A model generated the notes under the pieces. That model saw only the letters and a program-made list of their open reading frames with translations, was not told the DNA's origin and did not search any database. From Bacteroidota bacterium (GTDB lineage Bacteria; Bacteroidota; Rhodothermia; Rhodothermales; Rubricoccaceae): a DNA stretch of 57,751 nucleotides. Within the stretch, counting starts at the first letter, position 1. Every line of letters starts with the position of its first letter. The position numbers and the translations under genes are program-made. Shown here piece by piece: positions 1 to 57,751 of this stretch. The DNA lies in assembly GCA_022561755.1 (NCBI GenBank), contig JADFQN010000002.1, forward strand, positions 1 to 57,751. The letters are read 5' to 3'.

Positions 1-1709
1 GAACCCTCTCCATCCGCGATTACGCCCTGATTGAAGAGCTCGACGTCGAGTTCGAGAGTGGGCTGAACATTATCACGGGCGAGACGGGCGCGGGTAAAAG
101 CATCCTGATCGGGGCGCTGGGGCTGTTGTTGGGGGATCGCGCTTCCACGGAGGCCGTCCGAACCGGTGCGAAGAAAGCCGTGGTAGAGGGCCTCTTCGAC
201 AGCGCCGACGAAGGGCCGCTGCCTGAGTTGCTCCGCTCGTACGACATCGACCCCAATGAAAACGGTGTGCTGATTGTCCGGCGCGAGGTGTCCTCAAACC
301 ACAGCCGCGCGTTCATCAACGACACGCCGACGACCCTCGACGTGCTCCGCGAAGTGGCCGCCCACACCATCGACCTGCATGGCCGGCACGAGCACCAGTC
401 GCTGCTGCGGCCGGAGACCCACGTCGGGCTCCTCGACAACTTCGGCGGCCTCGGCGGCCTGGTAGAGACGTATCGAAAGCACTACCACGCCGTCGCCGAA
501 CTGCGCAAGGAACGCGACGAACTTGCCCTGCAGGAGGCGGATTTGCGGAAGCAGAAGGAGCTGGTCGAGTTCCAGATTGGGGAGATCGACCGCGCCGAAC
601 CGCGTTTGGGTGAGGAAGACGAATTGGAGGCTGAGCGGCGTATTCTGGAAAACGCCGAGCGGTTGTACGAGGCCACCGCGCAGCTATACGGGATGTTCGC
701 CGAAGGCGACGACGCGCTGTATGACCGCCTGGTGATCGTCCGCAACCAGTTGCAGGATCTCGCCCGCATCGACGCCACGTTCGAGGAAACGATGGGCGAG
801 GTGCGCTCGGCGGAGATCGCCATGAAAGAAGCCATGCAGTTCGTGCAAGACTACAATTCCCGGATCGAGTTCAACCCCGAGCGGCTGGACGAAGTCCGCG
901 AGAGGTTGGGGGAGTTGTATTTTCTTGCCCACAAGTACGGCGGCACCGTCGAGGCCGTGCTGATCCATCGCGAGGAGATCGGCAAGACCTACGCGTTGGC
1001 GGCAAACTTCGAGAGCGCGATCACGCGCCTGGACGAGCAGATTTCCGAAACTCAGGAGAAGCTCTCGCAGGTAGCCTACCGGCTTTCGCAGAAACGCCAC
1101 GAGGTGGCCGAGCGCATCGAAGGGATGATTGGCATCGAACTCGCAACGCTCGGTATGCCGCACGCGCAGTTCGTCGTGCAGTTCGAGCTTCAGGAGGATG
1201 CCGACGGCTGGGTGGCCTTCCCGGAAGGCACGCGGGTCGTGGCGCACGCCTCCGGCGCCGATGTTGTGGAGTTCTACATTTCGGCCAACCTCGGCGAGGA
1301 GCCGAAGCCGCTCGCCAGGGTGGCCTCGGGCGGCGAGATCAGCCGCATCATGCTCGGCCTCAAGGCCATCCTCGCCAAAAGCGAGCGCCTGCCGATCCTC
1401 GTCTTCGATGAGATCGACGCGGGCATCTCGGGCGCCATCGCCCGCCGCGCCGGCGAGACCATGCACCGGCTCGCGCAGTTCCACCAGATCATCGCCATCA
1501 CGCACCTGCCGCAGATCGCTTCGCTCGGCGACACCCACTTTGTGGTGGAAAAGACCGTCGAGGGCGACCGCACGAAGACGCACATCCGCCGTCTCTCGGA
1601 GACAGAGCGCGCCGATCAGATCGCCCGGCTCCTCAGCGGCGACGGGGTTAGCGAGGCTGCGTTGGAGAGTGCCAGGGAGTTGATTGGGAGTAGCCGGAAC
1701 GAGGCGTGA
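1..1709 (+). CDS. recN: DNA repair protein RecN (5' end outside window)
   Basis: Frame open from position 3; Walker A GETGAGKSILIGAL; C-terminal ASGGEISRIMLGLKAIL and VFDEIDAGISG typical of RecN. Confidence 0.95.
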   Translation, partial: TLSIRDYALIEELDVEFESGLNIITGETGAGKSILIGALGLLLGDRASTEAVRTGAKKAVVEGLFDSADEGPLPELLRSYDIDPNENGVLIVRREVSSNHSRAFINDTPTTLDVLREVAAHTIDLHGRHEHQSLLRPETHVGLLDNFGGLGGLVETYRKHYHAVAELRKERDELALQEADLRKQKELVEFQIGEIDRAEPRLGEEDELEAERRILENAERLYEATAQLYGMFAEGDDALYDRLVIVRNQLQDLARIDATFEETMGEVRSAEIAMKEAMQFVQDYNSRIEFNPERLDEVRERLGELYFLAHKYGGTVEAVLIHREEIGKTYALAANFESAITRLDEQISETQEKLSQVAYRLSQKRHEVAERIEGMIGIELATLGMPHAQFVVQFELQEDADGWVAFPEGTRVVAHASGADVVEFYISANLGEEPKPLARVASGGEISRIMLGLKAILAKSERLPILVFDEIDAGISGAIARRAGETMHRLAQFHQIIAITHLPQIASLGDTHFVVEKTVEGDRTKTHIRRLSETERADQIARLLSGDGVSEAALESARELIGSSRNEA

Positions 1710-1749
1710 GGTTGCGCGTGCCAGAGACATCCGAACTAACAAAACCGGA

Positions 1750-1971
1750 ATGAGCACGCACGAGATCCAAGCTAGAGCGCTGCAGATGCCACTCCACGAG
1801 CGCGCCCGTCTAGCCCAACTCCTCCTTGCCAGCCTCGACGAAGAGGACGAGATTGAGTGGGCGTGGGCCGAGGAGGCGTAGAAAAGGTTAGAGGATCTCG
1901 ATTCCGGCCGAGTCCAGCCCATTCCCGCCGAGAAGGTGTTTGCTGATCTACGCGCGCAGTTGCGGAAGTGA
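1750..1971 (+). pseudogene. Addiction-module antitoxin-like protein (TIGR02574-type) with in-frame TAG at 1879-1881
   Basis: MSTHEIQARALQMPLHERARLAQLLLASLDEEDEIEWAWAEEA*KRLEDLDSGRVQPIPAEKVFADLRAQLRK; homology-like sequence continues in the same frame past the stop. Confidence 0.7.
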
Positions 1972-2268
1972 GCACACCGCGACTGGACTTTCTCGACGCG
2001 GGCCCGCGTGAAATTGTGGGACGCCGCGCTCTACTATGAGGAACGGGCTGTAGGGCTCGGTCAGGAGTTTTTCGAAGAAGTGGAGCGAGCGCTTGCTTTT
2101 GCTGTGCAGAACCCTGAGCTGGGAACACGTAGCACAGCGAGTACTCGTCGAGTCCTCATCAACCGCTTTCCGTACTCGGTGATTTACCGTGCCCTTGAAA
2201 ACGAATTTCTGGTCGTCGCCATCGCGCACCAACGCCGCCGGCCGGGCTACTGGCGGACTCGCACGTGA
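1968..2268 (+). pseudogene. RelE/ParE-like toxin, apparent +1 frameshift near the N-terminus
   Basis: GTG at 1968 overlaps antitoxin TGA (GTGA) and gives VSTPRLDFLDAGPREIV, then the family motif DAALYYEERAVGLGQEFFEEVERAL continues in another frame; removing one G in GTGGGAC restores it. Confidence 0.7.
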
Positions 2269-2293
2269 ACGAAGTGCGGCGGTATTATTCGGA

Positions 2294-2512
2294 ATGAGAT
2301 GCGCCCTTCCGGTACTGCTTGTTCTGCTGGCGAGTGGTTGCAACACGCCGTCAAGCTTCACCGAGGCCGGCCAGCAGCGCGTCACCGCCGAGGTCGATTC
2401 CATGCTGCACGCCTACCTCGATGCCATGCGCGAAGGCGGTCTGGAGGCTGAATTCGACCATTTTGACAGTACAATTGCTTTTTGGGGACACTGCTGCAAT
2501 TATGACTCGTGA
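2294..2512 (+). CDS. Truncated lipoprotein-like paralogue (5' copy of a tandem duplication)
   Basis: MRCALPVLLVLLASGCNTPSSFTEAGQQRVTAEVDSMLHAYLDAMREGGLEAEF, nearly identical to the N-terminus of the gene at 2650. Confidence 0.55.
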   Translation: MRCALPVLLVLLASGCNTPSSFTEAGQQRVTAEVDSMLHAYLDAMREGGLEAEFDHFDSTIAFWGHCCNYDS

Positions 2513-2649
2513 CGTCTTACCCAATAAACTGGATAGAAGAGTCGTGTATGTCACCGGGCCGACTGCTCGGCCCGGTGAAGCGAAGCGTCCTTTGGCCTCT
2601 GTGGCGAGTGCAGTGAAGTTGATTTCGGGGCAATAGCGTATCATTCGCC

Positions 2650-3135
2650 ATGAGACACGCTCTTGCAACATTGCTTCTTCTGATCGCGGCCGGTTGCAGT
2701 ACGCCGGACGCATTCACCGAAACCGACCAGCAGCGCGTCACCGCCGAGGTCGATTCCATGCTCCACGCCTACCTCGATGCCATGCGTGAGGGCGGCTTGG
2801 AGGCCGAGTTCGCCTACCTCGACAGCACGGACGCCTTTTTCTGGGTGCCGCCGGGGTACGATTCCTGGATCTCGTTCGACTCGGTAGCGGCGGTTCTTCG
2901 GGCGATGGCCCCTACACTCCGCTCCATGGACTATCGCTGGCAATCGCTTCGCATCGATCCGATTTCAGATGACCGAGCGATATATACGGGCACGCTGTCT
3001 GGTGCAGTGACAGATACGTCCGGGCAGGTAACGAACCTCTCGATCATAGAAACGGGCACAGTCATTCGCCGCGAGGACGGCTGGAAGCTGCTCAACGGGC
3101 AGTCGGCGGTGTTGCCGGTGGAGGAGTCAGGTTAA
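2650..3135 (+). CDS. Putative lipoprotein, SnoaL/DUF4440-like fold suspected
   Basis: Lipobox LLLIAAGC; ~160 aa; AEVDSMLHAYLDAMREGG...WKLLNGQSAV reminiscent of SnoaL/DUF4440-like proteins. Confidence 0.65.
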   Translation: MRHALATLLLLIAAGCSTPDAFTETDQQRVTAEVDSMLHAYLDAMREGGLEAEFAYLDSTDAFFWVPPGYDSWISFDSVAAVLRAMAPTLRSMDYRWQSLRIDPISDDRAIYTGTLSGAVTDTSGQVTNLSIIETGTVIRREDGWKLLNGQSAVLPVEESG

Positions 3136-3164
3136 TGTTAGCCTAATCAAAAGGGAAAGGGTCC

Positions 3165-4004
3165 ATGCGCATCGCCCTCGTCCAACAGATTGCCACAGAA
3201 GATCTCCAAGCGAACCGCAAAAGGGGGCTGGAGGCCGTCCGCAATGCCGCCGAGAACGGTGCGGACGTGGTTTGCTTTGCTGAGCTAGCCTTCGAACCCT
3301 TTTATCCGCAGCACCACGCTACGCCGGAAGCGCTCGCCAAGGCGGAGCCGATCCCCGGCCCAACTACCGACGCCTTCTCGGCGCTGGCAAAGGAGTTGGG
3401 CATCGTCATCGTCCTGAATCTGTTCGAGCGGGCGGGAGAAAAAACCTTCGATACCTCGCCCGTCATCGATGCGGACGGCACGTTGGTAGGGATCACACGG
3501 ATGGTCCACATCACCGACTACGAGGGTTTTCACGAAGCGGGCTACTACGCGCCCGGCGACAAAGGCGCGCCGGTCTACGAGACTTCCGCAGGCAATATTG
3601 GCGTGGCCATCTGCTACGACCGGCATTTCCCCGAGTATATGCGAGCTCTTGCGCTGGCAGGGGCGGAGGTGATCGTTGTGCCGCAAGCGGGAACGGTCGG
3701 GGAGTGGCCTGATGGACTCTACGAAGCCGAACTGCGTGTTGCAGCATTTCAGAACGGCGTGTTCACCGCACTCTGCAACCGGGTGGGTACGGAAGAGCGG
3801 CTGACGTTCTCGGGCGAATCGTTCGTGTGCAACCCGAGCGGTGATGTGATCGCTCGTGCGGGGACGGGCACCGAGGAAGTCCTGTACGCCGATCTGGATC
3901 TCTCTGAGGTCGAGCACTCGCACGCGAAGCGTCTTTTTCTCCGCGACCGGCGGCCCGAGTTGTACGCGGATTGGCTGGGACGGCCTTCCCCTGTGACCGA
4001 CTGA
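3165..4004 (+). CDS. Carbon-nitrogen hydrolase (N-carbamoylputrescine amidase-like)
   Basis: MRIALVQQIA, FAELAFEPFYPQ, GVAICYDRHFPEYMRALALAGAEVI: nitrilase-superfamily Glu-Lys-Cys motifs. Confidence 0.88.
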   Translation: MRIALVQQIATEDLQANRKRGLEAVRNAAENGADVVCFAELAFEPFYPQHHATPEALAKAEPIPGPTTDAFSALAKELGIVIVLNLFERAGEKTFDTSPVIDADGTLVGITRMVHITDYEGFHEAGYYAPGDKGAPVYETSAGNIGVAICYDRHFPEYMRALALAGAEVIVVPQAGTVGEWPDGLYEAELRVAAFQNGVFTALCNRVGTEERLTFSGESFVCNPSGDVIARAGTGTEEVLYADLDLSEVEHSHAKRLFLRDRRPELYADWLGRPSPVTD

Positions 4005-4057
4005 ACGATTTGTCGTATCGTCAAACGTCACGCATCCCGAAACACGAGTACCGACCC

Positions 4058-4386
4058 ATGGCCTACGACGAAGGATTGCCCTGCGCATCCGCGAAACCCT
4101 TTCCGGCCGCGACGACGTGGTCGAGAAGAAGATGTTTGGCGGCCTGTGTTTCATGGTGCGAGGACACATGGCGTGCGGCATCGTGAGGGACGAGATCATG
4201 GTCCGCGTGGGCAAGGAGAGGTATGAAGATGCGCTTGCGCAGCCTCACGCGCGCCAGATGGACTTCACAGGCCGTGCCCTGAAGGGGATGGTCTACGTGA
4301 GCCCTAAAGGGGTTGAGTCCGATGCTGACCTGGCGGCCCGGGTCGGGCGGGGGGCGGCGAACGCCGAGTCGCTTCCGCCGAAGTAG
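4058..4386 (+). pseudogene. TfoX N-terminal domain-like protein with apparent -1 frameshift near codon 7
   Basis: MAYDEGL in frame 2 then ALRIRETLSGRDDVVEKKMFGGLCFMVRGHMACGI in frame 1; one base missing around 4076-4080. Confidence 0.7.
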
Positions 4387-4610
4387 TTCATCAACCGGGC
4401 GGCAATGGTGATTGCGCGGCCGGCGAAGAAGTTGCTTGCCGCGTTACCACCCATCCATCGGAATAGCATTCGATGTCGTGAACGTTATCGTTGTATCGGA
4501 GAGGTTGGGTTGGAGGCCCCTGGAGCCGTCTGACTGCGCCGTCGCGAGGCCGTGCGCGGAACACCTAGCAACGCTTTCGTTAACATCCAAACCCGTCGCA
4601 TCCTGCCCCG

Positions 4611-6896
4611 ATGATTCAGGCTTCCACTTATCTCAACAACCAACTTCGCGACCTCCGCGTGCATTCGGAGTACGAGGGGCGGCTAAACGTGCTCATCGAG
4701 CATTGCCGGCAGAATCTGCCCAAGGTCGACGAAGAGCGCATTCGGCGTGCGTTTCAGGTGGCGTACTGGGCGCATCGGGATGACCGGCGGGCCACCGGCG
4801 AGCTCTACATTTCGCACCCGCTGGAAGTAGCCATCATCGCCGCACGCGACATCCGATTCGACGATACGACCGTCGTGGCGGCGCTTCTACATGATACGGT
4901 GGAGGACACGGACCTCTCACTCGACCTCATCGAATCCGAGTTCGGGCCGGAGGTGGCCAACATCACCGACGGCGTCACGAAGATTGACCAAGTCTTTTCG
5001 AGCAGGGCGCTGGGGCGTGCGGAAAACGTGCGGAAGCTGATGCTGAGCATGGCGAGTGACATCCGCGTGATCCTCGTCAAGTTTGCAGACCGCCTCCACA
5101 ATATGCGGACGTTGGGCTCGCTCCCGCACGACCGACAGCTCAAAAAAGCAGCCGAGACCCTCGATCTCTTCGCCCCGCTGGCGCATCGGTTTGGCCTCCA
5201 CGAGGTGAAGAGCGAGCTGGAAGACCTGAGCCTGAAATACATGGAGCCCGAGGCCTACAAGGCCATCGCCGACGGGCTGAAGACCAAGCGGCGGCAGCGC
5301 GAGCGATTCATCGAGGGCTTCATTAACCCGATCCGAAGGGACCTGGAGGAGGCAGGATTTGAGTTTGAGATATACGGACGCCCGAAGAGTATCTACTCCA
5401 TCTACCGCAAGATGCGGAAGCAGGAGAAAGAACTGGACCAGATTTATGACCTGTTCGCCATTCGTGTCATCCTGCATAGCGAAGGCAAGAAGGGCAGGGA
5501 GGACTGCTGGCGTGTCTACTCCCTCCTGACGGACCTGTACCAGCCGTTGCCGGAGCGCTTCCGGGACTTTATCTCGGTTGCCAAATCGAACGGCTACCAG
5601 AGCCTGCACACGACCGTAATTGGCTCGGAAGGCAAGCCAGTGGAGATCCAGATCCGCACGGCAGAGATGCATGAGATTGCCGAGCGTGGCGTAGCGGCGC
5701 ACTGGAAGTACAAAGACGAAGCCGGCGGTCCTTCCGGTGATGGTGCGCCGGTGGCAGATACGTCTGGCCGAGATGCGCGCGTCGATGCGATGTACGAGTG
5801 GGTACGCGACCTTCTCGAAAACCCGCGGACGGACGACGCCGACGAGTTTGTCAAAGAGTTTCATCTGAATCTCTACGACGAGGAGATTTACGTCTTCACG
5901 CCGCAAGGGGATTTGATGACCCTGCCGCATGGGGCTACACCGGTAGACTTCGCCTTTCAGATCCATACGCAGGTGGGGTTCAACTGCATTGGGGCGAAGG
6001 CAAACAACAAGATGGTTCCGTTGTCCTACGTGCTCACGTCGGGCGATCAGGTGGAGATTCTGACCTCCAAGAAACAGGCGCCGAATCCCGACTGGATCAA
6101 GTTTGTGGTGACGCCCAAGGCCCGAAGCCGCATCCGGCACTGGATCAATGAGAAGCGCCGGAAGGCGGTCGATGCGGGGCGAGAGACGCTGAAGCGGAAG
6201 ATGCGTCGGGCAAAAATTGAGGTGGATGAGCAACTCATCAACCGTGCGTCGTCGCGGCTCAAGTTTCCTACCAGCCAGCAGTTGTTCTTCGAGATCGGTT
6301 CTGGGCTGTACGATGCCGATGATTTCGTGAAGTTCATCAAGAAGGGAGCCGGGCGCGGCGCCCCCGAGGATGGGGAAACCGACGATTCGGCGGCGCGGCT
6401 GGAGATTGAACAGTTCGCCGCCGACGCGCAGGAGATCGGGAAAACAGCACTCATTATCGATGGCGAGCGGCATACCGACATGGCGGTGAAGTACGCGCCG
6501 TGCTGCAACCCCATTCCCGGCGACGACGTGTTCGGGTACGTCTCGAAAACCGGGGCGGTCAACATCCACCGCGTCACGTGCCGCAACGCGCCGAACCTCC
6601 TGCTCGACCACGCCGAGCGCATCATCCCGGTAGAATGGAGCCGCCAAAAAGACGTGCAGTTCGTGGCCGCGCTTCGTATCGTGGGCGAGGACCGTGTGGG
6701 CATCGTGAGCGACATCACGACGGTCATCTCAAAGAACCTCAAAACGAACATCCGTTCGATAACCGTAGAAAGCGAAGACGGCCTCTTTGAAGGAACAGTG
6801 GTGATCTTCGTGAGCGACCTCAAACAGCTTCGCCGGATCATGCAACGGCTGGCCAGGCTCGATGGGATATACGGGGTTTACCGGTTTGAAGAGTAA
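4611..6896 (+). CDS. Bifunctional (p)ppGpp synthetase/hydrolase RelA/SpoT family
   Basis: HD motif HDTVEDT; synthetase domain YGRPKSIYSIYRKM; TGS (YVFTPQGDLMTLPHGATPVDFAF); C-terminal ACT. Confidence 0.96.
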   Translation: MIQASTYLNNQLRDLRVHSEYEGRLNVLIEHCRQNLPKVDEERIRRAFQVAYWAHRDDRRATGELYISHPLEVAIIAARDIRFDDTTVVAALLHDTVEDTDLSLDLIESEFGPEVANITDGVTKIDQVFSSRALGRAENVRKLMLSMASDIRVILVKFADRLHNMRTLGSLPHDRQLKKAAETLDLFAPLAHRFGLHEVKSELEDLSLKYMEPEAYKAIADGLKTKRRQRERFIEGFINPIRRDLEEAGFEFEIYGRPKSIYSIYRKMRKQEKELDQIYDLFAIRVILHSEGKKGREDCWRVYSLLTDLYQPLPERFRDFISVAKSNGYQSLHTTVIGSEGKPVEIQIRTAEMHEIAERGVAAHWKYKDEAGGPSGDGAPVADTSGRDARVDAMYEWVRDLLENPRTDDADEFVKEFHLNLYDEEIYVFTPQGDLMTLPHGATPVDFAFQIHTQVGFNCIGAKANNKMVPLSYVLTSGDQVEILTSKKQAPNPDWIKFVVTPKARSRIRHWINEKRRKAVDAGRETLKRKMRRAKIEVDEQLINRASSRLKFPTSQQLFFEIGSGLYDADDFVKFIKKGAGRGAPEDGETDDSAARLEIEQFAADAQEIGKTALIIDGERHTDMAVKYAPCCNPIPGDDVFGYVSKTGAVNIHRVTCRNAPNLLLDHAERIIPVEWSRQKDVQFVAALRIVGEDRVGIVSDITTVISKNLKTNIRSITVESEDGLFEGTVVIFVSDLKQLRRIMQRLARLDGIYGVYRFEE

Positions 6897-7021
6897 CCTC
6901 CGGACGACGCGGGACGTTTTGTATGAGTTAAGCGAGAAGGGAAAGTGAAGGAATGTTGCGGATACGCGGAACACGGCTCGGTACTGGGTCAAACTTCAAT
7001 AAAAGCTGACGCCTGCGTGTC

Positions 7022-7029
7022 TATCTTTG
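7022..7029 (+). promoter_or_regulatory. Candidate Bacteroidota-type -7 element (TAnnTTTG)
   Basis: TATCTTTG upstream of the HU-like gene; no clear -33 element. Confidence 0.3.
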
Positions 7030-7117
7030 TATCCTGCCGCCGGCGACGCGAGGATGTTCGACTCATCGACTGAGGTCACGTCACCCGCTACTTCTCCCAT
7101 CACACCGAACCATAGCA

Positions 7118-7531
7118 ATGATGACCAAGCGCGTGCCTACACTGACAAAGAAGGATGTTGCCCGCCGTGTTGCCAAGCTTCGAGGCCGCCCCATTTACAA
7201 GAGCGAACCCTGGGTGAGCGCTGTAATTGATGCCATCCGCGAGTTGATGATTGAGGCCGACCCTGAGGTCCGTATCGAACTGCGCGACTTTGGTGTCTTC
7301 GAGGTTAAGAAGACGAAGGCCAAGCCCAAGGCGCGCAACCCCAAGACGAACGAGACGGTCTTCATCCCGAGCCGGCGCAAGACGCACTTCAAGCCGAGCA
7401 AGCTGATGAAGGAAGCGCTGCAAACGCCGCTCGCCGAGCTCGGCTACAGCATTCCCGAAGGCAGCGCCGACGCAAACTTCACCGCTGCCGAACTGGCGAC
7501 GCTCGTCAACAGCCGCGCCAACGGAAACTGA
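7118..7531 (+). CDS. HU/IHF family DNA-binding protein
   Basis: TKKDVARRVAKL...VIDAIRELMIEADPEVRIELRDFGVFEVKKTKAKPKARNPKTNE. Confidence 0.93.
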   Translation: MMTKRVPTLTKKDVARRVAKLRGRPIYKSEPWVSAVIDAIRELMIEADPEVRIELRDFGVFEVKKTKAKPKARNPKTNETVFIPSRRKTHFKPSKLMKEALQTPLAELGYSIPEGSADANFTAAELATLVNSRANGN

Positions 7532-7567
7532 GCATCGACGGCCCCGTAAGGCCCTCGAGAAGTCTTC

Positions 7568-7600
7568 GAGGCCGGGTTGCATCCGCAGCCCGGCCTCGTT
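7568..7600 (+). terminator. Hairpin terminator-like structure after the HU gene
   Basis: GAGGCCGGG ... CCCGGCCTC perfect 9-bp stem extendable to about 13 bp; weak T tract; immediately precedes ruvX. Confidence 0.5.
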
Positions 7601-7612
7601 GTATCTACAGGT

Positions 7613-8047
7613 ATGAACAAACAGCTCCTGCGAATAGCGGCCGTGGATTACGGCGCCAAGCGAGTAGGTCTGGCGATGACCGATCCGCTGCGAATGTTCG
7701 CGCGGCCCATTGGCGCCTTCTCACCCGACGGCGCGTTGACGCGCCTCGTAGAACTGCACGCTACGGAAGGCATCGAAACCATCGTAGTCGGCTGGCCGCT
7801 GATGGAGAGCGGGGAAGAGGGCAAGGCCACACGACGGGTTGAGCCCTACTTCGGGCGCTTGAAGAATACGCTACGCGACGTCAGTGTTGTCCGGCAAGAT
7901 GAACGCCATACCTCGCGCCGAGCCGCCGAGGCTCTTGTCGCCGCCGGCGTGAGGAAAAAGGCGCGCCGCAAGAAAGGCCGCCTCGACGCCGTCGCTGCCG
8001 TGCTTATTCTCCAAGACTATCTCGATGAAATGAAAAGTGAGAAGTGA
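7613..8047 (+). CDS. ruvX: Putative pre-16S rRNA nuclease/Holliday junction resolvase YqgF
   Basis: AAVDYGAKRVGLAMTDPLRMFARPIG; ORF extends to 7577 but ATG at 7613 fits. Confidence 0.9.
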   Translation: MNKQLLRIAAVDYGAKRVGLAMTDPLRMFARPIGAFSPDGALTRLVELHATEGIETIVVGWPLMESGEEGKATRRVEPYFGRLKNTLRDVSVVRQDERHTSRRAAEALVAAGVRKKARRKKGRLDAVAAVLILQDYLDEMKSEK

Positions 8048-8105
8048 AAAGGTGTGATGTGGTCACCCTCCTTCGCCCTTTTCACTTCTCCCTTTACCCT
8101 TTTTC
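8031..8105. repeat. Word-repeat inverted element E1
   Basis: TGAAAAGTGAGAAGTGAAAAGG ... CCCTTTTCACTTCTCCCTTTACCCTTTTTC fills the ruvX-def gap and encodes the end of ruvX (MKSEK*). Confidence 0.75.
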
Positions 8106-8708
8106 ATGATTCTGCCCATTTACACGTACGGCCAGCCAATTCTTCGGGAGACGACCATCCCCGTGGAGGAGGATTCGCCGGAGCTGCAGCGCCTCATAGA
8201 CGACATGATTGAGACGGTGCGCCATGCTACGGGCGTGGGGCTCGCAGCGCCGCAGGTCGGGAGAACGGAGCGGCTGTTCGTGGTGGACCTCACCGGCGCG
8301 GCCGAGGAAATGGCCGAGGCTAATGAAGGAGCGGTCCCGTTCTACGCGCAGGAGCCGATCGCTCTCATCAACCCGGAAATCCTTGAAGCCGACGAGGGCA
8401 CGGCGATGGAGTTTGAGGAAGGCTGCCTGTCGGTTCCGGGCATCACGGAATGGGTTACGCGGCCGGATCGCGTGCGGATTCGCTTTTTGGACAGACAGTT
8501 CACCGAACACGAATTGGAAGCCGACGACATCCTCGCGCGCGTCTTTCAGCACGAACTGGACCACCTCAACGGCGTGCTTTTTCTGGACCATCTCTCCCCC
8601 CTCAAGAAGCGCATGCTGAAACGCCGGCTCACCGAGATGGCGAAGGGATTTATAGAGGTCGAGTACCCGGTTGCGCCACCCGGCGCGATGGCGTCGGCGC
8701 AAGGGTGA
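8106..8708 (+). CDS. def: Peptide deformylase
   Basis: GVGLAAPQVG, EGCLSVPG, HELDHLNGVLFLDHL. Confidence 0.96.
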   Translation: MILPIYTYGQPILRETTIPVEEDSPELQRLIDDMIETVRHATGVGLAAPQVGRTERLFVVDLTGAAEEMAEANEGAVPFYAQEPIALINPEILEADEGTAMEFEEGCLSVPGITEWVTRPDRVRIRFLDRQFTEHELEADDILARVFQHELDHLNGVLFLDHLSPLKKRMLKRRLTEMAKGFIEVEYPVAPPGAMASAQG

Positions 8709-8770
8709 ACCGGAAATATCACCGCTCGTACCATCGCCGCACTTAAGCGCGTCCTTAACCAGAGTCGTCG

Positions 8771-9580
8771 ATGTCCGCCGGGGTACTCGCCATTGGGAGT
8801 GTGCTGCTCGTGAGCCTTGTGTCGCTCGCGGGAGCCTTCACGCTATCGCTCGGCCGAGCGCGGCTGGAGCGTGTGATGTTCCTGCTCGTCTCGTTCGCTG
8901 TTGGCGCCATGCTGAGCGGGGCGCTGCTCCATCTCATCCCGAGGGCCTACGAGCAGTTGGAGGACGGCGCGTTGATCGGCGCCCTCGTTCTTGCAGGTGT
9001 ATTTGGGTTTTTTGTATTAGAGAAATTCCTTCACTGGCGGCACCACCACGGTACGCCCGAGGCGGCAGACGGCGGGAACGGGCACCATCGCGGCCATCAC
9101 CAGCAAGAGGTGGCTCCGTTTGCGACCATGAACCTCATCGGTGATGCCGTCCACAACTTGATTGACGGAATGATTGTCGCGGCGGCGTACCTGGTGTCGA
9201 TTCCCGCCGGTATCGTGACCACACTAGCCGTGATGCTCCACGAGATTCCGCAGGAGATCGGCGACTTCGGCGTACTCGTTTACGGTGGGTACAGCCCGAA
9301 GAAGGCGCTTCTGTTCAACTTCCTGTCGGGCCTCGTTGGTGTGGTAGGCGCGGTGATCGCACTCCTCATCGGCGCGCGCGTGGAGGGCTTCGCGGACTAC
9401 CTCCTGCCCATCACGGCCGGCGCGTTCATCTACATTGCGGGCAGCGACCTCATCCCGGAACTGAACCAGCGCCACAGCGACTCGGCCTCTCAGTCCGCCC
9501 TGCAACTGGTGATGATGGTGCTCGGCGCGAGCGTGATGTTGCTGCCGGGATTGCTGGAGAGTTTTTTGGCGACCGGGTAG
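8771..9580 (+). CDS. ZIP family metal transporter
   Basis: His-rich loop HHHGTPEAADGGNGHHRGHHQQE; HNLIDGMIVAAAY; HEIPQEIGDFGVL. Confidence 0.9.
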   Translation: MSAGVLAIGSVLLVSLVSLAGAFTLSLGRARLERVMFLLVSFAVGAMLSGALLHLIPRAYEQLEDGALIGALVLAGVFGFFVLEKFLHWRHHHGTPEAADGGNGHHRGHHQQEVAPFATMNLIGDAVHNLIDGMIVAAAYLVSIPAGIVTTLAVMLHEIPQEIGDFGVLVYGGYSPKKALLFNFLSGLVGVVGAVIALLIGARVEGFADYLLPITAGAFIYIAGSDLIPELNQRHSDSASQSALQLVMMVLGASVMLLPGLLESFLATG

Positions 9581-9585
9581 CAGTG

Positions 9586-9644
9586 TTTGTCCAATAGGGA
9601 TGCCTTGTCCATTATATTTGGACAGACCTGATTAATTGGACAAA
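9586..9644. repeat. Inverted repeat between convergent genes (TTTGTCCAAT...ATTGGACAAA)
   Basis: Perfect 10-bp arms 9586-9595/9635-9644 with an inner TTGTCC...GGACA pair. Confidence 0.6.
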
Positions 9645-9651
9645 TGGAGCG

Positions 9652-10641
9652 TCAGACTTCAGAAGCGCTGCTCAAGGCCGCCGCAATCCGATCAGCGGTA
9701 TCACGAAAGGAACGGAAGGAGCAGCCGAGCTCCTCAACAGCCCTGTGGTTGCTGTAGCGGTACGTTTCCGAGGCCGCCCGCACGGTTTCTCGTGTGATGA
9801 GCGGCTTGACTCGAATCAGCCGAGCCAACGTTTCTGAGACCGTTGCCATCACCATTGCAGGACCTCGGTTAAGTCTGAGCCGAGGGAGCTTGGCACCGAA
9901 AGCCTCTGCCAGCGTACCAAAGATGTTGGCCCAGGAGAGGTTTTCGCCGCCGAGAATGTAGCGCTCCCCCGTGGCCCCGCGCTCCATCGCGGCGCGGATG
10001 CCGGCAGCGACGTCTTCCACATCTACAACGCACGTGCCGCCGGATGGAATGCCCGGTACGCGTCCATCCCGCACCTTTTCGACAATAGCCATTGAGTTCT
10101 CACCAGGCCGGCCGGGGCCGAAAATGAGGCTCGGATTGACGAGCACGGCGTCGAGACCCTCCGCGATGGCGCGGTGGACTTCCATCTCGGCCAGATGCTT
10201 GCTGACGGCATACGCCGAGTTTTCCTTCGACGCGGTCCACTCGGCCGTCTCGTCGATGGGTTCGTGGTGGCCGCGCGTCCGCCCCAAGGCCGCGATGCTG
10301 GATACGTGTACCATCTGCATAACGCCTGCCTCGCGCGCCGCGTCCGCCACGTTGGCCGTGCCGCGCACGTTGACATCCATCAGCCGCGCTTCGTCTTTCT
10401 TCCCCCCAAACCCGACGTAGGCCGCTGCGTGGTACACGTGCTGGACGCCTTCCATGGCTGCAAGAACCGACGGATAGTCCGTGACATCGCCGATGACGTG
10501 CTCGAGGCGATTGGCGGTATCGTTCAGCAAATCCAGCTTCGAGTGCTCCCGCCGCAGGATGCGCACGGCATGGCCTCCCGCCACGAGTTGCCGCGTAAGC
10601 GTTGCGCCGAGGAAGCCGGTTGCGCCCGTCACAAGAATCAT
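9652..10641 (-). CDS. NAD-dependent epimerase/dehydratase (extended SDR)
   Basis: MILVTGATGFLGATLTRQL; YAVSKHLAE. Confidence 0.9.
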   Translation of the reverse strand: MILVTGATGFLGATLTRQLVAGGHAVRILRREHSKLDLLNDTANRLEHVIGDVTDYPSVLAAMEGVQHVYHAAAYVGFGGKKDEARLMDVNVRGTANVADAAREAGVMQMVHVSSIAALGRTRGHHEPIDETAEWTASKENSAYAVSKHLAEMEVHRAIAEGLDAVLVNPSLIFGPGRPGENSMAIVEKVRDGRVPGIPSGGTCVVDVEDVAAGIRAAMERGATGERYILGGENLSWANIFGTLAEAFGAKLPRLRLNRGPAMVMATVSETLARLIRVKPLITRETVRAASETYRYSNHRAVEELGCSFRSFRDTADRIAAALSSASEV

Positions 10642-10642
10642 T

Positions 10643-10838
10643 TTTTGAATTCGCAGATTGAAAGGTTACAGGTTAGTTACTAGGGTTACAGGTTAGAAGA
10701 TTAGAGGTTTCAGATTCTTTAGGGCGGCGCATAGTCGCCAGACTAATGTTCCGGTGGTTCCAGCCTTCGAACGCGACAACCTGCAATCTTCCAACCTTCA
10801 ATCTGAAAATCTTCAACCTTCTAACCTGTAATCGTCAA
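10643..10838. repeat. Word-repeat inverted element E2 (AACCTTC/AACCTGTAA family)
   Basis: GATTGAAAGGTTACAGGTTAG... versus AACCTGCAATCTTCCAACCTTCAATCTGAAAATCTTCAACCTTCTAACCTGTAATC. Confidence 0.8.
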
Positions 10839-11326
10839 ACCAACTCGATTAACAACGCATTCTTCCCGACGGCGTCGCCGGGCGCCACGTGTACGGCCGC
10901 CACCCTTCCGGAAAGTGGCGCGCGGAGCTCGTTTTCCATCTTCATGGCCTCCAGAACGACGAGCCCCTGGCCTTCTTCTACGGACTGCCCAGGCTTCACG
11001 AGAACCTGCAATACGAGGCCAGGCATCGGGGCGTGGACCTCACGCCCGGCGGCCGAATCCTCGCCTTCGAAGCCGAACTGCTCCATCAGCAGCGCCATCT
11101 CGTCCTTCACGACAGCATCCTGTCTGATTCCTCCCGTCGTAACCTGAATGTGCTCGCCCTCTTGCTCGAACGTGATCACATGAACCTGTCCGTCCAGAAT
11201 CAGGAGGCCGCAGTTCGGGCCGAGGCGTTCGAAACGGGCGTCAAGCAGTTCGCCATCAAGAACGAAGTCGTTCCCCTCTCTATCGAGATCGAACGAGCGA
11301 TCACCGAGGCGTACTTGAAGATGCAT
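10835..11326 (-). CDS. Biotin/lipoyl-attachment domain protein (biotin carboxyl carrier-like)
   Basis: VLEAMKMENELRAPLSGRVAAVHVAPGDAVGKNALLIEL. Confidence 0.9.
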   Translation of the reverse strand: MHLQVRLGDRSFDLDREGNDFVLDGELLDARFERLGPNCGLLILDGQVHVITFEQEGEHIQVTTGGIRQDAVVKDEMALLMEQFGFEGEDSAAGREVHAPMPGLVLQVLVKPGQSVEEGQGLVVLEAMKMENELRAPLSGRVAAVHVAPGDAVGKNALLIELV

Positions 11327-11347
11327 CGTAGGGTAGGAATGAGCAAA

Positions 11348-11530
11348 GAGGCTGTTGAACTACGTCATCCTTCCTGCGACGGCACCTCTCGGCCGATCTC
11401 TTCGTTGCGAGATGCTCGCTGAATCACCGATTCAACTACGATCTCGCGCCCTAATCTCAACCGAGATGCGCTCCCCGACAAGTCGGGGCAGGCTGTCTCG
11501 GCGAAAGAGCACGTAATTCAACAGCCTCCT
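11348..11530 (+). mobile_element. TIR element family R, copy 1 (MITE-like)
   Basis: GAGGCTGTTGAACTACGT ... ACGTAATTCAACAGCCTC terminal inverted repeats (17/18). Confidence 0.7.
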
Positions 11531-11600
11531 AAGAAGATAGCGTTCTCCCTTGCGACTCTTGACCAGAATCGGCATTTTGAACACGTACTCGAAGCCAATT

Positions 11601-12215
11601 ATGCATCCGCCGCTCACCACCGAACTGCTGCTCTCCGCGTATTGCAGCGGCCTCTTCCCGATGGCCGACCCGGATGACGACGGCCGGATTTCATGGTACG
11701 CTCCCGATCCTAGGGCGATTCTGCCGCTTGACGGACTGCACATCTCAAAGTCGCTTGCTCGCACCGTTCGACAGGGGAAGTTTGAGGTCAGCGTGGATCG
11801 GGCGTTTGAGAACGTGATGCGGATGTGCGCCGAGTCAGCGCCGGGCCGCGAGACCACGTGGATTTCCGAAGAGCTGATCGGGGCCTACTCCGAATTGCAC
11901 GAGAGGGACTATGCGCACAGCGTGGAGTGCCGGCGAGACGGGGAGTTGGCCGGCGGCCTCTACGGGGTAGCAATCGGCGGGGCATTTTTCGCCGAGTCCA
12001 TGTTCAGCCGCTCCCGCGACGCCTCCAAGGTCGCGTTGGCGCATCTGGTGGAGCGGTTGCAAGCCGGCCGCTTTGTTTTGTTGGATGTGCAAATGAACAC
12101 GCCGCATCTGGCGCGGCTTGGTGCGGTGGTCATCTCGCGTTCGGCGTACGGAATTCGCCTTGCGCGGGCACTAACAGTCTCGGCGGACTGGAACGCCATC
12201 GATACCGTCGGTTGA
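11601..12215 (+). CDS. aat: Leucyl/phenylalanyl-tRNA--protein transferase
   Basis: LLSAYCSGLFPMAD...ISWYAPDPRAILPLDGLHISKSL; GGAFFAESMFSRSRDASKVAL. Confidence 0.95.
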   Translation: MHPPLTTELLLSAYCSGLFPMADPDDDGRISWYAPDPRAILPLDGLHISKSLARTVRQGKFEVSVDRAFENVMRMCAESAPGRETTWISEELIGAYSELHERDYAHSVECRRDGELAGGLYGVAIGGAFFAESMFSRSRDASKVALAHLVERLQAGRFVLLDVQMNTPHLARLGAVVISRSAYGIRLARALTVSADWNAIDTVG

Positions 12216-12296
12216 CGACTTCGTAATCCGGCGGCCTATCGCGGGGGCTATTTTAGTGTGTCGCACGTTAGAGGATCGTCTCCCTTTCAAATTGCC

Positions 12297-13202
12297 ATGT
12301 TTCGCCATCTCCTCCCTGTTTTCGTACTTCTCCTCGTTGCGTGTACCGATGCGCCCGCGTCCGATTCCGAGCAGGGTCCGCCCATGGTGGCCGTCTCGGA
12401 TACCACGACCGCCGACGCGGAGACGATGGCTGCCTTCGAGCGCGTGATGACCACAGCGCGCACCGAAGCCTTCTCTGAGCGCCCGTTCGGGGCGATCGTC
12501 CAATCGGTCGGGGAGGTGCTAATCGGTGCGCGGTATCAGGACGGGTTGCTGGATGTCAGCGCCGAAGAAACGCTGGTGGTCGATCTGACGGCGTTTGACT
12601 GCGTACTCTACGTCGAGAACGTGCTGGCGCTGGCGCGCGGCATCGCACAAGAGAACTACTCGTTCGCCGGCTACGTTGCCAACCTCGAAGACCTGCGCTA
12701 CCGGAACGGCACACTGGACGGCTATTGCTCGCGTCTCCATTACTTCACCGACTGGATGTACGACAACGCCTCGCGCGAGCACGTGACTAACATTACAAGG
12801 GACATCGGCGGAGAGGCCCTGCCCAAGACGCTCGATTTCATGACGACCCACCGCGGCGCCTACGCGCGCCTCGTCAGCGACTCCACCTTTGCTTGCATTT
12901 TGGGGATGGAGGAGCATATCCTGGGCCGCGAATTGTTCTACGTGCCGCAGGACCGTATTGAGGCCGTTTACGACCAGTTCGAGGCAGGCGACGTGATCGC
13001 CACGGCCACGCACATCGGCGGGCTAGACGTAACGCACACGGGCTTTGTCCATCGCACGGAAGGTGGCGGCATCGGTTTTCTGCACGCCTCCAGCACCGGC
13101 GAGGTGAAGGTGGCGGATGATCTGGCGGCCTACATTCGCAGCAACGATGTGCAGATCGGGATCATCGTCGCACGGCCCGTCGATCCGAGGAGTGAGCAGT
13201 AG
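12297..13202 (+). CDS. DUF1460 lipoprotein (N-acetylmuramoyl-L-alanine amidase-like)
   Basis: Lipobox LLLVAC; LTAFDCVLYVENVLALA; DGYCSRLHYFTDWMYDN. Confidence 0.85.
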   Translation: MFRHLLPVFVLLLVACTDAPASDSEQGPPMVAVSDTTTADAETMAAFERVMTTARTEAFSERPFGAIVQSVGEVLIGARYQDGLLDVSAEETLVVDLTAFDCVLYVENVLALARGIAQENYSFAGYVANLEDLRYRNGTLDGYCSRLHYFTDWMYDNASREHVTNITRDIGGEALPKTLDFMTTHRGAYARLVSDSTFACILGMEEHILGRELFYVPQDRIEAVYDQFEAGDVIATATHIGGLDVTHTGFVHRTEGGGIGFLHASSTGEVKVADDLAAYIRSNDVQIGIIVARPVDPRSEQ

Positions 13203-13310
13203 CTGCATAACAAGTAACCGCGTGAGGGGTGCAGTCCATACGCCCTCACAGCCTGCCCCGTACTTGATGCGGGGTAACCACGTCCTCACGTAATCACGCC
13301 GCTCTCACCC

Positions 13311-14294
13311 ATGCCCCCCATCACCCGCATCGGCGTGTACACCTCCGGCGGCGACGCGCCAGGTATGAACGCGTGCATCCGCGCCGTGACGCGACGGGCT
13401 CTGGTGGCCGGGAAAGAGGTCGTGGGCATCTTGCGGGGCTACGCCGGGATGATTGAAGGCGAGTTTGTTGACATGGATCGGCAGTTCGTATCCAACATCC
13501 TCCAGAGGGGCGGAACCATACTCAAGAGTGGACGCAGCACGGAGTTTCGGACGACCGCCGGCCGCGTTCGTGCCGCCGAAAATCTCCGCAAGGCCAAAAT
13601 CGACGCGGTGGTTGCCATCGGTGGAGATGGGACGCTGCAGGCCGCCACGATGCTCGCCGACGAGCACGGCATCGCCATAGTCGGCTGCCCCGGCACCATC
13701 GACAATGATCTGTACGGGACGGACGAGACCATCGGGTTCGACACCGCTATCAACACGGCGCTGGAGAGCATCGACAAAATCCGCGACACCGCAGATGCTC
13801 ACGAACGGCTGTTTCTGATTGAGGTGATGGGCCGCGCTACGGGGTTTATTGCGCTGGCGTGCGGAATCGGCGCGGGAGCGGAACTCATCGTGGTCCCCGA
13901 TCAACTCGACGACATCGAAGGCATCAAAGATCATCTCGCGGAATTGATGTCGCAGCAGCACCGCAGCAGCATCGTGGTGGTCGCAGAAGGGCCGGGCCTG
14001 AACGGAGCGCAGACCATCGCCCAGGCGCTTCCGGCCGACGAGCGGTTTCAAAACCTCGACCTTCGAGTGACCGTGCTCGGCCACGTTCAACGCGGCGGAT
14101 CGCCCACAGCCCGCGACCGCGTTCTGGCGACCAGGCTCGGTGTAGCCGCCGTCGAAACGCTTCTCGAAGGCAAGGCCAACATCATGGTGGGCCTGGTGGA
14201 CGGCAAGATCGAACACATACCCATCGCCGAGGTCTGGAGCCGCCGCAAAGACATCGACCAGAGCGCGCTGGAGCTGGCGCGGGTGGTGAGCTAG
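13311..14294 (+). CDS. pfkA: ATP-dependent 6-phosphofructokinase
   Basis: GVYTSGGDAPGMNACIRAV; AIGGDGTLQAA; GCPGTIDNDLYGTDETIGFDTA; GHVQRGGSPTARDR. Confidence 0.96.
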   Translation: MPPITRIGVYTSGGDAPGMNACIRAVTRRALVAGKEVVGILRGYAGMIEGEFVDMDRQFVSNILQRGGTILKSGRSTEFRTTAGRVRAAENLRKAKIDAVVAIGGDGTLQAATMLADEHGIAIVGCPGTIDNDLYGTDETIGFDTAINTALESIDKIRDTADAHERLFLIEVMGRATGFIALACGIGAGAELIVVPDQLDDIEGIKDHLAELMSQQHRSSIVVVAEGPGLNGAQTIAQALPADERFQNLDLRVTVLGHVQRGGSPTARDRVLATRLGVAAVETLLEGKANIMVGLVDGKIEHIPIAEVWSRRKDIDQSALELARVVS

Positions 14295-14728
14295 TCTCCG
14301 TTTGCAGTTCCATCCCGCCGTTTCGTCAGCCGCACTTCGCTCGTATGGCCGCTTGCCTTGAAACGCACGTCATCGACCAGTTTGTGAATGAGGTGCAGGC
14401 CGTAGCCATGCTTGCGTCGTTGGCTGCGGATGTCAGTCAGAGCTGCCAACTGGTGCTGTTTGGGATCGAAAGGTTTTCCGTGGTGGCGCACGGTCACGAC
14501 CAGGACGTCGGCTTTCAGCTTCGCCTCCACGTCTACGGTACCGTTCGGTTTGCCGCCGTAGCCGTGCTCAATAGCGTTGGCGCAGGCTTCATCGACAGCG
14601 CATTGAAGGGCACTTGCCTCTTCACTAGAGAGCCCCGCCTCCGCAGCCCACGATGCGACGGCTCGCCGCACGCGGGCGAGTTGGCTCGTCCGGCTTGGGA
14701 TGGACAGTTTATGGGGACAGCGGGCCAT
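14291..14728 (-). CDS. Anti-sigma factor-type ATP-binding (HATPase_c) protein, RsbW-like
   Basis: ALQCAVDEACANAIEHGYGG; KHGYGLHLIHKLVDDV. Confidence 0.88.
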   Translation of the reverse strand: MARCPHKLSIPSRTSQLARVRRAVASWAAEAGLSSEEASALQCAVDEACANAIEHGYGGKPNGTVDVEAKLKADVLVVTVRHHGKPFDPKQHQLAALTDIRSQRRKHGYGLHLIHKLVDDVRFKASGHTSEVRLTKRRDGTANGD

Positions 14729-15117
14729 CAGGCTGGGTCTTCGGAAGTGTCTGCAGATGTGTTTTCGGACGTACCGTTGAACCGCGCCACGGCTTCGTCT
14801 TCGGTCTCCACGATGTCAAAGAGTAGCGGAAAGCCCAGCAGGTCGAACACGGTGAAAACACGTGGCTGGAGGCCCGCGATCTTGATGTCACCGCCGCCCT
14901 CGCGCGCCATCTCCACGAACGCCATGAACACGCCGAGGCCCGCCGAGGAGATGTACTGCAAGTCTTTCCCTTGCACGACGATCTTGCACTCGCCTTCGGT
15001 TACACACTTCTGGAGGGCGGCCTCAAACTCGGCCGCGGTGTGGGCGTCGAGTTCGCCGGTGAGATCGAGGACGCAGACATCGCCGCGGTGACGGAAGGAA
15101 ACGGAAAAGTTGCTCAT
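14728..15117 (-). CDS. Anti-sigma factor antagonist (STAS), RsbV-like
   Basis: VLDLTGELDAHTAAEFEAAL; DLQYISSAGLGVFMAF; overlaps the downstream gene at 14728. Confidence 0.9.
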   Translation of the reverse strand: MSNFSVSFRHRGDVCVLDLTGELDAHTAAEFEAALQKCVTEGECKIVVQGKDLQYISSAGLGVFMAFVEMAREGGGDIKIAGLQPRVFTVFDLLGFPLLFDIVETEDEAVARFNGTSENTSADTSEDPA

Positions 15118-15118
15118 A

Positions 15119-15279
15119 GGAGTCTGTCGGGTTTGGAGGATCGTAGTGAGGCGAGTGGGGAATCGAGATCATTTTTTGATCTTTTGAGGCGCATAGTGGG
15201 TCGTCGTAACGAAAAAGATCGAGAAAATGGGCCGATTAACCGCCGCCGCAATAGAGTCCTCCTAAATCCGACAGACTCC
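15119..15279 (-). mobile_element. TIR element family R, copy 2
   Basis: GGAGTCTGTCGGGTTTGGAGGA ... TCCTCCTAAATCCGACAGACTCC; reverse complement resembles copy 1 internally. Confidence 0.7.
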
Positions 15280-15314
15280 ATAGACTCGGTCGAACGGAAA
15301 GCTGTAAAGAAGAC

Positions 15315-17522
15315 TTACGCGAAAGCGGGGCGGATGGTGAAGGGTTCGGTCGTTTCGGGCAGAGCGGCGCTGCTTCCCACGCCGTTCCACTTGAGAATAA
15401 CGATGGTCAGATCGTCTGCAAGGCTGTTGCTTCCGGCAAAATCGCGTCGGTCGGAGAGGATGGCCGCCAGTACGTCGGAGGCGGAGTGCTCGCGGAGGTC
15501 GTGGATGGCGTCGGTGAGGCGGTCGTACCCGTACTCGTCGCCGTCGGCGTTACGGGTTTCCACGAGGCCGTCGGTGTAGAGGGCGAAGACATCCCCCGGC
15601 ACGAGGCGGACGACCTGCTCGTGCAGCGTCCGGCGGAAGAGTGGGCCGGGATCGAGGCCGATGCCGATGCCGTCCGCTCGGAGGAGCCACGGGCCATCGT
15701 CTGCCCGCGCCATCACAATCGGGCAGTGGCCCGCGCGCGCCAGCGTGAAGGTGCCTTCGCGGGTGTCGAGGATCCCGTATACGGCCGAGATAAATGCCCG
15801 GCGGGCCAGTGAAGGGGTCAACGCCTCGTTGGCAAGCGCCAGAAAAGCGCCCGGCGAGCGCGTCAATTTGGCCGAACTCTGGACGATACCCTTCAACTGC
15901 GCCATGTAGAACGCGGCGGCGGCGCCCTTGCCCGCCACATCGGCAACGAGGATGCCAAAGCAGCCCTCGCCGAGATCGACCACGTCGTAATAATCGCCTG
16001 CAATTTCCTCCGCGGGGTGCTCGGCGACGGCGAGTTCTGCTCCATCCATCTCAGGGAGGCTCTGCGGGAGGAGTCGTTGCTGCACTTCGCGAGCCAGTGC
16101 CAGTTCGCGAGCCAGCCTTTCCTTTTCCAACGCATCCTGAAAAAGCGACGCATGAGATAGCGCCAGCGCCGCTTGTCCGGCGAACGTAGCCAGCGCCGTC
16201 ACGTCGTCGTCCTCAAACCCATCCGTCATCGGCTTGGCCGCGAAGAGCGCACCGTACGATTGGCCGCCGGCCATCAGCGGAAGCACGGCGAGGCTGCCTA
16301 TGTGGTCGCGGGGTTTGGCGTGAACACGGTGATCTGCTGCAGCCGTGCCCAACAGCAGAGGCGCGGTGCTTCGCGCCACATCTTCGACCAGCGCATCCAC
16401 GGCTACGAGGCGCAGCACATCCTGTTTTGTAATGCCGGAGGCGGCGGCAACACGCGGCGCCAGTGAGCCGCTTGCCGGGTCAATCAGCGCCAGCCACGCG
16501 GACTCCGCGATGCCGGCCAGTACGGGCGCCCCCGATATGGTCTCCACGAGTTGGTCGCGGTCGAGAACTTCAGTGGAAAGCTCCGCCAGTGCTTTGAATG
16601 CCCTTATTTCGCCGGTTTGTTGCGCGAACGCCTGCGTCGTGGGGAGGTGGAAGAGGAGCGAAAGAACGGCGGTGATCGTGTACAGAAAGCCGAACACGAG
16701 GGCGAATACGACTAGCCCTCCGAGCGATCGGCTGAACAGGTAGAGATACGGGACGCGCTCGCCGGCGAACAAACCCGCCGCCGAGGCGAGGCCGGAGAAC
16801 TGCTGAAAGAGCACGAGGCCAAGCAGTACGGCCAGCCCTGCCGAGAAGAGCATGGTGAGAAGCTTGTGCCGGAAGGTGAGGGGCACTATCCACCCCAGCC
16901 GGAAGGCGCAGTACACCATAGGGACGAGACTGCCAACCACCAACAACGTGGTTAAAATCGGCGGGTCGGCGGTGGGGAGAAGGAGCGCCGTCGAGAGCGC
17001 CGCCACGCTCATCAGAGCGAGCATGGCGCGCCATATTTGGCGCGTCCGACGCGTCCGCCGGAAGAGCACCAGCGGCCGTAACGAGTGCAGAACCACTACG
17101 GCGAAGAACGTCTCGATAAAGGCCAGAACGATTGCTGAGATGGCCGTCGCGAGGTCACCCGAGAGAGACGTGCGGGGGTTCACGTGACCCTCTCCGACAA
17201 ACATCCTAAGCACCACCATCACCATCAATAGCCCTATGGCCATCAGCAAGGCACGCCAGAGCGCGCGTAGCGGATCGTACCTCGAGCGCTCGAACCACGG
17301 TGTGGCGGCGAGGTACAGGAGGGCTGCGAAACCAATGCTCCCGACGTTTATGAGCACACGCGTGAACGCGGTGATGGGTGCGCCGACCAGGGAAAAGCCT
17401 CCGTGGGTCACCGCGAGAACGGCAAAGAGGACCGCTGCTGCTACCATCAGCGCGATTCGCCCCGTGCGCCCCGCCGGCAGGACGGAACGAAATTGGGCGA
17501 GCAACGGTGGGAACTGGGGCAC
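15315..17522 (-). CDS. Membrane GAF-PP2C (SpoIIE/RsbU-type) serine phosphatase
   Basis: N-terminal TM helices; LAREVQQRLLPQSLPEMDGAELAVAEHPAEEIAGDYYDVV; GILVADVAGKGAAAAFYMA. Confidence 0.92.
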   Translation of the reverse strand: MPQFPPLLAQFRSVLPAGRTGRIALMVAAAVLFAVLAVTHGGFSLVGAPITAFTRVLINVGSIGFAALLYLAATPWFERSRYDPLRALWRALLMAIGLLMVMVVLRMFVGEGHVNPRTSLSGDLATAISAIVLAFIETFFAVVVLHSLRPLVLFRRTRRTRQIWRAMLALMSVAALSTALLLPTADPPILTTLLVVGSLVPMVYCAFRLGWIVPLTFRHKLLTMLFSAGLAVLLGLVLFQQFSGLASAAGLFAGERVPYLYLFSRSLGGLVVFALVFGFLYTITAVLSLLFHLPTTQAFAQQTGEIRAFKALAELSTEVLDRDQLVETISGAPVLAGIAESAWLALIDPASGSLAPRVAAASGITKQDVLRLVAVDALVEDVARSTAPLLLGTAAADHRVHAKPRDHIGSLAVLPLMAGGQSYGALFAAKPMTDGFEDDDVTALATFAGQAALALSHASLFQDALEKERLARELALAREVQQRLLPQSLPEMDGAELAVAEHPAEEIAGDYYDVVDLGEGCFGILVADVAGKGAAAAFYMAQLKGIVQSSAKLTRSPGAFLALANEALTPSLARRAFISAVYGILDTREGTFTLARAGHCPIVMARADDGPWLLRADGIGIGLDPGPLFRRTLHEQVVRLVPGDVFALYTDGLVETRNADGDEYGYDRLTDAIHDLREHSASDVLAAILSDRRDFAGSNSLADDLTIVILKWNGVGSSAALPETTEPFTIRPAFA

Positions 17523-17744
17523 GGTGGCGGGGAAAACTCGAGAAGTTCCTGCCTCCGGCTTATCGCAAGAACGGGAGTTCAGGTTACATCGGCGCTTTGC
17601 TGCGCCGCGCGGCTGCCGAGAAAGCCACTCGACAATATACTTGGGGCTTGTTCAGCGGGCCTCGGCAGCGGGCAACCTTGGCGGCATTCGCTCGTAAAGC
17701 CCTGACGTATTATTCGGCCGCCGGCGTCCTCCCCGTCTACACCA

Positions 17745-19553
17745 TTGCGTCGCTTCTTTTCCCGCTTCCTACTCGTTGCTCTCGCCGGCGTGCTGCTTTT
17801 CGCGCTCGTGAGGTTCATCGGCGGTTCCGGCGAACCGGGCGCGCTGGTTTCATTTGGTACCAGCCTCGACCCCAACGAATTGCGCCACAAGGCCTTCGAG
17901 GTCGACCGAACCGTTCGGCTTGCGGTTCATGCAGTGGGCTCGTTCGAGGGCGAAGACGCACTTGCGGTATATGGGTGGATTGTCGATCGCGCGTCCGGCG
18001 ATGTAGTCTGGCAGATGCTGCCGGAAAACTCCGAAGTCGGGCGAGGAACCCTCGCAACGGCCGATGACACCCTCGCTTTCGAGCCCGGCGTGTACGACGC
18101 GTGGTTCACTTCGTACGGCGATCCGCTGAGGCGAGTGGAAAATTCCGGCGACGGATTTCTTGACCGCCTCGGGTCGTTCCTTAGCCGCGACGGGCGGATC
18201 TGGTACGCCGACGCGGAGCGCTGGCGCTTCCGGCTGAGTTACGCCGAGCCATCCACCGCTGACCTTGTCCACGGATTACATGGCACAGATGGACGGCCCG
18301 ACGAAAACCTGGCAGAGCCTGATGGGCTCGTGTGGGCAAGCGGCCCTGCCCGAAACCGGAACGACCACTCGTATCTGTTCGAGTTATCCGGTTCGGTTGA
18401 ATTGCGCTTGCAGGCCACCGGTGAACGAGTGGAAGGGGAGCTTCTGGACGGCGCTCAGATCACACGCATTTTTGATGGTGAAGTGGTTTGGGACATGGCC
18501 AACACACCGATGAGTTGGGCCGGCGGATCGATAAAGAATCAAGAGGTGGATACGACGATCACGCTTCCTCGTGGGTTTTATCAGGCCTCGTTCACGACTG
18601 ACCGCAGCCATGCGTACGATCACTGGACGGGCAATCCTCCACTCAATCCTGTTGGCTGGGGATTGACGATCACGGTCGCCGACTCAGGCGCCGCTACGCA
18701 CATCGCAGCGTTCGATCCGTGGAGTGGAAGGCTGCCGCGTATTGCGTCCTTCTCCTGCGTGGGCGACGACGAAATGTTGGAGGAAACCTTCACGCTGCCG
18801 GATACTACGGTCGTGATGATCTCGTCGGTTGGCGAGATTATCGGGAGTACTTCGTACGACTACGCGGTGCTTCTCCGGCAACCGCCTAACACGATTGGCA
18901 CCGAAGAGGTCTGGTCGATGGAACATGCGGAAACAAGCCACGCCGGCGGAACCGGCAAAAACCAGCTCGCCGAAGCCATCCTCACGCTGGAGCCTGGGAC
19001 GTACGTGCTTTCGTACCGGACGGACGGCTCGCACGATTGCAGCGAATTCAACGGCGATCCGCCCGACAATCCGGACCGCTGGGGCGCCACGCTCTTCGCC
19101 TTCGACCCCGACTTCGATTTGAGCACGGTCACGCGGTCAGATCCGCGCCCGGACGACATCGGGCACGTGGGCATCGACAGCACCGGCGCGCCGTCCGGTG
19201 AGGTACTGGTCCGCTTCAAGCGCGTTCGGAACGATGAGCACCGGCGCGCGACGTTCAGGATGCATGAAGCAGGCACGATTCGCGTCTACGCGCTGGGTGA
19301 GATCCTCCCGAGTGGCGCCTACGACTACGCGTGGATCGAAGACGCCAACGGTGAGGCCATTTGGACGATGAGCCGCGGGAACACCACGGTCGCAGGCGGC
19401 TCGGCCAAAAACCGCCTTTTCGACGGCTCGTTGGCATTGGCAGCCGGGCGTTACACCCTCCACTACATAACAGACGGTAGCCACGCCTACGGCGATTTTC
19501 ATCAGCCGCCCAACGACCCGGCCTCATGGGGAGTGGTTATCTACCGGCAGTGA
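17745..19553 (+). CDS. Uncharacterised secreted/membrane-anchored protein with about four tandem ~110-aa repeats
   Basis: TTG start; hydrophobic N-terminus; repeated (A/S)WAGGSxKN ... YxxSFxTDxSHxYxxW(N/T)xxPPxxPxxWG. Confidence 0.75.
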   Translation: MRRFFSRFLLVALAGVLLFALVRFIGGSGEPGALVSFGTSLDPNELRHKAFEVDRTVRLAVHAVGSFEGEDALAVYGWIVDRASGDVVWQMLPENSEVGRGTLATADDTLAFEPGVYDAWFTSYGDPLRRVENSGDGFLDRLGSFLSRDGRIWYADAERWRFRLSYAEPSTADLVHGLHGTDGRPDENLAEPDGLVWASGPARNRNDHSYLFELSGSVELRLQATGERVEGELLDGAQITRIFDGEVVWDMANTPMSWAGGSIKNQEVDTTITLPRGFYQASFTTDRSHAYDHWTGNPPLNPVGWGLTITVADSGAATHIAAFDPWSGRLPRIASFSCVGDDEMLEETFTLPDTTVVMISSVGEIIGSTSYDYAVLLRQPPNTIGTEEVWSMEHAETSHAGGTGKNQLAEAILTLEPGTYVLSYRTDGSHDCSEFNGDPPDNPDRWGATLFAFDPDFDLSTVTRSDPRPDDIGHVGIDSTGAPSGEVLVRFKRVRNDEHRRATFRMHEAGTIRVYALGEILPSGAYDYAWIEDANGEAIWTMSRGNTTVAGGSAKNRLFDGSLALAAGRYTLHYITDGSHAYGDFHQPPNDPASWGVVIYRQ

Positions 19554-19696
19554 ATGGTCCGGATGCGGAGAGGTGCGGGTTGCAATCCTCGTAAGGAGGC
19601 CACCGAGAACGAATGGTGGGGATGCATACTAAAGGGAAAAGGGCCATGGGAAAAGTTTGAGGATAGGCGGGAAGGTGGTCGAGGCGGGGAGGCCAA

Positions 19697-19775
19697 CTTG
19701 TAATCTGAAACCTTCGAACCTGTAACCTTTTAACCTGTAACCTTCGAACCCTAAAACCTGAAACCCAAGTACCAG
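19697..19775. repeat. Word-repeat element E3 (AACCTTCGAACCTGTAA family, one clear arm)
   Basis: TAATCTGAAACCTTCGAACCTGTAACCTTTTAACCTGTAACCTTCGAACCCTAAAACCTGAAACCC. Confidence 0.7.
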
Positions 19776-20693
19776 TTGGCCACAGAACAGAACCACGCCC
19801 GCCGCATCGCCGCCATCGACGTGGGGACCAACACCGTGATGTGCTTGGTGGCGGATGTTCTTCCGGACGGAAGCCTCGAAGTGTTGACCGACGAAGAGCG
19901 CTTCGCACGGCTTGGAGAAGGGGTGGATGAAACCGGACGGCTCTCGGAAGCTTCCATGGATCGCGTTGTCGCTCGCCTCGCAGAATGCAAAACCACCGCC
20001 GAACGGTTCGACGCTGAGACCATCGTTATCGGCGCGACGAGCGCTTCTCGAGATGCAACCAACACTGAAGAACTCATCAGGCGCGTGAATGACGAGCTTG
20101 GTCTCGATTACCGCGTGCTGTCCGGCGAAGAGGAAGCGGAACTGAGCTTCCGGGGTGCATTGGCATTGGTTCCTGGGACCTCTGAGGCCCGCGTGCTCGA
20201 TGTCGGCGGCGGATCGACTGAGATCGTCGTTGGCGAAGACGGCGCGATTCGATTCCGAACCAGCATGGACGTGGGCAGCGTGCGCCTCACGGAGCAGTTT
20301 TTCTTGTCAACGCCGCCTTCAGCCGTACAAATACGAAGGGCGGAAAGGGCCTTGGATGCTGTTCTGGGGATGATTTCACGCGATTCCCTCGCCGGACTGC
20401 CGCTTATCGAAGGAGGAGGAACGGCTCGTGTCTTGGCCTCCCTGATTGGAGCCGGCGAGCCTGCTCCGACCATTCCACGTCGCGTGGTCCGCGAGTGGCG
20501 CGACCGGCTGCTGACGATGTCACCCGACAAGGTTCGCGCGCTCAACCCGGACATGCTCGGCGGCCGCGAAGACATCGCCGGCGCAACGCTCCTCATTCTC
20601 GACGCCGTCATGCAGCGCTTCGGCTTCGAGGCCTTCATAGCCGGGCAGGGCGGGCTGAGGCACGGGCTAGCGCTGCTGAATGGTGAGCGCTGA
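19776..20693 (+). CDS. Ppx/GppA family phosphatase
   Basis: AAIDVGTNTVMCLVAD; VLDVGGGSTEIVVGE; DVGSVRLTEQFF. Confidence 0.92.
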   Translation: MATEQNHARRIAAIDVGTNTVMCLVADVLPDGSLEVLTDEERFARLGEGVDETGRLSEASMDRVVARLAECKTTAERFDAETIVIGATSASRDATNTEELIRRVNDELGLDYRVLSGEEEAELSFRGALALVPGTSEARVLDVGGGSTEIVVGEDGAIRFRTSMDVGSVRLTEQFFLSTPPSAVQIRRAERALDAVLGMISRDSLAGLPLIEGGGTARVLASLIGAGEPAPTIPRRVVREWRDRLLTMSPDKVRALNPDMLGGREDIAGATLLILDAVMQRFGFEAFIAGQGGLRHGLALLNGER

Positions 20694-20815
20694 AGGATGA
20701 ATGCTGAAGTCGCCGCTCTTCGTTCTTTGTGCTTTGATCTCAGCAGTCTGCTACCAGTGGCCTTCTTCTTTCACCGTTCATCCTTTAGCATTCATCCTTT
20801 TTCTGGAACCACGTC
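20690..20815. repeat. Word-repeat inverted element E4 (TTCATCCTTTAGC family)
   Basis: GCTGAAGGATGAATGCTGAA ... TTCATCCTTTAGCATTCATCCTTT; supplies the ppx TGA. Confidence 0.7.
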
Positions 20816-20858
20816 TGCCATCTCCCGTCTTCTGCACCCCCAAGCCCACCTTCGCCCC

Positions 20859-21959
20859 ATGTCCATCACTCGCGACGCCGTTATGGCCGCCCTCGGCACC
20901 GTTGAGGACCCCGATCTGAAGAAGGATCTGGTGACGCTCAACATGATCCGCGATCTGGAAATCGACGGGTTGCAGGTTGTGTTCACTGTGGTGCTCACCA
21001 CGCCCGCGTGCCCGCTCAAGGAGCTGATCCGAACGCGGTGCGAAACTGCCATTCACCGCGACGTGGATGACACGGCAGAGGTAATCGTGAACATGGACGC
21101 GAACGTGACGATGCCTGGCGCCGACGCCGCCACAGAAGGCGGGAGCCGGGGTGTCCGGAACTTCATCGCCGTGGCGAGCGGCAAGGGGGGCGTCGGCAAG
21201 AGCACGATTGCGGCGAATCTTGCCGTGGCGCTGGCAAAGACCGGCGCATCCGTTGGGCTGGTGGATACGGACATCTACGGCCCCAGCGTGCCTGTCATGT
21301 TCGGCATCGACACCTCGGTGAAGCCGCGCGTGAACGACGAGCGCAAGATCATCCCGTTGGAGGCGCACGGCGTGAAGCTCCTCTCGATGGGTTTCCTGGT
21401 GGATGAAAAGGACGCGGTAGTCTGGCGTGGCCCGATGGTTTCGTCCGCCGTTCGGCAGTTCCTCGGCGACGCCGAGTGGGGCGAACTCGACTACCTCATC
21501 CTCGACCTCCCGCCCGGCACCGGCGACATCCAGCTCACCATCGTGCAGACCGTCCCGCTCACGGGCGCCGTCATCGTCTCTACGCCGCAGGACGTGGCCC
21601 TCGCTGACGCGAGAAAAGGAGTGGCTATGTTCCGCAAAGTGAATGTACCCGTTCTTGGCATCGTCGAGAACATGGCCTACTTCACGCCCCCAGACCTCCC
21701 CGACCGCAAGTACTACCTCTTCGGAGAGGGTGGCGCGCGGCGTTTCGCGGAAGAAGCCGAAGCTCCGTTTCTCGGCGAGGTGCCCATCGAACAGGCCCTC
21801 CGCGAGAGCGGCGACTCCGGCACGCCCATCGTAGAGCTCGAACCGGACAGCGCAAGTGCGCGCGCACTCGTCGAAATCGCCCAAAACACGGCGCAGCAAG
21901 TCTCCATTCGTAACGCCGAGGCTCCGCCGACGCAGCAGGTGGAAATTTTGCGTCAGTGA
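20859..21959 (+). CDS. Mrp/ApbC (NBP35) iron-sulfur carrier P-loop ATPase
   Basis: DUF59-like N-terminus; ASGKGGVGKSTIAANLAVALA; DTDIYGPSVP. Confidence 0.95.
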   Translation: MSITRDAVMAALGTVEDPDLKKDLVTLNMIRDLEIDGLQVVFTVVLTTPACPLKELIRTRCETAIHRDVDDTAEVIVNMDANVTMPGADAATEGGSRGVRNFIAVASGKGGVGKSTIAANLAVALAKTGASVGLVDTDIYGPSVPVMFGIDTSVKPRVNDERKIIPLEAHGVKLLSMGFLVDEKDAVVWRGPMVSSAVRQFLGDAEWGELDYLILDLPPGTGDIQLTIVQTVPLTGAVIVSTPQDVALADARKGVAMFRKVNVPVLGIVENMAYFTPPDLPDRKYYLFGEGGARRFAEEAEAPFLGEVPIEQALRESGDSGTPIVELEPDSASARALVEIAQNTAQQVSIRNAEAPPTQQVEILRQ

Positions 21960-22030
21960 TGCTGATTACGCGATTACGTGAACCCAGTATTGGGGTCGCC
22001 TCACGTAATCACGTGTTCACGTAATCATCC
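21958..22030. repeat. Word-repeat inverted element E5 (GATTACGTGAAC)
   Basis: GATTACGCGATTACGTGAACCC ... CACGTAATCACGTGTTCACGTAATC. Confidence 0.65.
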
Positions 22031-22109
22031 GCAGCTCTTTCGCGGTGCATCCGAACCTCAGCGCCCCGCTCCGCGTTAACTTCCTCTCTGCCTAGCACAG
22101 CACTGCCGC

Positions 22110-22388
22110 ATGGCCGACACTGCCCATCCCGACCCCAAAGACCCGCAGCTTCTGAAGCGCATCGAGGAGACCCTCGACACCATCCGGCCGTACTTGATGG
22201 CGGATGGCGGCTCCGTGCGTTTGCAAGACGTGACCGACGATATGGTGGTCGAACTGGAGCTGCTTGGCGCCTGTGGAACGTGTCCGATGAGCATGATGAC
22301 ACTCCGAGCGGGCATCGAGCAGGCCATTAAACGATCCGTCCCCGAAGTGACCCGCGTCGAAGCCGTCGCGCCTGCCCAGATTGCCTGA
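22110..22388 (+). CDS. NifU-like (NFU) Fe-S scaffold domain protein
   Basis: IRPYLMADGGSVRL...LLGACGTCPMSMMTLRAGIEQAIK. Confidence 0.93.
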   Translation: MADTAHPDPKDPQLLKRIEETLDTIRPYLMADGGSVRLQDVTDDMVVELELLGACGTCPMSMMTLRAGIEQAIKRSVPEVTRVEAVAPAQIA

Positions 22389-22466
22389 ATAGCCCTCAGC
22401 GCCCCGTTCCGGAGCGCTTGTCATCTGCGCTCCTCTGTCGAACAAATAACTACCGGGCCTTTTCTG

Positions 22467-23108
22467 ATGGCCGAGAAGCATCACCACATAACCCGGATCG
22501 ACATCGAGCCCACGGAGAAGTATCCGAAACGGCACCCCACCCACGGCTGGCAGGTTCGGGTTAGGCGCGAAGGCAACCGGCTCTCCAAGTTTTTCGCGGA
22601 TGCTCGCAACGGCGGTTCCGACGGCGCCATGGAGGCCTCCTTGGTCTACCGCGACGAGTTGTTGGAGGGGCTTCCACCTCCCGCCGCCCGTCCGCGCAAG
22701 GCGTGGTCGAATACGGGCGTGGTTGGCCTGAGCGTCCGCGATAAGGAGGAAGGGGAAGGCAAAACCGTCGTGCAGCTGAACTGGGTAGGTTCCGACGGGA
22801 AGCGGAAGGGTGCGTCCTATTCCGTCGAGAAGTGGGGGCTGCGCCAGGCGCTTTGGAATGGTTGCCTGCGTTTGCACGAAGAGCGGGAAGCGGCCGGAAA
22901 GCCGACAGAAGAACCACATGTGATGTTCGCTCGGGCGCAGGAGCCCTTCGCCGATCGCATTCAGGAAGAGGTGGACGCTGAGAATGCGGAAGAGCGCCGG
23001 ATTGCCCGCGAAGCCGCCGCCGAGGCCAAGTTCAACGCGCCGGAAGCGAAAGAAAAGCGCGAGGAGAAGGCCTTCGACGATCTCACCAGGACGTTGTTTG
23101 GCGGTTAA
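22467..23108 (+). CDS. AP2/ERF-like DNA-binding domain protein (possibly two AP2-like repeats)
   Basis: GWQVRVRREGNRLSKFFADARNGGSDGAMEASLVYRDELL then TGVVGLSVRDK...KRKGASYSVEKWGLRQALWNGCLRLHEERE. Confidence 0.6.
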   Translation: MAEKHHHITRIDIEPTEKYPKRHPTHGWQVRVRREGNRLSKFFADARNGGSDGAMEASLVYRDELLEGLPPPAARPRKAWSNTGVVGLSVRDKEEGEGKTVVQLNWVGSDGKRKGASYSVEKWGLRQALWNGCLRLHEEREAAGKPTEEPHVMFARAQEPFADRIQEEVDAENAEERRIAREAAAEAKFNAPEAKEKREEKAFDDLTRTLFGG

Positions 23109-23697
23109 ATCCGTCGGGTTGGGAGGTTGGAGGGCCTGGGATTGGCAGGTTGAAGGGTGGAAGGTTGAAGATTATTGTTGGCGCGACGCAGCCTCGTACC
23201 GTTCGAGATAGCTGATAAATCCAGCTAGTTATCGGCTGATGCTGGAGGCCATCTCAAACAGTTTGTCGAACGACTGCTGCGTCACGAACTCTTCGTCCAG
23301 CGCGCAATACAGTTGCGAACGTACCCCCCCCGACGACCCTTTGGCGATGAAGAGAAATCGGATGAACTCCCGAGTCGTCTGCCGCTCGAAGCCTTCGGCG
23401 ATATTGGACGTGATGGAAATGGCCGCACGCCGAATCTGGTCGCGAAGAGCGAAATCGCGTGAGAAAGTGCACGCTCGTTGATGCAGCGTAGATCTGCTTC
23501 GTAAGCTCTCAGCCGCTCTGCCATGCCTCGATGTCTTCGAAGCGCGTGAAGGTTGCCATGATGTTTCAGGATGTGTTGAACCGACTCAATAGACAGCCGA
23601 ACCGACAGTTCATAACCACCAACCAACCAATCGAACCCATTCTAAAGAAATCTTCAACCTTCCAACCTGCAACCTTTAAATATTCTACCCTTCCATA
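23109..23697. mobile_element. Word-repeat element E6 enclosing a decayed four-helix-bundle gene
   Basis: Left GGTTGGGAGGTTGGAGG...GGCAGGTTGAAGGGTGGAAGGTTGAAGAT; right ATCTTCAACCTTCCAACCTGCAACCTTTAAATATTCTACCCTTCC. Confidence 0.65.
23229..23559 (-). pseudogene. Four-helix-bundle protein (TIGR02436, 23S rRNA IVS/Avd-like), nonsense plus frameshift
   Basis: MATFTRFEDIEAWQSG*ELTKQIYAASTS then in another frame FSRDFALRDQIRRAAISITSNIAEGFERQTTREFIRFLFIAKGSSGGVRSQLYCALDEEFVTQQSFDKLFEMASSISR*. Confidence 0.85.
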
Positions 23698-23704
23698 AGC
23701 AGGC

Positions 23705-24397
23705 TCACTTCCCCATCAACGCCCAACCGAACTCCAGCGCAGGGCGCACGCTCTCGGCAAAGTCTGCGACCTGTTGCGTGAAGGCCGGTTTTTGCACGTC
23801 GGTCTCTTTGCAGTCCTGCGAAATGATGAAGCCCTTCCACTTGAGGTACTCGGCGGCGGGCGAATCGGCGTGATCCTCGAAGCCGCGCGGCAAGCGCTTG
23901 AGCGAATCATGTGTAGTGAGTTTCATACCGGCCTTTTCCGCATCCCGTACGATTCCCAAGAACGTCTCCGGTGTGTTGGCCATGCTCTCGCGGATGCGAC
24001 TAAGCAAGGTCTTCTCCGGATTCCAGAACCCCGCAGCGAGGAAGCATTTCTTGGGCTCGATGTGGATGTAAATGCCGCCCGGATCGTCTTTCTTGCCCGA
24101 CGGCGAGAGCACCGCGGCCACGTGCGTCTTGTACGGATCCTTGTTCTTGGAGAACCGGATGTCGCGGTAGATGCGAAAAACCGAGCCCTTCGGATCGCCG
24201 TTTAGCGGGAGTCCTCGCAGTCGTACTTCATGCGCCACGTCGGCCACGAGGCATTTGAGCGGCCACATCACCTCGTCGTCGAAGGTGGACTTGCGCGCCT
24301 TGAACCACGTGCGGTCGTTGTTCTTTTTGAGGTCGGCCAGAAACTTCAGGGCCTCCTTGCGAAAGCCGGGGAAGGGGGGAAGAGCGTCGGTGGGCAC
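23705..24397 (-). CDS. DUF2461 family protein
   Basis: FRKEALKFLADLKKNNDRTWFKARK...RIYRDIRFSKNKDPYKTHVAA...GIYIHIEP. Confidence 0.9.
   Translation of the reverse strand: MPTDALPPFPGFRKEALKFLADLKKNNDRTWFKARKSTFDDEVMWPLKCLVADVAHEVRLRGLPLNGDPKGSVFRIYRDIRFSKNKDPYKTHVAAVLSPSGKKDDPGGIYIHIEPKKCFLAAGFWNPEKTLLSRIRESMANTPETFLGIVRDAEKAGMKLTTHDSLKRLPRGFEDHADSPAAEYLKWKGFIISQDCKETDVQKPAFTQQVADFAESVRPALEFGWALMGK
24262..24396. repeat. Direct repeat DR-C, copy 1 (5' part of DUF2461)
   Basis: ~135 bp closely matching 25194-25327. Confidence 0.85.
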
Positions 24398-24457
24398 GGT
24401 TGATTCAACGTTTCGTGGGGCGTCGGCAGCTATGTGGAATCCAACGATTCTGGTAGA

Positions 24458-24946
24458 TCAGCCCCTCTCTCGGAGCTTTTCTTCGAGAAAACGCAGATCG
24501 AGGACATCTTTCTCCCGACCCGTTTGCTTCATCCGAACAAGCAATGATGCGGATGCGAAGGGTATGGGAACGCCGTCTACCTCTCGCCACTCGATCTCGT
24601 CGCGGGCATCCTCAAACGAGAGTCCGCATGTCTTCAGCATCAGGTCCACAACGATTTCATCGGCCACACGGACGACCGTATAAGTCTCCAGATCGTCAGG
24701 ATCCATCTCTCGGATTGCCTTATCGGGTAGGATTTCGAGCGCGCGACGGACGCGCGCAACATTCTCGGCTGAGCCTTCGAGCAGAAGATCGACATCCTCG
24801 GTTGCACGCAGGAAGCCCTGTTGGATCATAGCCATCCCGCCCACGACGACATACAGTGCACTCTCCGTGTTCAGCGCCTGGCAGAGGGCGACGAGGTCGG
24901 TGCGTCCGGCAGGGCGGGGCGGTTGAGCCGATGTTTCAGAGTCCAT
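24458..24946 (-). CDS. Nucleotidyltransferase (AbiEii/MNT-like)
   Basis: LYVVVGGMAMIQQGFLRATEDVDLLLEGSAENVARVRRAL: GG...TxDxDLL-type NTase signature. Confidence 0.7.
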   Translation of the reverse strand: MDSETSAQPPRPAGRTDLVALCQALNTESALYVVVGGMAMIQQGFLRATEDVDLLLEGSAENVARVRRALEILPDKAIREMDPDDLETYTVVRVADEIVVDLMLKTCGLSFEDARDEIEWREVDGVPIPFASASLLVRMKQTGREKDVLDLRFLEEKLRERG

Positions 24947-25101
24947 GCGTCCAGTTCATCAAAGGTCTTGAACCGGAATACGCCGCGCGGCAGTCCGGCC
25001 ATCCCGCCGAGTGCGCCGGCCGTTCGTTGGAGCCGCTCGAAACGGTCCCAGATGGGCGGGAGGTTCTTCCCTCCAAGGACTTTGATGGACGGGGATTGCA
25101 C
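24871..25101 (-). CDS. Small protein overlapping the NTase start, likely cassette partner
   Basis: GVFRFKTFDELDAWTLKHRLNR; its 3' end overlaps the NTase start by about 76 bp. Confidence 0.55.
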   Translation of the reverse strand: MQSPSIKVLGGKNLPPIWDRFERLQRTAGALGGMAGLPRGVFRFKTFDELDAWTLKHRLNRPALPDAPTSSPSARR

Positions 25102-25193
25102 AGGCAGGCGGGCAGTGTCGGAGCCTCTACGGGTGATAGAGCCACGCGTTCCCGGTGGTTCCTAAGGGCATACCGGCTGCGTTCACTTCAAGT

Positions 25194-25327
25194 GCCACAT
25201 TACCTCGTCATCGAACGTCGACTCGCGCGCCTTGAACCACGTGCGGTCGTTGTTCTTTTTAGGTCGGCCAGAAACTTCAGGGCCTCCTTGCGAAAGCCGG
25301 GGAAGGGGGGAAGGGGGTCCGTGGGCA
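25194..25327. repeat. Direct repeat DR-C, copy 2 (DUF2461 5' remnant with 1-nt deletion)
   Basis: KKNNDRTWFKARESTFDDEVMWHLK in ORF 25183..25425; CTTTTTAGG versus CTTTTTGAGG. Confidence 0.85.
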
Positions 25328-25352
25328 TACTCATGTAGTTGGTTTTGTTCAC

Positions 25353-25430
25353 GAAGGTACGTGCCAGCCATTCTGCCACGCCACATACGCCATAAACCCG
25401 GGCCCGAGCCGTAGTGCTTCTTCATCCACC
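25353..25430 (-). pseudogene. M20 peptidase 3'-end remnant (diverged)
   Basis: Minus strand FMVDEEALRLGPGFMAYVAWQNGWHVPS*, cf. intact FSIDEDALRLGPGFMAFLAWRLGNTSA*. Confidence 0.75.
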
Positions 25431-25472
25431 ATGAATCAAGGAGTGCGCATCCTGCTCAAGTAGATATGGGCT

Positions 25473-26780
25473 CTACCGCTCAGGCCGAATGCGCACCAGT
25501 CTACCGGTGGCGCTCATCGTGCCCGCGGTGAGGCGGTAGAGGTAGGTCCCGGACGGCAGTGGATTGCCTGCGTCGTCCCGGGCGTCCCAGATCAACTCGT
25601 CAGGCCCGGCTGGGCGGAGGCCGCGCTCTACCAGTGCCAGACGACGGCCCGTCGTATCAAATACTTCGAGAGTGACCTCGGCAGGCTCCAGGAGACGATA
25701 TGGAAGGAGCACGCGCTCGGGGAAGGGATTCGGGTACGCTGCGCCTATCCAGAGGGTCGGCGTCGAGGGTTCGGTCGGCTCGGATGCTAGAGGTACCTTG
25801 CCGAAACGCCAGATCTGCTCTGCGGCGCCGAACGCGAGCGAGTCGCCGAAGAACGCGAATCGATTAACCGTTTGGCCGAGCTCGCCAATGGCGGTCCACG
25901 ACAGCCCGCCGTCCGTCGTCACATGCGCGGTCCCGCGGCCTCCGTACCACCCGGTCTGTTCCGAGACAAAACCCACGCCCTGCATTGAGCGCGTGGGGGT
26001 GGCAACGCGCTGCCAGGTCTGGCCGCCGTCCGTCGTCTTGATCACGGAACCCTCGCCCGCGCCTCCGTTGGTCTCGACGGAAACATACCCGACAAGCGGC
26101 GTCGGGAAGTGCAATTTCCAGCCCCATTCGCCGCTGTCGGTACTCAGGAATCGCTCGGTCCAGGTCGCACCACCGTCGTCCGTGCCCAGGATAATGACCT
26201 TACCCGACCGCTGGCCTGTCAGGAAGCCGTGCTGCCGGTCCGGAAAGTACACATCAATAAAAAAGTCGGCCTGTGCGGAGAGGTCGAGTGAAGTCCAGCT
26301 CACGCCTGAGTCGAGCGTCCGGAGGAAGTGCGCCCCACCGATGATCGCGCCGGCGGCATAGACAGCCTCGCTATCGAGCGCGTAGATTCCGCAAATTCCC
26401 TGCGGCAGGGGCCCCGATATCCGAGGTGTTGCCGCCATGATCGTCTCACCGCCGTCGGTTGTTTCGTAAAGAACGTCACCGCCGTCAAGCAAGCCGACCC
26501 AACCGTGATTTTCGTCTACAAAAGCCAGACTTCGGAAGTAACGAAACTGAGGGTCGCTATAGCGCAGTTCCCACGAATCGCCGCCGTCGGTTGTTCTGAA
26601 AATCTCGCCGCTACCATTCGTAATGAATAAAACCTGCGGCGAGACAGCCTCAAGATCCTCGAACCGGTAACCGTGGGTCGGGGAGTTGGGGAGGAGCTCC
26701 CACGTTGGCGGCGTCTGTGAGCCGACGGTGCAAGGCAGGAGCGCAAGGAGCAGAGCGTAGATAAACCGCATGGCAATCAT
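25473..26780 (-). CDS. Secreted Ycf48/BNR-repeat protein with T9SS-type C-terminal domain
   Basis: Repeated TTDGG(D/Q/E)(S/T)W motifs; AAYPNPFPERVLLPYRLLEPAEVTLEVFDTTGRRLALVERG. Confidence 0.85.
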   Translation of the reverse strand: MIAMRFIYALLLALLPCTVGSQTPPTWELLPNSPTHGYRFEDLEAVSPQVLFITNGSGEIFRTTDGGDSWELRYSDPQFRYFRSLAFVDENHGWVGLLDGGDVLYETTDGGETIMAATPRISGPLPQGICGIYALDSEAVYAAGAIIGGAHFLRTLDSGVSWTSLDLSAQADFFIDVYFPDRQHGFLTGQRSGKVIILGTDDGGATWTERFLSTDSGEWGWKLHFPTPLVGYVSVETNGGAGEGSVIKTTDGGQTWQRVATPTRSMQGVGFVSEQTGWYGGRGTAHVTTDGGLSWTAIGELGQTVNRFAFFGDSLAFGAAEQIWRFGKVPLASEPTEPSTPTLWIGAAYPNPFPERVLLPYRLLEPAEVTLEVFDTTGRRLALVERGLRPAGPDELIWDARDDAGNPLPSGTYLYRLTAGTMSATGRLVRIRPER

Positions 26781-26843
26781 AGGTTAGGACTCTTATGATA
26801 TACGCCAAACACACAATATGTGCAAAGTCAATTCGAGTGCCCT

Positions 26844-26888
26844 TTGCCGTGCTTCCACGCCAGAAACGCCATGAACCCCGGCCCGAGG
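26844..26888 (-). repeat. M20 3'-end duplicate (core 26854-26888)
   Basis: TCCACGCCAGAAACGCCATGAACCCCGGCCCGAGG identical (35 nt) to 27532-27566; minus strand LGPGFMAFLAWKHGKGHSN*. Confidence 0.9.
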
Positions 26889-26904
26889 TTCAATTGCAGG
26901 CCGT

Positions 26905-27216
26905 TCAGCTTGCCTCTTGTGGAGCCAGATAGCCCCACGCCTCAAACTTGTTCTGCAATGTTGGGTCATCCCGAAAAGCCATGAAATAGAGGAACTCGGG
27001 TGCGAGATCCAATCCTGTAGGCCAGGCAAGTGAGCCGTGCTCCAACCGGACCTGCCGGAATACAGCCAGGTCGCGTAGCGGAGCGAAAACAGGACGCGAA
27101 TCTGTAGTGACCGTAGAGGCCAGGTCTATGGTTCCTGTGCGACCGTCGTTAAAGGATAGCTGCAGTCGATAGCCGTCGAGTGGCTCGAATTCAGTAAGTG
27201 TGAGCAGCGGGGTCAT
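26905..27216 (-). CDS. DUF2442 protein (antitoxin-like partner)
   Basis: YRLQLSFNDGRTGTIDLAST...LAWPTGLDLAPEFLY. Confidence 0.88.
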   Translation of the reverse strand: MTPLLTLTEFEPLDGYRLQLSFNDGRTGTIDLASTVTTDSRPVFAPLRDLAVFRQVRLEHGSLAWPTGLDLAPEFLYFMAFRDDPTLQNKFEAWGYLAPQEAS

Positions 27217-27473
27217 ACAAGGGGTTCGATTTTCTCAAAGTGCCCGGTTGTACGCAGACTATCCCAGTTTGCTTCCAGCCCTTCACGATGCATTCCGGCC
27301 CACTCAACCACAAGGCTCAACACTTTGGGTGGAAGTTGGCCACGCAATACGCCAAGGGAGTCGATCTCTACGGATGCCTCATAATCATTGTAGCGAGCAT
27401 GGAAATGAGGTGGATCGTGATCGTTGAAGTACATCGTGATCACGATGCCCAGAAACCGGCTAATCTCAGGCAT
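27213..27473 (-). CDS. DUF4160 protein (toxin-like partner)
   Basis: MPEISRFLGIVITMYFNDHDPPHFHARYNDYEASVEID; 4-bp overlap with the DUF2442 gene. Confidence 0.9.
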   Translation of the reverse strand: MPEISRFLGIVITMYFNDHDPPHFHARYNDYEASVEIDSLGVLRGQLPPKVLSLVVEWAGMHREGLEANWDSLRTTGHFEKIEPLV

Positions 27474-27508
27474 GAACCGTCCCGTTGAGGAATGGCTAAG
27501 GTAAACAG

Positions 27509-28708
27509 CTAGGCAGAGGTGTTGCCGAGCCTCCACGCCAGAAACGCCATGAACCCCGGCCCGAGGCGCAGTGCATCCTCGTCTATGGAGAATCGCGGGG
27601 TATGTAGGCCGTGCGTAACCCCATCCGCCTCGTTGCCGACGCCCAGCACGTAGAATACCCCCGGAAGCCGCTGGGTGTACCACGCGAAGTCCTCGCTGGC
27701 GTACCACTGCGGCAGGTCGACAACACGCTCCTCGCCGACGTACTCAATGGCTGCCGAGCGCACGAATTCGGCGGTGGCGGGGTCGTTGGACAGGGCGGGA
27801 TAGCCGACCAGGATCTCGACCTCACACGTCGCCCCGAAAGCGGCGGCGGTTTGTTCGCAGGTGCGTCGGATAAGGTCATGCGCGGCGAAGCGCCATTCTT
27901 CGTCCATCGCACGGAACGTGCCGATGAGCTGTACCTCACTCGGGACGATGTTCGTGGCGCCTTCGGCGATGATCTTTCCAAATGACAAGATGCTGGGCTG
28001 ATCCGCAGGGCGATTTCGTGAGATCACGACTTGCAATGCGATCAGGATGTGGGCCTGAACCAGCACAGGATCGACGAGCAGGTGGGGCGCCGCGGCGTGG
28101 CCGCCCTTGCCGCGGATGGTCAGGTAAATCTCATCCCCGGACGCCATGAATGCGCCGCTCCGTACGCCGAGCGATCCCACCGGCATCTCCGGAAAGACGT
28201 GCTGTCCGAGAATACGCTCGGGAGCAGTCTGCCCGTTTATTGCCTCCAGCACCCCGTCTTCGATCATAACCTTTGCGCCGCCGGGGAGTTTTTCCTCGCT
28301 GGGCTGGAAAATGAGCCGGATGCTCCCGGCCAGCTCCTCCCTGATTTCGGAGAGGATCATCGCCGCACCGAGCAGCGAGGCCGTGTGGGCGTCGTGCCCG
28401 CAGGCGTGCATCTTGCCGGGGTTCTCGGAGGCGAAATCGAAGTCGCTCGCCTCCTGAATCGGCAGCGCGTCGATGTCGGCGCGGAGGGCGAGCGTGGGGC
28501 CGGGCTTTCCGCCCTCGATCATTCCCACCACACCTGTCTTCGCTATGCCGGTGATGGGCTCAATCCCCATTCCGCGCAACGTGTGGGCGATTAGTGCAGC
28601 CGTCTCGTGCTCCTCAAAAGCCAGCTCCGGCCGACGGTGGATCGCCCGGCGCAGGCGCACGACCTCCGGGAAGATGTCGTCGGCGAGGGTGCGGATGCGG
28701 TTGATCAT
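27509..28708 (-). CDS. M20 family amidohydrolase/N-acyl amino acid amidohydrolase
   Basis: MHACGHDAHTASLLGAAMIL; GTFRAMDE; ORF N-terminal extension (MSKKHVLHNTHYAQTS) is repeat-derived. Confidence 0.93.
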   Translation of the reverse strand: MINRIRTLADDIFPEVVRLRRAIHRRPELAFEEHETAALIAHTLRGMGIEPITGIAKTGVVGMIEGGKPGPTLALRADIDALPIQEASDFDFASENPGKMHACGHDAHTASLLGAAMILSEIREELAGSIRLIFQPSEEKLPGGAKVMIEDGVLEAINGQTAPERILGQHVFPEMPVGSLGVRSGAFMASGDEIYLTIRGKGGHAAAPHLLVDPVLVQAHILIALQVVISRNRPADQPSILSFGKIIAEGATNIVPSEVQLIGTFRAMDEEWRFAAHDLIRRTCEQTAAAFGATCEVEILVGYPALSNDPATAEFVRSAAIEYVGEERVVDLPQWYASEDFAWYTQRLPGVFYVLGVGNEADGVTHGLHTPRFSIDEDALRLGPGFMAFLAWRLGNTSA

Positions 28709-28782
28709 GGAGGTTTGTGCGTAGTGGGTATTGTGTAATACGTGTTTCTTGCTCACTACGCATTACGCAATACGCCGTCGTT
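28709..28782. repeat. Word-repeat inverted element E7 (TACGCAATACG family)
   Basis: TGCGTAGTGGGTATTGTGTAATACG ... CACTACGCATTACGCAATACG. Confidence 0.8.
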
Positions 28783-29718
28783 TCAAAACAGCCGTCGCCG
28801 CTTGTTGAGGTAGGCGACCAGCGCCTCGTCGTACGGCTGCGAGGTGTCCAGTTCTACAAAGTCAACCGCCATCTCGCGGCAGCGCAGACGGAAGGTCTCG
28901 GCAAAAGCGCCGACGGCCTCGGTGTACGATTCGCGCAACTGTGCGGGCTGGAGGGCGACTTCCTCGCCGGTCTCCATGTCGCGGAAAACCATTGGGACGT
29001 CCGGGAACTGGAAGCGGCGCTCGGTGGCGGCGTCCAACACATGGAAGATGATGACCTCGTGGCCCCGGTACCGCAAGTGCTGGAGGGCTTTGAGGAGATC
29101 GTCGTGCGCGGCGACGTTCTCGAAGAGGTCCGTAACTACCACAACCAGTGCGCGGCGGTGGATGCGCTCGGCCACTTCGTGGAGCGCGGCCGCGGCCGCG
29201 GTCGCGCTTTCTTTTGAGGGCTCCATGTTGGCGATCCCATCAAGCACGGCGAGGAGGCCTCGCAGGTGCCCGCGGGTGCTCTTCGGCGGACGGAGGGTAT
29301 GCACCTCCTTGTCAAACGCGATCAGCCCCGTGGCATCCCGCTGGCGGACCATCAGGTAGTGCAGCGCAGCGGAAAGCGTGGCGCCGTAGTGCAGCTTGGT
29401 TACGGGGGCCTCACCCTGGTACCGCATCGATTCGCTGGTATCGAGCACGATGTAATGCCGGAGATTCGTCTCCTCCTCGTACTGTTTCACATAATAGCGA
29501 TCACTCTTGGCGTACACCTTCCAATCCACGTGGCGTAGCTCGTCGCCCGAGTTGTACGGCCGGTGCTCGGCGAACTCAACCGAGAACCCGTGGTAGGGGC
29601 TCTTGTGCATCCCCGTAATGAAACCCTCCACGATCAGCCGCGCGCGCAGCTCCATCGAGTCGAGGCGCGAGAGCACCTCGGGCGTCAGGAGTTGGGGGGA
29701 AGGGGCGGTTTGGGGCAC
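28783..29718 (-). CDS. DUF58 domain protein
   Basis: GMHKSPYHGFSVEFAEHRPYNSGDELRHVDWKVYAKSDRYYVKQYEEE. Confidence 0.94.
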   Translation of the reverse strand: MPQTAPSPQLLTPEVLSRLDSMELRARLIVEGFITGMHKSPYHGFSVEFAEHRPYNSGDELRHVDWKVYAKSDRYYVKQYEEETNLRHYIVLDTSESMRYQGEAPVTKLHYGATLSAALHYLMVRQRDATGLIAFDKEVHTLRPPKSTRGHLRGLLAVLDGIANMEPSKESATAAAAALHEVAERIHRRALVVVVTDLFENVAAHDDLLKALQHLRYRGHEVIIFHVLDAATERRFQFPDVPMVFRDMETGEEVALQPAQLRESYTEAVGAFAETFRLRCREMAVDFVELDTSQPYDEALVAYLNKRRRLF

Positions 29719-29756
29719 GGAGGCTATAGGGGTTAGGCGTGTAAGCTAAACGCAGA

Positions 29757-30042
29757 AGCTTTCGGATTTCGGATATGGGATATCGGATAGTGGATTTCGG
29801 ATTTCGGATATCGGATATCGGAATTTTAGATTTGGATCTTCGTATTTGGAGCTTGGAATTTGGAATTTCGGGTTTGGGATTAGCGTTGACCACTCACCAC
29901 CAACCACTGACTTCAGCGTTCATCCTTCCCCTTTCATCCTTCTCACGCCCCTTTTCCCATTACCCTTCGGACCCAGCCTTCCTCGTTCATCCTTCACTCT
30001 TTAACCTTCATCCTTCACCCTTCGGATTTCTAACTTCATACC
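29757..30042. repeat. Word-repeat element E8 (GGATATCGG arm plus TTCATCCTTC arm)
   Basis: GGATTTCGGATATGGGATATCGGATAGTGGATTTCGG... then GTTCATCCTTCCCCTTTCATCCTTC... Confidence 0.8.
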
Positions 30043-30650
30043 ATGCCTCTGCTCGCAACCGACACGGTAAAGGCGCGGTTGATGGACGCGGCCGACGTCG
30101 ATCGCACGCTCAACCGCCTCGCGCGCCAGATCGTCGAGCATCTCGACGACAACCCGCCCCGTGGCAGCGGGGAGGCTGAGCACGTTGAGCGGCTGGCGCT
30201 GGTGGGCATGCAGACGCGAGGCGTCCACATTGCACGGCGCCTGCGGGACAAGATTGAGGCTTTTGAGGGCATTCGCCTCCCTTTTGGCGTGCTGGATGCC
30301 ACCCTCTACCGCGACGATTACCGAAAGCGGTTGCGCCAACCCGTCGTCCAACCGACGGACATTCCCTTCGATGTGGACGGCCGCCGCCTCGTGCTGATAG
30401 ACGATGTGGTGTACACGGGCCGAACGACGCGCGCCGCGCTCGACGCCATCATGGACCTCGGCCGGCCGGCGTCCGTGCGCCTCCTTGCCTTCATCGACCG
30501 GGGCCTCCGCGAGCTTCCCGTTGCACCGGACTTCATCGGCCGGACGGTGCCGACGATTGCAGGGGAAGAAGTGCGCGTGTGCCTCACGGAAATCGACGGC
30601 GAAGACGGCGTGTGGCTGGTGGAACCGCAACCGAAGGATGAGGACGGCGC

Positions 30651-30654
<4 letters not shown>
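30043..30654 (+). CDS. pyrR: Bifunctional pyr operon regulator/uracil phosphoribosyltransferase
   Basis: [44 protein letters not shown]. Confidence 0.95.
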
Positions 30655-31621
<967 letters not shown>

Positions 31622-31634
<13 letters not shown>

Positions 31635-31815
31635 AAAGGGAAAAGGGTTAAGGGCGAAGGGTGCTCGACTCTGATATTCCCAAATCCCAAGCTCCCAATC
31701 GCAAGCTCCAAATTCCAAATTCCAAGGATTCGAACTCCAAACTCCAAAAATCCCAAATCCCAAATCCGAAATCCACTATCCGAAATCAGCAATCCCAAAT
31801 CGGTAATCCCATAAC
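31622..31815. repeat. Word-repeat element E9 (inverse of E10)
   Basis: GAAAGTGAAAAGGGAAAAGGG...GGGCGAAGGGTGCTCGACTCTGATATTCCC and CCAAATCCCAAATCCGAAATCC...; reverse complement shared with 38412-38466. Confidence 0.85.
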
Positions 31816-32260
31816 CATAGGATGGCGCGAGTGGCTGGCATTGCCTGAGCTGGGCCTGCCCGCCATCGAGGCCAAAGTGGACACTGGCGCAGCGACCTCC
31901 GCGCTGCATGCCGAAGACATCGAGCCCTTCGAGCGCGACGGGCGGTCCTTCGTCCGCTTTCGCACGCAGCCCATTTCAGACGTGGATGTTGTCTGCGAGG
32001 CCCCTGTGGTCGATCAACGTGAGGTCGCGGCGTCCAGTGGCCACAGCGAGTTGCGATTTGTCATCTCGACGATGCTCCGGTTGGGCGTCCGTTCGGATGC
32101 TCCCGCGTGGCCCATCGAGCTGACCCTCGCAGACCGAACGACGATGCAACTGTCCATGCTCCTCGGGCGCGAAGCGATGGCGGGGCGGATTGTAGTGGAC
32201 CCGGGTACGACACATACTATCTGCCGTGTAGACCGCCCTGAAGACTTTTACTCTCTATAG
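31661..32260 (+). CDS. RimK-associated ATP-dependent zinc protease-like (retropepsin-like) protein; N-terminus element-derived
   Basis: ITIGWREWLALPELGLPAIEAKVDTGAATSALHAEDIE; only in-frame standard start seen (GTG 31661) lies in the repeat. Confidence 0.8.
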   Translation: MLDSDIPKSQAPNRKLQIPNSKDSNSKLQKSQIPNPKSTIRNQQSQIGNPITIGWREWLALPELGLPAIEAKVDTGAATSALHAEDIEPFERDGRSFVRFRTQPISDVDVVCEAPVVDQREVAASSGHSELRFVISTMLRLGVRSDAPAWPIELTLADRTTMQLSMLLGREAMAGRIVVDPGTTHTICRVDRPEDFYSL

Positions 32261-33928
32261 CTCGGCATCGAGGGCGAGGTAGCTGCCAAACCGGCGGTTG
32301 AGGTCGAAATCCCATTCGAGCTGGACGCTGTACACGAAGTGATCCCGGTCGTATGCGTCGGTATCGCCATCCTCGTCGAACGTTCCGGGCGTGAGCCGCG
32401 CGGTGTCGATGGCCTCGACTACCTCGCGGCGGGCGAAGAACCGGAGCCCGTTTGAGAAGACGGGGACGTAGTCCCTGAAAAAGGCCTCTTCCTCCGCAAA
32501 GCCGACGAGCGGCGTCCACATCCAGTGCGTCTCGATCAGATCGGGCCGCTCCTTCTCGAACAGGTAAGCCGGGGCAGCCTCGTAGCCGAGGCGTGCGAGG
32601 GTGGAATCGCAAAGAAGGGCGAGGTCGAGCACGCGGAGATTGTCGCCGTGGAAAAGGAGAAGAGCCCCCATGTCGGCCGCAGCATACGTCATGCGATCCG
32701 CCCCGGCAGCGAGGCGGATTGCCTCCACACCCTTCGCGATGCCGGCAATGCTTGATATCGTGATGCCCTCATTCCGCTGCGCATAGGCCGCCCAAACGAG
32801 GCCAACCAGGCCGTTTAGAGCCACCGATGCAACAAAAATGCTGCGGATGATCCTTCGTCGTTTTCGTTTAGCGGCCTTATAAATCTGACGTGCCATGCCA
32901 ACCAGCAAAATCAACAGGGGCGGAAAAGCGATGTAGAACATCCGGTTCTTCGGCCCCCAGTTGTGCCCAATGGCCACGTTGAAAACGATGCCGGCAAGAA
33001 CGACCAGAACGAGCAGGCGATGCGGATCTGCGGCACTATGTCGGAGCCATCCTCGCAAAATGCGGGAACGCTCACCTTTGTTCGGTCCGGAAAGCAGGAT
33101 CGCCAACAGGCCGAGCCCAAGAGGAACAAGCGCCAACACAATAACCACGAGCGGTTTTGCGTGCTGGATTGCAGAGGCAACGAGGCCGTAATCCGGATGG
33201 TAGGGCGGGTGGCTCTTGGCCAGAATCGTGTTAGGTACCCACGCGCCGAAGTACGCGTGCCTCCAGAGACTCGTGCCTATGAACCCGGCTGCCCAAACGA
33301 GATGTTCCAGACGGAACAACCCGCGCGGACCTCGGCGAAGGAGCGTAACTATGACGAAGGGAACCAGGTACCACGCGGCCTCCCAACGCACGAGAAGGAA
33401 CAACGTTGAGGCTATCAGAAAGATGAGATGGCTCTTCGTACCGTCCTTGTTGTAGGCCAGGATGGCGAGAAGGAGAAGTGAGGCAAGGAGCGGTGTCTCC
33501 ATCCCGTTTACCGACTCGACCCACGCTATGCTCAGTGTTCCGAACAGCGCGACCACGGCCAAGGCGAACCTCGCATCCAGGTGCAGGCGCGCGAGCCTGT
33601 ACGTGAGGCCTATTGCCACTGCGTTGAAGGCGAGCCCAAGGATCTTGGCCGTCGTCAGCGTAGCACCTGGACTGCCCGCGAGTGGAGCCAGCAGTGCGTT
33701 CAGCAGCATCCACAGGGTAGTCGAGTAGCCCTCGACGATGCTCGAGAAGCGGGTTGGAGCAATCAGCCCATCGAATGCCAGTGTTCGGGCGTACGCAAGT
33801 GTGATGGCGCTGTCATCCCAGGTCGTGCTCCAAAAAACTGCCGCAAACACGACGTGAGCGCCCACCAGCAAGGCCAGCAATGGGAGGGCTCGCCGCCTCT
33901 CGTCGTTAGTGTGGGAATCGTGTCGCAT
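32255..33928 (-). CDS. Polytopic membrane protein, GT-C-like glycosyltransferase candidate
   Basis: N-terminal TTWDDSAITLAYARTLA; many TM helices; WRHAYFGAWVPNTILAKS. Confidence 0.65.
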   Translation of the reverse strand: MRHDSHTNDERRRALPLLALLVGAHVVFAAVFWSTTWDDSAITLAYARTLAFDGLIAPTRFSSIVEGYSTTLWMLLNALLAPLAGSPGATLTTAKILGLAFNAVAIGLTYRLARLHLDARFALAVVALFGTLSIAWVESVNGMETPLLASLLLLAILAYNKDGTKSHLIFLIASTLFLLVRWEAAWYLVPFVIVTLLRRGPRGLFRLEHLVWAAGFIGTSLWRHAYFGAWVPNTILAKSHPPYHPDYGLVASAIQHAKPLVVIVLALVPLGLGLLAILLSGPNKGERSRILRGWLRHSAADPHRLLVLVVLAGIVFNVAIGHNWGPKNRMFYIAFPPLLILLVGMARQIYKAAKRKRRRIIRSIFVASVALNGLVGLVWAAYAQRNEGITISSIAGIAKGVEAIRLAAGADRMTYAAADMGALLLFHGDNLRVLDLALLCDSTLARLGYEAAPAYLFEKERPDLIETHWMWTPLVGFAEEEAFFRDYVPVFSNGLRFFARREVVEAIDTARLTPGTFDEDGDTDAYDRDHFVYSVQLEWDFDLNRRFGSYLALDAEL

Positions 33929-34013
33929 TCGCGCAGTCGTTGCGGCGCGAAGGTAACCGAGGCCCTAGTCCTTGCCGGTCTTGCTGAGATCAACACGGTC
34001 GTTGCGGCCTTAT

Positions 34014-34175
34014 CAGCCTGATGAAAACCTCATCTTACCTGCGGCGGCGCCTCACGCTCGATCTCCGCGTTGTGAGATGCTCGACGAATCATCGATTCGC
34101 CTGCGATCTCACGCCTTGATCTCGAACGAGATACACTCGCCTCGGTGACAGAGCAGTTCTTCAACATGCTGCTAG
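34014..34175 (+). mobile_element. TIR element family R, copy 3 (degenerate ends)
   Basis: CTTACCTGCGGCGGCGCC...GAGATGCTCGACGAATCATCGATTCGCCTGCGATCTC...GACAGAGCAGTTCTTCAACATGCT. Confidence 0.65.
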
Positions 34176-34843
34176 GAACTCAATTCCGCTCGTTTTCCAA
34201 TTCGTCGTTCGGTTCCGGCCAGCAGGCGCTTGACGTTCGCGCGGTGTGTATACAGGATGAACAACGGAACGACCAGCGTGAATCCGAAGATGGGACCGGG
34301 GATGTCCCACCCGAACGGACCACGCTGGATCAGTAGACTGAACGGCAGCGACAGCGTGGAGAGGACAGAGCCCAACGATACAAAGCGCGTAGTGTAGACA
34401 AGCACCGCAAAGATTACGATGGCAACAACGATGGCTACGGGGATGAGGCCGAGGAGCATCCCCAGACCCGTGGCGACGCCCTTGCCTCCGCGAAACGTGC
34501 CGTAGAAGTACCGCCCGATGAGCGTATACACGTGGCCGAGTATGGCCGCTGAGCCCGCGAAAACCCTGATCCACGCATCCGAATCGGGACCGAGCCACAA
34601 AGGCAATCCGTCGCCAAAGCGAAATTGGCTTGCCACAACCGTGGCCAGCAGCCCTTTCAGCACGTCTCCAACAAAGACTAGCGTACCGGCTCCTTTGCCG
34701 AGCGCGCGGAAAACATTGGCGGTGCCGGCGTTGCCGCTGCCCATCTTGTGCAGATCAATCCCTCGGACCCTCCCGGCAATAACGCTGTTCGGGATGGAGC
34801 CCAACAGGTAACTGATGAGCAGGATGGTGAAGAGGGTGGGCAA
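34172..34843 (-). CDS. plsY: Glycerol-3-phosphate acyltransferase PlsY
   Basis: YLLGSIPNSVIAGRVRGIDLHKMGSGNAGTANVFRALG; FRGGKGVATGLG. Confidence 0.95.
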   Translation of the reverse strand: MPTLFTILLISYLLGSIPNSVIAGRVRGIDLHKMGSGNAGTANVFRALGKGAGTLVFVGDVLKGLLATVVASQFRFGDGLPLWLGPDSDAWIRVFAGSAAILGHVYTLIGRYFYGTFRGGKGVATGLGMLLGLIPVAIVVAIVIFAVLVYTTRFVSLGSVLSTLSLPFSLLIQRGPFGWDIPGPIFGFTLVVPLFILYTHRANVKRLLAGTERRIGKRAELSS

Positions 34844-34884
34844 CGGGCAGGAAGAAAGCGAGCCGGAAAATACGGGCTCCGGCG

Positions 34885-35047
34885 GGGTCTGTTAACACTC
34901 GGTGTGTTGAGATCGGTTCGAGGTTGGTCTGAGGACGATTCTAGGCGCGTGAGGAGTGCGATGCTCAAGCATCGAACAAGCGGCGCAACGCCGAAGCAAT
35001 CCAGAACGGCCCGAAACGGTCCACCGCGATTGACTGTCAACAGACCC
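34885..35047. mobile_element. Second TIR element type (GGGTCTGTTAACA...TGTCAACAGACCC)
   Basis: 13-bp terminal inverted repeats (12/13), 163 bp, non-coding. Confidence 0.6.
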
Positions 35048-35049
35048 TA

Positions 35050-35224
35050 AGAGGCTGTCGGACTTAGGGGTTCTTATCGAGGCAGACGAGAAATCGAGAG
35101 CAGTTTTCCGATCTGTCGAGGCGTCCCGCAGGCGCGCGGGATGCTACGTAACGAAAAAGATCGGAGAAACGGGCCGATTTGCCGCCGCCGCCGCAGTAAA
35201 ATCACCCTGAATCCGACGGACTCC
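35050..35224 (-). mobile_element. TIR element family R, copy 4
   Basis: GAGGCTGTCGGACTTAGGGG ... ACCCTGAATCCGACGGACTCC; internal similarity to 15119-15279. Confidence 0.7.
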
Positions 35225-35403
35225 TGGTTGAAGCTTCCATTGGGGGATGGGCAAGAAGCCGTTAAGATGGAACCGCAGAGTGAACTTGGTGTTGGGGGTC
35301 GCTGCCAAATGAGTATGTTTCAGGCACTACTTTTCTGGATGTGCTCTATTTTGTCATGCGGTAAGAAGAGGATGCCACCTTTTCGAGCCCTCTGCCGAAC
35401 GCC

Positions 35404-35883
35404 ATGAAACGAGCCATTCTATTTCTACCGGGTGCGTTGGCACTGCTTCTCGCAGCGCCGGCCAATGCCCAGAGTGACGATGCCGGCCGGCAGGTTGAGC
35501 GCATCGAGCGTATTGCGCCGGGTGGCCATCGCGCTGCCGATCGTGTGCTGAGGAGCGGCGTTGCCAGCCGGTATGCCCGCTCTCTTCACGGCCGCCGGAC
35601 CGCAAACGGCGAGCGCTACAACCACAACGCGATAACCGCGGCACATCGGTCGCTCCCGTTCGGTACCCTCGTTCGCGTTGCAAATACCCGAAATGGATTG
35701 GCCATCGTCGTCCGCATTAACGACCGCGGCCCATTCGTCCGGGGCCGCCAGCTCGATCTCTCCGGCGAAGCCGCCCGGCGACTGGGCTTCAGTGGACTGG
35801 CGCGTATTCAATATGAGATTGTCGATCCGGCTACGTTGCCGAGTCGTCAGCCGCCTCCGCCGAGAAAAGAGCGGCACGTTTGA
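35404..35883 (+). CDS. rlpA: RlpA-like double-psi beta-barrel septal ring protein
   Basis: GVASRYARSLHGRRTANGERYNHNAITAAHRSLPFGTLVRVANTRNG...VRINDRGPFVRGRQLDLS. Confidence 0.92.
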   Translation: MKRAILFLPGALALLLAAPANAQSDDAGRQVERIERIAPGGHRAADRVLRSGVASRYARSLHGRRTANGERYNHNAITAAHRSLPFGTLVRVANTRNGLAIVVRINDRGPFVRGRQLDLSGEAARRLGFSGLARIQYEIVDPATLPSRQPPPPRKERHV

Positions 35884-35905
35884 GCAGAGGCCATTTATTA
35901 ATTGC

Positions 35906-35940
35906 AAAGGCCGGACGAGATTTGTCGCCCGGCCTTTCTG
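35906..35940 (+). terminator. Rho-independent terminator-like hairpin
   Basis: AAAGGCCGG ... CCGGCCTTTCTG, 9-bp perfect stem between convergent genes. Confidence 0.65.
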
Positions 35941-35959
35941 TTGATGTGCCGCGGGTGCG

Positions 35960-37261
35960 CTACTTCAGCAGCGTAATGCGCTGGGAATCCACACGTCCTT
36001 CCGATTCCAACCGGACGAGGTAGAGGCCGCTCGGTAGGTGCGTAGCGTCGAAGACTGCCTCGTGCCGGCCGGCCGTATAGGTTCCTTCCGCAACCAGAGC
36101 GACCTCACGGCCCAGGGCATCCAAAATCGCAAGGCGGATCTCGGCGTCTGTTTCGAGAGTGAAGCGAAGCGTCGTGCTCGGATTGAAGGGATTGGGGTAG
36201 GCAGCTTCCAGCACGAAGGAAAGCGGTACCTCCGGCTCATCAGGCTCCGCAGCGGTCGGCAGGACGTCGATGCGCAAGACTAGGAGGCCATTCGATCCGT
36301 CGGAGGCGAGAATCTTCCCGGACGGGAGGTGAGGGTTCATCGTCCAGATCCCGAAGCCGCTCACACCGGTCTCGTAGTAGGCGACCTGCGTCGGGTTCAC
36401 GGGGTCCGATATGTCGTACACCCACGCCCCCCGGTCATAGTGGGCAAGGTAGAGGAGGTTATCCTTCGTGTGGCAGTTGTGCACCGTCGACTTCGCGTCC
36501 ACGATGATCTCGCCCACCTGTTCGACGTTGTTGGTGTCGCGGACGTCGAAGATTCGCGTCCAATGCCCCGCAGAGCCGATCTCGTTGCCGACGTAGAGGT
36601 ACGCTCCGCTGGGGTTCGTACAGAAGTTGTGCACGCCGCTGCCGGGGTAGTTGAAGCGCTCGATGAGGACGGGGTTCGCCTTATCCGAGACATCAACAAT
36701 GTCAATACCGTCGCCGAAAATGCCGGCAGTGTACATGGTATCGTTACGGACGAGGACGTCGTGGACGTAGTACGGGCTGTAGTTCCCCACGAATGTGGGA
36801 TTCTCGGGGTCGGCGAGGTCGTAGATTATGACGCCGCTGCTACCGTTCCCATAGAGGTACCCATCTACGATGCTGAGGGTGTGGAAGTCTCCACCAAAGG
36901 TGCCAACAGAGGTGGGGTTCTCAGGGTCCTCGATGTCGATGATCAGCGTGGGGTTGCTGTTGGACGTGAGATAGGCGTAGTGGCCGTACGCCTCGACATC
37001 GCTCCCGTCTCCGTTCATCGGAACGAACGCCTCGGCGACTGGGACGTCGTCGGTGACGTCAATTACGTTAAGGCCACCGGAGATCCATGAGGCAAGGAGG
37101 GCGTACTCCCGACCGTCGGGACCGACGTACGTCCAGACGTCGGAGTACGAGTCACCAGGGCGGGGGTCGAGTTGTCCGACCAGCGTCATGTTGTCGGACT
37201 GGGCAAAAGCCGAGACGGACGTGGCAAGAAAGGCGGTGGCAAGAACGAGACGTGCAAGCAT
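35960..37261 (-). CDS. Choice-of-anchor B/LVIVD-repeat secreted protein with T9SS-type C-terminal domain
   Basis: GGLNVIDVTDDVPVAEAF; IIYDLADPENPTFVGNY; AAYPNPFNPSTTLRFTLETDAEIRLAILDALGREVALV. Confidence 0.88.
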   Translation of the reverse strand: MLARLVLATAFLATSVSAFAQSDNMTLVGQLDPRPGDSYSDVWTYVGPDGREYALLASWISGGLNVIDVTDDVPVAEAFVPMNGDGSDVEAYGHYAYLTSNSNPTLIIDIEDPENPTSVGTFGGDFHTLSIVDGYLYGNGSSGVIIYDLADPENPTFVGNYSPYYVHDVLVRNDTMYTAGIFGDGIDIVDVSDKANPVLIERFNYPGSGVHNFCTNPSGAYLYVGNEIGSAGHWTRIFDVRDTNNVEQVGEIIVDAKSTVHNCHTKDNLLYLAHYDRGAWVYDISDPVNPTQVAYYETGVSGFGIWTMNPHLPSGKILASDGSNGLLVLRIDVLPTAAEPDEPEVPLSFVLEAAYPNPFNPSTTLRFTLETDAEIRLAILDALGREVALVAEGTYTAGRHEAVFDATHLPSGLYLVRLESEGRVDSQRITLLK

Positions 37262-37346
37262 GGTATGTGAGGGCAGAGAATGTCGAAGGTTACAAGGAAG
37301 GTAGGAAAAGGGCGTGATGCAAGAAGAAAAAGGGCAAAAGCGCCCC

Positions 37347-37376
37347 CCTTGAGCTATCGGGCCTTGAGCTATCGGG
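37347..37376. repeat. Tandem 15-bp duplication at the nadC stop codon
   Basis: CCTTGAGCTATCGGG x2. Confidence 0.9.
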
Positions 37377-38256
37377 CCAGGATCACTTTCAGCGAGATGT
37401 CGAGCGCTTGTACAGAGTGCGTGAGCGCCCCGCTCGAGATGAAGTCCACTCCCGTCGCGGCGATGGCCGGAACGGTGTCCAGCGTCACATTGCCGGAGGC
37501 CTCCGTCTCGAACCGGCCGCTAATCCTGCGGACGGCCTCCGCCAGCATAGATGTGTCGAGCCCATCTTCTGTCTTGCGGGCCATGTTGTCCAACATGATG
37601 CGGTCCACGCCGCCTACCCGAAGCACCTCGTCCACTTCGTCGAGGGTCCGTGTTTCGATCTCGATGGCGAGAGCGAGATCGTTGTCTCGCAGGTACGCTT
37701 GCGCCGCACGAACGGCCGCCCCGATTCCGCCCGCCGATGCAATGTGGTTGTCCTTGATCAGGACCATATCGTACAGGCCCGCTCGGTGGTTGGCGGCGCC
37801 CCCGAGCAGCACAGCCCACTTGTCGAGAAGCCGGAGGCCGGGTGCTGTTTTTCGCGTATCAAGGATGGTGGCGGGGCGCGCGGCCTCCGCCATCCGATGC
37901 GAAGCCGTAGCGATGCCGCTCATGCGCTGCATCAGGTTTAGAGCGAGGCGTTCCGCAGTGAGTATGGACCGCGCGGATCCCTCGACCTCCCCGAAAACAG
38001 CCCCCGCGGTTACGGCGTCCCCATCGGAGGCCGTCCACGAAACATCCAGATTTGCGTCAACGGCCTCGAAAACACGCTCGGCTACGGCGAGGCCCGCCAG
38101 CGTACCATCAGCCTTCGCAAGAAACCGGGCCCTTGCCCGTTTGTCGGAAGGGATGGTGGCCAGCGTGGTTAGGTCACCGCGGCCCACGTCCTCCGCAAGC
38201 GCCCGGGCAATCAGGGCGCCGAGGTCGTCGGCAACGGAATCGGGGATGGGCAGCAT
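37369..38256 (-). CDS. nadC: Nicotinate-nucleotide pyrophosphorylase (carboxylating)
   Basis: [57 protein letters not shown]. Confidence 0.96.
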
Positions 38257-38261
38257 GGTTC

Positions 38262-38466
38262 GGAGTCTATGGGATATCGGATATCGGATATCGGGTTTGG
38301 GATATCGGATTTTGGATTATTGATTTCGGGTATCGGATTTCGGATTTGGGGCTTGGGATGTGGGATTTTGTGCTTCGTACTTGGTGCTTGGAAATTGGTG
38401 CTTGGAAATTAGGAATATCAGAGTCGAGCACCCTTCGCCCTTTACCCTATTCCCTTTTCACTTTCC
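38262..38466. repeat. Word-repeat element E10
   Basis: GGATATCGGATATCGGATATCGGG... and CACCCTTCGCCCTTTACCCTATTCCCTTTTCACTTTC. Confidence 0.85.
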
Positions 38467-38725
38467 GACAGCGCACCCAGATCATCCCGTCGCGTTGGAT
38501 GGCATTCATAAAATGAGGGAGGCACTCCACCAGTTCAGCGGCTTCTTTCGTAAAGAGGTGGACGAGGTTGGCGCCGGTGGCATTATCACCGAACGATTCG
38601 CGCTCTGGCACCGGATCGACGAGTTTGGCGTAGTTGTCCGGGGCGTTTTCAAGGTGGGCGATAAAGCCCCGTTTGTAGCCGAGTTTCTTTGCCAGGCGCG
38701 TACCCGAGTAGCCTGCGGGGCTCAC
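38447..38725 (-). CDS. DUF3052-like protein, likely C-terminally truncated by E10
   Basis: [34 protein letters not shown]...QRDGMIWV then element-derived RCRKVKRE*. Confidence 0.7.
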   Translation of the reverse strand: MSPAGYSGTRLAKKLGYKRGFIAHLENAPDNYAKLVDPVPERESFGDNATGANLVHLFTKEAAELVECLPHFMNAIQRDGMIWVRCRKVKRE

Positions 38726-39165
38726 GCCTTGGCCTCCGGCGCACCTGAAGCCTCGGCGGAAAACTCGCTGGAGAAAGCGTCACGGATGGCTTTCGGGGCC
38801 GGAATGGGGCGGCCGCGCTCGGTGTCTACAAAACAGAGAACCACGGTTCCGGTAGCGAGCAGGGTGTCCTCGTTTTCCCGCCGAACGGTGTACGAGATGT
38901 TGACGCGGACGCGCGGGATTTCCTCGAAGATCGTCTCGATCTCCAGCATGTCATCGTAGCGGGCGGGCGCGAGGTACCGTACCGAGGCCTCCACGACGGG
39001 CATGATGATGCCGCTGTCCTCGAGCTCCTTATACGGCAGCCCGATGTCGCGCAGGGCTTCGGTGCGCGCCTCCTCAAAGTAGTCGAGGTAGAACGTGTGG
39101 TAGGCGACGCTCATCGGATCGCACTCTCGGTAGCGCACGCGGCGGCGATAGATGTGGCGAATCAT
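38722..39165 (-). CDS. Acyl-CoA thioesterase (YbgC/FadM, hot-dog fold)
   Basis: [36 protein letters not shown]. Confidence 0.92.
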
Positions 39166-40154
39166 CCTTCCACCGGGCGCTCGTCGAAAGCGCCCATCGC
39201 GTCGAACTTGGCGAGGCGCTGCTCCAGCAGCTTACCGCTCGGCAACTTGAGCAGGTCGTCGAGGTTGCTCGCAATGGCCGCTCCTACGGTATCAAACGTC
39301 TGGTTTGGGTTCTTGTGCGCACCGCCGGTCGGCTCGGATACGATTTCGTCGATGACGCCGTGCGAGATGAGATCAGTGGCGGTGAGTTTGAGTGCTCGTG
39401 CCGCATCCTCTTTGTAATCCCACGAGCGCCACAGGATGGATGAACAGCTTTCCGGCGAGATCACAGAATACCACGCGTTTTCGAGCATCAGCACCCGATC
39501 GCCTACACCGATGCCTAGCGCTCCGCCGGAGGCGCCCTCACCGATCACCACAATGATAATGGGTACCGGAAGCCTCGCCATAACCAGTAGATTGCGGGCG
39601 ATGGCTTCAGCCTGGCCGCGCTCTTCGGCTTCGAGGCCTGGGTAGGCTCCGGGCGTATCGAGAAGGGTGATGATGGGCTTGCCGAACTTGGCGGCCATCT
39701 CCATAAGCCGCCTGGCTTTCCGATAGCCTTCGGGGTTGGGCATCCCAAACCGCCGCTCCTTGCGCTGCTTGGTGTTGCGGCCTTTCTGGTGGCCGAGGAT
39801 CATCACCGTGCGGTCGGCGGAGCCGTAGCGATGCCCCTCAAACGTTGCAAAACCGCCGACGAGCGCACGGTCGTCCCCAAACAGCCGGTCGCCGTGGAGT
39901 TCACGAAAATCGGTCGTCAGAGCGCCTATATAATCCAGCGTATAAGGCCGGTCGGGGTGGCGGGCAAGCTGCACCCGCTGCCAGCGCGTGAGGCTCCGGA
40001 AAATGGAGCTCCGAAGCGTCTCCACGCGCAGTTCCAGCGCGCCGATCTGCTCCGACAGATCAACCGTGCCGTCCTCGGCCTGGAAGGCCCGCAACTCACG
40101 CAGCTTGTCCTCTAGGTCTACGAGGGGCTTCTCAAAGTCGAGGAGGTAGGCCAT
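39162..40154 (-). CDS. accA: Acetyl-CoA carboxylase carboxyltransferase subunit alpha
   Basis: [68 protein letters not shown]. Confidence 0.97.
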
Positions 40155-40225
40155 GCGGATGATGTGCGCGTCTCGTATCGCGTCGTCACTACATCCGGCA
40201 GCGACGTCTCACGCGTGCGAAAGAC

Positions 40226-42310
40226 TTAGCGTTTGGACGGCAGCGCGCGGAAAAGGATCTCCAGATCCAGCGTCAGCGATTGGTTGCGGGCGTAGAACCA
40301 GTACGCCCGATGCGTCTCGACGATGGAATCGGGCGGGTTCGGGATGGTGTCGAGGATGGAGACGATACCCGGCTGCAAGCCCCAGTCTTCCGGCGGATGG
40401 TGATGGGCCGTGTCGTAGCCGACCAGCGCCCTTCGCCCGGCCAACACCGACGGCATGCGAGCGGTGACTGACGCAATCGCGCGGAGGCGGCGCGACGAAG
40501 TAATACGCGCTGCCAGTTTCAGTGGGGGATGGATGGCCATGCTCACGAGGGCAACGGGTACTTCGAGCAGACGCCGTGAGAGTGGCGAGCGCAACGGCGC
40601 TACGGCGCGCTCGGCCGACATGAACGGCACCGAGAAATCCTCAACCGATGCCTTCCCGATTATCCGGTCTCGGCCGGAGGCGAGGATTTTGAATTGAACC
40701 GGCAGATCGCGGAGTTGGCGCATGTGGCCGAGAATGGCCGTGTTGGAAAGCGTGTCGGCGGCAAAAACCACGTCATCGGCTGCCTGAAGGCGTACCAGAT
40801 CGCGCAGGTGTCGCAGATGGCCTAGGTGCGGGATGGAATCGTTTCCATCGTGCCTGGGCTTATCTCCCACATAGCCCAACAGGAGGGTTGAGGGTCTCAT
40901 GCTCCGCCCAACGAGACGGCGGAGGCGACTGGCTTCGTTCGGCGAGCCCACGAGGAGTGTGCGGCGGAGGTCCTTGGTGCGGATGCGCTGCAGCAAGCGC
41001 TTTGCCACCAAGAGCACGCCCGTTCCCGTAAAACCAAGAAGAAGCACGGCCCGCGAAAAGGCAATGTCACGAACGAAGAACGAGATGGTAGCGACGACGA
41101 GCAGCGCGCCCGCAAGCCCTGTGAAGACGGGCCGGAGGTGCAGGCGGCGGCCTCGCCGGTAGCCGCCGAAGAGCGCCACGCCCAGAACGGCTGCTATGGT
41201 ATAGGCCGGAGTTACAACCAGATAGAACGATGACCCGAACCCGGCTGACCACAAGCGTGCTGCCCCGGCCATCATCCCGAAAACGAGAAGGAAGTCGAGC
41301 AAGACCGGCCCCACAGTCGTGAAGGCCCGCGTGACAAAGGTGAGCAGTGCGTGGACAAGGATTCCCAGTCGGATACAGAGTGCGAGCAGGCGGGAGCTAT
41401 TTCGCCGAAGCAACCCAGTTTCGGGGTTGCCGCTGAAGTGCTTCTCCACAAAGCGCAGCATGGCGCCGTAGAAGAGCCGAACGTAACGCAGTTCGCCCTT
41501 TTTGGTACTCTCGCCCTTGTAGTGGATGATCTGCGTTTCGGGTGTGTAGTAGATCTTCCAGCCCTGCTGCTGGATGCGGTAGCACCAGTCGAGGTCTTCG
41601 CCGTACATGAAGAAGGCCTCGTCGAAGAGACCTGCGCCTTCTTGGCTGAGAGCTTCTGCTCTTCCGTTCCCCCGTTCCGCCATTCTCCCATTCTCGTACA
41701 ACGCCGCATGCCGCACCATCATGCATGAGCCGGACAGGGCGTCCACCTCACTTTCCTGATCAATGGGGAGGTACGTGAGGTTGTAGCGGCCAAAGATGGG
41801 GCTGCGTGGGAAGAAGCGGCTCAGGCCCGTCAGCTTGTAGAACGCGACGGACGGCGTGGGGAAGGAGCGGCGGCTTTCGGGTGCGAACGTGCCGTCCGGA
41901 TTAAGGATGCTGCACCCGGCGGCTCCGGCGTCGGGGTGCTCGTCCATGAAGCGCACGAGCGTATGGAGAGTGTCTTCCTGTAGAAGCGTGTCCGGATTGA
42001 GAATCAGTAGATGCCGCCCCGAGGCCTCGCGGATGGCCTGGTTGTTGGCAGTGGCGAAGCCGACGTTCTCCTCGTTCTCGATCAAACGCACATCCGGGAA
42101 ACGCTCGCGCACCATCTGCGCAGAGCCGTCAGCCGAGTCGTTGTCTACCACAAAGGTCTCTACGGAAAGCCCTGCGCCTGCGCGCTCGACCGATTCGAGC
42201 GCCTGTTCGAGGAACTCCCGCACATTATAATTGACGATGATGACCGAAACGTCGGGCGTCTCGGCGGTCGATTTGGAGACCGCCGCGGTCTGAACGGGAG
42301 AGGCGCGCAT
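40226..42310 (-). CDS. Fusion: GT2 glycosyltransferase plus polyprenyl-phosphate sugar-transferase-like membrane/CoA-binding region
   Basis: DVSVIIVNYNVREFLEQALES...GRHLLILNPDTLL; TM helices; VGSPNEASRLRRLV; C-terminal QPGIVSILDTI...NQSLTLDLEILFRAL. Confidence 0.8.
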   Translation of the reverse strand: MRASPVQTAAVSKSTAETPDVSVIIVNYNVREFLEQALESVERAGAGLSVETFVVDNDSADGSAQMVRERFPDVRLIENEENVGFATANNQAIREASGRHLLILNPDTLLQEDTLHTLVRFMDEHPDAGAAGCSILNPDGTFAPESRRSFPTPSVAFYKLTGLSRFFPRSPIFGRYNLTYLPIDQESEVDALSGSCMMVRHAALYENGRMAERGNGRAEALSQEGAGLFDEAFFMYGEDLDWCYRIQQQGWKIYYTPETQIIHYKGESTKKGELRYVRLFYGAMLRFVEKHFSGNPETGLLRRNSSRLLALCIRLGILVHALLTFVTRAFTTVGPVLLDFLLVFGMMAGAARLWSAGFGSSFYLVVTPAYTIAAVLGVALFGGYRRGRRLHLRPVFTGLAGALLVVATISFFVRDIAFSRAVLLLGFTGTGVLLVAKRLLQRIRTKDLRRTLLVGSPNEASRLRRLVGRSMRPSTLLLGYVGDKPRHDGNDSIPHLGHLRHLRDLVRLQAADDVVFAADTLSNTAILGHMRQLRDLPVQFKILASGRDRIIGKASVEDFSVPFMSAERAVAPLRSPLSRRLLEVPVALVSMAIHPPLKLAARITSSRRLRAIASVTARMPSVLAGRRALVGYDTAHHHPPEDWGLQPGIVSILDTIPNPPDSIVETHRAYWFYARNQSLTLDLEILFRALPSKR

Positions 42311-42438
42311 AGATAAACAAGGTACGGTTGTTACCGTAATGTGTGTGATAAAGAGGCGCGTGCGAATCTGATGACAGCGTGGTGAGCAGCCCACGTACCT
42401 TCCTGGCTTCGATTACCCGCTACTGTTGAAGACGTACG

Positions 42439-43830
42439 ATGCCTCAGCTTTACGTCATTCGCCGCGAGGTTCGTGCCACGTTTTTATTGGCAGCGCCTCT
42501 TGCCCTCACGCAGCTTGCCCAGATGGCGATGAGCTTCGTGGACGTGATCATGATCGGCCGTCTGGGTACGGTTGCACTTGCTGGAGGTGTTCTCGGCAGC
42601 GTGCTCTTCTTTACCCTGCTGCTGGTATGCATGGGTGTGGTGATGGCCGTAAACCCGATGGTGGCGCAAGCCGTCGGCGCGGAGGACAGCGACGAAGTCG
42701 GCCGGTCTGCGCGGCAGGGCCTGTGGCTGGCTACCGCTCTCGGCGTCCCGCTCGTGTTTTTGTTCGGTCCGTCCGAGTGGTTCTTGCTGGCCATGGGGCA
42801 GGAGCCGGAGGCCGCAAGCCTGGCCGCCGACTACCTGCTGGCCATTCGATGGGGCATCATCCCGAACTTGCTGTTCACCGCGCTCCGGGGTTTTTGCGAG
42901 GGGCTCGCGAGGCCACGGCCCGTTCTCATCATCACCCTCATCGCCGTGGTCATCAATGCGTTCGGCAACTGGGTGTTGATGTACGGCAAGCTCGGGTTAC
43001 CGGCACTCGGGCTGGCCGGGTGTGGGTGGAGTTCCTCCATCGTGATGGCGTCGATGCTCGTAATGCTCGTCGTTTTTATCCGGTGGTCGCCTGACCTGAG
43101 GGCGTACCGCGTCTTCGCCGGGCTTCGCAAACCGGATCGGGCTCACTTCCGGACGCTTTTCAAACTCGGTTGGCCCATCGGTGCGCAGTTCGGGCTGGAA
43201 GCCGGGCTGTTCTCGGCCTCCACACTGATCATCGGGTTGTTCGGGACGACGGCATTGGCAGCGCATCAGGTTGCACTTAATGCATCGAGCGTAACGTTTA
43301 TGATTCCGCTGGGCGTAGGGATGGCAGCAACGGTGCGGGTGGGGCAAGCCGTTGGCGCGGGGGATACATTGGGTTCGGCAAGGGCGGGGTGGACGGCCAT
43401 TGCGATGGGCACCACGTTCATGTTCGGCTCGGCGATGCTGTTCTGGTTCAAGCCGGAGTGGGTGGTGTGGGTCTACACGGGGCAGAATGCGGCTGGCCCG
43501 GTTGATGCCGCCGTTGTCCAACTTGCAGCTGGCCTTCTGGTCATTGCTGGAGTCTTTCAACTGTTCGACGGCGCGCAGGCCACGGCTGCCGGCGCGCTTC
43601 GGGGCCTCAAGGATACGCGCGTTCCGATGCTCATCGGGGCTACCTCCTATTGGATTGTGGGCATCGGGATAGGCCTGTTGCTGGCGTTTGGATTTGGGCT
43701 GGAGGCGAAAGGCATCTGGTGGGGCCTGACGGGCGGCCTCGCAACGGCGGCCGTTCTGTTGAACGCGCGGTTTCGGTACCTGGTGGGTAGGGAGGAAAGT
43801 GAACGCAAGGAACTTTCGCCCGGCGGCTAG
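42439..43830 (+). CDS. MATE family efflux transporter
   Basis: 12-TM pattern; FVDVIMIGRLGTVALAGGVLG; TTALAAHQVALNASSVTFMIPLGVGMAATVRVGQAVGAGD. Confidence 0.93.
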   Translation: MPQLYVIRREVRATFLLAAPLALTQLAQMAMSFVDVIMIGRLGTVALAGGVLGSVLFFTLLLVCMGVVMAVNPMVAQAVGAEDSDEVGRSARQGLWLATALGVPLVFLFGPSEWFLLAMGQEPEAASLAADYLLAIRWGIIPNLLFTALRGFCEGLARPRPVLIITLIAVVINAFGNWVLMYGKLGLPALGLAGCGWSSSIVMASMLVMLVVFIRWSPDLRAYRVFAGLRKPDRAHFRTLFKLGWPIGAQFGLEAGLFSASTLIIGLFGTTALAAHQVALNASSVTFMIPLGVGMAATVRVGQAVGAGDTLGSARAGWTAIAMGTTFMFGSAMLFWFKPEWVVWVYTGQNAAGPVDAAVVQLAAGLLVIAGVFQLFDGAQATAAGALRGLKDTRVPMLIGATSYWIVGIGIGLLLAFGFGLEAKGIWWGLTGGLATAAVLLNARFRYLVGREESERKELSPGG

Positions 43831-43951
43831 CCTCCACCTCTCCAGCTTATCCAACGGGGTTTCAAGCTATATTCTCCAGCCCTGCGGGCGGGGTTTTCTA
43901 CCTTCTGGATCGCCAGCATCCCTCTTCTCACGCGTCTCACCTAGTGGCCCC

Positions 43952-44111
43952 GGAGGCCGTCGAAAAAATGATCCTACCTGCGGCGGCGGCTCTCGGTCGA
44001 TCTCTGCGTTTCGAGAATCTTGACGAATCACCAATTCGCCTGCGATCTCGAGCCTTGATCTCGACCGACATCCGCGCGCCTCGGCGACAGAGCATTATTT
44101 CGACAACCTCC
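43952..44111 (+). mobile_element. TIR element family R, copy 5
   Basis: GGAGGCCGTCGAAAAAATGATCC ... AGCATTATTTCGACAACCTCC; sits just upstream of the actA operon. Confidence 0.7.
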
Positions 44112-44135
44112 TGAAAGGGTCGGTTCTTCGCGCCG

Positions 44136-44807
44136 ATGCCGCAGATTTTCCCTCGCAAGGCGAACGCACTGCCCGCCGTCTCCCTGATGGGGGCGCTTGG
44201 TGGCGGTCTGGTAGTCGTCCTCGTTGTCTGGTACTTCTTCTCGCCGAAATTCACGGACGTGGGCTATCAGCCCGAGCAACCGGTGCCGTACAGTCACGCA
44301 CTCCACGCCGGTGAGTTCGCCATCGACTGCCGGTATTGCCACAACCACGTGGAGACCAGCGAGCACGCCAACATCCCGTCCACGCAGACCTGCATGAACT
44401 GCCACTCGCAGGTGCGGACGGAGTCGCTGAAGCTCCTGCCCGTGCGCGAGAGCTGGGCCGCCGGCACACCGATTCCATGGGTGAACGTCCACTTCCTGCC
44501 GGACTACGTGCAGTTCTCGCACGCCGTTCACGTAAATGTGGGGGTGGGATGTGAGAGTTGCCACGGCCGAATAGACCAGATGGAGGAGGTCGCGTTAGAA
44601 GAGCCGCTCTCTATGAGTTGGTGCCTCGACTGCCACCGCAATCCGGAGGAAAGCCTCCGCGATCCTGCTCTCGTCACGCAGATGGGCTTCAACGAGGAAG
44701 TCCGCGCCGACGGCGCAACCTTTGCTGCCTACGTCGCTGCCAACACGGCCCGCATCGAGGCCGAAGGCATCCAGCCCCCGCTGAACTGCTCAGCTTGTCA
44801 CTATTAG
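44136..44807 (+). CDS. actA: Alternative complex III pentahaem cytochrome c subunit ActA
   Basis: Five CXXCH motifs: CRYCH, CMNCH, CESCH, CLDCH, CSACH. Confidence 0.93.
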   Translation: MPQIFPRKANALPAVSLMGALGGGLVVVLVVWYFFSPKFTDVGYQPEQPVPYSHALHAGEFAIDCRYCHNHVETSEHANIPSTQTCMNCHSQVRTESLKLLPVRESWAAGTPIPWVNVHFLPDYVQFSHAVHVNVGVGCESCHGRIDQMEEVALEEPLSMSWCLDCHRNPEESLRDPALVTQMGFNEEVRADGATFAAYVAANTARIEAEGIQPPLNCSACHY

Positions 44808-44885
44808 GGCTTTGTTCTTGGTTCTTAGTGCCTTGTTTTTCGTTACCCAGGCACTAAAAACTAAGAACGAAGAACTACCTCACCC
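44808..44885. repeat. Word-repeat inverted element E11 (GTTCTTAGTGCC family)
   Basis: TTGTTCTTGGTTCTTAGTGCC ... GGCACTAAAAACTAAGAACGAAGAAC, spans actA stop to actB start. Confidence 0.8.
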
Positions 44886-47800
44886 ATGATCGACCTCGAC
44901 GTTCTCACCCCGTCTGATGTTATAGCGGATGGCGCGCCCACGGTCTGGCGCAGCCGGGAGGATCTGGCTGGTACGGCCGAATACGCGGTGTTCCGCGCCA
45001 ACGAGTTTCTGCCGGGCGCCACGGATGCCGGCGAGCTTGAAGTTGACGCGGGCCCCTCGCGCCGGACGTTCCTCCAGATCATGGGCGCCTCGATGGCGAT
45101 GATGGGTCTGGCGGGATGCCGCCGCCCGGCGGAGGAGATCCTGCCGTACGCCCGCAAGCCGGAGGAAGTCGTTCCCGGCCTTCCCAACTTCTACGCCACG
45201 GCTATGCCGTTTGCGGGCGCCGTGCAGGCGCTGCTGGTGGAGAGCTACGAAGGCCGCCCCACCAAAATTGAGGGCAACCCCGAGCACCCCGTCAGCCGGG
45301 GGAAGTCGGGCCTGTTTGCACAGGCCAGCATCTTAAACCTCTACGACCCCGACCGCTCGCGCACGGTGTACCGCAATGGCTCGGCCTCGACGTGGAATGA
45401 GTTTCTCTCGGCCGTTCAGGGTATGAACGCGGACGGCGCTTCGGTCGCGGTGATTGCCGAGCCGTCTTCTTCCACCACGCAGGCGAGCATCCAGCAGCAG
45501 TTCGAGCAGCGTTTTCCCGGCGCCCGGTGGATCGAGTTGCACGCCAACGGCGACGACGTTACGGCGCTGGGCACGCAGGCCGCCTTCGGCCGACCGCTCC
45601 GCCCGCATTACAAGCTCTCCAGCGCAGATGTAATCGTCTCCTTCGACGCCGACTTTATTGGTTCGGAGGATCCGAACAGTGTCTGGAACAGTCGGGAGTA
45701 CGCAGCAAGCCGCAACGTGGACGTGCGCGGTTCGATGAGCCGCCTCTATGCCTTCGAGAGCACGTACACGGGCACGGGCGGCATGGCTGACCACCGCAAG
45801 GCACTCCGCGCGTGCGACATCGCGCACGTGGCTGCGGCCGTCGGGCAGGGCCTTGGTGTAGGAAACGGATCTCTCGGATCGAGCACGTTTGCCGGCGACC
45901 CGATGGTCCAGGCCATCGTTCAGGATGTGCGGGCCGCCGGCGGCAACGCCGCGTTTGTGGCCGGCCCGACGCAGCCCGTGCAAGTCCACGCTCTGTGCGC
46001 GGCGTTGAATGCGCAGTTCGGCGGCAACGTGGTGGAGTACCTCGACACCGGCGCTGTCTCGGTTACGTCGCTCTCTCAATCTATGGCGACGCTCGTAGAG
46101 GACATGCAGGCCGGGCGGATCCAGCTTCTGCTGATGCTCGGCGCGAACCCGGGGTACAGCCTCCCGGCCAATCTCAACTTCGCCGAAGCCATCGGCAACG
46201 TGGGTATGTCGGTCCACGTTGGTCTCCACCGCGACGAGACGGGGCAACTGGCAACGTGGCACGTTCCGGGTACGCATTTCCTTGAGGCATGGGATGACGG
46301 CCGCGCATGGGACGGCACGCTGTCTATCATCCAGCCACTGATTGCACCTTTGTATAAGGCCGCGCATTCCAACCTGGAAATCCTTAGCCTGTTTGCAACG
46401 GGGCAGTACAGGGGCGGCTATGAACTCGTTCGCGGTACGCTGCGCCCGGCGCTCGGCTCGGAGGATGCTTGGCGCACGGCCTTGCACGACGGATTCGTCC
46501 CGAACACGCAGTACGCAGTAGCCGGCGTTGCCGGTGGCGCTCCCGACTTGTCGGGACTTCCGGTGATGGCCGACGATGAGACCGAAGTCGTCTTCCGCAC
46601 CTCACCCAAGCTCCACGACGGCGCCTTCTCGAACAACGCGTGGATGCAGGAGCTTCCGCACCCGGTGTCCAAGCTCGTCTGGGACAACGCGGCCACCATG
46701 AGCCGCGCCACGGCCGACGCCCTCGGTGTGAACATCGCGCTGTCGAAGGGCAAGCACGAGGCCGACATCATCACCCTGTCCGTAAACGGCGTGGACCGCA
46801 CGCTGCCGGTTTGGGTTCAGGAAGGCCATCCGGACGGATCCATCACCGTGACCCTTGGTTACGGCCGCAACCTGGCCTCCGAGCGGCAGGTGAGCGACCG
46901 CAATTTGCTAGCGCGCATCTTCGACCGCGATGTAGATATCTACAGGCCCGGCCCACTCGCCAACGGCGTAGGCACGAACGTCGGCCCGATGCGCTCGCTC
47001 GGCAACATGGCCGTGGCTACGGCATCGAGCATCGCCGCGACGGGCGAGTCGATGATGCTCGTCACAACGCAGGACCACGGTTCGATGGAGGGCCGCGCCA
47101 TCGTGCGGATGACGACGCTGGAGGAGTATCAGAGCGACCCCGAGGTTATCCAGCACCAGCAGCACATCCTCGACAACACACCGTGGGAAGACTACCCGCC
47201 GCTCTGGACCGAGCCGCGCGCGGCCTCGGACGACCCGCGCATCGCGAATGCGATGTATTCGAGCGAGCAGTGGGGGATGAGTATCGACCTGAATACCTGC
47301 ACGGGATGCAACGCCTGCGTGGTGGCCTGCCAGAGCGAGAACAACATTCAGGTGGTGGGCAAGGATCAGGTGTCGCGCGGGCGCGAGCTGCAGTGGCTGC
47401 GTATCGACCGCTACTACACCGGCAACGAGGCCAACCCCGGCATGGTCGTTCAGCCGATGATGTGCCAGCACTGCGAGAACGCGCCGTGCGAGTCCGTTTG
47501 CCCGGTTGCGGCGACGAGCCACAGCCCGGACGGCCTCAACGAGATGACGTACAACCGCTGCATTGGCACGCGGTACTGCTCGAACAACTGCCCGTACAAG
47601 GTGCGCCGCTTCAACTACTACAACTGGGTCAAGACGCTGCCGATTGAGGTCCGGATGGCGCAGAACCCGAACGTGACGATGCGGTTCCGCGGCGTGATGG
47701 AGAAGTGTACGTACTGCGTGCAGCGCATCCGCCGGACGCAGCAGTATGCGCACATCGAGGACCGCCCGATCCGCGACGGCGAGATTTCGACGGCCTGCCA

Positions 47801-47978
47801 GCAGGCGTGCCCGTCGGACGCGATCACGTTCGGCAACATCGCCGATCCAGAATCGGCGGTGGCGAAGAGCAAGCACAATCCGCGCGGCTACGACGTGCTG
47901 GCCGAATTGGCCGTGAAGCCGCGCACCAGCTACCTCGCGCGACTCCGCAATCCTCATCCGAGCCTGGCCGAAGCCTGA
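44886..47978 (+). CDS. actB: Alternative complex III molybdopterin-like/Fe-S subunit ActB
   Basis: [68 protein letters not shown]. Confidence 0.95.
46541..46556. repeat. Short palindrome TCCCGACTTGTCGGGA within actB
   Basis: Perfect 7-bp arms; similar palindromes at 11473-11488 and 13254-13273. Confidence 0.5.
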
Positions 47979-47980
47979 TT

Positions 47981-49462
47981 ATGGCGACGACTTCAACTTC
48001 TTACGACGAATCTTCGCTCGCGTACCCGGCGGGCGTTCCGAAGACGCTTGAGGATGCGCCGCTGGTAGGCGGCAACCTGTCTTTTCACGACGTAACCGAG
48101 CTCATTGCGGGGCACAACGAGAAGAAGACGCCCCTCTTCTGGTTTTTCGGCTTCTCCGTCGCCCTCTTTCTGCTGGGGATATTCGGCCTCTCCATCTCCT
48201 ACCTCGTGTGGAACGGCACGGGTACGTGGGGTGTGAACAACCCGGTTGGCTGGGGCTGGGCCATCGTCAACTTCGTGTGGTGGGTTGGTATCGGCCACGC
48301 GGGCACACTGATTTCGGCGATTCTCTTCCTCTTCAGGCAGCGTTGGCGAACGTCCATCAACCGCGCGGCGGAGGCGATGACGCTCTTCGCCGTGGCCTGT
48401 GCGCTCGTCTTCCCGACGTTTCATACCGGCCGGCCGTGGCTCGATTACTGGATGATGCCGGTCCCGAACCAGATGGCGTTGTGGCCGCAGTTCAAGAGCC
48501 CACTGATGTGGGATGTGTTCGCGGTTTCCATCTACGGCATGGTTTCGCTGCTCTTCTGGTACACCGGCCTCATCCCCGACCTGGCCACGCTGCGCGACCG
48601 CGCTACGGGCCTCCGCCAGAAGATCATCGGCATTATGGCGTTGGGCTGGACGGGTTCCAACCGGCACTGGAGGCACTACGACCGCGCCTACCTAATCCTT
48701 GCGGGCCTCGCTACGCCGCTGGTCCTCTCGGTACACTCGGTTGTGTCGTTCGACTTTGCGGTGTCCATCGTGCCCGGCTGGCATACCACCATATTCCCAC
48801 CGTACTTCGTTGCGGGCGCCATCTTCTCCGGCTTCGCGATGGTGATGACGCTGCTGCTCGTGGCGCGCAAGGCTTACAACCTGCAAAACCTCATCACGCT
48901 CGACCACCTCGAGAAGATGAACCTCATCATTTTGCTGACGGGCAGTATCGTCGGTTTCGCGTACATCACGGAGTTCTTCATGGCGTGGTACAGCGGCGTG
49001 GCCTACGAGCAATATGCCTTCCGCAACCGTGCCTTTGGCGACTATGCGTGGGCGTACTGGATTATGATGAGCTGCAACCTGCTCCTGCCGCAGCTTTACT
49101 GGGTGAAGAAGTTCCGCCGTAGCATCCCGTTGATGTTCACGATCGCCATCGTCGTGAACATCGGTATGTGGTTCGAGCGTTTCGTGATTGTGGTATCGAG
49201 CCTCCACCGCGACTACCTGCCGTCCAGCTGGGATTACTACTCGCCCACCATCTGGGACGCCGGGATCTACCTCGGCACCTTCGGCCTCTTCTTTACGCTG
49301 TTCTTCCTGTTCCTTCGCTTCTTCCCGATGGTCGCCATCGCCGAAATCAAGGGTGTGCTGCCGCAGGCGAATCCTCACTATTACGATCATGGGCAAGGCG
49401 ACGGGCATGCGGGAGAAGCGCCGAAAGCAGCCGTTTCCGCTAAAACCGATGAGGTGGGTTGA
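47981..49462 (+). CDS. actC: Alternative complex III NrfD-like membrane subunit ActC
   Basis: Polytopic; [69 protein letters not shown]. Confidence 0.94.
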
Positions 49463-50073
49463 TGTTTAGCGCAATCAAGAACAGGCTGGCCGACCATGCC
49501 AACCAGCACGTGGGTTTGCTGGCGGAGTTCTCCGACCCTGGATCGCTGATGCAAGCCGTCAAGGCGCTTCGCAAGCGAGGCTACTCGCGGCTGGACACCT
49601 TCTCGCCGTTCGCAATCCACGGGATGGACAAGGCGATTGGCCTCGGCACGAGCCTCCTCGGCTACATCGTTTTTATCGGCGGACTTGCCGGCTGCGCGCT
49701 GGGCGTCTGGCTTCAGTGGTGGACGAGCGCGGTAAGCTACCCCATCAACATTGCGAACAAGCCGCTTTTCTCCGTGGAGCCGAGCATGCCCATCATCTTC
49801 GAGTTGATGATTCTATTCTCTGCGCTGACGGCCGTGGGAGCGATGCTCGCCCTGAACGCGCTTCCCAAACCCTACAACCCGCTCTTCTTCTCGAAGCGGT
49901 TCGCACGCGCCACGGATGATGGCTTTTTCCTCCACATTCAGGAGACCGACGACCTGTTCGACCGTGCAGCCACGGCGCAAGCGCTTTCCGAAGAAGGCGC
50001 ACTGGCTATCGAGTACGTCAGCCACGAAGGCGCTGAAGACGTGACCGCACCCGATTCCATAAACGAGACCTGA
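49462..50073 (+). CDS. actD: Alternative complex III DUF3341 subunit ActD
   Basis: GLLAEFSDPGSLMQAVKALRKRGYSRLDTFSPFAIHGMDKAIG. Confidence 0.93.
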   Translation: MFSAIKNRLADHANQHVGLLAEFSDPGSLMQAVKALRKRGYSRLDTFSPFAIHGMDKAIGLGTSLLGYIVFIGGLAGCALGVWLQWWTSAVSYPINIANKPLFSVEPSMPIIFELMILFSALTAVGAMLALNALPKPYNPLFFSKRFARATDDGFFLHIQETDDLFDRAATAQALSEEGALAIEYVSHEGAEDVTAPDSINET

Positions 50074-50144
50074 GTATTAGTGCGTAATGCGTAGTGCGTA
50101 ATTGGCTCTTCCTTACGCAATACGAAATACGAAGTACGATTTCC
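50074..50144. repeat. Word-repeat inverted element E12
   Basis: AGTGCGTAATGCGTAGTGCGTAATTGG ... CCTTACGCAATACGAAATACGAAGTACG. Confidence 0.85.
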
Positions 50145-50810
50145 ATGACCCGCTTCTTCCACATCTCGCTTGTTGCCGCTATCGCGCTTCCGCTGGTCCT
50201 TTCCGGTTGCCGCGGGATGAAATCCGAGCGCACGCCGATCCATCCGAACCCCAACATGGATCATCAGGAGCGGTTTGAAGAACAAGAAGCCAATCCATTT
50301 TTCGCCGACGGCTCTTCCATGCGGATGCCCGTGCCCGGCACGGTGGCTCGCGGCCACCTCCGCACCACCGCCAACGCGCCGTTCGAGTTGGGCCGGGAAG
50401 CCTCCGGCCAGTTCGTAGCAGCGAACCCGATGGATGTGAATGCAATGCTGCTGGAGCGTGGGAGGGAGCGCTTCAACATTTACTGTACGCCGTGCCACGG
50501 CTATGCGGGCGATGGTCGTGGGATTATCATGGTCGGCAACGGCGGGCAGGGCTACGGCTTCGTTCCGGCGCCGACGTACCACTCTGACTTCCTCCGCAAT
50601 GTGCCGGACGGCTACCTCTACGGCGTGATGGCCAACGGTGTCCGCTCCATGCCGAGCTACGGGCACGAGATTGCCCCGGCCGACCGCTGGGCCATCGTTG
50701 CATACATCCGTGCGCTCCAGCGCTCGCAGGACGCGGGGCCGGAAGACGTGCCGGAGCCCGAGCGCGACCGCCTGGCGACCTACAACCCAAACGTGAACGT
50801 GACCAATTGA
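50145..50810 (+). CDS. actE: Alternative complex III mono-haem cytochrome c subunit ActE
   Basis: Lipobox LVLSGC; YCTPCHGYAGDGRG; NGVRSMPSYGHEI. Confidence 0.92.
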   Translation: MTRFFHISLVAAIALPLVLSGCRGMKSERTPIHPNPNMDHQERFEEQEANPFFADGSSMRMPVPGTVARGHLRTTANAPFELGREASGQFVAANPMDVNAMLLERGRERFNIYCTPCHGYAGDGRGIIMVGNGGQGYGFVPAPTYHSDFLRNVPDGYLYGVMANGVRSMPSYGHEIAPADRWAIVAYIRALQRSQDAGPEDVPEPERDRLATYNPNVNVTN

Positions 50811-50878
50811 TCGTATTTCGTATTGCGTAAGGGATAGCCCAAGTACGCACTACGAAATACGAACTACTCAAACCCCCG
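50811..50878. repeat. Word-repeat inverted element E13
   Basis: TCGTATTTCGTATTGCGTAAGGG ... AAGTACGCACTACGAAATACGAACTAC. Confidence 0.85.
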
Positions 50879-52240
50879 ATGGCGAATCCTCTAACTCGTC
50901 TCTTCCTTGACCCCCTCGACTCGGATCGCGAGCGGGCCCCGCGGAAGTACCAGCTTTCGGGCGATTTCCGCTGGTGGGTGGTTCCGCTGGGCATCGGCGT
51001 CGCGTGCTTAGCCCTGTCGTTGCTCGGCCTCGCCGGCGACTCGCAGCGCTTCTGGTACGCCTACCTCGTCGGCTGGATGTTCTGCGTGTCCATTTCCGTC
51101 GGCGCGCTGTTCTTCGTGATGATTCAGCACATCGTGAAGGCGTACTGGAGCGCGTCTCTGCGCCGCATCCCCGAGCTCCTCGTTGCCAACTTTCCGCTGC
51201 TCTTCCTGCTGGGCCTCCCGATTCTCCTTTTCGGGATGCAGGATCTCTACCACTGGACGCACGCCGATCTTTACGAGGTCGGCGGCGAGCACTTCGATCC
51301 GATTCTCGCGGGAAAACAGAGTTATCTGAACGTTCCGTTCTTCATCGCGCGCGTCGTCCTGTACTTTGCGCTGTGGTCGTACCTGGGCCTGCGCATGTAC
51401 ACGCTTTCCGTCCGGCAGGACACCGAGCCGACGGTTGAGAACACGCTGAAGCTGCGCAAGGTGAGCGCGTGGGGCATCCCGCTGTGCGCCGTGGGCACGT
51501 CTTTCGCGTCGTTCGACCTCCTGATGAGCCTCGACCCGCACTGGTTCTCCACCATCTTCGGCGTCTACTTCTTCGCGGGCAGTTGGCTGGCCTCGTGCGC
51601 TGTGCTCGCGCTCATCGGCCTGGCGCTCCGCCTCAGCGGCTTGCTGAAGATGGAGATCACGACCGAGCATTATCAGGACGTCGGCAAGTTCATGTTCGGC
51701 TTCGTCGTGTTCTGGACGTACATCGCCTTCTGCCAGTACATGCTGATCTGGTACGCCAACCTCCCCGAGGAAATCCAGTGGTACGCCGACCGCCTCTCCA
51801 ACGGCTGGGAGACGTTCACCTGGGCGCTGATCATCGGCCATTTCCTCGTCCCGTTCTTTCTGCTTTTGCCGCGCATCACCAAGCGGGTGCTTCCGTTTTT
51901 CGCATTCATGTGCGTCTGGGTGCTGGTGATGCACTGGATCGACCTGTTCTGGCTTGCCTTGCCCACGATTGCCGGCGAAGCCGCGCACACCGCCGCTGCT
52001 CAGGCCGCTGCCCAAGCCGCCGAGGCTGGGCATGCAGTCGCTGCCGGCCTGGATAACGTGGTGGGTCTCGCCGATGTATCCAGCTCGCAGCCGGCCGGTT
52101 TCAGGATGGTGGACTTCACGGCGTGGTTCGGGATGTTCGGTATTTTCCTCGGCGCCACGTTTTGGCGCGCAGGACGGCATAGCCTTACGCCCTACAACGA
52201 TCCCTACTTCGCCGACTCGCTGCGCTTCGAAAATGAGTAA
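50879..52240 (+). CDS. actF: Alternative complex III membrane subunit ActF
   Basis: Position after actE; polytopic; FFVMIQHIVKAYWSASLRRIPELL; FASFDLLMSLDPHWFSTIFGVYFFAGS. Confidence 0.92.
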   Translation: MANPLTRLFLDPLDSDRERAPRKYQLSGDFRWWVVPLGIGVACLALSLLGLAGDSQRFWYAYLVGWMFCVSISVGALFFVMIQHIVKAYWSASLRRIPELLVANFPLLFLLGLPILLFGMQDLYHWTHADLYEVGGEHFDPILAGKQSYLNVPFFIARVVLYFALWSYLGLRMYTLSVRQDTEPTVENTLKLRKVSAWGIPLCAVGTSFASFDLLMSLDPHWFSTIFGVYFFAGSWLASCAVLALIGLALRLSGLLKMEITTEHYQDVGKFMFGFVVFWTYIAFCQYMLIWYANLPEEIQWYADRLSNGWETFTWALIIGHFLVPFFLLLPRITKRVLPFFAFMCVWVLVMHWIDLFWLALPTIAGEAAHTAAAQAAAQAAEAGHAVAAGLDNVVGLADVSSSQPAGFRMVDFTAWFGMFGIFLGATFWRAGRHSLTPYNDPYFADSLRFENE

Positions 52241-52313
52241 TAACTAATACGTATTCCGTATTCCGTATAGACCACTCGAACCCAGTGAATACGCATTTCG
52301 CCTTTCGCAATAG
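52241..52313. repeat. Word-repeat inverted element E14
   Basis: AATACGTATTCCGTATTCCGTATAG ... GAATACGCATTTCGCCTTTCGCAATAG. Confidence 0.7.
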
Positions 52314-52383
52314 ACCCTCGATTCACCGCACTTTTGCAGTAGCATTGAAAACAGCGGCTCTGCCCGCGCGTTAGACCGCTCAG

Positions 52384-52983
52384 ATGGAAGAACACACGCC
52401 CGATACTCCACAGACGCCCGATTCTGAGACATCCGCGGAAGGGGGTCACGAAGCGGATCGCCACGATGTCCGCGAGTTGGGCATCGGAGTAGAGGAGGAG
52501 GGCGTCATTGTGTCCGACCTCTTTGGAGTCATGCTGGCGTCGGTCATGTCCATTGCCTGCAGCGCCTTCGTACTGTATTTCGTGTTTTTCGTAACGCGCC
52601 GCGAACATGCGCGCGACGTTGCGGCAGACGTTCCGGCCGCTCGCTATGTGGAACAGCGCGAACTCCGCGCCGAGGCTCAAGACGCCTATGCCCACTACGC
52701 GCTCAGTCCAGACGCCGAGGGCCGTTATCGCATTCCCATCGACGCTGCTATGAAGATCGTGGAGCGGGGCGCCACGGGCGGTATCGCCGCTCCGGCCTCG
52801 CGAACCGCATACAACCTTGCGTGGTTGAACCTCCACCCGGCCCCTGCCATTCATGGCGCCGGTTCGGTCGGGATGCGCGAAGAAACAGCCCCTGTCTTAT
52901 TGGATTCAACAATCGTGGCGGACGCGGAAGTAGCGCCCGAGCCAGCCGAAGAACCCGTAGAAATGGAGGAGGAAACACAATAA
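52384..52983 (+). CDS. Single-TM hypothetical protein in the respiratory operon
   Basis: SVMSIACSAFVLYFVFFVTRREHARDVAAD; between actF and sco. Confidence 0.75.
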   Translation: MEEHTPDTPQTPDSETSAEGGHEADRHDVRELGIGVEEEGVIVSDLFGVMLASVMSIACSAFVLYFVFFVTRREHARDVAADVPAARYVEQRELRAEAQDAYAHYALSPDAEGRYRIPIDAAMKIVERGATGGIAAPASRTAYNLAWLNLHPAPAIHGAGSVGMREETAPVLLDSTIVADAEVAPEPAEEPVEMEEETQ

Positions 52984-52984
52984 C

Positions 52985-53875
52985 GTGGTCCACCGTGCCC
53001 TGACGATAGGCCTCTTCGTCGCTGTCGCCGTGCCGGCGATGGGCGGTAGGGGCATGGCCCAGCCGCTCGCAACCCAATCGCTCGAAGCGCAGCCCATCGA
53101 ACCCGACGCCGGTGTACCGGAGGTGACGGTGATTGAGCACCTCGGCGAGCAGATTTCGCTCGACACCGAGTTCGTGGATAGCAAAGGGGAGACGGTGAGG
53201 ATGGGCGATTACCTCGGGCGTGGCCACCCGGTGATCCTGAACTTTGCGTACCACTCCTGCCCGATGTTGTGCAGCCTCGTCCTGGACGGGCTCTCGGAAG
53301 CGCTCAGGGAAACGGACCTGGAGCCGGGCCTGGATTTTGAAGTCGTCTCCCTGTCCTTTAATCACCGTGAAGGCCCCGAGCGTGCTGCCGAGGCAAAGGC
53401 GATGTACGTGGAGCGGACGACTTCCGCGAAGCCGGACATCGCCGAGAGCTGGCATTTCCTGACCGGGCAGGAGGAGAACATTCGCACGCTCGCGGACGAA
53501 GTGGGCTTCGGTTTCGTGTGGGACGAGGCCACCCAGCAGTACGCTCACAACGCGATTCTCGTCTTCCTCAGCGCGGATGGTACCATCACGCGCTACCTCT
53601 ACGGCATCCAGCACAACCCACGCGACTTTCGCCTCGCCACCGTGGAGGCCGGGGAGGGCGCCGTCGGCTCCACGCTCGACCGGTTTCTGCTCACGTGCTT
53701 CCGCTACGACACCACCACGCGGTCGTACACCCCCTACATTCTCAACATCATGAAAATCGGCGGCGGCCTGTCGTTGCTGGCGCTCGCCGCTTTTTTCTTC
53801 CCGAAGTGGCTGCGCGAACGCAAGCGAGGCAACGAACCCGCTGGACTCGGTCTCGACCCCGGATTAGCTGATTAA
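52985..53875 (+). CDS. SCO1/SenC family copper chaperone with C-terminal TM
   Basis: HPVILNFAYHSCPMLCSLVLDGL (CXXXC); C-terminal GGGLSLLALAAFFFPKW. Confidence 0.92.
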   Translation: MVHRALTIGLFVAVAVPAMGGRGMAQPLATQSLEAQPIEPDAGVPEVTVIEHLGEQISLDTEFVDSKGETVRMGDYLGRGHPVILNFAYHSCPMLCSLVLDGLSEALRETDLEPGLDFEVVSLSFNHREGPERAAEAKAMYVERTTSAKPDIAESWHFLTGQEENIRTLADEVGFGFVWDEATQQYAHNAILVFLSADGTITRYLYGIQHNPRDFRLATVEAGEGAVGSTLDRFLLTCFRYDTTTRSYTPYILNIMKIGGGLSLLALAAFFFPKWLRERKRGNEPAGLGLDPGLAD

Positions 53876-53886
53876 CGACGTCTGCA

Positions 53887-54987
53887 ATGTTTCTAATATC
53901 GGTGTTTTTGGCTATGCAGGACGCGGCCGCCCCGGAAGGGCGCACCGAGTTCTGGACGGACGGCGGTTCGCTGTGGCTTCCGCCCCAGAGCTCGACGACG
54001 GCGCACATTATTGACAACGCGTTCTACTTCATTCTCTACGCGAGTACGATCCTCACCATCGGCGTAACCATTGCCATGGTCGTACTCGCGTGGAAGTACA
54101 GACGGAAGTCGCACGCCGAGCACCCGCGCCCTGTCCACGAGAGCAAGCTGCTTGAGATGTCGTGGACCATCATTCCCACTATCCTCACGATGATCGTGTT
54201 CTTCTGGGGCTTCCGTTCTTACATGGACACGAGCATCGCACCCAGCGATGCTTACGAGATCCGTGTAGTAGCGCAGAAGTGGTTCTGGACGTTCGAGTAT
54301 CCAAACGGCATGGTGGTGCAGAACGAGGTGGTGGTGCCTGCCGGGCAGCCCGTCAAGCTTGTAATGAGCGCCAGAGATGTGCTTCACAGCTTCTTCGTGC
54401 CTGCGTTCCGCATCAAGCACGACGTGATCCCAAACCGCTATACGTACGTTTGGTTTAACGCGCCGGAAGAGGGCGTCTACCAGGTGGTTTGCACGGAATA
54501 CTGCGGCACGGGCCATTCAAACATGGGCGCGAAGATCCGTGTAGTGGGCCGCGATGCATTCTACGAGTATCTCGCAACGGGTGGGGCCGGAGGGGAAGAC
54601 CTTCCGCCTGCCGAGTGGGGCGAGCGGCTTTACAGCAGCCGGAATTGCAACACGTGCCACACCATTGACGGTTCGGCGGGGACGGGTCCAACCTGGCTCG
54701 GTACTTGGGGCCAGACGCGTGCGTTCGCCGATGGATCCAGCGCCGTGATGGACGACAGCTACGTCCTCGAGTCACTCTACAACCCCGGCACCCAAATCGT
54801 GCAGGGCTTCCAGCCCCAGATGCCCTCCTACGAGAGCCTCATGTCCGACCGTGATGTGCGTGCCATCGCCGCCTACATGCGCCTGATCAACGGAGTTGCG
54901 ACAGCCGCCGACACCAGCTTGGCTTTGCCCGAAGCCGCGGTCGATTCAACGGAAATTGAAACAACTCCGGCAGGCCCGGACGAATAA
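53887..54987 (+). CDS. coxB: Cytochrome c oxidase subunit II with fused cytochrome c domain (caa3-type)
   Basis: WTIIPTILTMIVFFWGF; CuA motif CTEYCGTGHSNM; haem motif CNTCH. Confidence 0.95.
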   Translation: MFLISVFLAMQDAAAPEGRTEFWTDGGSLWLPPQSSTTAHIIDNAFYFILYASTILTIGVTIAMVVLAWKYRRKSHAEHPRPVHESKLLEMSWTIIPTILTMIVFFWGFRSYMDTSIAPSDAYEIRVVAQKWFWTFEYPNGMVVQNEVVVPAGQPVKLVMSARDVLHSFFVPAFRIKHDVIPNRYTYVWFNAPEEGVYQVVCTEYCGTGHSNMGAKIRVVGRDAFYEYLATGGAGGEDLPPAEWGERLYSSRNCNTCHTIDGSAGTGPTWLGTWGQTRAFADGSSAVMDDSYVLESLYNPGTQIVQGFQPQMPSYESLMSDRDVRAIAAYMRLINGVATAADTSLALPEAAVDSTEIETTPAGPDE

Positions 54988-55077
54988 GTATTAATTCGTA
55001 ATTCGTATTGCGTAAGGTTCCGATTTTGACCCTTTATGCAATACTGAATACGCAATACGGAACACGCACTATTCCCT
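54988..55077. repeat. Word-repeat inverted element E15
   Basis: AATTCGTAATTCGTATTGCGTAAGG ... CCTTTATGCAATACTGAATACGCAATACGGAACACG. Confidence 0.85.
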
Positions 55078-56868
<1,791 letters not shown>

Positions 56869-56887
56869 AGTCCCTTTTTTCCGAACT

Positions 56888-57751
56888 ATGACAGACCACG
56901 CAACAACGGTCGCTGAAGAGCACGCGCATGATGCCGCGAACGGCCATGAGCATCACGACGTGATGCTTCGCGGCTACGACGGGGATCTCCATCCGGCGCA
57001 CCTTCAGCATTACTTCGCGACGCCTCAGCAGCAGTTCGAGGCCTCGAAGCTGGGCATGTGGCTCTTTCTCGCCACGGAAATCCTTCTATTCGGTGGGATG
57101 TTCGTGGCCTACGCCATCTTCCGGGCGTGGTACCCCGAGCTCTTCGCCGAGGCCAGCACCCAGCTCAACACCATGATGGGCGCCTTCAACACGCTGGTGC
57201 TCCTTGCGTCGTCGCTGACGGTGGCGTGGGCCATCCGGGGCGTGCAGACGGACAACCAGAAGGTGCTCTTCTGGAACCTCATCGCCACCGTCGCGCTCGC
57301 CGGGACGTTTATGGTGGTGAAGTACTTCGAGTACACCCACAAGTTCGATCTGGGTATTTTCCCCGGCGAGCACTTTGTGATGCCCGATGGATCGACCATT
57401 GGCGATCTGGGTCCGCTTGCCGATGCCGAACCGCTGCTCCTCCTGGAAGAGGACGCAACAGCCCTTGCCGACCACGTACCTGCTGAGGCCGAGCACGCTC
57501 CGGTGCGGGGTGAACAGGCAGCGGCAGATGAGCATGTAGGCGAGGCGCACGGCCCTGGTTCGCACGGCCTTACCAATCGACGGTCCGGCCTCTTCTTCTC
57601 TCTCTACTACGTCATGACGGGCATCCACGGCTTTCACGTGCTTATCGGGATGATCGCCATCAGCATCCTTGCGTGGCAGTCGCGGCGCGGCAAATACTCC
57701 AGCGTCTACTACACGCCGGTCGAGAACGTTGGGCTCTACTGGCATGTGGTG
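56888..57751 (+). CDS. coxC: Cytochrome c oxidase subunit III (3' end outside window)
   Basis: SKLGMWLFLATEILLFGGMFVAY...SLYYVMTGIHGFHVLIGMIAI; open to end of window, so absent from the ORF track. Confidence 0.92.
   Translation, partial: MTDHATTVAEEHAHDAANGHEHHDVMLRGYDGDLHPAHLQHYFATPQQQFEASKLGMWLFLATEILLFGGMFVAYAIFRAWYPELFAEASTQLNTMMGAFNTLVLLASSLTVAWAIRGVQTDNQKVLFWNLIATVALAGTFMVVKYFEYTHKFDLGIFPGEHFVMPDGSTIGDLGPLADAEPLLLLEEDATALADHVPAEAEHAPVRGEQAAADEHVGEAHGPGSHGLTNRRSGLFFSLYYVMTGIHGFHVLIGMIAISILAWQSRRGKYSSVYYTPVENVGLYWHVV

What the first reader, a model, noticed from the sequence alone, without database searches (positions are those of the whole stretch)
8031..55077. Family of intergenic word-repeat hairpins that fill whole gene-gene gaps
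At least 15 gaps (8031, 10643, 19697, 20690, 21958, 23109, 28709, 29757, 31622, 38262, 44808, 50074, 50811, 52241, 54988) contain short degenerate words repeated several times on one arm, with their reverse complement repeated on the other arm. The words differ between elements (ATACGnAATACG; GGATATCGGATTTCGG; AACCTTCnAACCTGnAA; TTCATCCTTTAGC; GTTCTTAGTGCC; CCCTTTTCACTTT), but the architecture is the same, and many start at the stop codon and end at the next start codon. They are not exact copies, so ordinary repeat finders may miss them. Conserved architecture with varying words suggests an element whose arms are continually rewritten. This does not match IS elements, simple tandem repeats or classical REP/BIME sequences.
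Basis: partly seen in the sequence, partly recalled or inferred. Interest (0 to 1): 0.88.

Follow-up and report, generated by a model that had tools for sequence, protein, structure and literature searches.

The report
Heptamer-built hairpin repeats between genes
The gaps between genes in this uncultured Rhodothermales bacterium are peppered with short repeats built from seven-base units, often arranged as mirror-image hairpins right behind a stop codon; such seven-base repeats are known elsewhere, but here the best-populated class turns out to be a discrete, oriented 69-base element with about 70 copies that a sister species almost entirely lacks.

Summary
The 'words' are degenerate tandem heptamers: in 1.1 Mb of this genome, period-7 arrays number 84 between genes and 7 in genes; periods 4-6 and 9-11 give 0-1 between genes. 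Nine of the 15 listed gaps fold better than shuffles; six do not. The best-populated class (CGTANTN) is a discrete element of modal length 69 nt: xTANTG(CGTANTN)2CGTANTGG, about 14 nt of loop, CYTTACG(NANTACG)2NANTAG. There are about 70 copies per genome; 411 kb of the sister species held none and its whole genome holds 1-2. Arm order is fixed within each family (38 of 38), yet free positions do not covary between arms (160 pairs seen, 163 expected), so arms are not rewritten in concert. Elements sit behind stop codons more than chance allows and are oriented at random to transcription (7:7). Two orthologous sister gaps are clearly empty; others hold an unrelated hairpin. Distant relatives carry the element patchily or use another key (CGTGNTN). 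Closest known: the GGGANTN inverted heptamer repeats of Xanthomonas. I read it as a REP-like dispersed DNA element with heptad anatomy, a new variant of a known kind. What spreads it is unknown; Y1 transposases do not track it.

The parts
50077..50137 (+). CGTA-family hairpin element, F orientation, starting 3 nt after a stop codon; sister species has only 5 nt between the two genes
   Evidence: R1 match 62.1 bits, E 1e-10; orientation; empty site
50806..50867 (-). CGTA-family hairpin element, R orientation, at the stop codon of the gene ending at 50810
   Evidence: R1 match 58.1 bits on +, 56.8 on -; RNA fold z -7.0; sister gap has an unrelated small hairpin
54991..55058 (-). CGTA-family hairpin element, R orientation, directly behind the stop codon of the gene ending at 54987, before COX1
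   Evidence: R1 match 60.2 bits; orientation; fold z -4.0
52244..52299 (.). Degraded CGTA-family element, 3 nt behind the stop codon at 52240
   Evidence: fuzzy pattern with 2 mismatches; does not fold better than shuffles
28714..28773 (.). CGTA-family hairpin element between two minus-strand genes
   Evidence: R1 match 45.1 bits, E 8e-7
44810..44872 (.). GTTCTTN-family hairpin (GTTCTTGGTTCTTAGTGCC ... GGCACTAAAAACTAAGAAC)
   Evidence: arm score 16.5, fold z -6.7; sister has a shorter unrelated hairpin in the same gap
8036..8093 (.). GTGAAAA/GTGAGAA-family hairpin overlapping the 3' end of the gene ending at 8047
   Evidence: arm score 14.5, fold z -7.8
10690..10831 (.). GGTTAGA/AACCTTC-family hairpin; gap 199 nt here, 15 nt in the sister
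   Evidence: fold z -4.3
20693..20799 (.). GGATGAA/TGCTGAA-family hairpin, arms 17 nt, at the stop codon of the gene ending at 20693
   Evidence: fold z -5.1
21963..22019 (.). Period-8 hairpin (GATTACGC GATTACGT ... ACGTAATCACGT), minority class
   Evidence: fold z -3.9
29760..29822 (+). GGATNTN array, nine heptads, one-armed; followed by drifted heptads
   Evidence: period-7 score 34; fold not better than shuffles
31625..31774 (.). Mixed gap: GGGAAAA array then CCAAATC/AAATCCC array of another family
   Evidence: fold not better than shuffles
38268..38391 (+). GGATNTN array drifting in phase to other heptads (GTGCTTG, GGAAATT)
   Evidence: period-7 score 34; fold not significant
19697..19775 (.). 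AACCTTC/AACCTGT array, one-armed
   Evidence: sequence, lag 7 top for the gap; fold not significant

Best explanation
The gaps hold several families of degenerate heptameric repeats. The best-populated one is a non-autonomous, REP-like dispersed DNA element of about 69 bp whose body is heptads CGTANTN: outer units xTANTG/NANTAG, two or three heptads per arm, an asymmetric inner pair CGTANTGG/CYTTACG and a loop of about 14 nt. Proposed working (inferred): a trans-acting factor, not identified, reads the fixed positions (1-4 and 6 of each heptad, in inverted order) as DNA and places or copies the element in intergenic DNA; the survivors are those behind stop codons, where an extra hairpin in the mRNA is tolerated or mildly useful. 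Slippage by whole heptads then changes unit number, and drift of free or key positions produces new dialects. Shown: heptad design, fixed arm polarity, modal length, orientation, copy number, empty sites in the sister, patchy spread. Inferred: the factor, the copying step, any benefit to the host.
For: Period 7 almost only between genes. Fixed polarity 38 of 38. Modal length 69 nt in 14 of 35 loci and an asymmetric inner pair giving each copy an orientation, random to transcription 7:7. About 70 copies genome-wide (134 strand matches), 35 loci in 1.1 Mb against 0 in 411 kb of the sister. Core words conserved in both arms without covariation of the free positions, so sequence rather than pairing is conserved. 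Sister gaps clearly empty at 10642 and 50074. Same element patchily in G019, G020, G027, G031, G052, G058. Stop-codon bias 54 against 39.
Against: No mobile machinery identified; Y1 transposases do not co-occur. Loops are not clearly homologous between copies, and no recent near-identical copies were seen. No target duplication was looked for systematically. Other families (GGATNTN, GGACGGA and so on) look like plain arrays rather than fixed-length elements, so slippage must matter there. Only 16 of 35 copies could be oriented. With one sister, gain here cannot be told from loss there.
Confidence: 0.55

Rival explanations
1. Slippage-born simple sequence repeats: heptamer arrays arise independently by polymerase slippage, favoured because 7 nt fits the polymerase footprint (hypothesis of Mrazek 2007 as quoted in PMC4679880 and PMC4692102), and persist between genes because 7 is not a multiple of 3.
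For: Many arrays are one-armed; words drift in phase along one array (L041 6152-6231, window 38268-38391); a few perfect long arrays (L071 6060, L018 8708).
Against: Fixed arm polarity 38 of 38, modal 69-nt length and orientation, the same two free columns at scores of loci, near-absence from the same-genus sister. Slippage does not predict inverted pairs of one polarity.
Confidence: 0.22
2. Functional mRNA stem-loops: intercistronic hairpins selected for mRNA stability or processing, with the heptads only a cheap way to build them.
For: Stop-codon placement; nine of 15 gaps fold well; the sister has different hairpins in some of the same operon gaps; several family members have small hairpins in gap 50074.
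Against: No covariation at the free positions; orientation random to transcription; six of 15 gaps do not fold better than shuffles; no excess of terminator-like sites.
Confidence: 0.15
3. Chromosome-wide protein-binding sites: a nucleoid or regulatory protein reads CGTA-N-T in inverted heptads, and copies are selected for that job.
For: Core conserved in both arms independently of pairing; dyad arrangement of fixed polarity.
Against: Almost absent from the same-genus sister; several unrelated word families coexist; bias to stop codons rather than start codons.
Confidence: 0.08

Closest known systems
Xanthomonas GGGAATC / (GGGANTN)n heptamer repeats (Rehm et al. 2015, PMC4692102)
   Same: Heptameric, positions 1-4 and 6 conserved and 5, 7 free, intergenic (about 90%), near the upstream ORF end (mean 28 nt), 70-75 convergent inverted pairs, about 185 sites per genome, copies and lengths differ between related species
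   Different: Here several word families coexist, the main key is CGTA rather than G-rich (no G-quadruplex case), and the main family resolves into a fixed-length oriented 69-nt element; that paper studied one word
Heptanucleotide stem of the Nostoc trnL intron P6b (PMC4476775)
   Same: Degenerate heptamers (TDNGATT, NNTGAGT) building a hairpin whose word class was replaced several times between lineages
   Different: One intron locus against a genome-wide family; the paired stem is stressed there, whereas no covariation was found here
TAACTGA direct repeats of Beggiatoaceae, cyanobacteria and Bacteroidetes (PMC4679880)
   Same: Intergenic heptamer repeats with a patchy distribution across phyla
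   Different: Direct repeats (one indirect), invariant word, mostly just upstream of start codons
REP/BIME elements and their RAYT transposases (from memory)
   Same: Dispersed palindromic intergenic repeats behind genes, many copies, species-specific
   Different: 69 nt with heptad anatomy instead of 20-40 nt REPs; Y1 transposase not found in G019, G031, G052 and G058, which carry 21-46 strand matches

Membership tests
Heptameric long simple sequence repeats / short tandemly repeated repetitive sequences | Tandem units of 7 nt over-represented against neighbouring unit lengths | tested here: met
   84 intergenic arrays at period 7 against 0-1 at 4, 5, 6, 9, 10, 11; 13 at period 8
Heptameric long simple sequence repeats / short tandemly repeated repetitive sequences | Intergenic location | tested here: met
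   84 against 7 coding overall; CGTA family 67 against 2
Xanthomonas-type (GGGANTN) inverted heptamer repeats | Conserved positions 1-4 and 6, free 5 and 7, in close inverted pairs | tested here: met
   CGTANTN and GGATNTN columns; 24 of 24 CGTA pairs in one polarity
Xanthomonas-type (GGGANTN) inverted heptamer repeats | G-rich word able to form G-quadruplexes | tested here: not met
   Main family CGTANTN has no G tract
REP/RAYT elements | Dispersed intergenic palindromes of fixed length | tested here: met
   35 loci in 1.1 Mb, modal length 69
REP/RAYT elements | Y1 (RAYT) transposase in genomes rich in the element | tested here: not met
   No PF01797 match in G019, G031, G052, G058; only two weak ones (23.0 and 21.1 bits) in G000
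REP/RAYT elements | GTAG-type tetranucleotide at the foot of the palindrome | tested here: inconclusive
   Ends are mostly GTA/CTA ... TAC/TAG, which may just be part of the heptad
MITE derived from an IS | Ends shared with an autonomous transposon, target duplication | not tested
   No autonomous partner sought systematically; no duplication evident by eye in the empty-site alignments

The most novel reading that the evidence does not exclude
A class of copied bacterial DNA elements whose recognition code is a heptad of the form key4-N-T-N read in inverted order, each genome using its own key (CGTA, CGTG, GGAT, CCAA, GTGC, GGGA), spread by an undescribed trans-acting machine that is not a Y1 transposase; this would explain much of the unexplained excess of heptamer repeats across bacteria.
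Probability: 0.2. Interest if true: 0.85.

Novelty: new variant of a known kind. Interest (0 to 1): 0.55.

Why it matters
Heptamer repeats have been noted as over-represented in bacteria since 2007, with polymerase slippage as the stock explanation. Fixed length, fixed arm polarity, an orientation, free positions that do not pair, and empty sites in a sister are not what slippage predicts. They recast at least one class as discrete dispersed elements, with a defined set of rich and empty relatives in which to look for the machinery.

Tried and rejected
Templated rewriting of one arm by the other, or selection on base pairing: rejected, no covariation at the free positions. RAYT/Y1 transposase as driver: no co-occurrence. 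Transcription terminators: no excess over shuffles in 42-57.7 kb. Known RNA families and tRNAs: none in the window. Copy-paste of whole elements including loops: loops barely more alike than shuffled. Plasmid carriage: only a weak CGTAATT-array match in a Chroococcidiopsis plasmid and none for the GGAT word. Orthologous gap statistics over the sister: only 29 syntenic pairs, 5 with arrays, not significant on their own. Apparent period-7 hits in the sister were runs of N. The CGTA hairpin is not wholly absent from the sister: 3 strand matches genome-wide.
Full report
What the window is. The window is contig C80 (57,751 bp) of a 3.06 Mb genome in 198 contigs. Its closest named relative in the collection is a Rubricoccaceae MAG (Ww533, 84% identity to one 1030-aa protein); Rubricoccaceae belongs to Rhodothermales, phylum Rhodothermota. 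From 44 to 57.7 kb it carries an operon-like run of genes with a 4Fe-4S protein and COX1 (naming it alternative complex III plus cytochrome oxidase is my inference).

The words are degenerate tandem heptamers. In 12 of the 15 listed gaps lag 7 is the strongest self-match; 10642 and 21960 peak at 8 and 23109 at neither. In 1.1 Mb of the same genome, 84 period-7 arrays lie between genes and 7 in genes; period 8 gives 13 and 1; periods 4, 5, 6, 9, 10 and 11 give 0-1 between genes. Hairpins with long arms are 100 in 262 kb of gaps against 0 in 262 kb of coding DNA and 2 in shuffled gaps; 40 of them have heptameric arms. Nine of 15 listed gaps fold better than dinucleotide shuffles, six do not. 129 of 686 gaps (19%) hold at least one array. 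Gene calls are from a simple home-made caller, so individual coding/intergenic labels may be wrong.

Families. Assigning arrays to seed words gives about ten families: CGTANTN (67 intergenic arrays), GGATNTN (38), TTTGGAA (36), GGACGGA (30, with 23 more in coding, so partly chance), GGGAAAA (26), GGGTGAA (21), GTTCTTN (20), GTCAGGR (15), GGTTGAA (10), and the GGATGAA/TGCTGAA group (16). In most, a core is fixed and about two columns are free. In CGTANTN and GGATNTN the free columns are 5 and 7, which is the published pattern of the Xanthomonas GGGANTN repeats (positions 1-4 and 6 conserved). Read from its left arm, the TTTGGAA family also approximates CCAANTN. Other families (GTTCTTN, GGGAAAA, GGACGGA) do not follow this rule.

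Polarity. When two arrays of one family lie within 120 nt on opposite strands, their order is always the same within the family: 24 of 24 for CGTA, 7 of 7 for TTTGGAA, 38 of 38 over all. A looser count that allows single heptads gave 26 against 3, the three each resting on a lone heptad as partner. Chance inversion or fold-back would give both orders.

The 69-nt element. Aligning 25 CGTA hairpins gave nTAnTG CGTAnTn CGTATTG CGTAnTGG - loop - CnTTACG CAnTACG AAATACG CAnTAn. A covariance model built on them finds 35 loci in 1.1 Mb and 134 strand matches, about 70 loci, in the whole genome. The modal length is exactly 69 nt (14 of 35). The inner pair CGTANTGG / CYTTACG is asymmetric, so 16 copies could be oriented; among those between co-directional genes, 7 run with transcription and 7 against it.

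No pairing signature. If the RNA hairpin were selected, or if one arm were copied from the other, free columns should pair. They do not: 76 Watson-Crick pairs against 74.4 expected, 160 against 163.4 in the larger set, covariation score 0.100 against 0.097 shuffled. The conserved part is the word in each arm, which points to recognition of sequence rather than of structure. This counts against 'arms continually rewritten'.

Placement. Arrays lie within 12 nt of the upstream stop codon in 54 of 100 co-directional cases (39 expected, maximum 50 in 2000 simulations), but near the start codon no more than expected (40 against 39).

Sister species. G001, same genus and about 83% identical in protein, has no period-7 arrays in 395 kb (the only hits are runs of N) and no model match in 411 kb, where about 13 would be expected at this genome's density. 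Its whole genome has 3 strand matches, that is 1-2 elements. Two sites are clearly empty in the sister: gap 10642 (199 against 15 nt) and gap 50074 (71 against 5 nt). Gap 31635 (202 against 21 nt) rests on a weak right anchor. Gaps 20694, 21960, 38257, 54988, 44808 and 50811 are shorter in the sister. In 44808 and 50811 (and 52241 by eye) the sister has its own unrelated small hairpin, so a hairpin at those places may be tolerated or useful. Gain here and loss there cannot be separated with one sister, though gap 50074 is short or absent in many order-level relatives.

Other genomes. The model finds 21-46 strand matches in G019, G020, G027, G031, G052 and G058 and none in most of the 60 relatives. 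G027, from another family, has 214 matches to CGTGNTN triplets against 3 for the reversed control; G019 has 39 matches to the reversed control, that is, to GTGCNTN. The same gap 50074 in family members G006 and G007 holds CGTGTTG- and CGTGGTG-like heptads. So the architecture recurs with different keys. A Chroococcidiopsis (cyanobacterial) plasmid carries CGTAATT arrays. Presence of Y1 transposases does not follow the element.

Known relatives. Published heptamer repeats include the Xanthomonas GGGANTN sites with 70-75 convergent inverted pairs (PMC4692102), the heptanucleotide stem of the Nostoc trnL intron (PMC4476775) and TAACTGA repeats (PMC4679880). The kind is therefore known. New here are the resolution of one class into a discrete oriented element, the fixed polarity, the tested absence of covariation, empty sites, and key changes between relatives.

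Mechanism. I favour a dispersed, non-autonomous DNA element read by an unidentified factor, with slippage by heptads as a secondary process; confidence 0.55. Shown: anatomy, polarity, length, orientation, placement, patchiness, empty sites. Inferred: the mover, the copying step, any benefit to the cell.

Noticed in passing
window 11348-11528; also L025 7139, L068 16743 and 19184, L081 2566, L028 4424, L034 6660, L036 4813, L059 16632, L080 4226, L074 6375: A second, non-heptameric dispersed inverted repeat (GAGGCTGTTGAAATACGT ... ACGTATTTCAACAGCCTC) occurs at a dozen or more places in 1.1 Mb.
   Followed up: no
L075 1-78 and 704-821, L031 18157-18227: A third dispersed palindrome, GTAGGGGCGAGATACATCTCGCCCCTAC, REP-like.
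   Followed up: no
L065 6421-6818: Tandem copies of a larger unit of roughly 120 nt (GGATTCGCCCGGA..AATAAGCGCCCAACCGTTCGA) bounded by the period-8 word GATTACGT.
   Followed up: no
window 21963-22019; L009 2394, L064 11807, L065 6788: A minority class has period 8 (TCACGTAA), not 7.
   Followed up: partly
A2 alignment, pair 27-125: The inner pair is anti-correlated (3 Watson-Crick against 11.9 expected): a copy has either CGTAAGG on the left or CCTTACG on the right, seldom both. This revealed that the near-palindromes have an orientation.
   Followed up: yes
G019:C1:768151-768220: In a distant relative a CGTA hairpin lies about 90 nt from the orthologue of the window gene 49462-50073 (G019:C1:767537-768061), in another gap of the same operon.
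   Followed up: no
window 29757-29900, 38268-38391; L041 6086-6231: Within one array the word drifts in phase from one family to another (TGGGATT, TACTTGG, AATTTGG, TGCTTCG, TCCTCCG), suggesting units copied from their neighbour with changes.
   Followed up: partly
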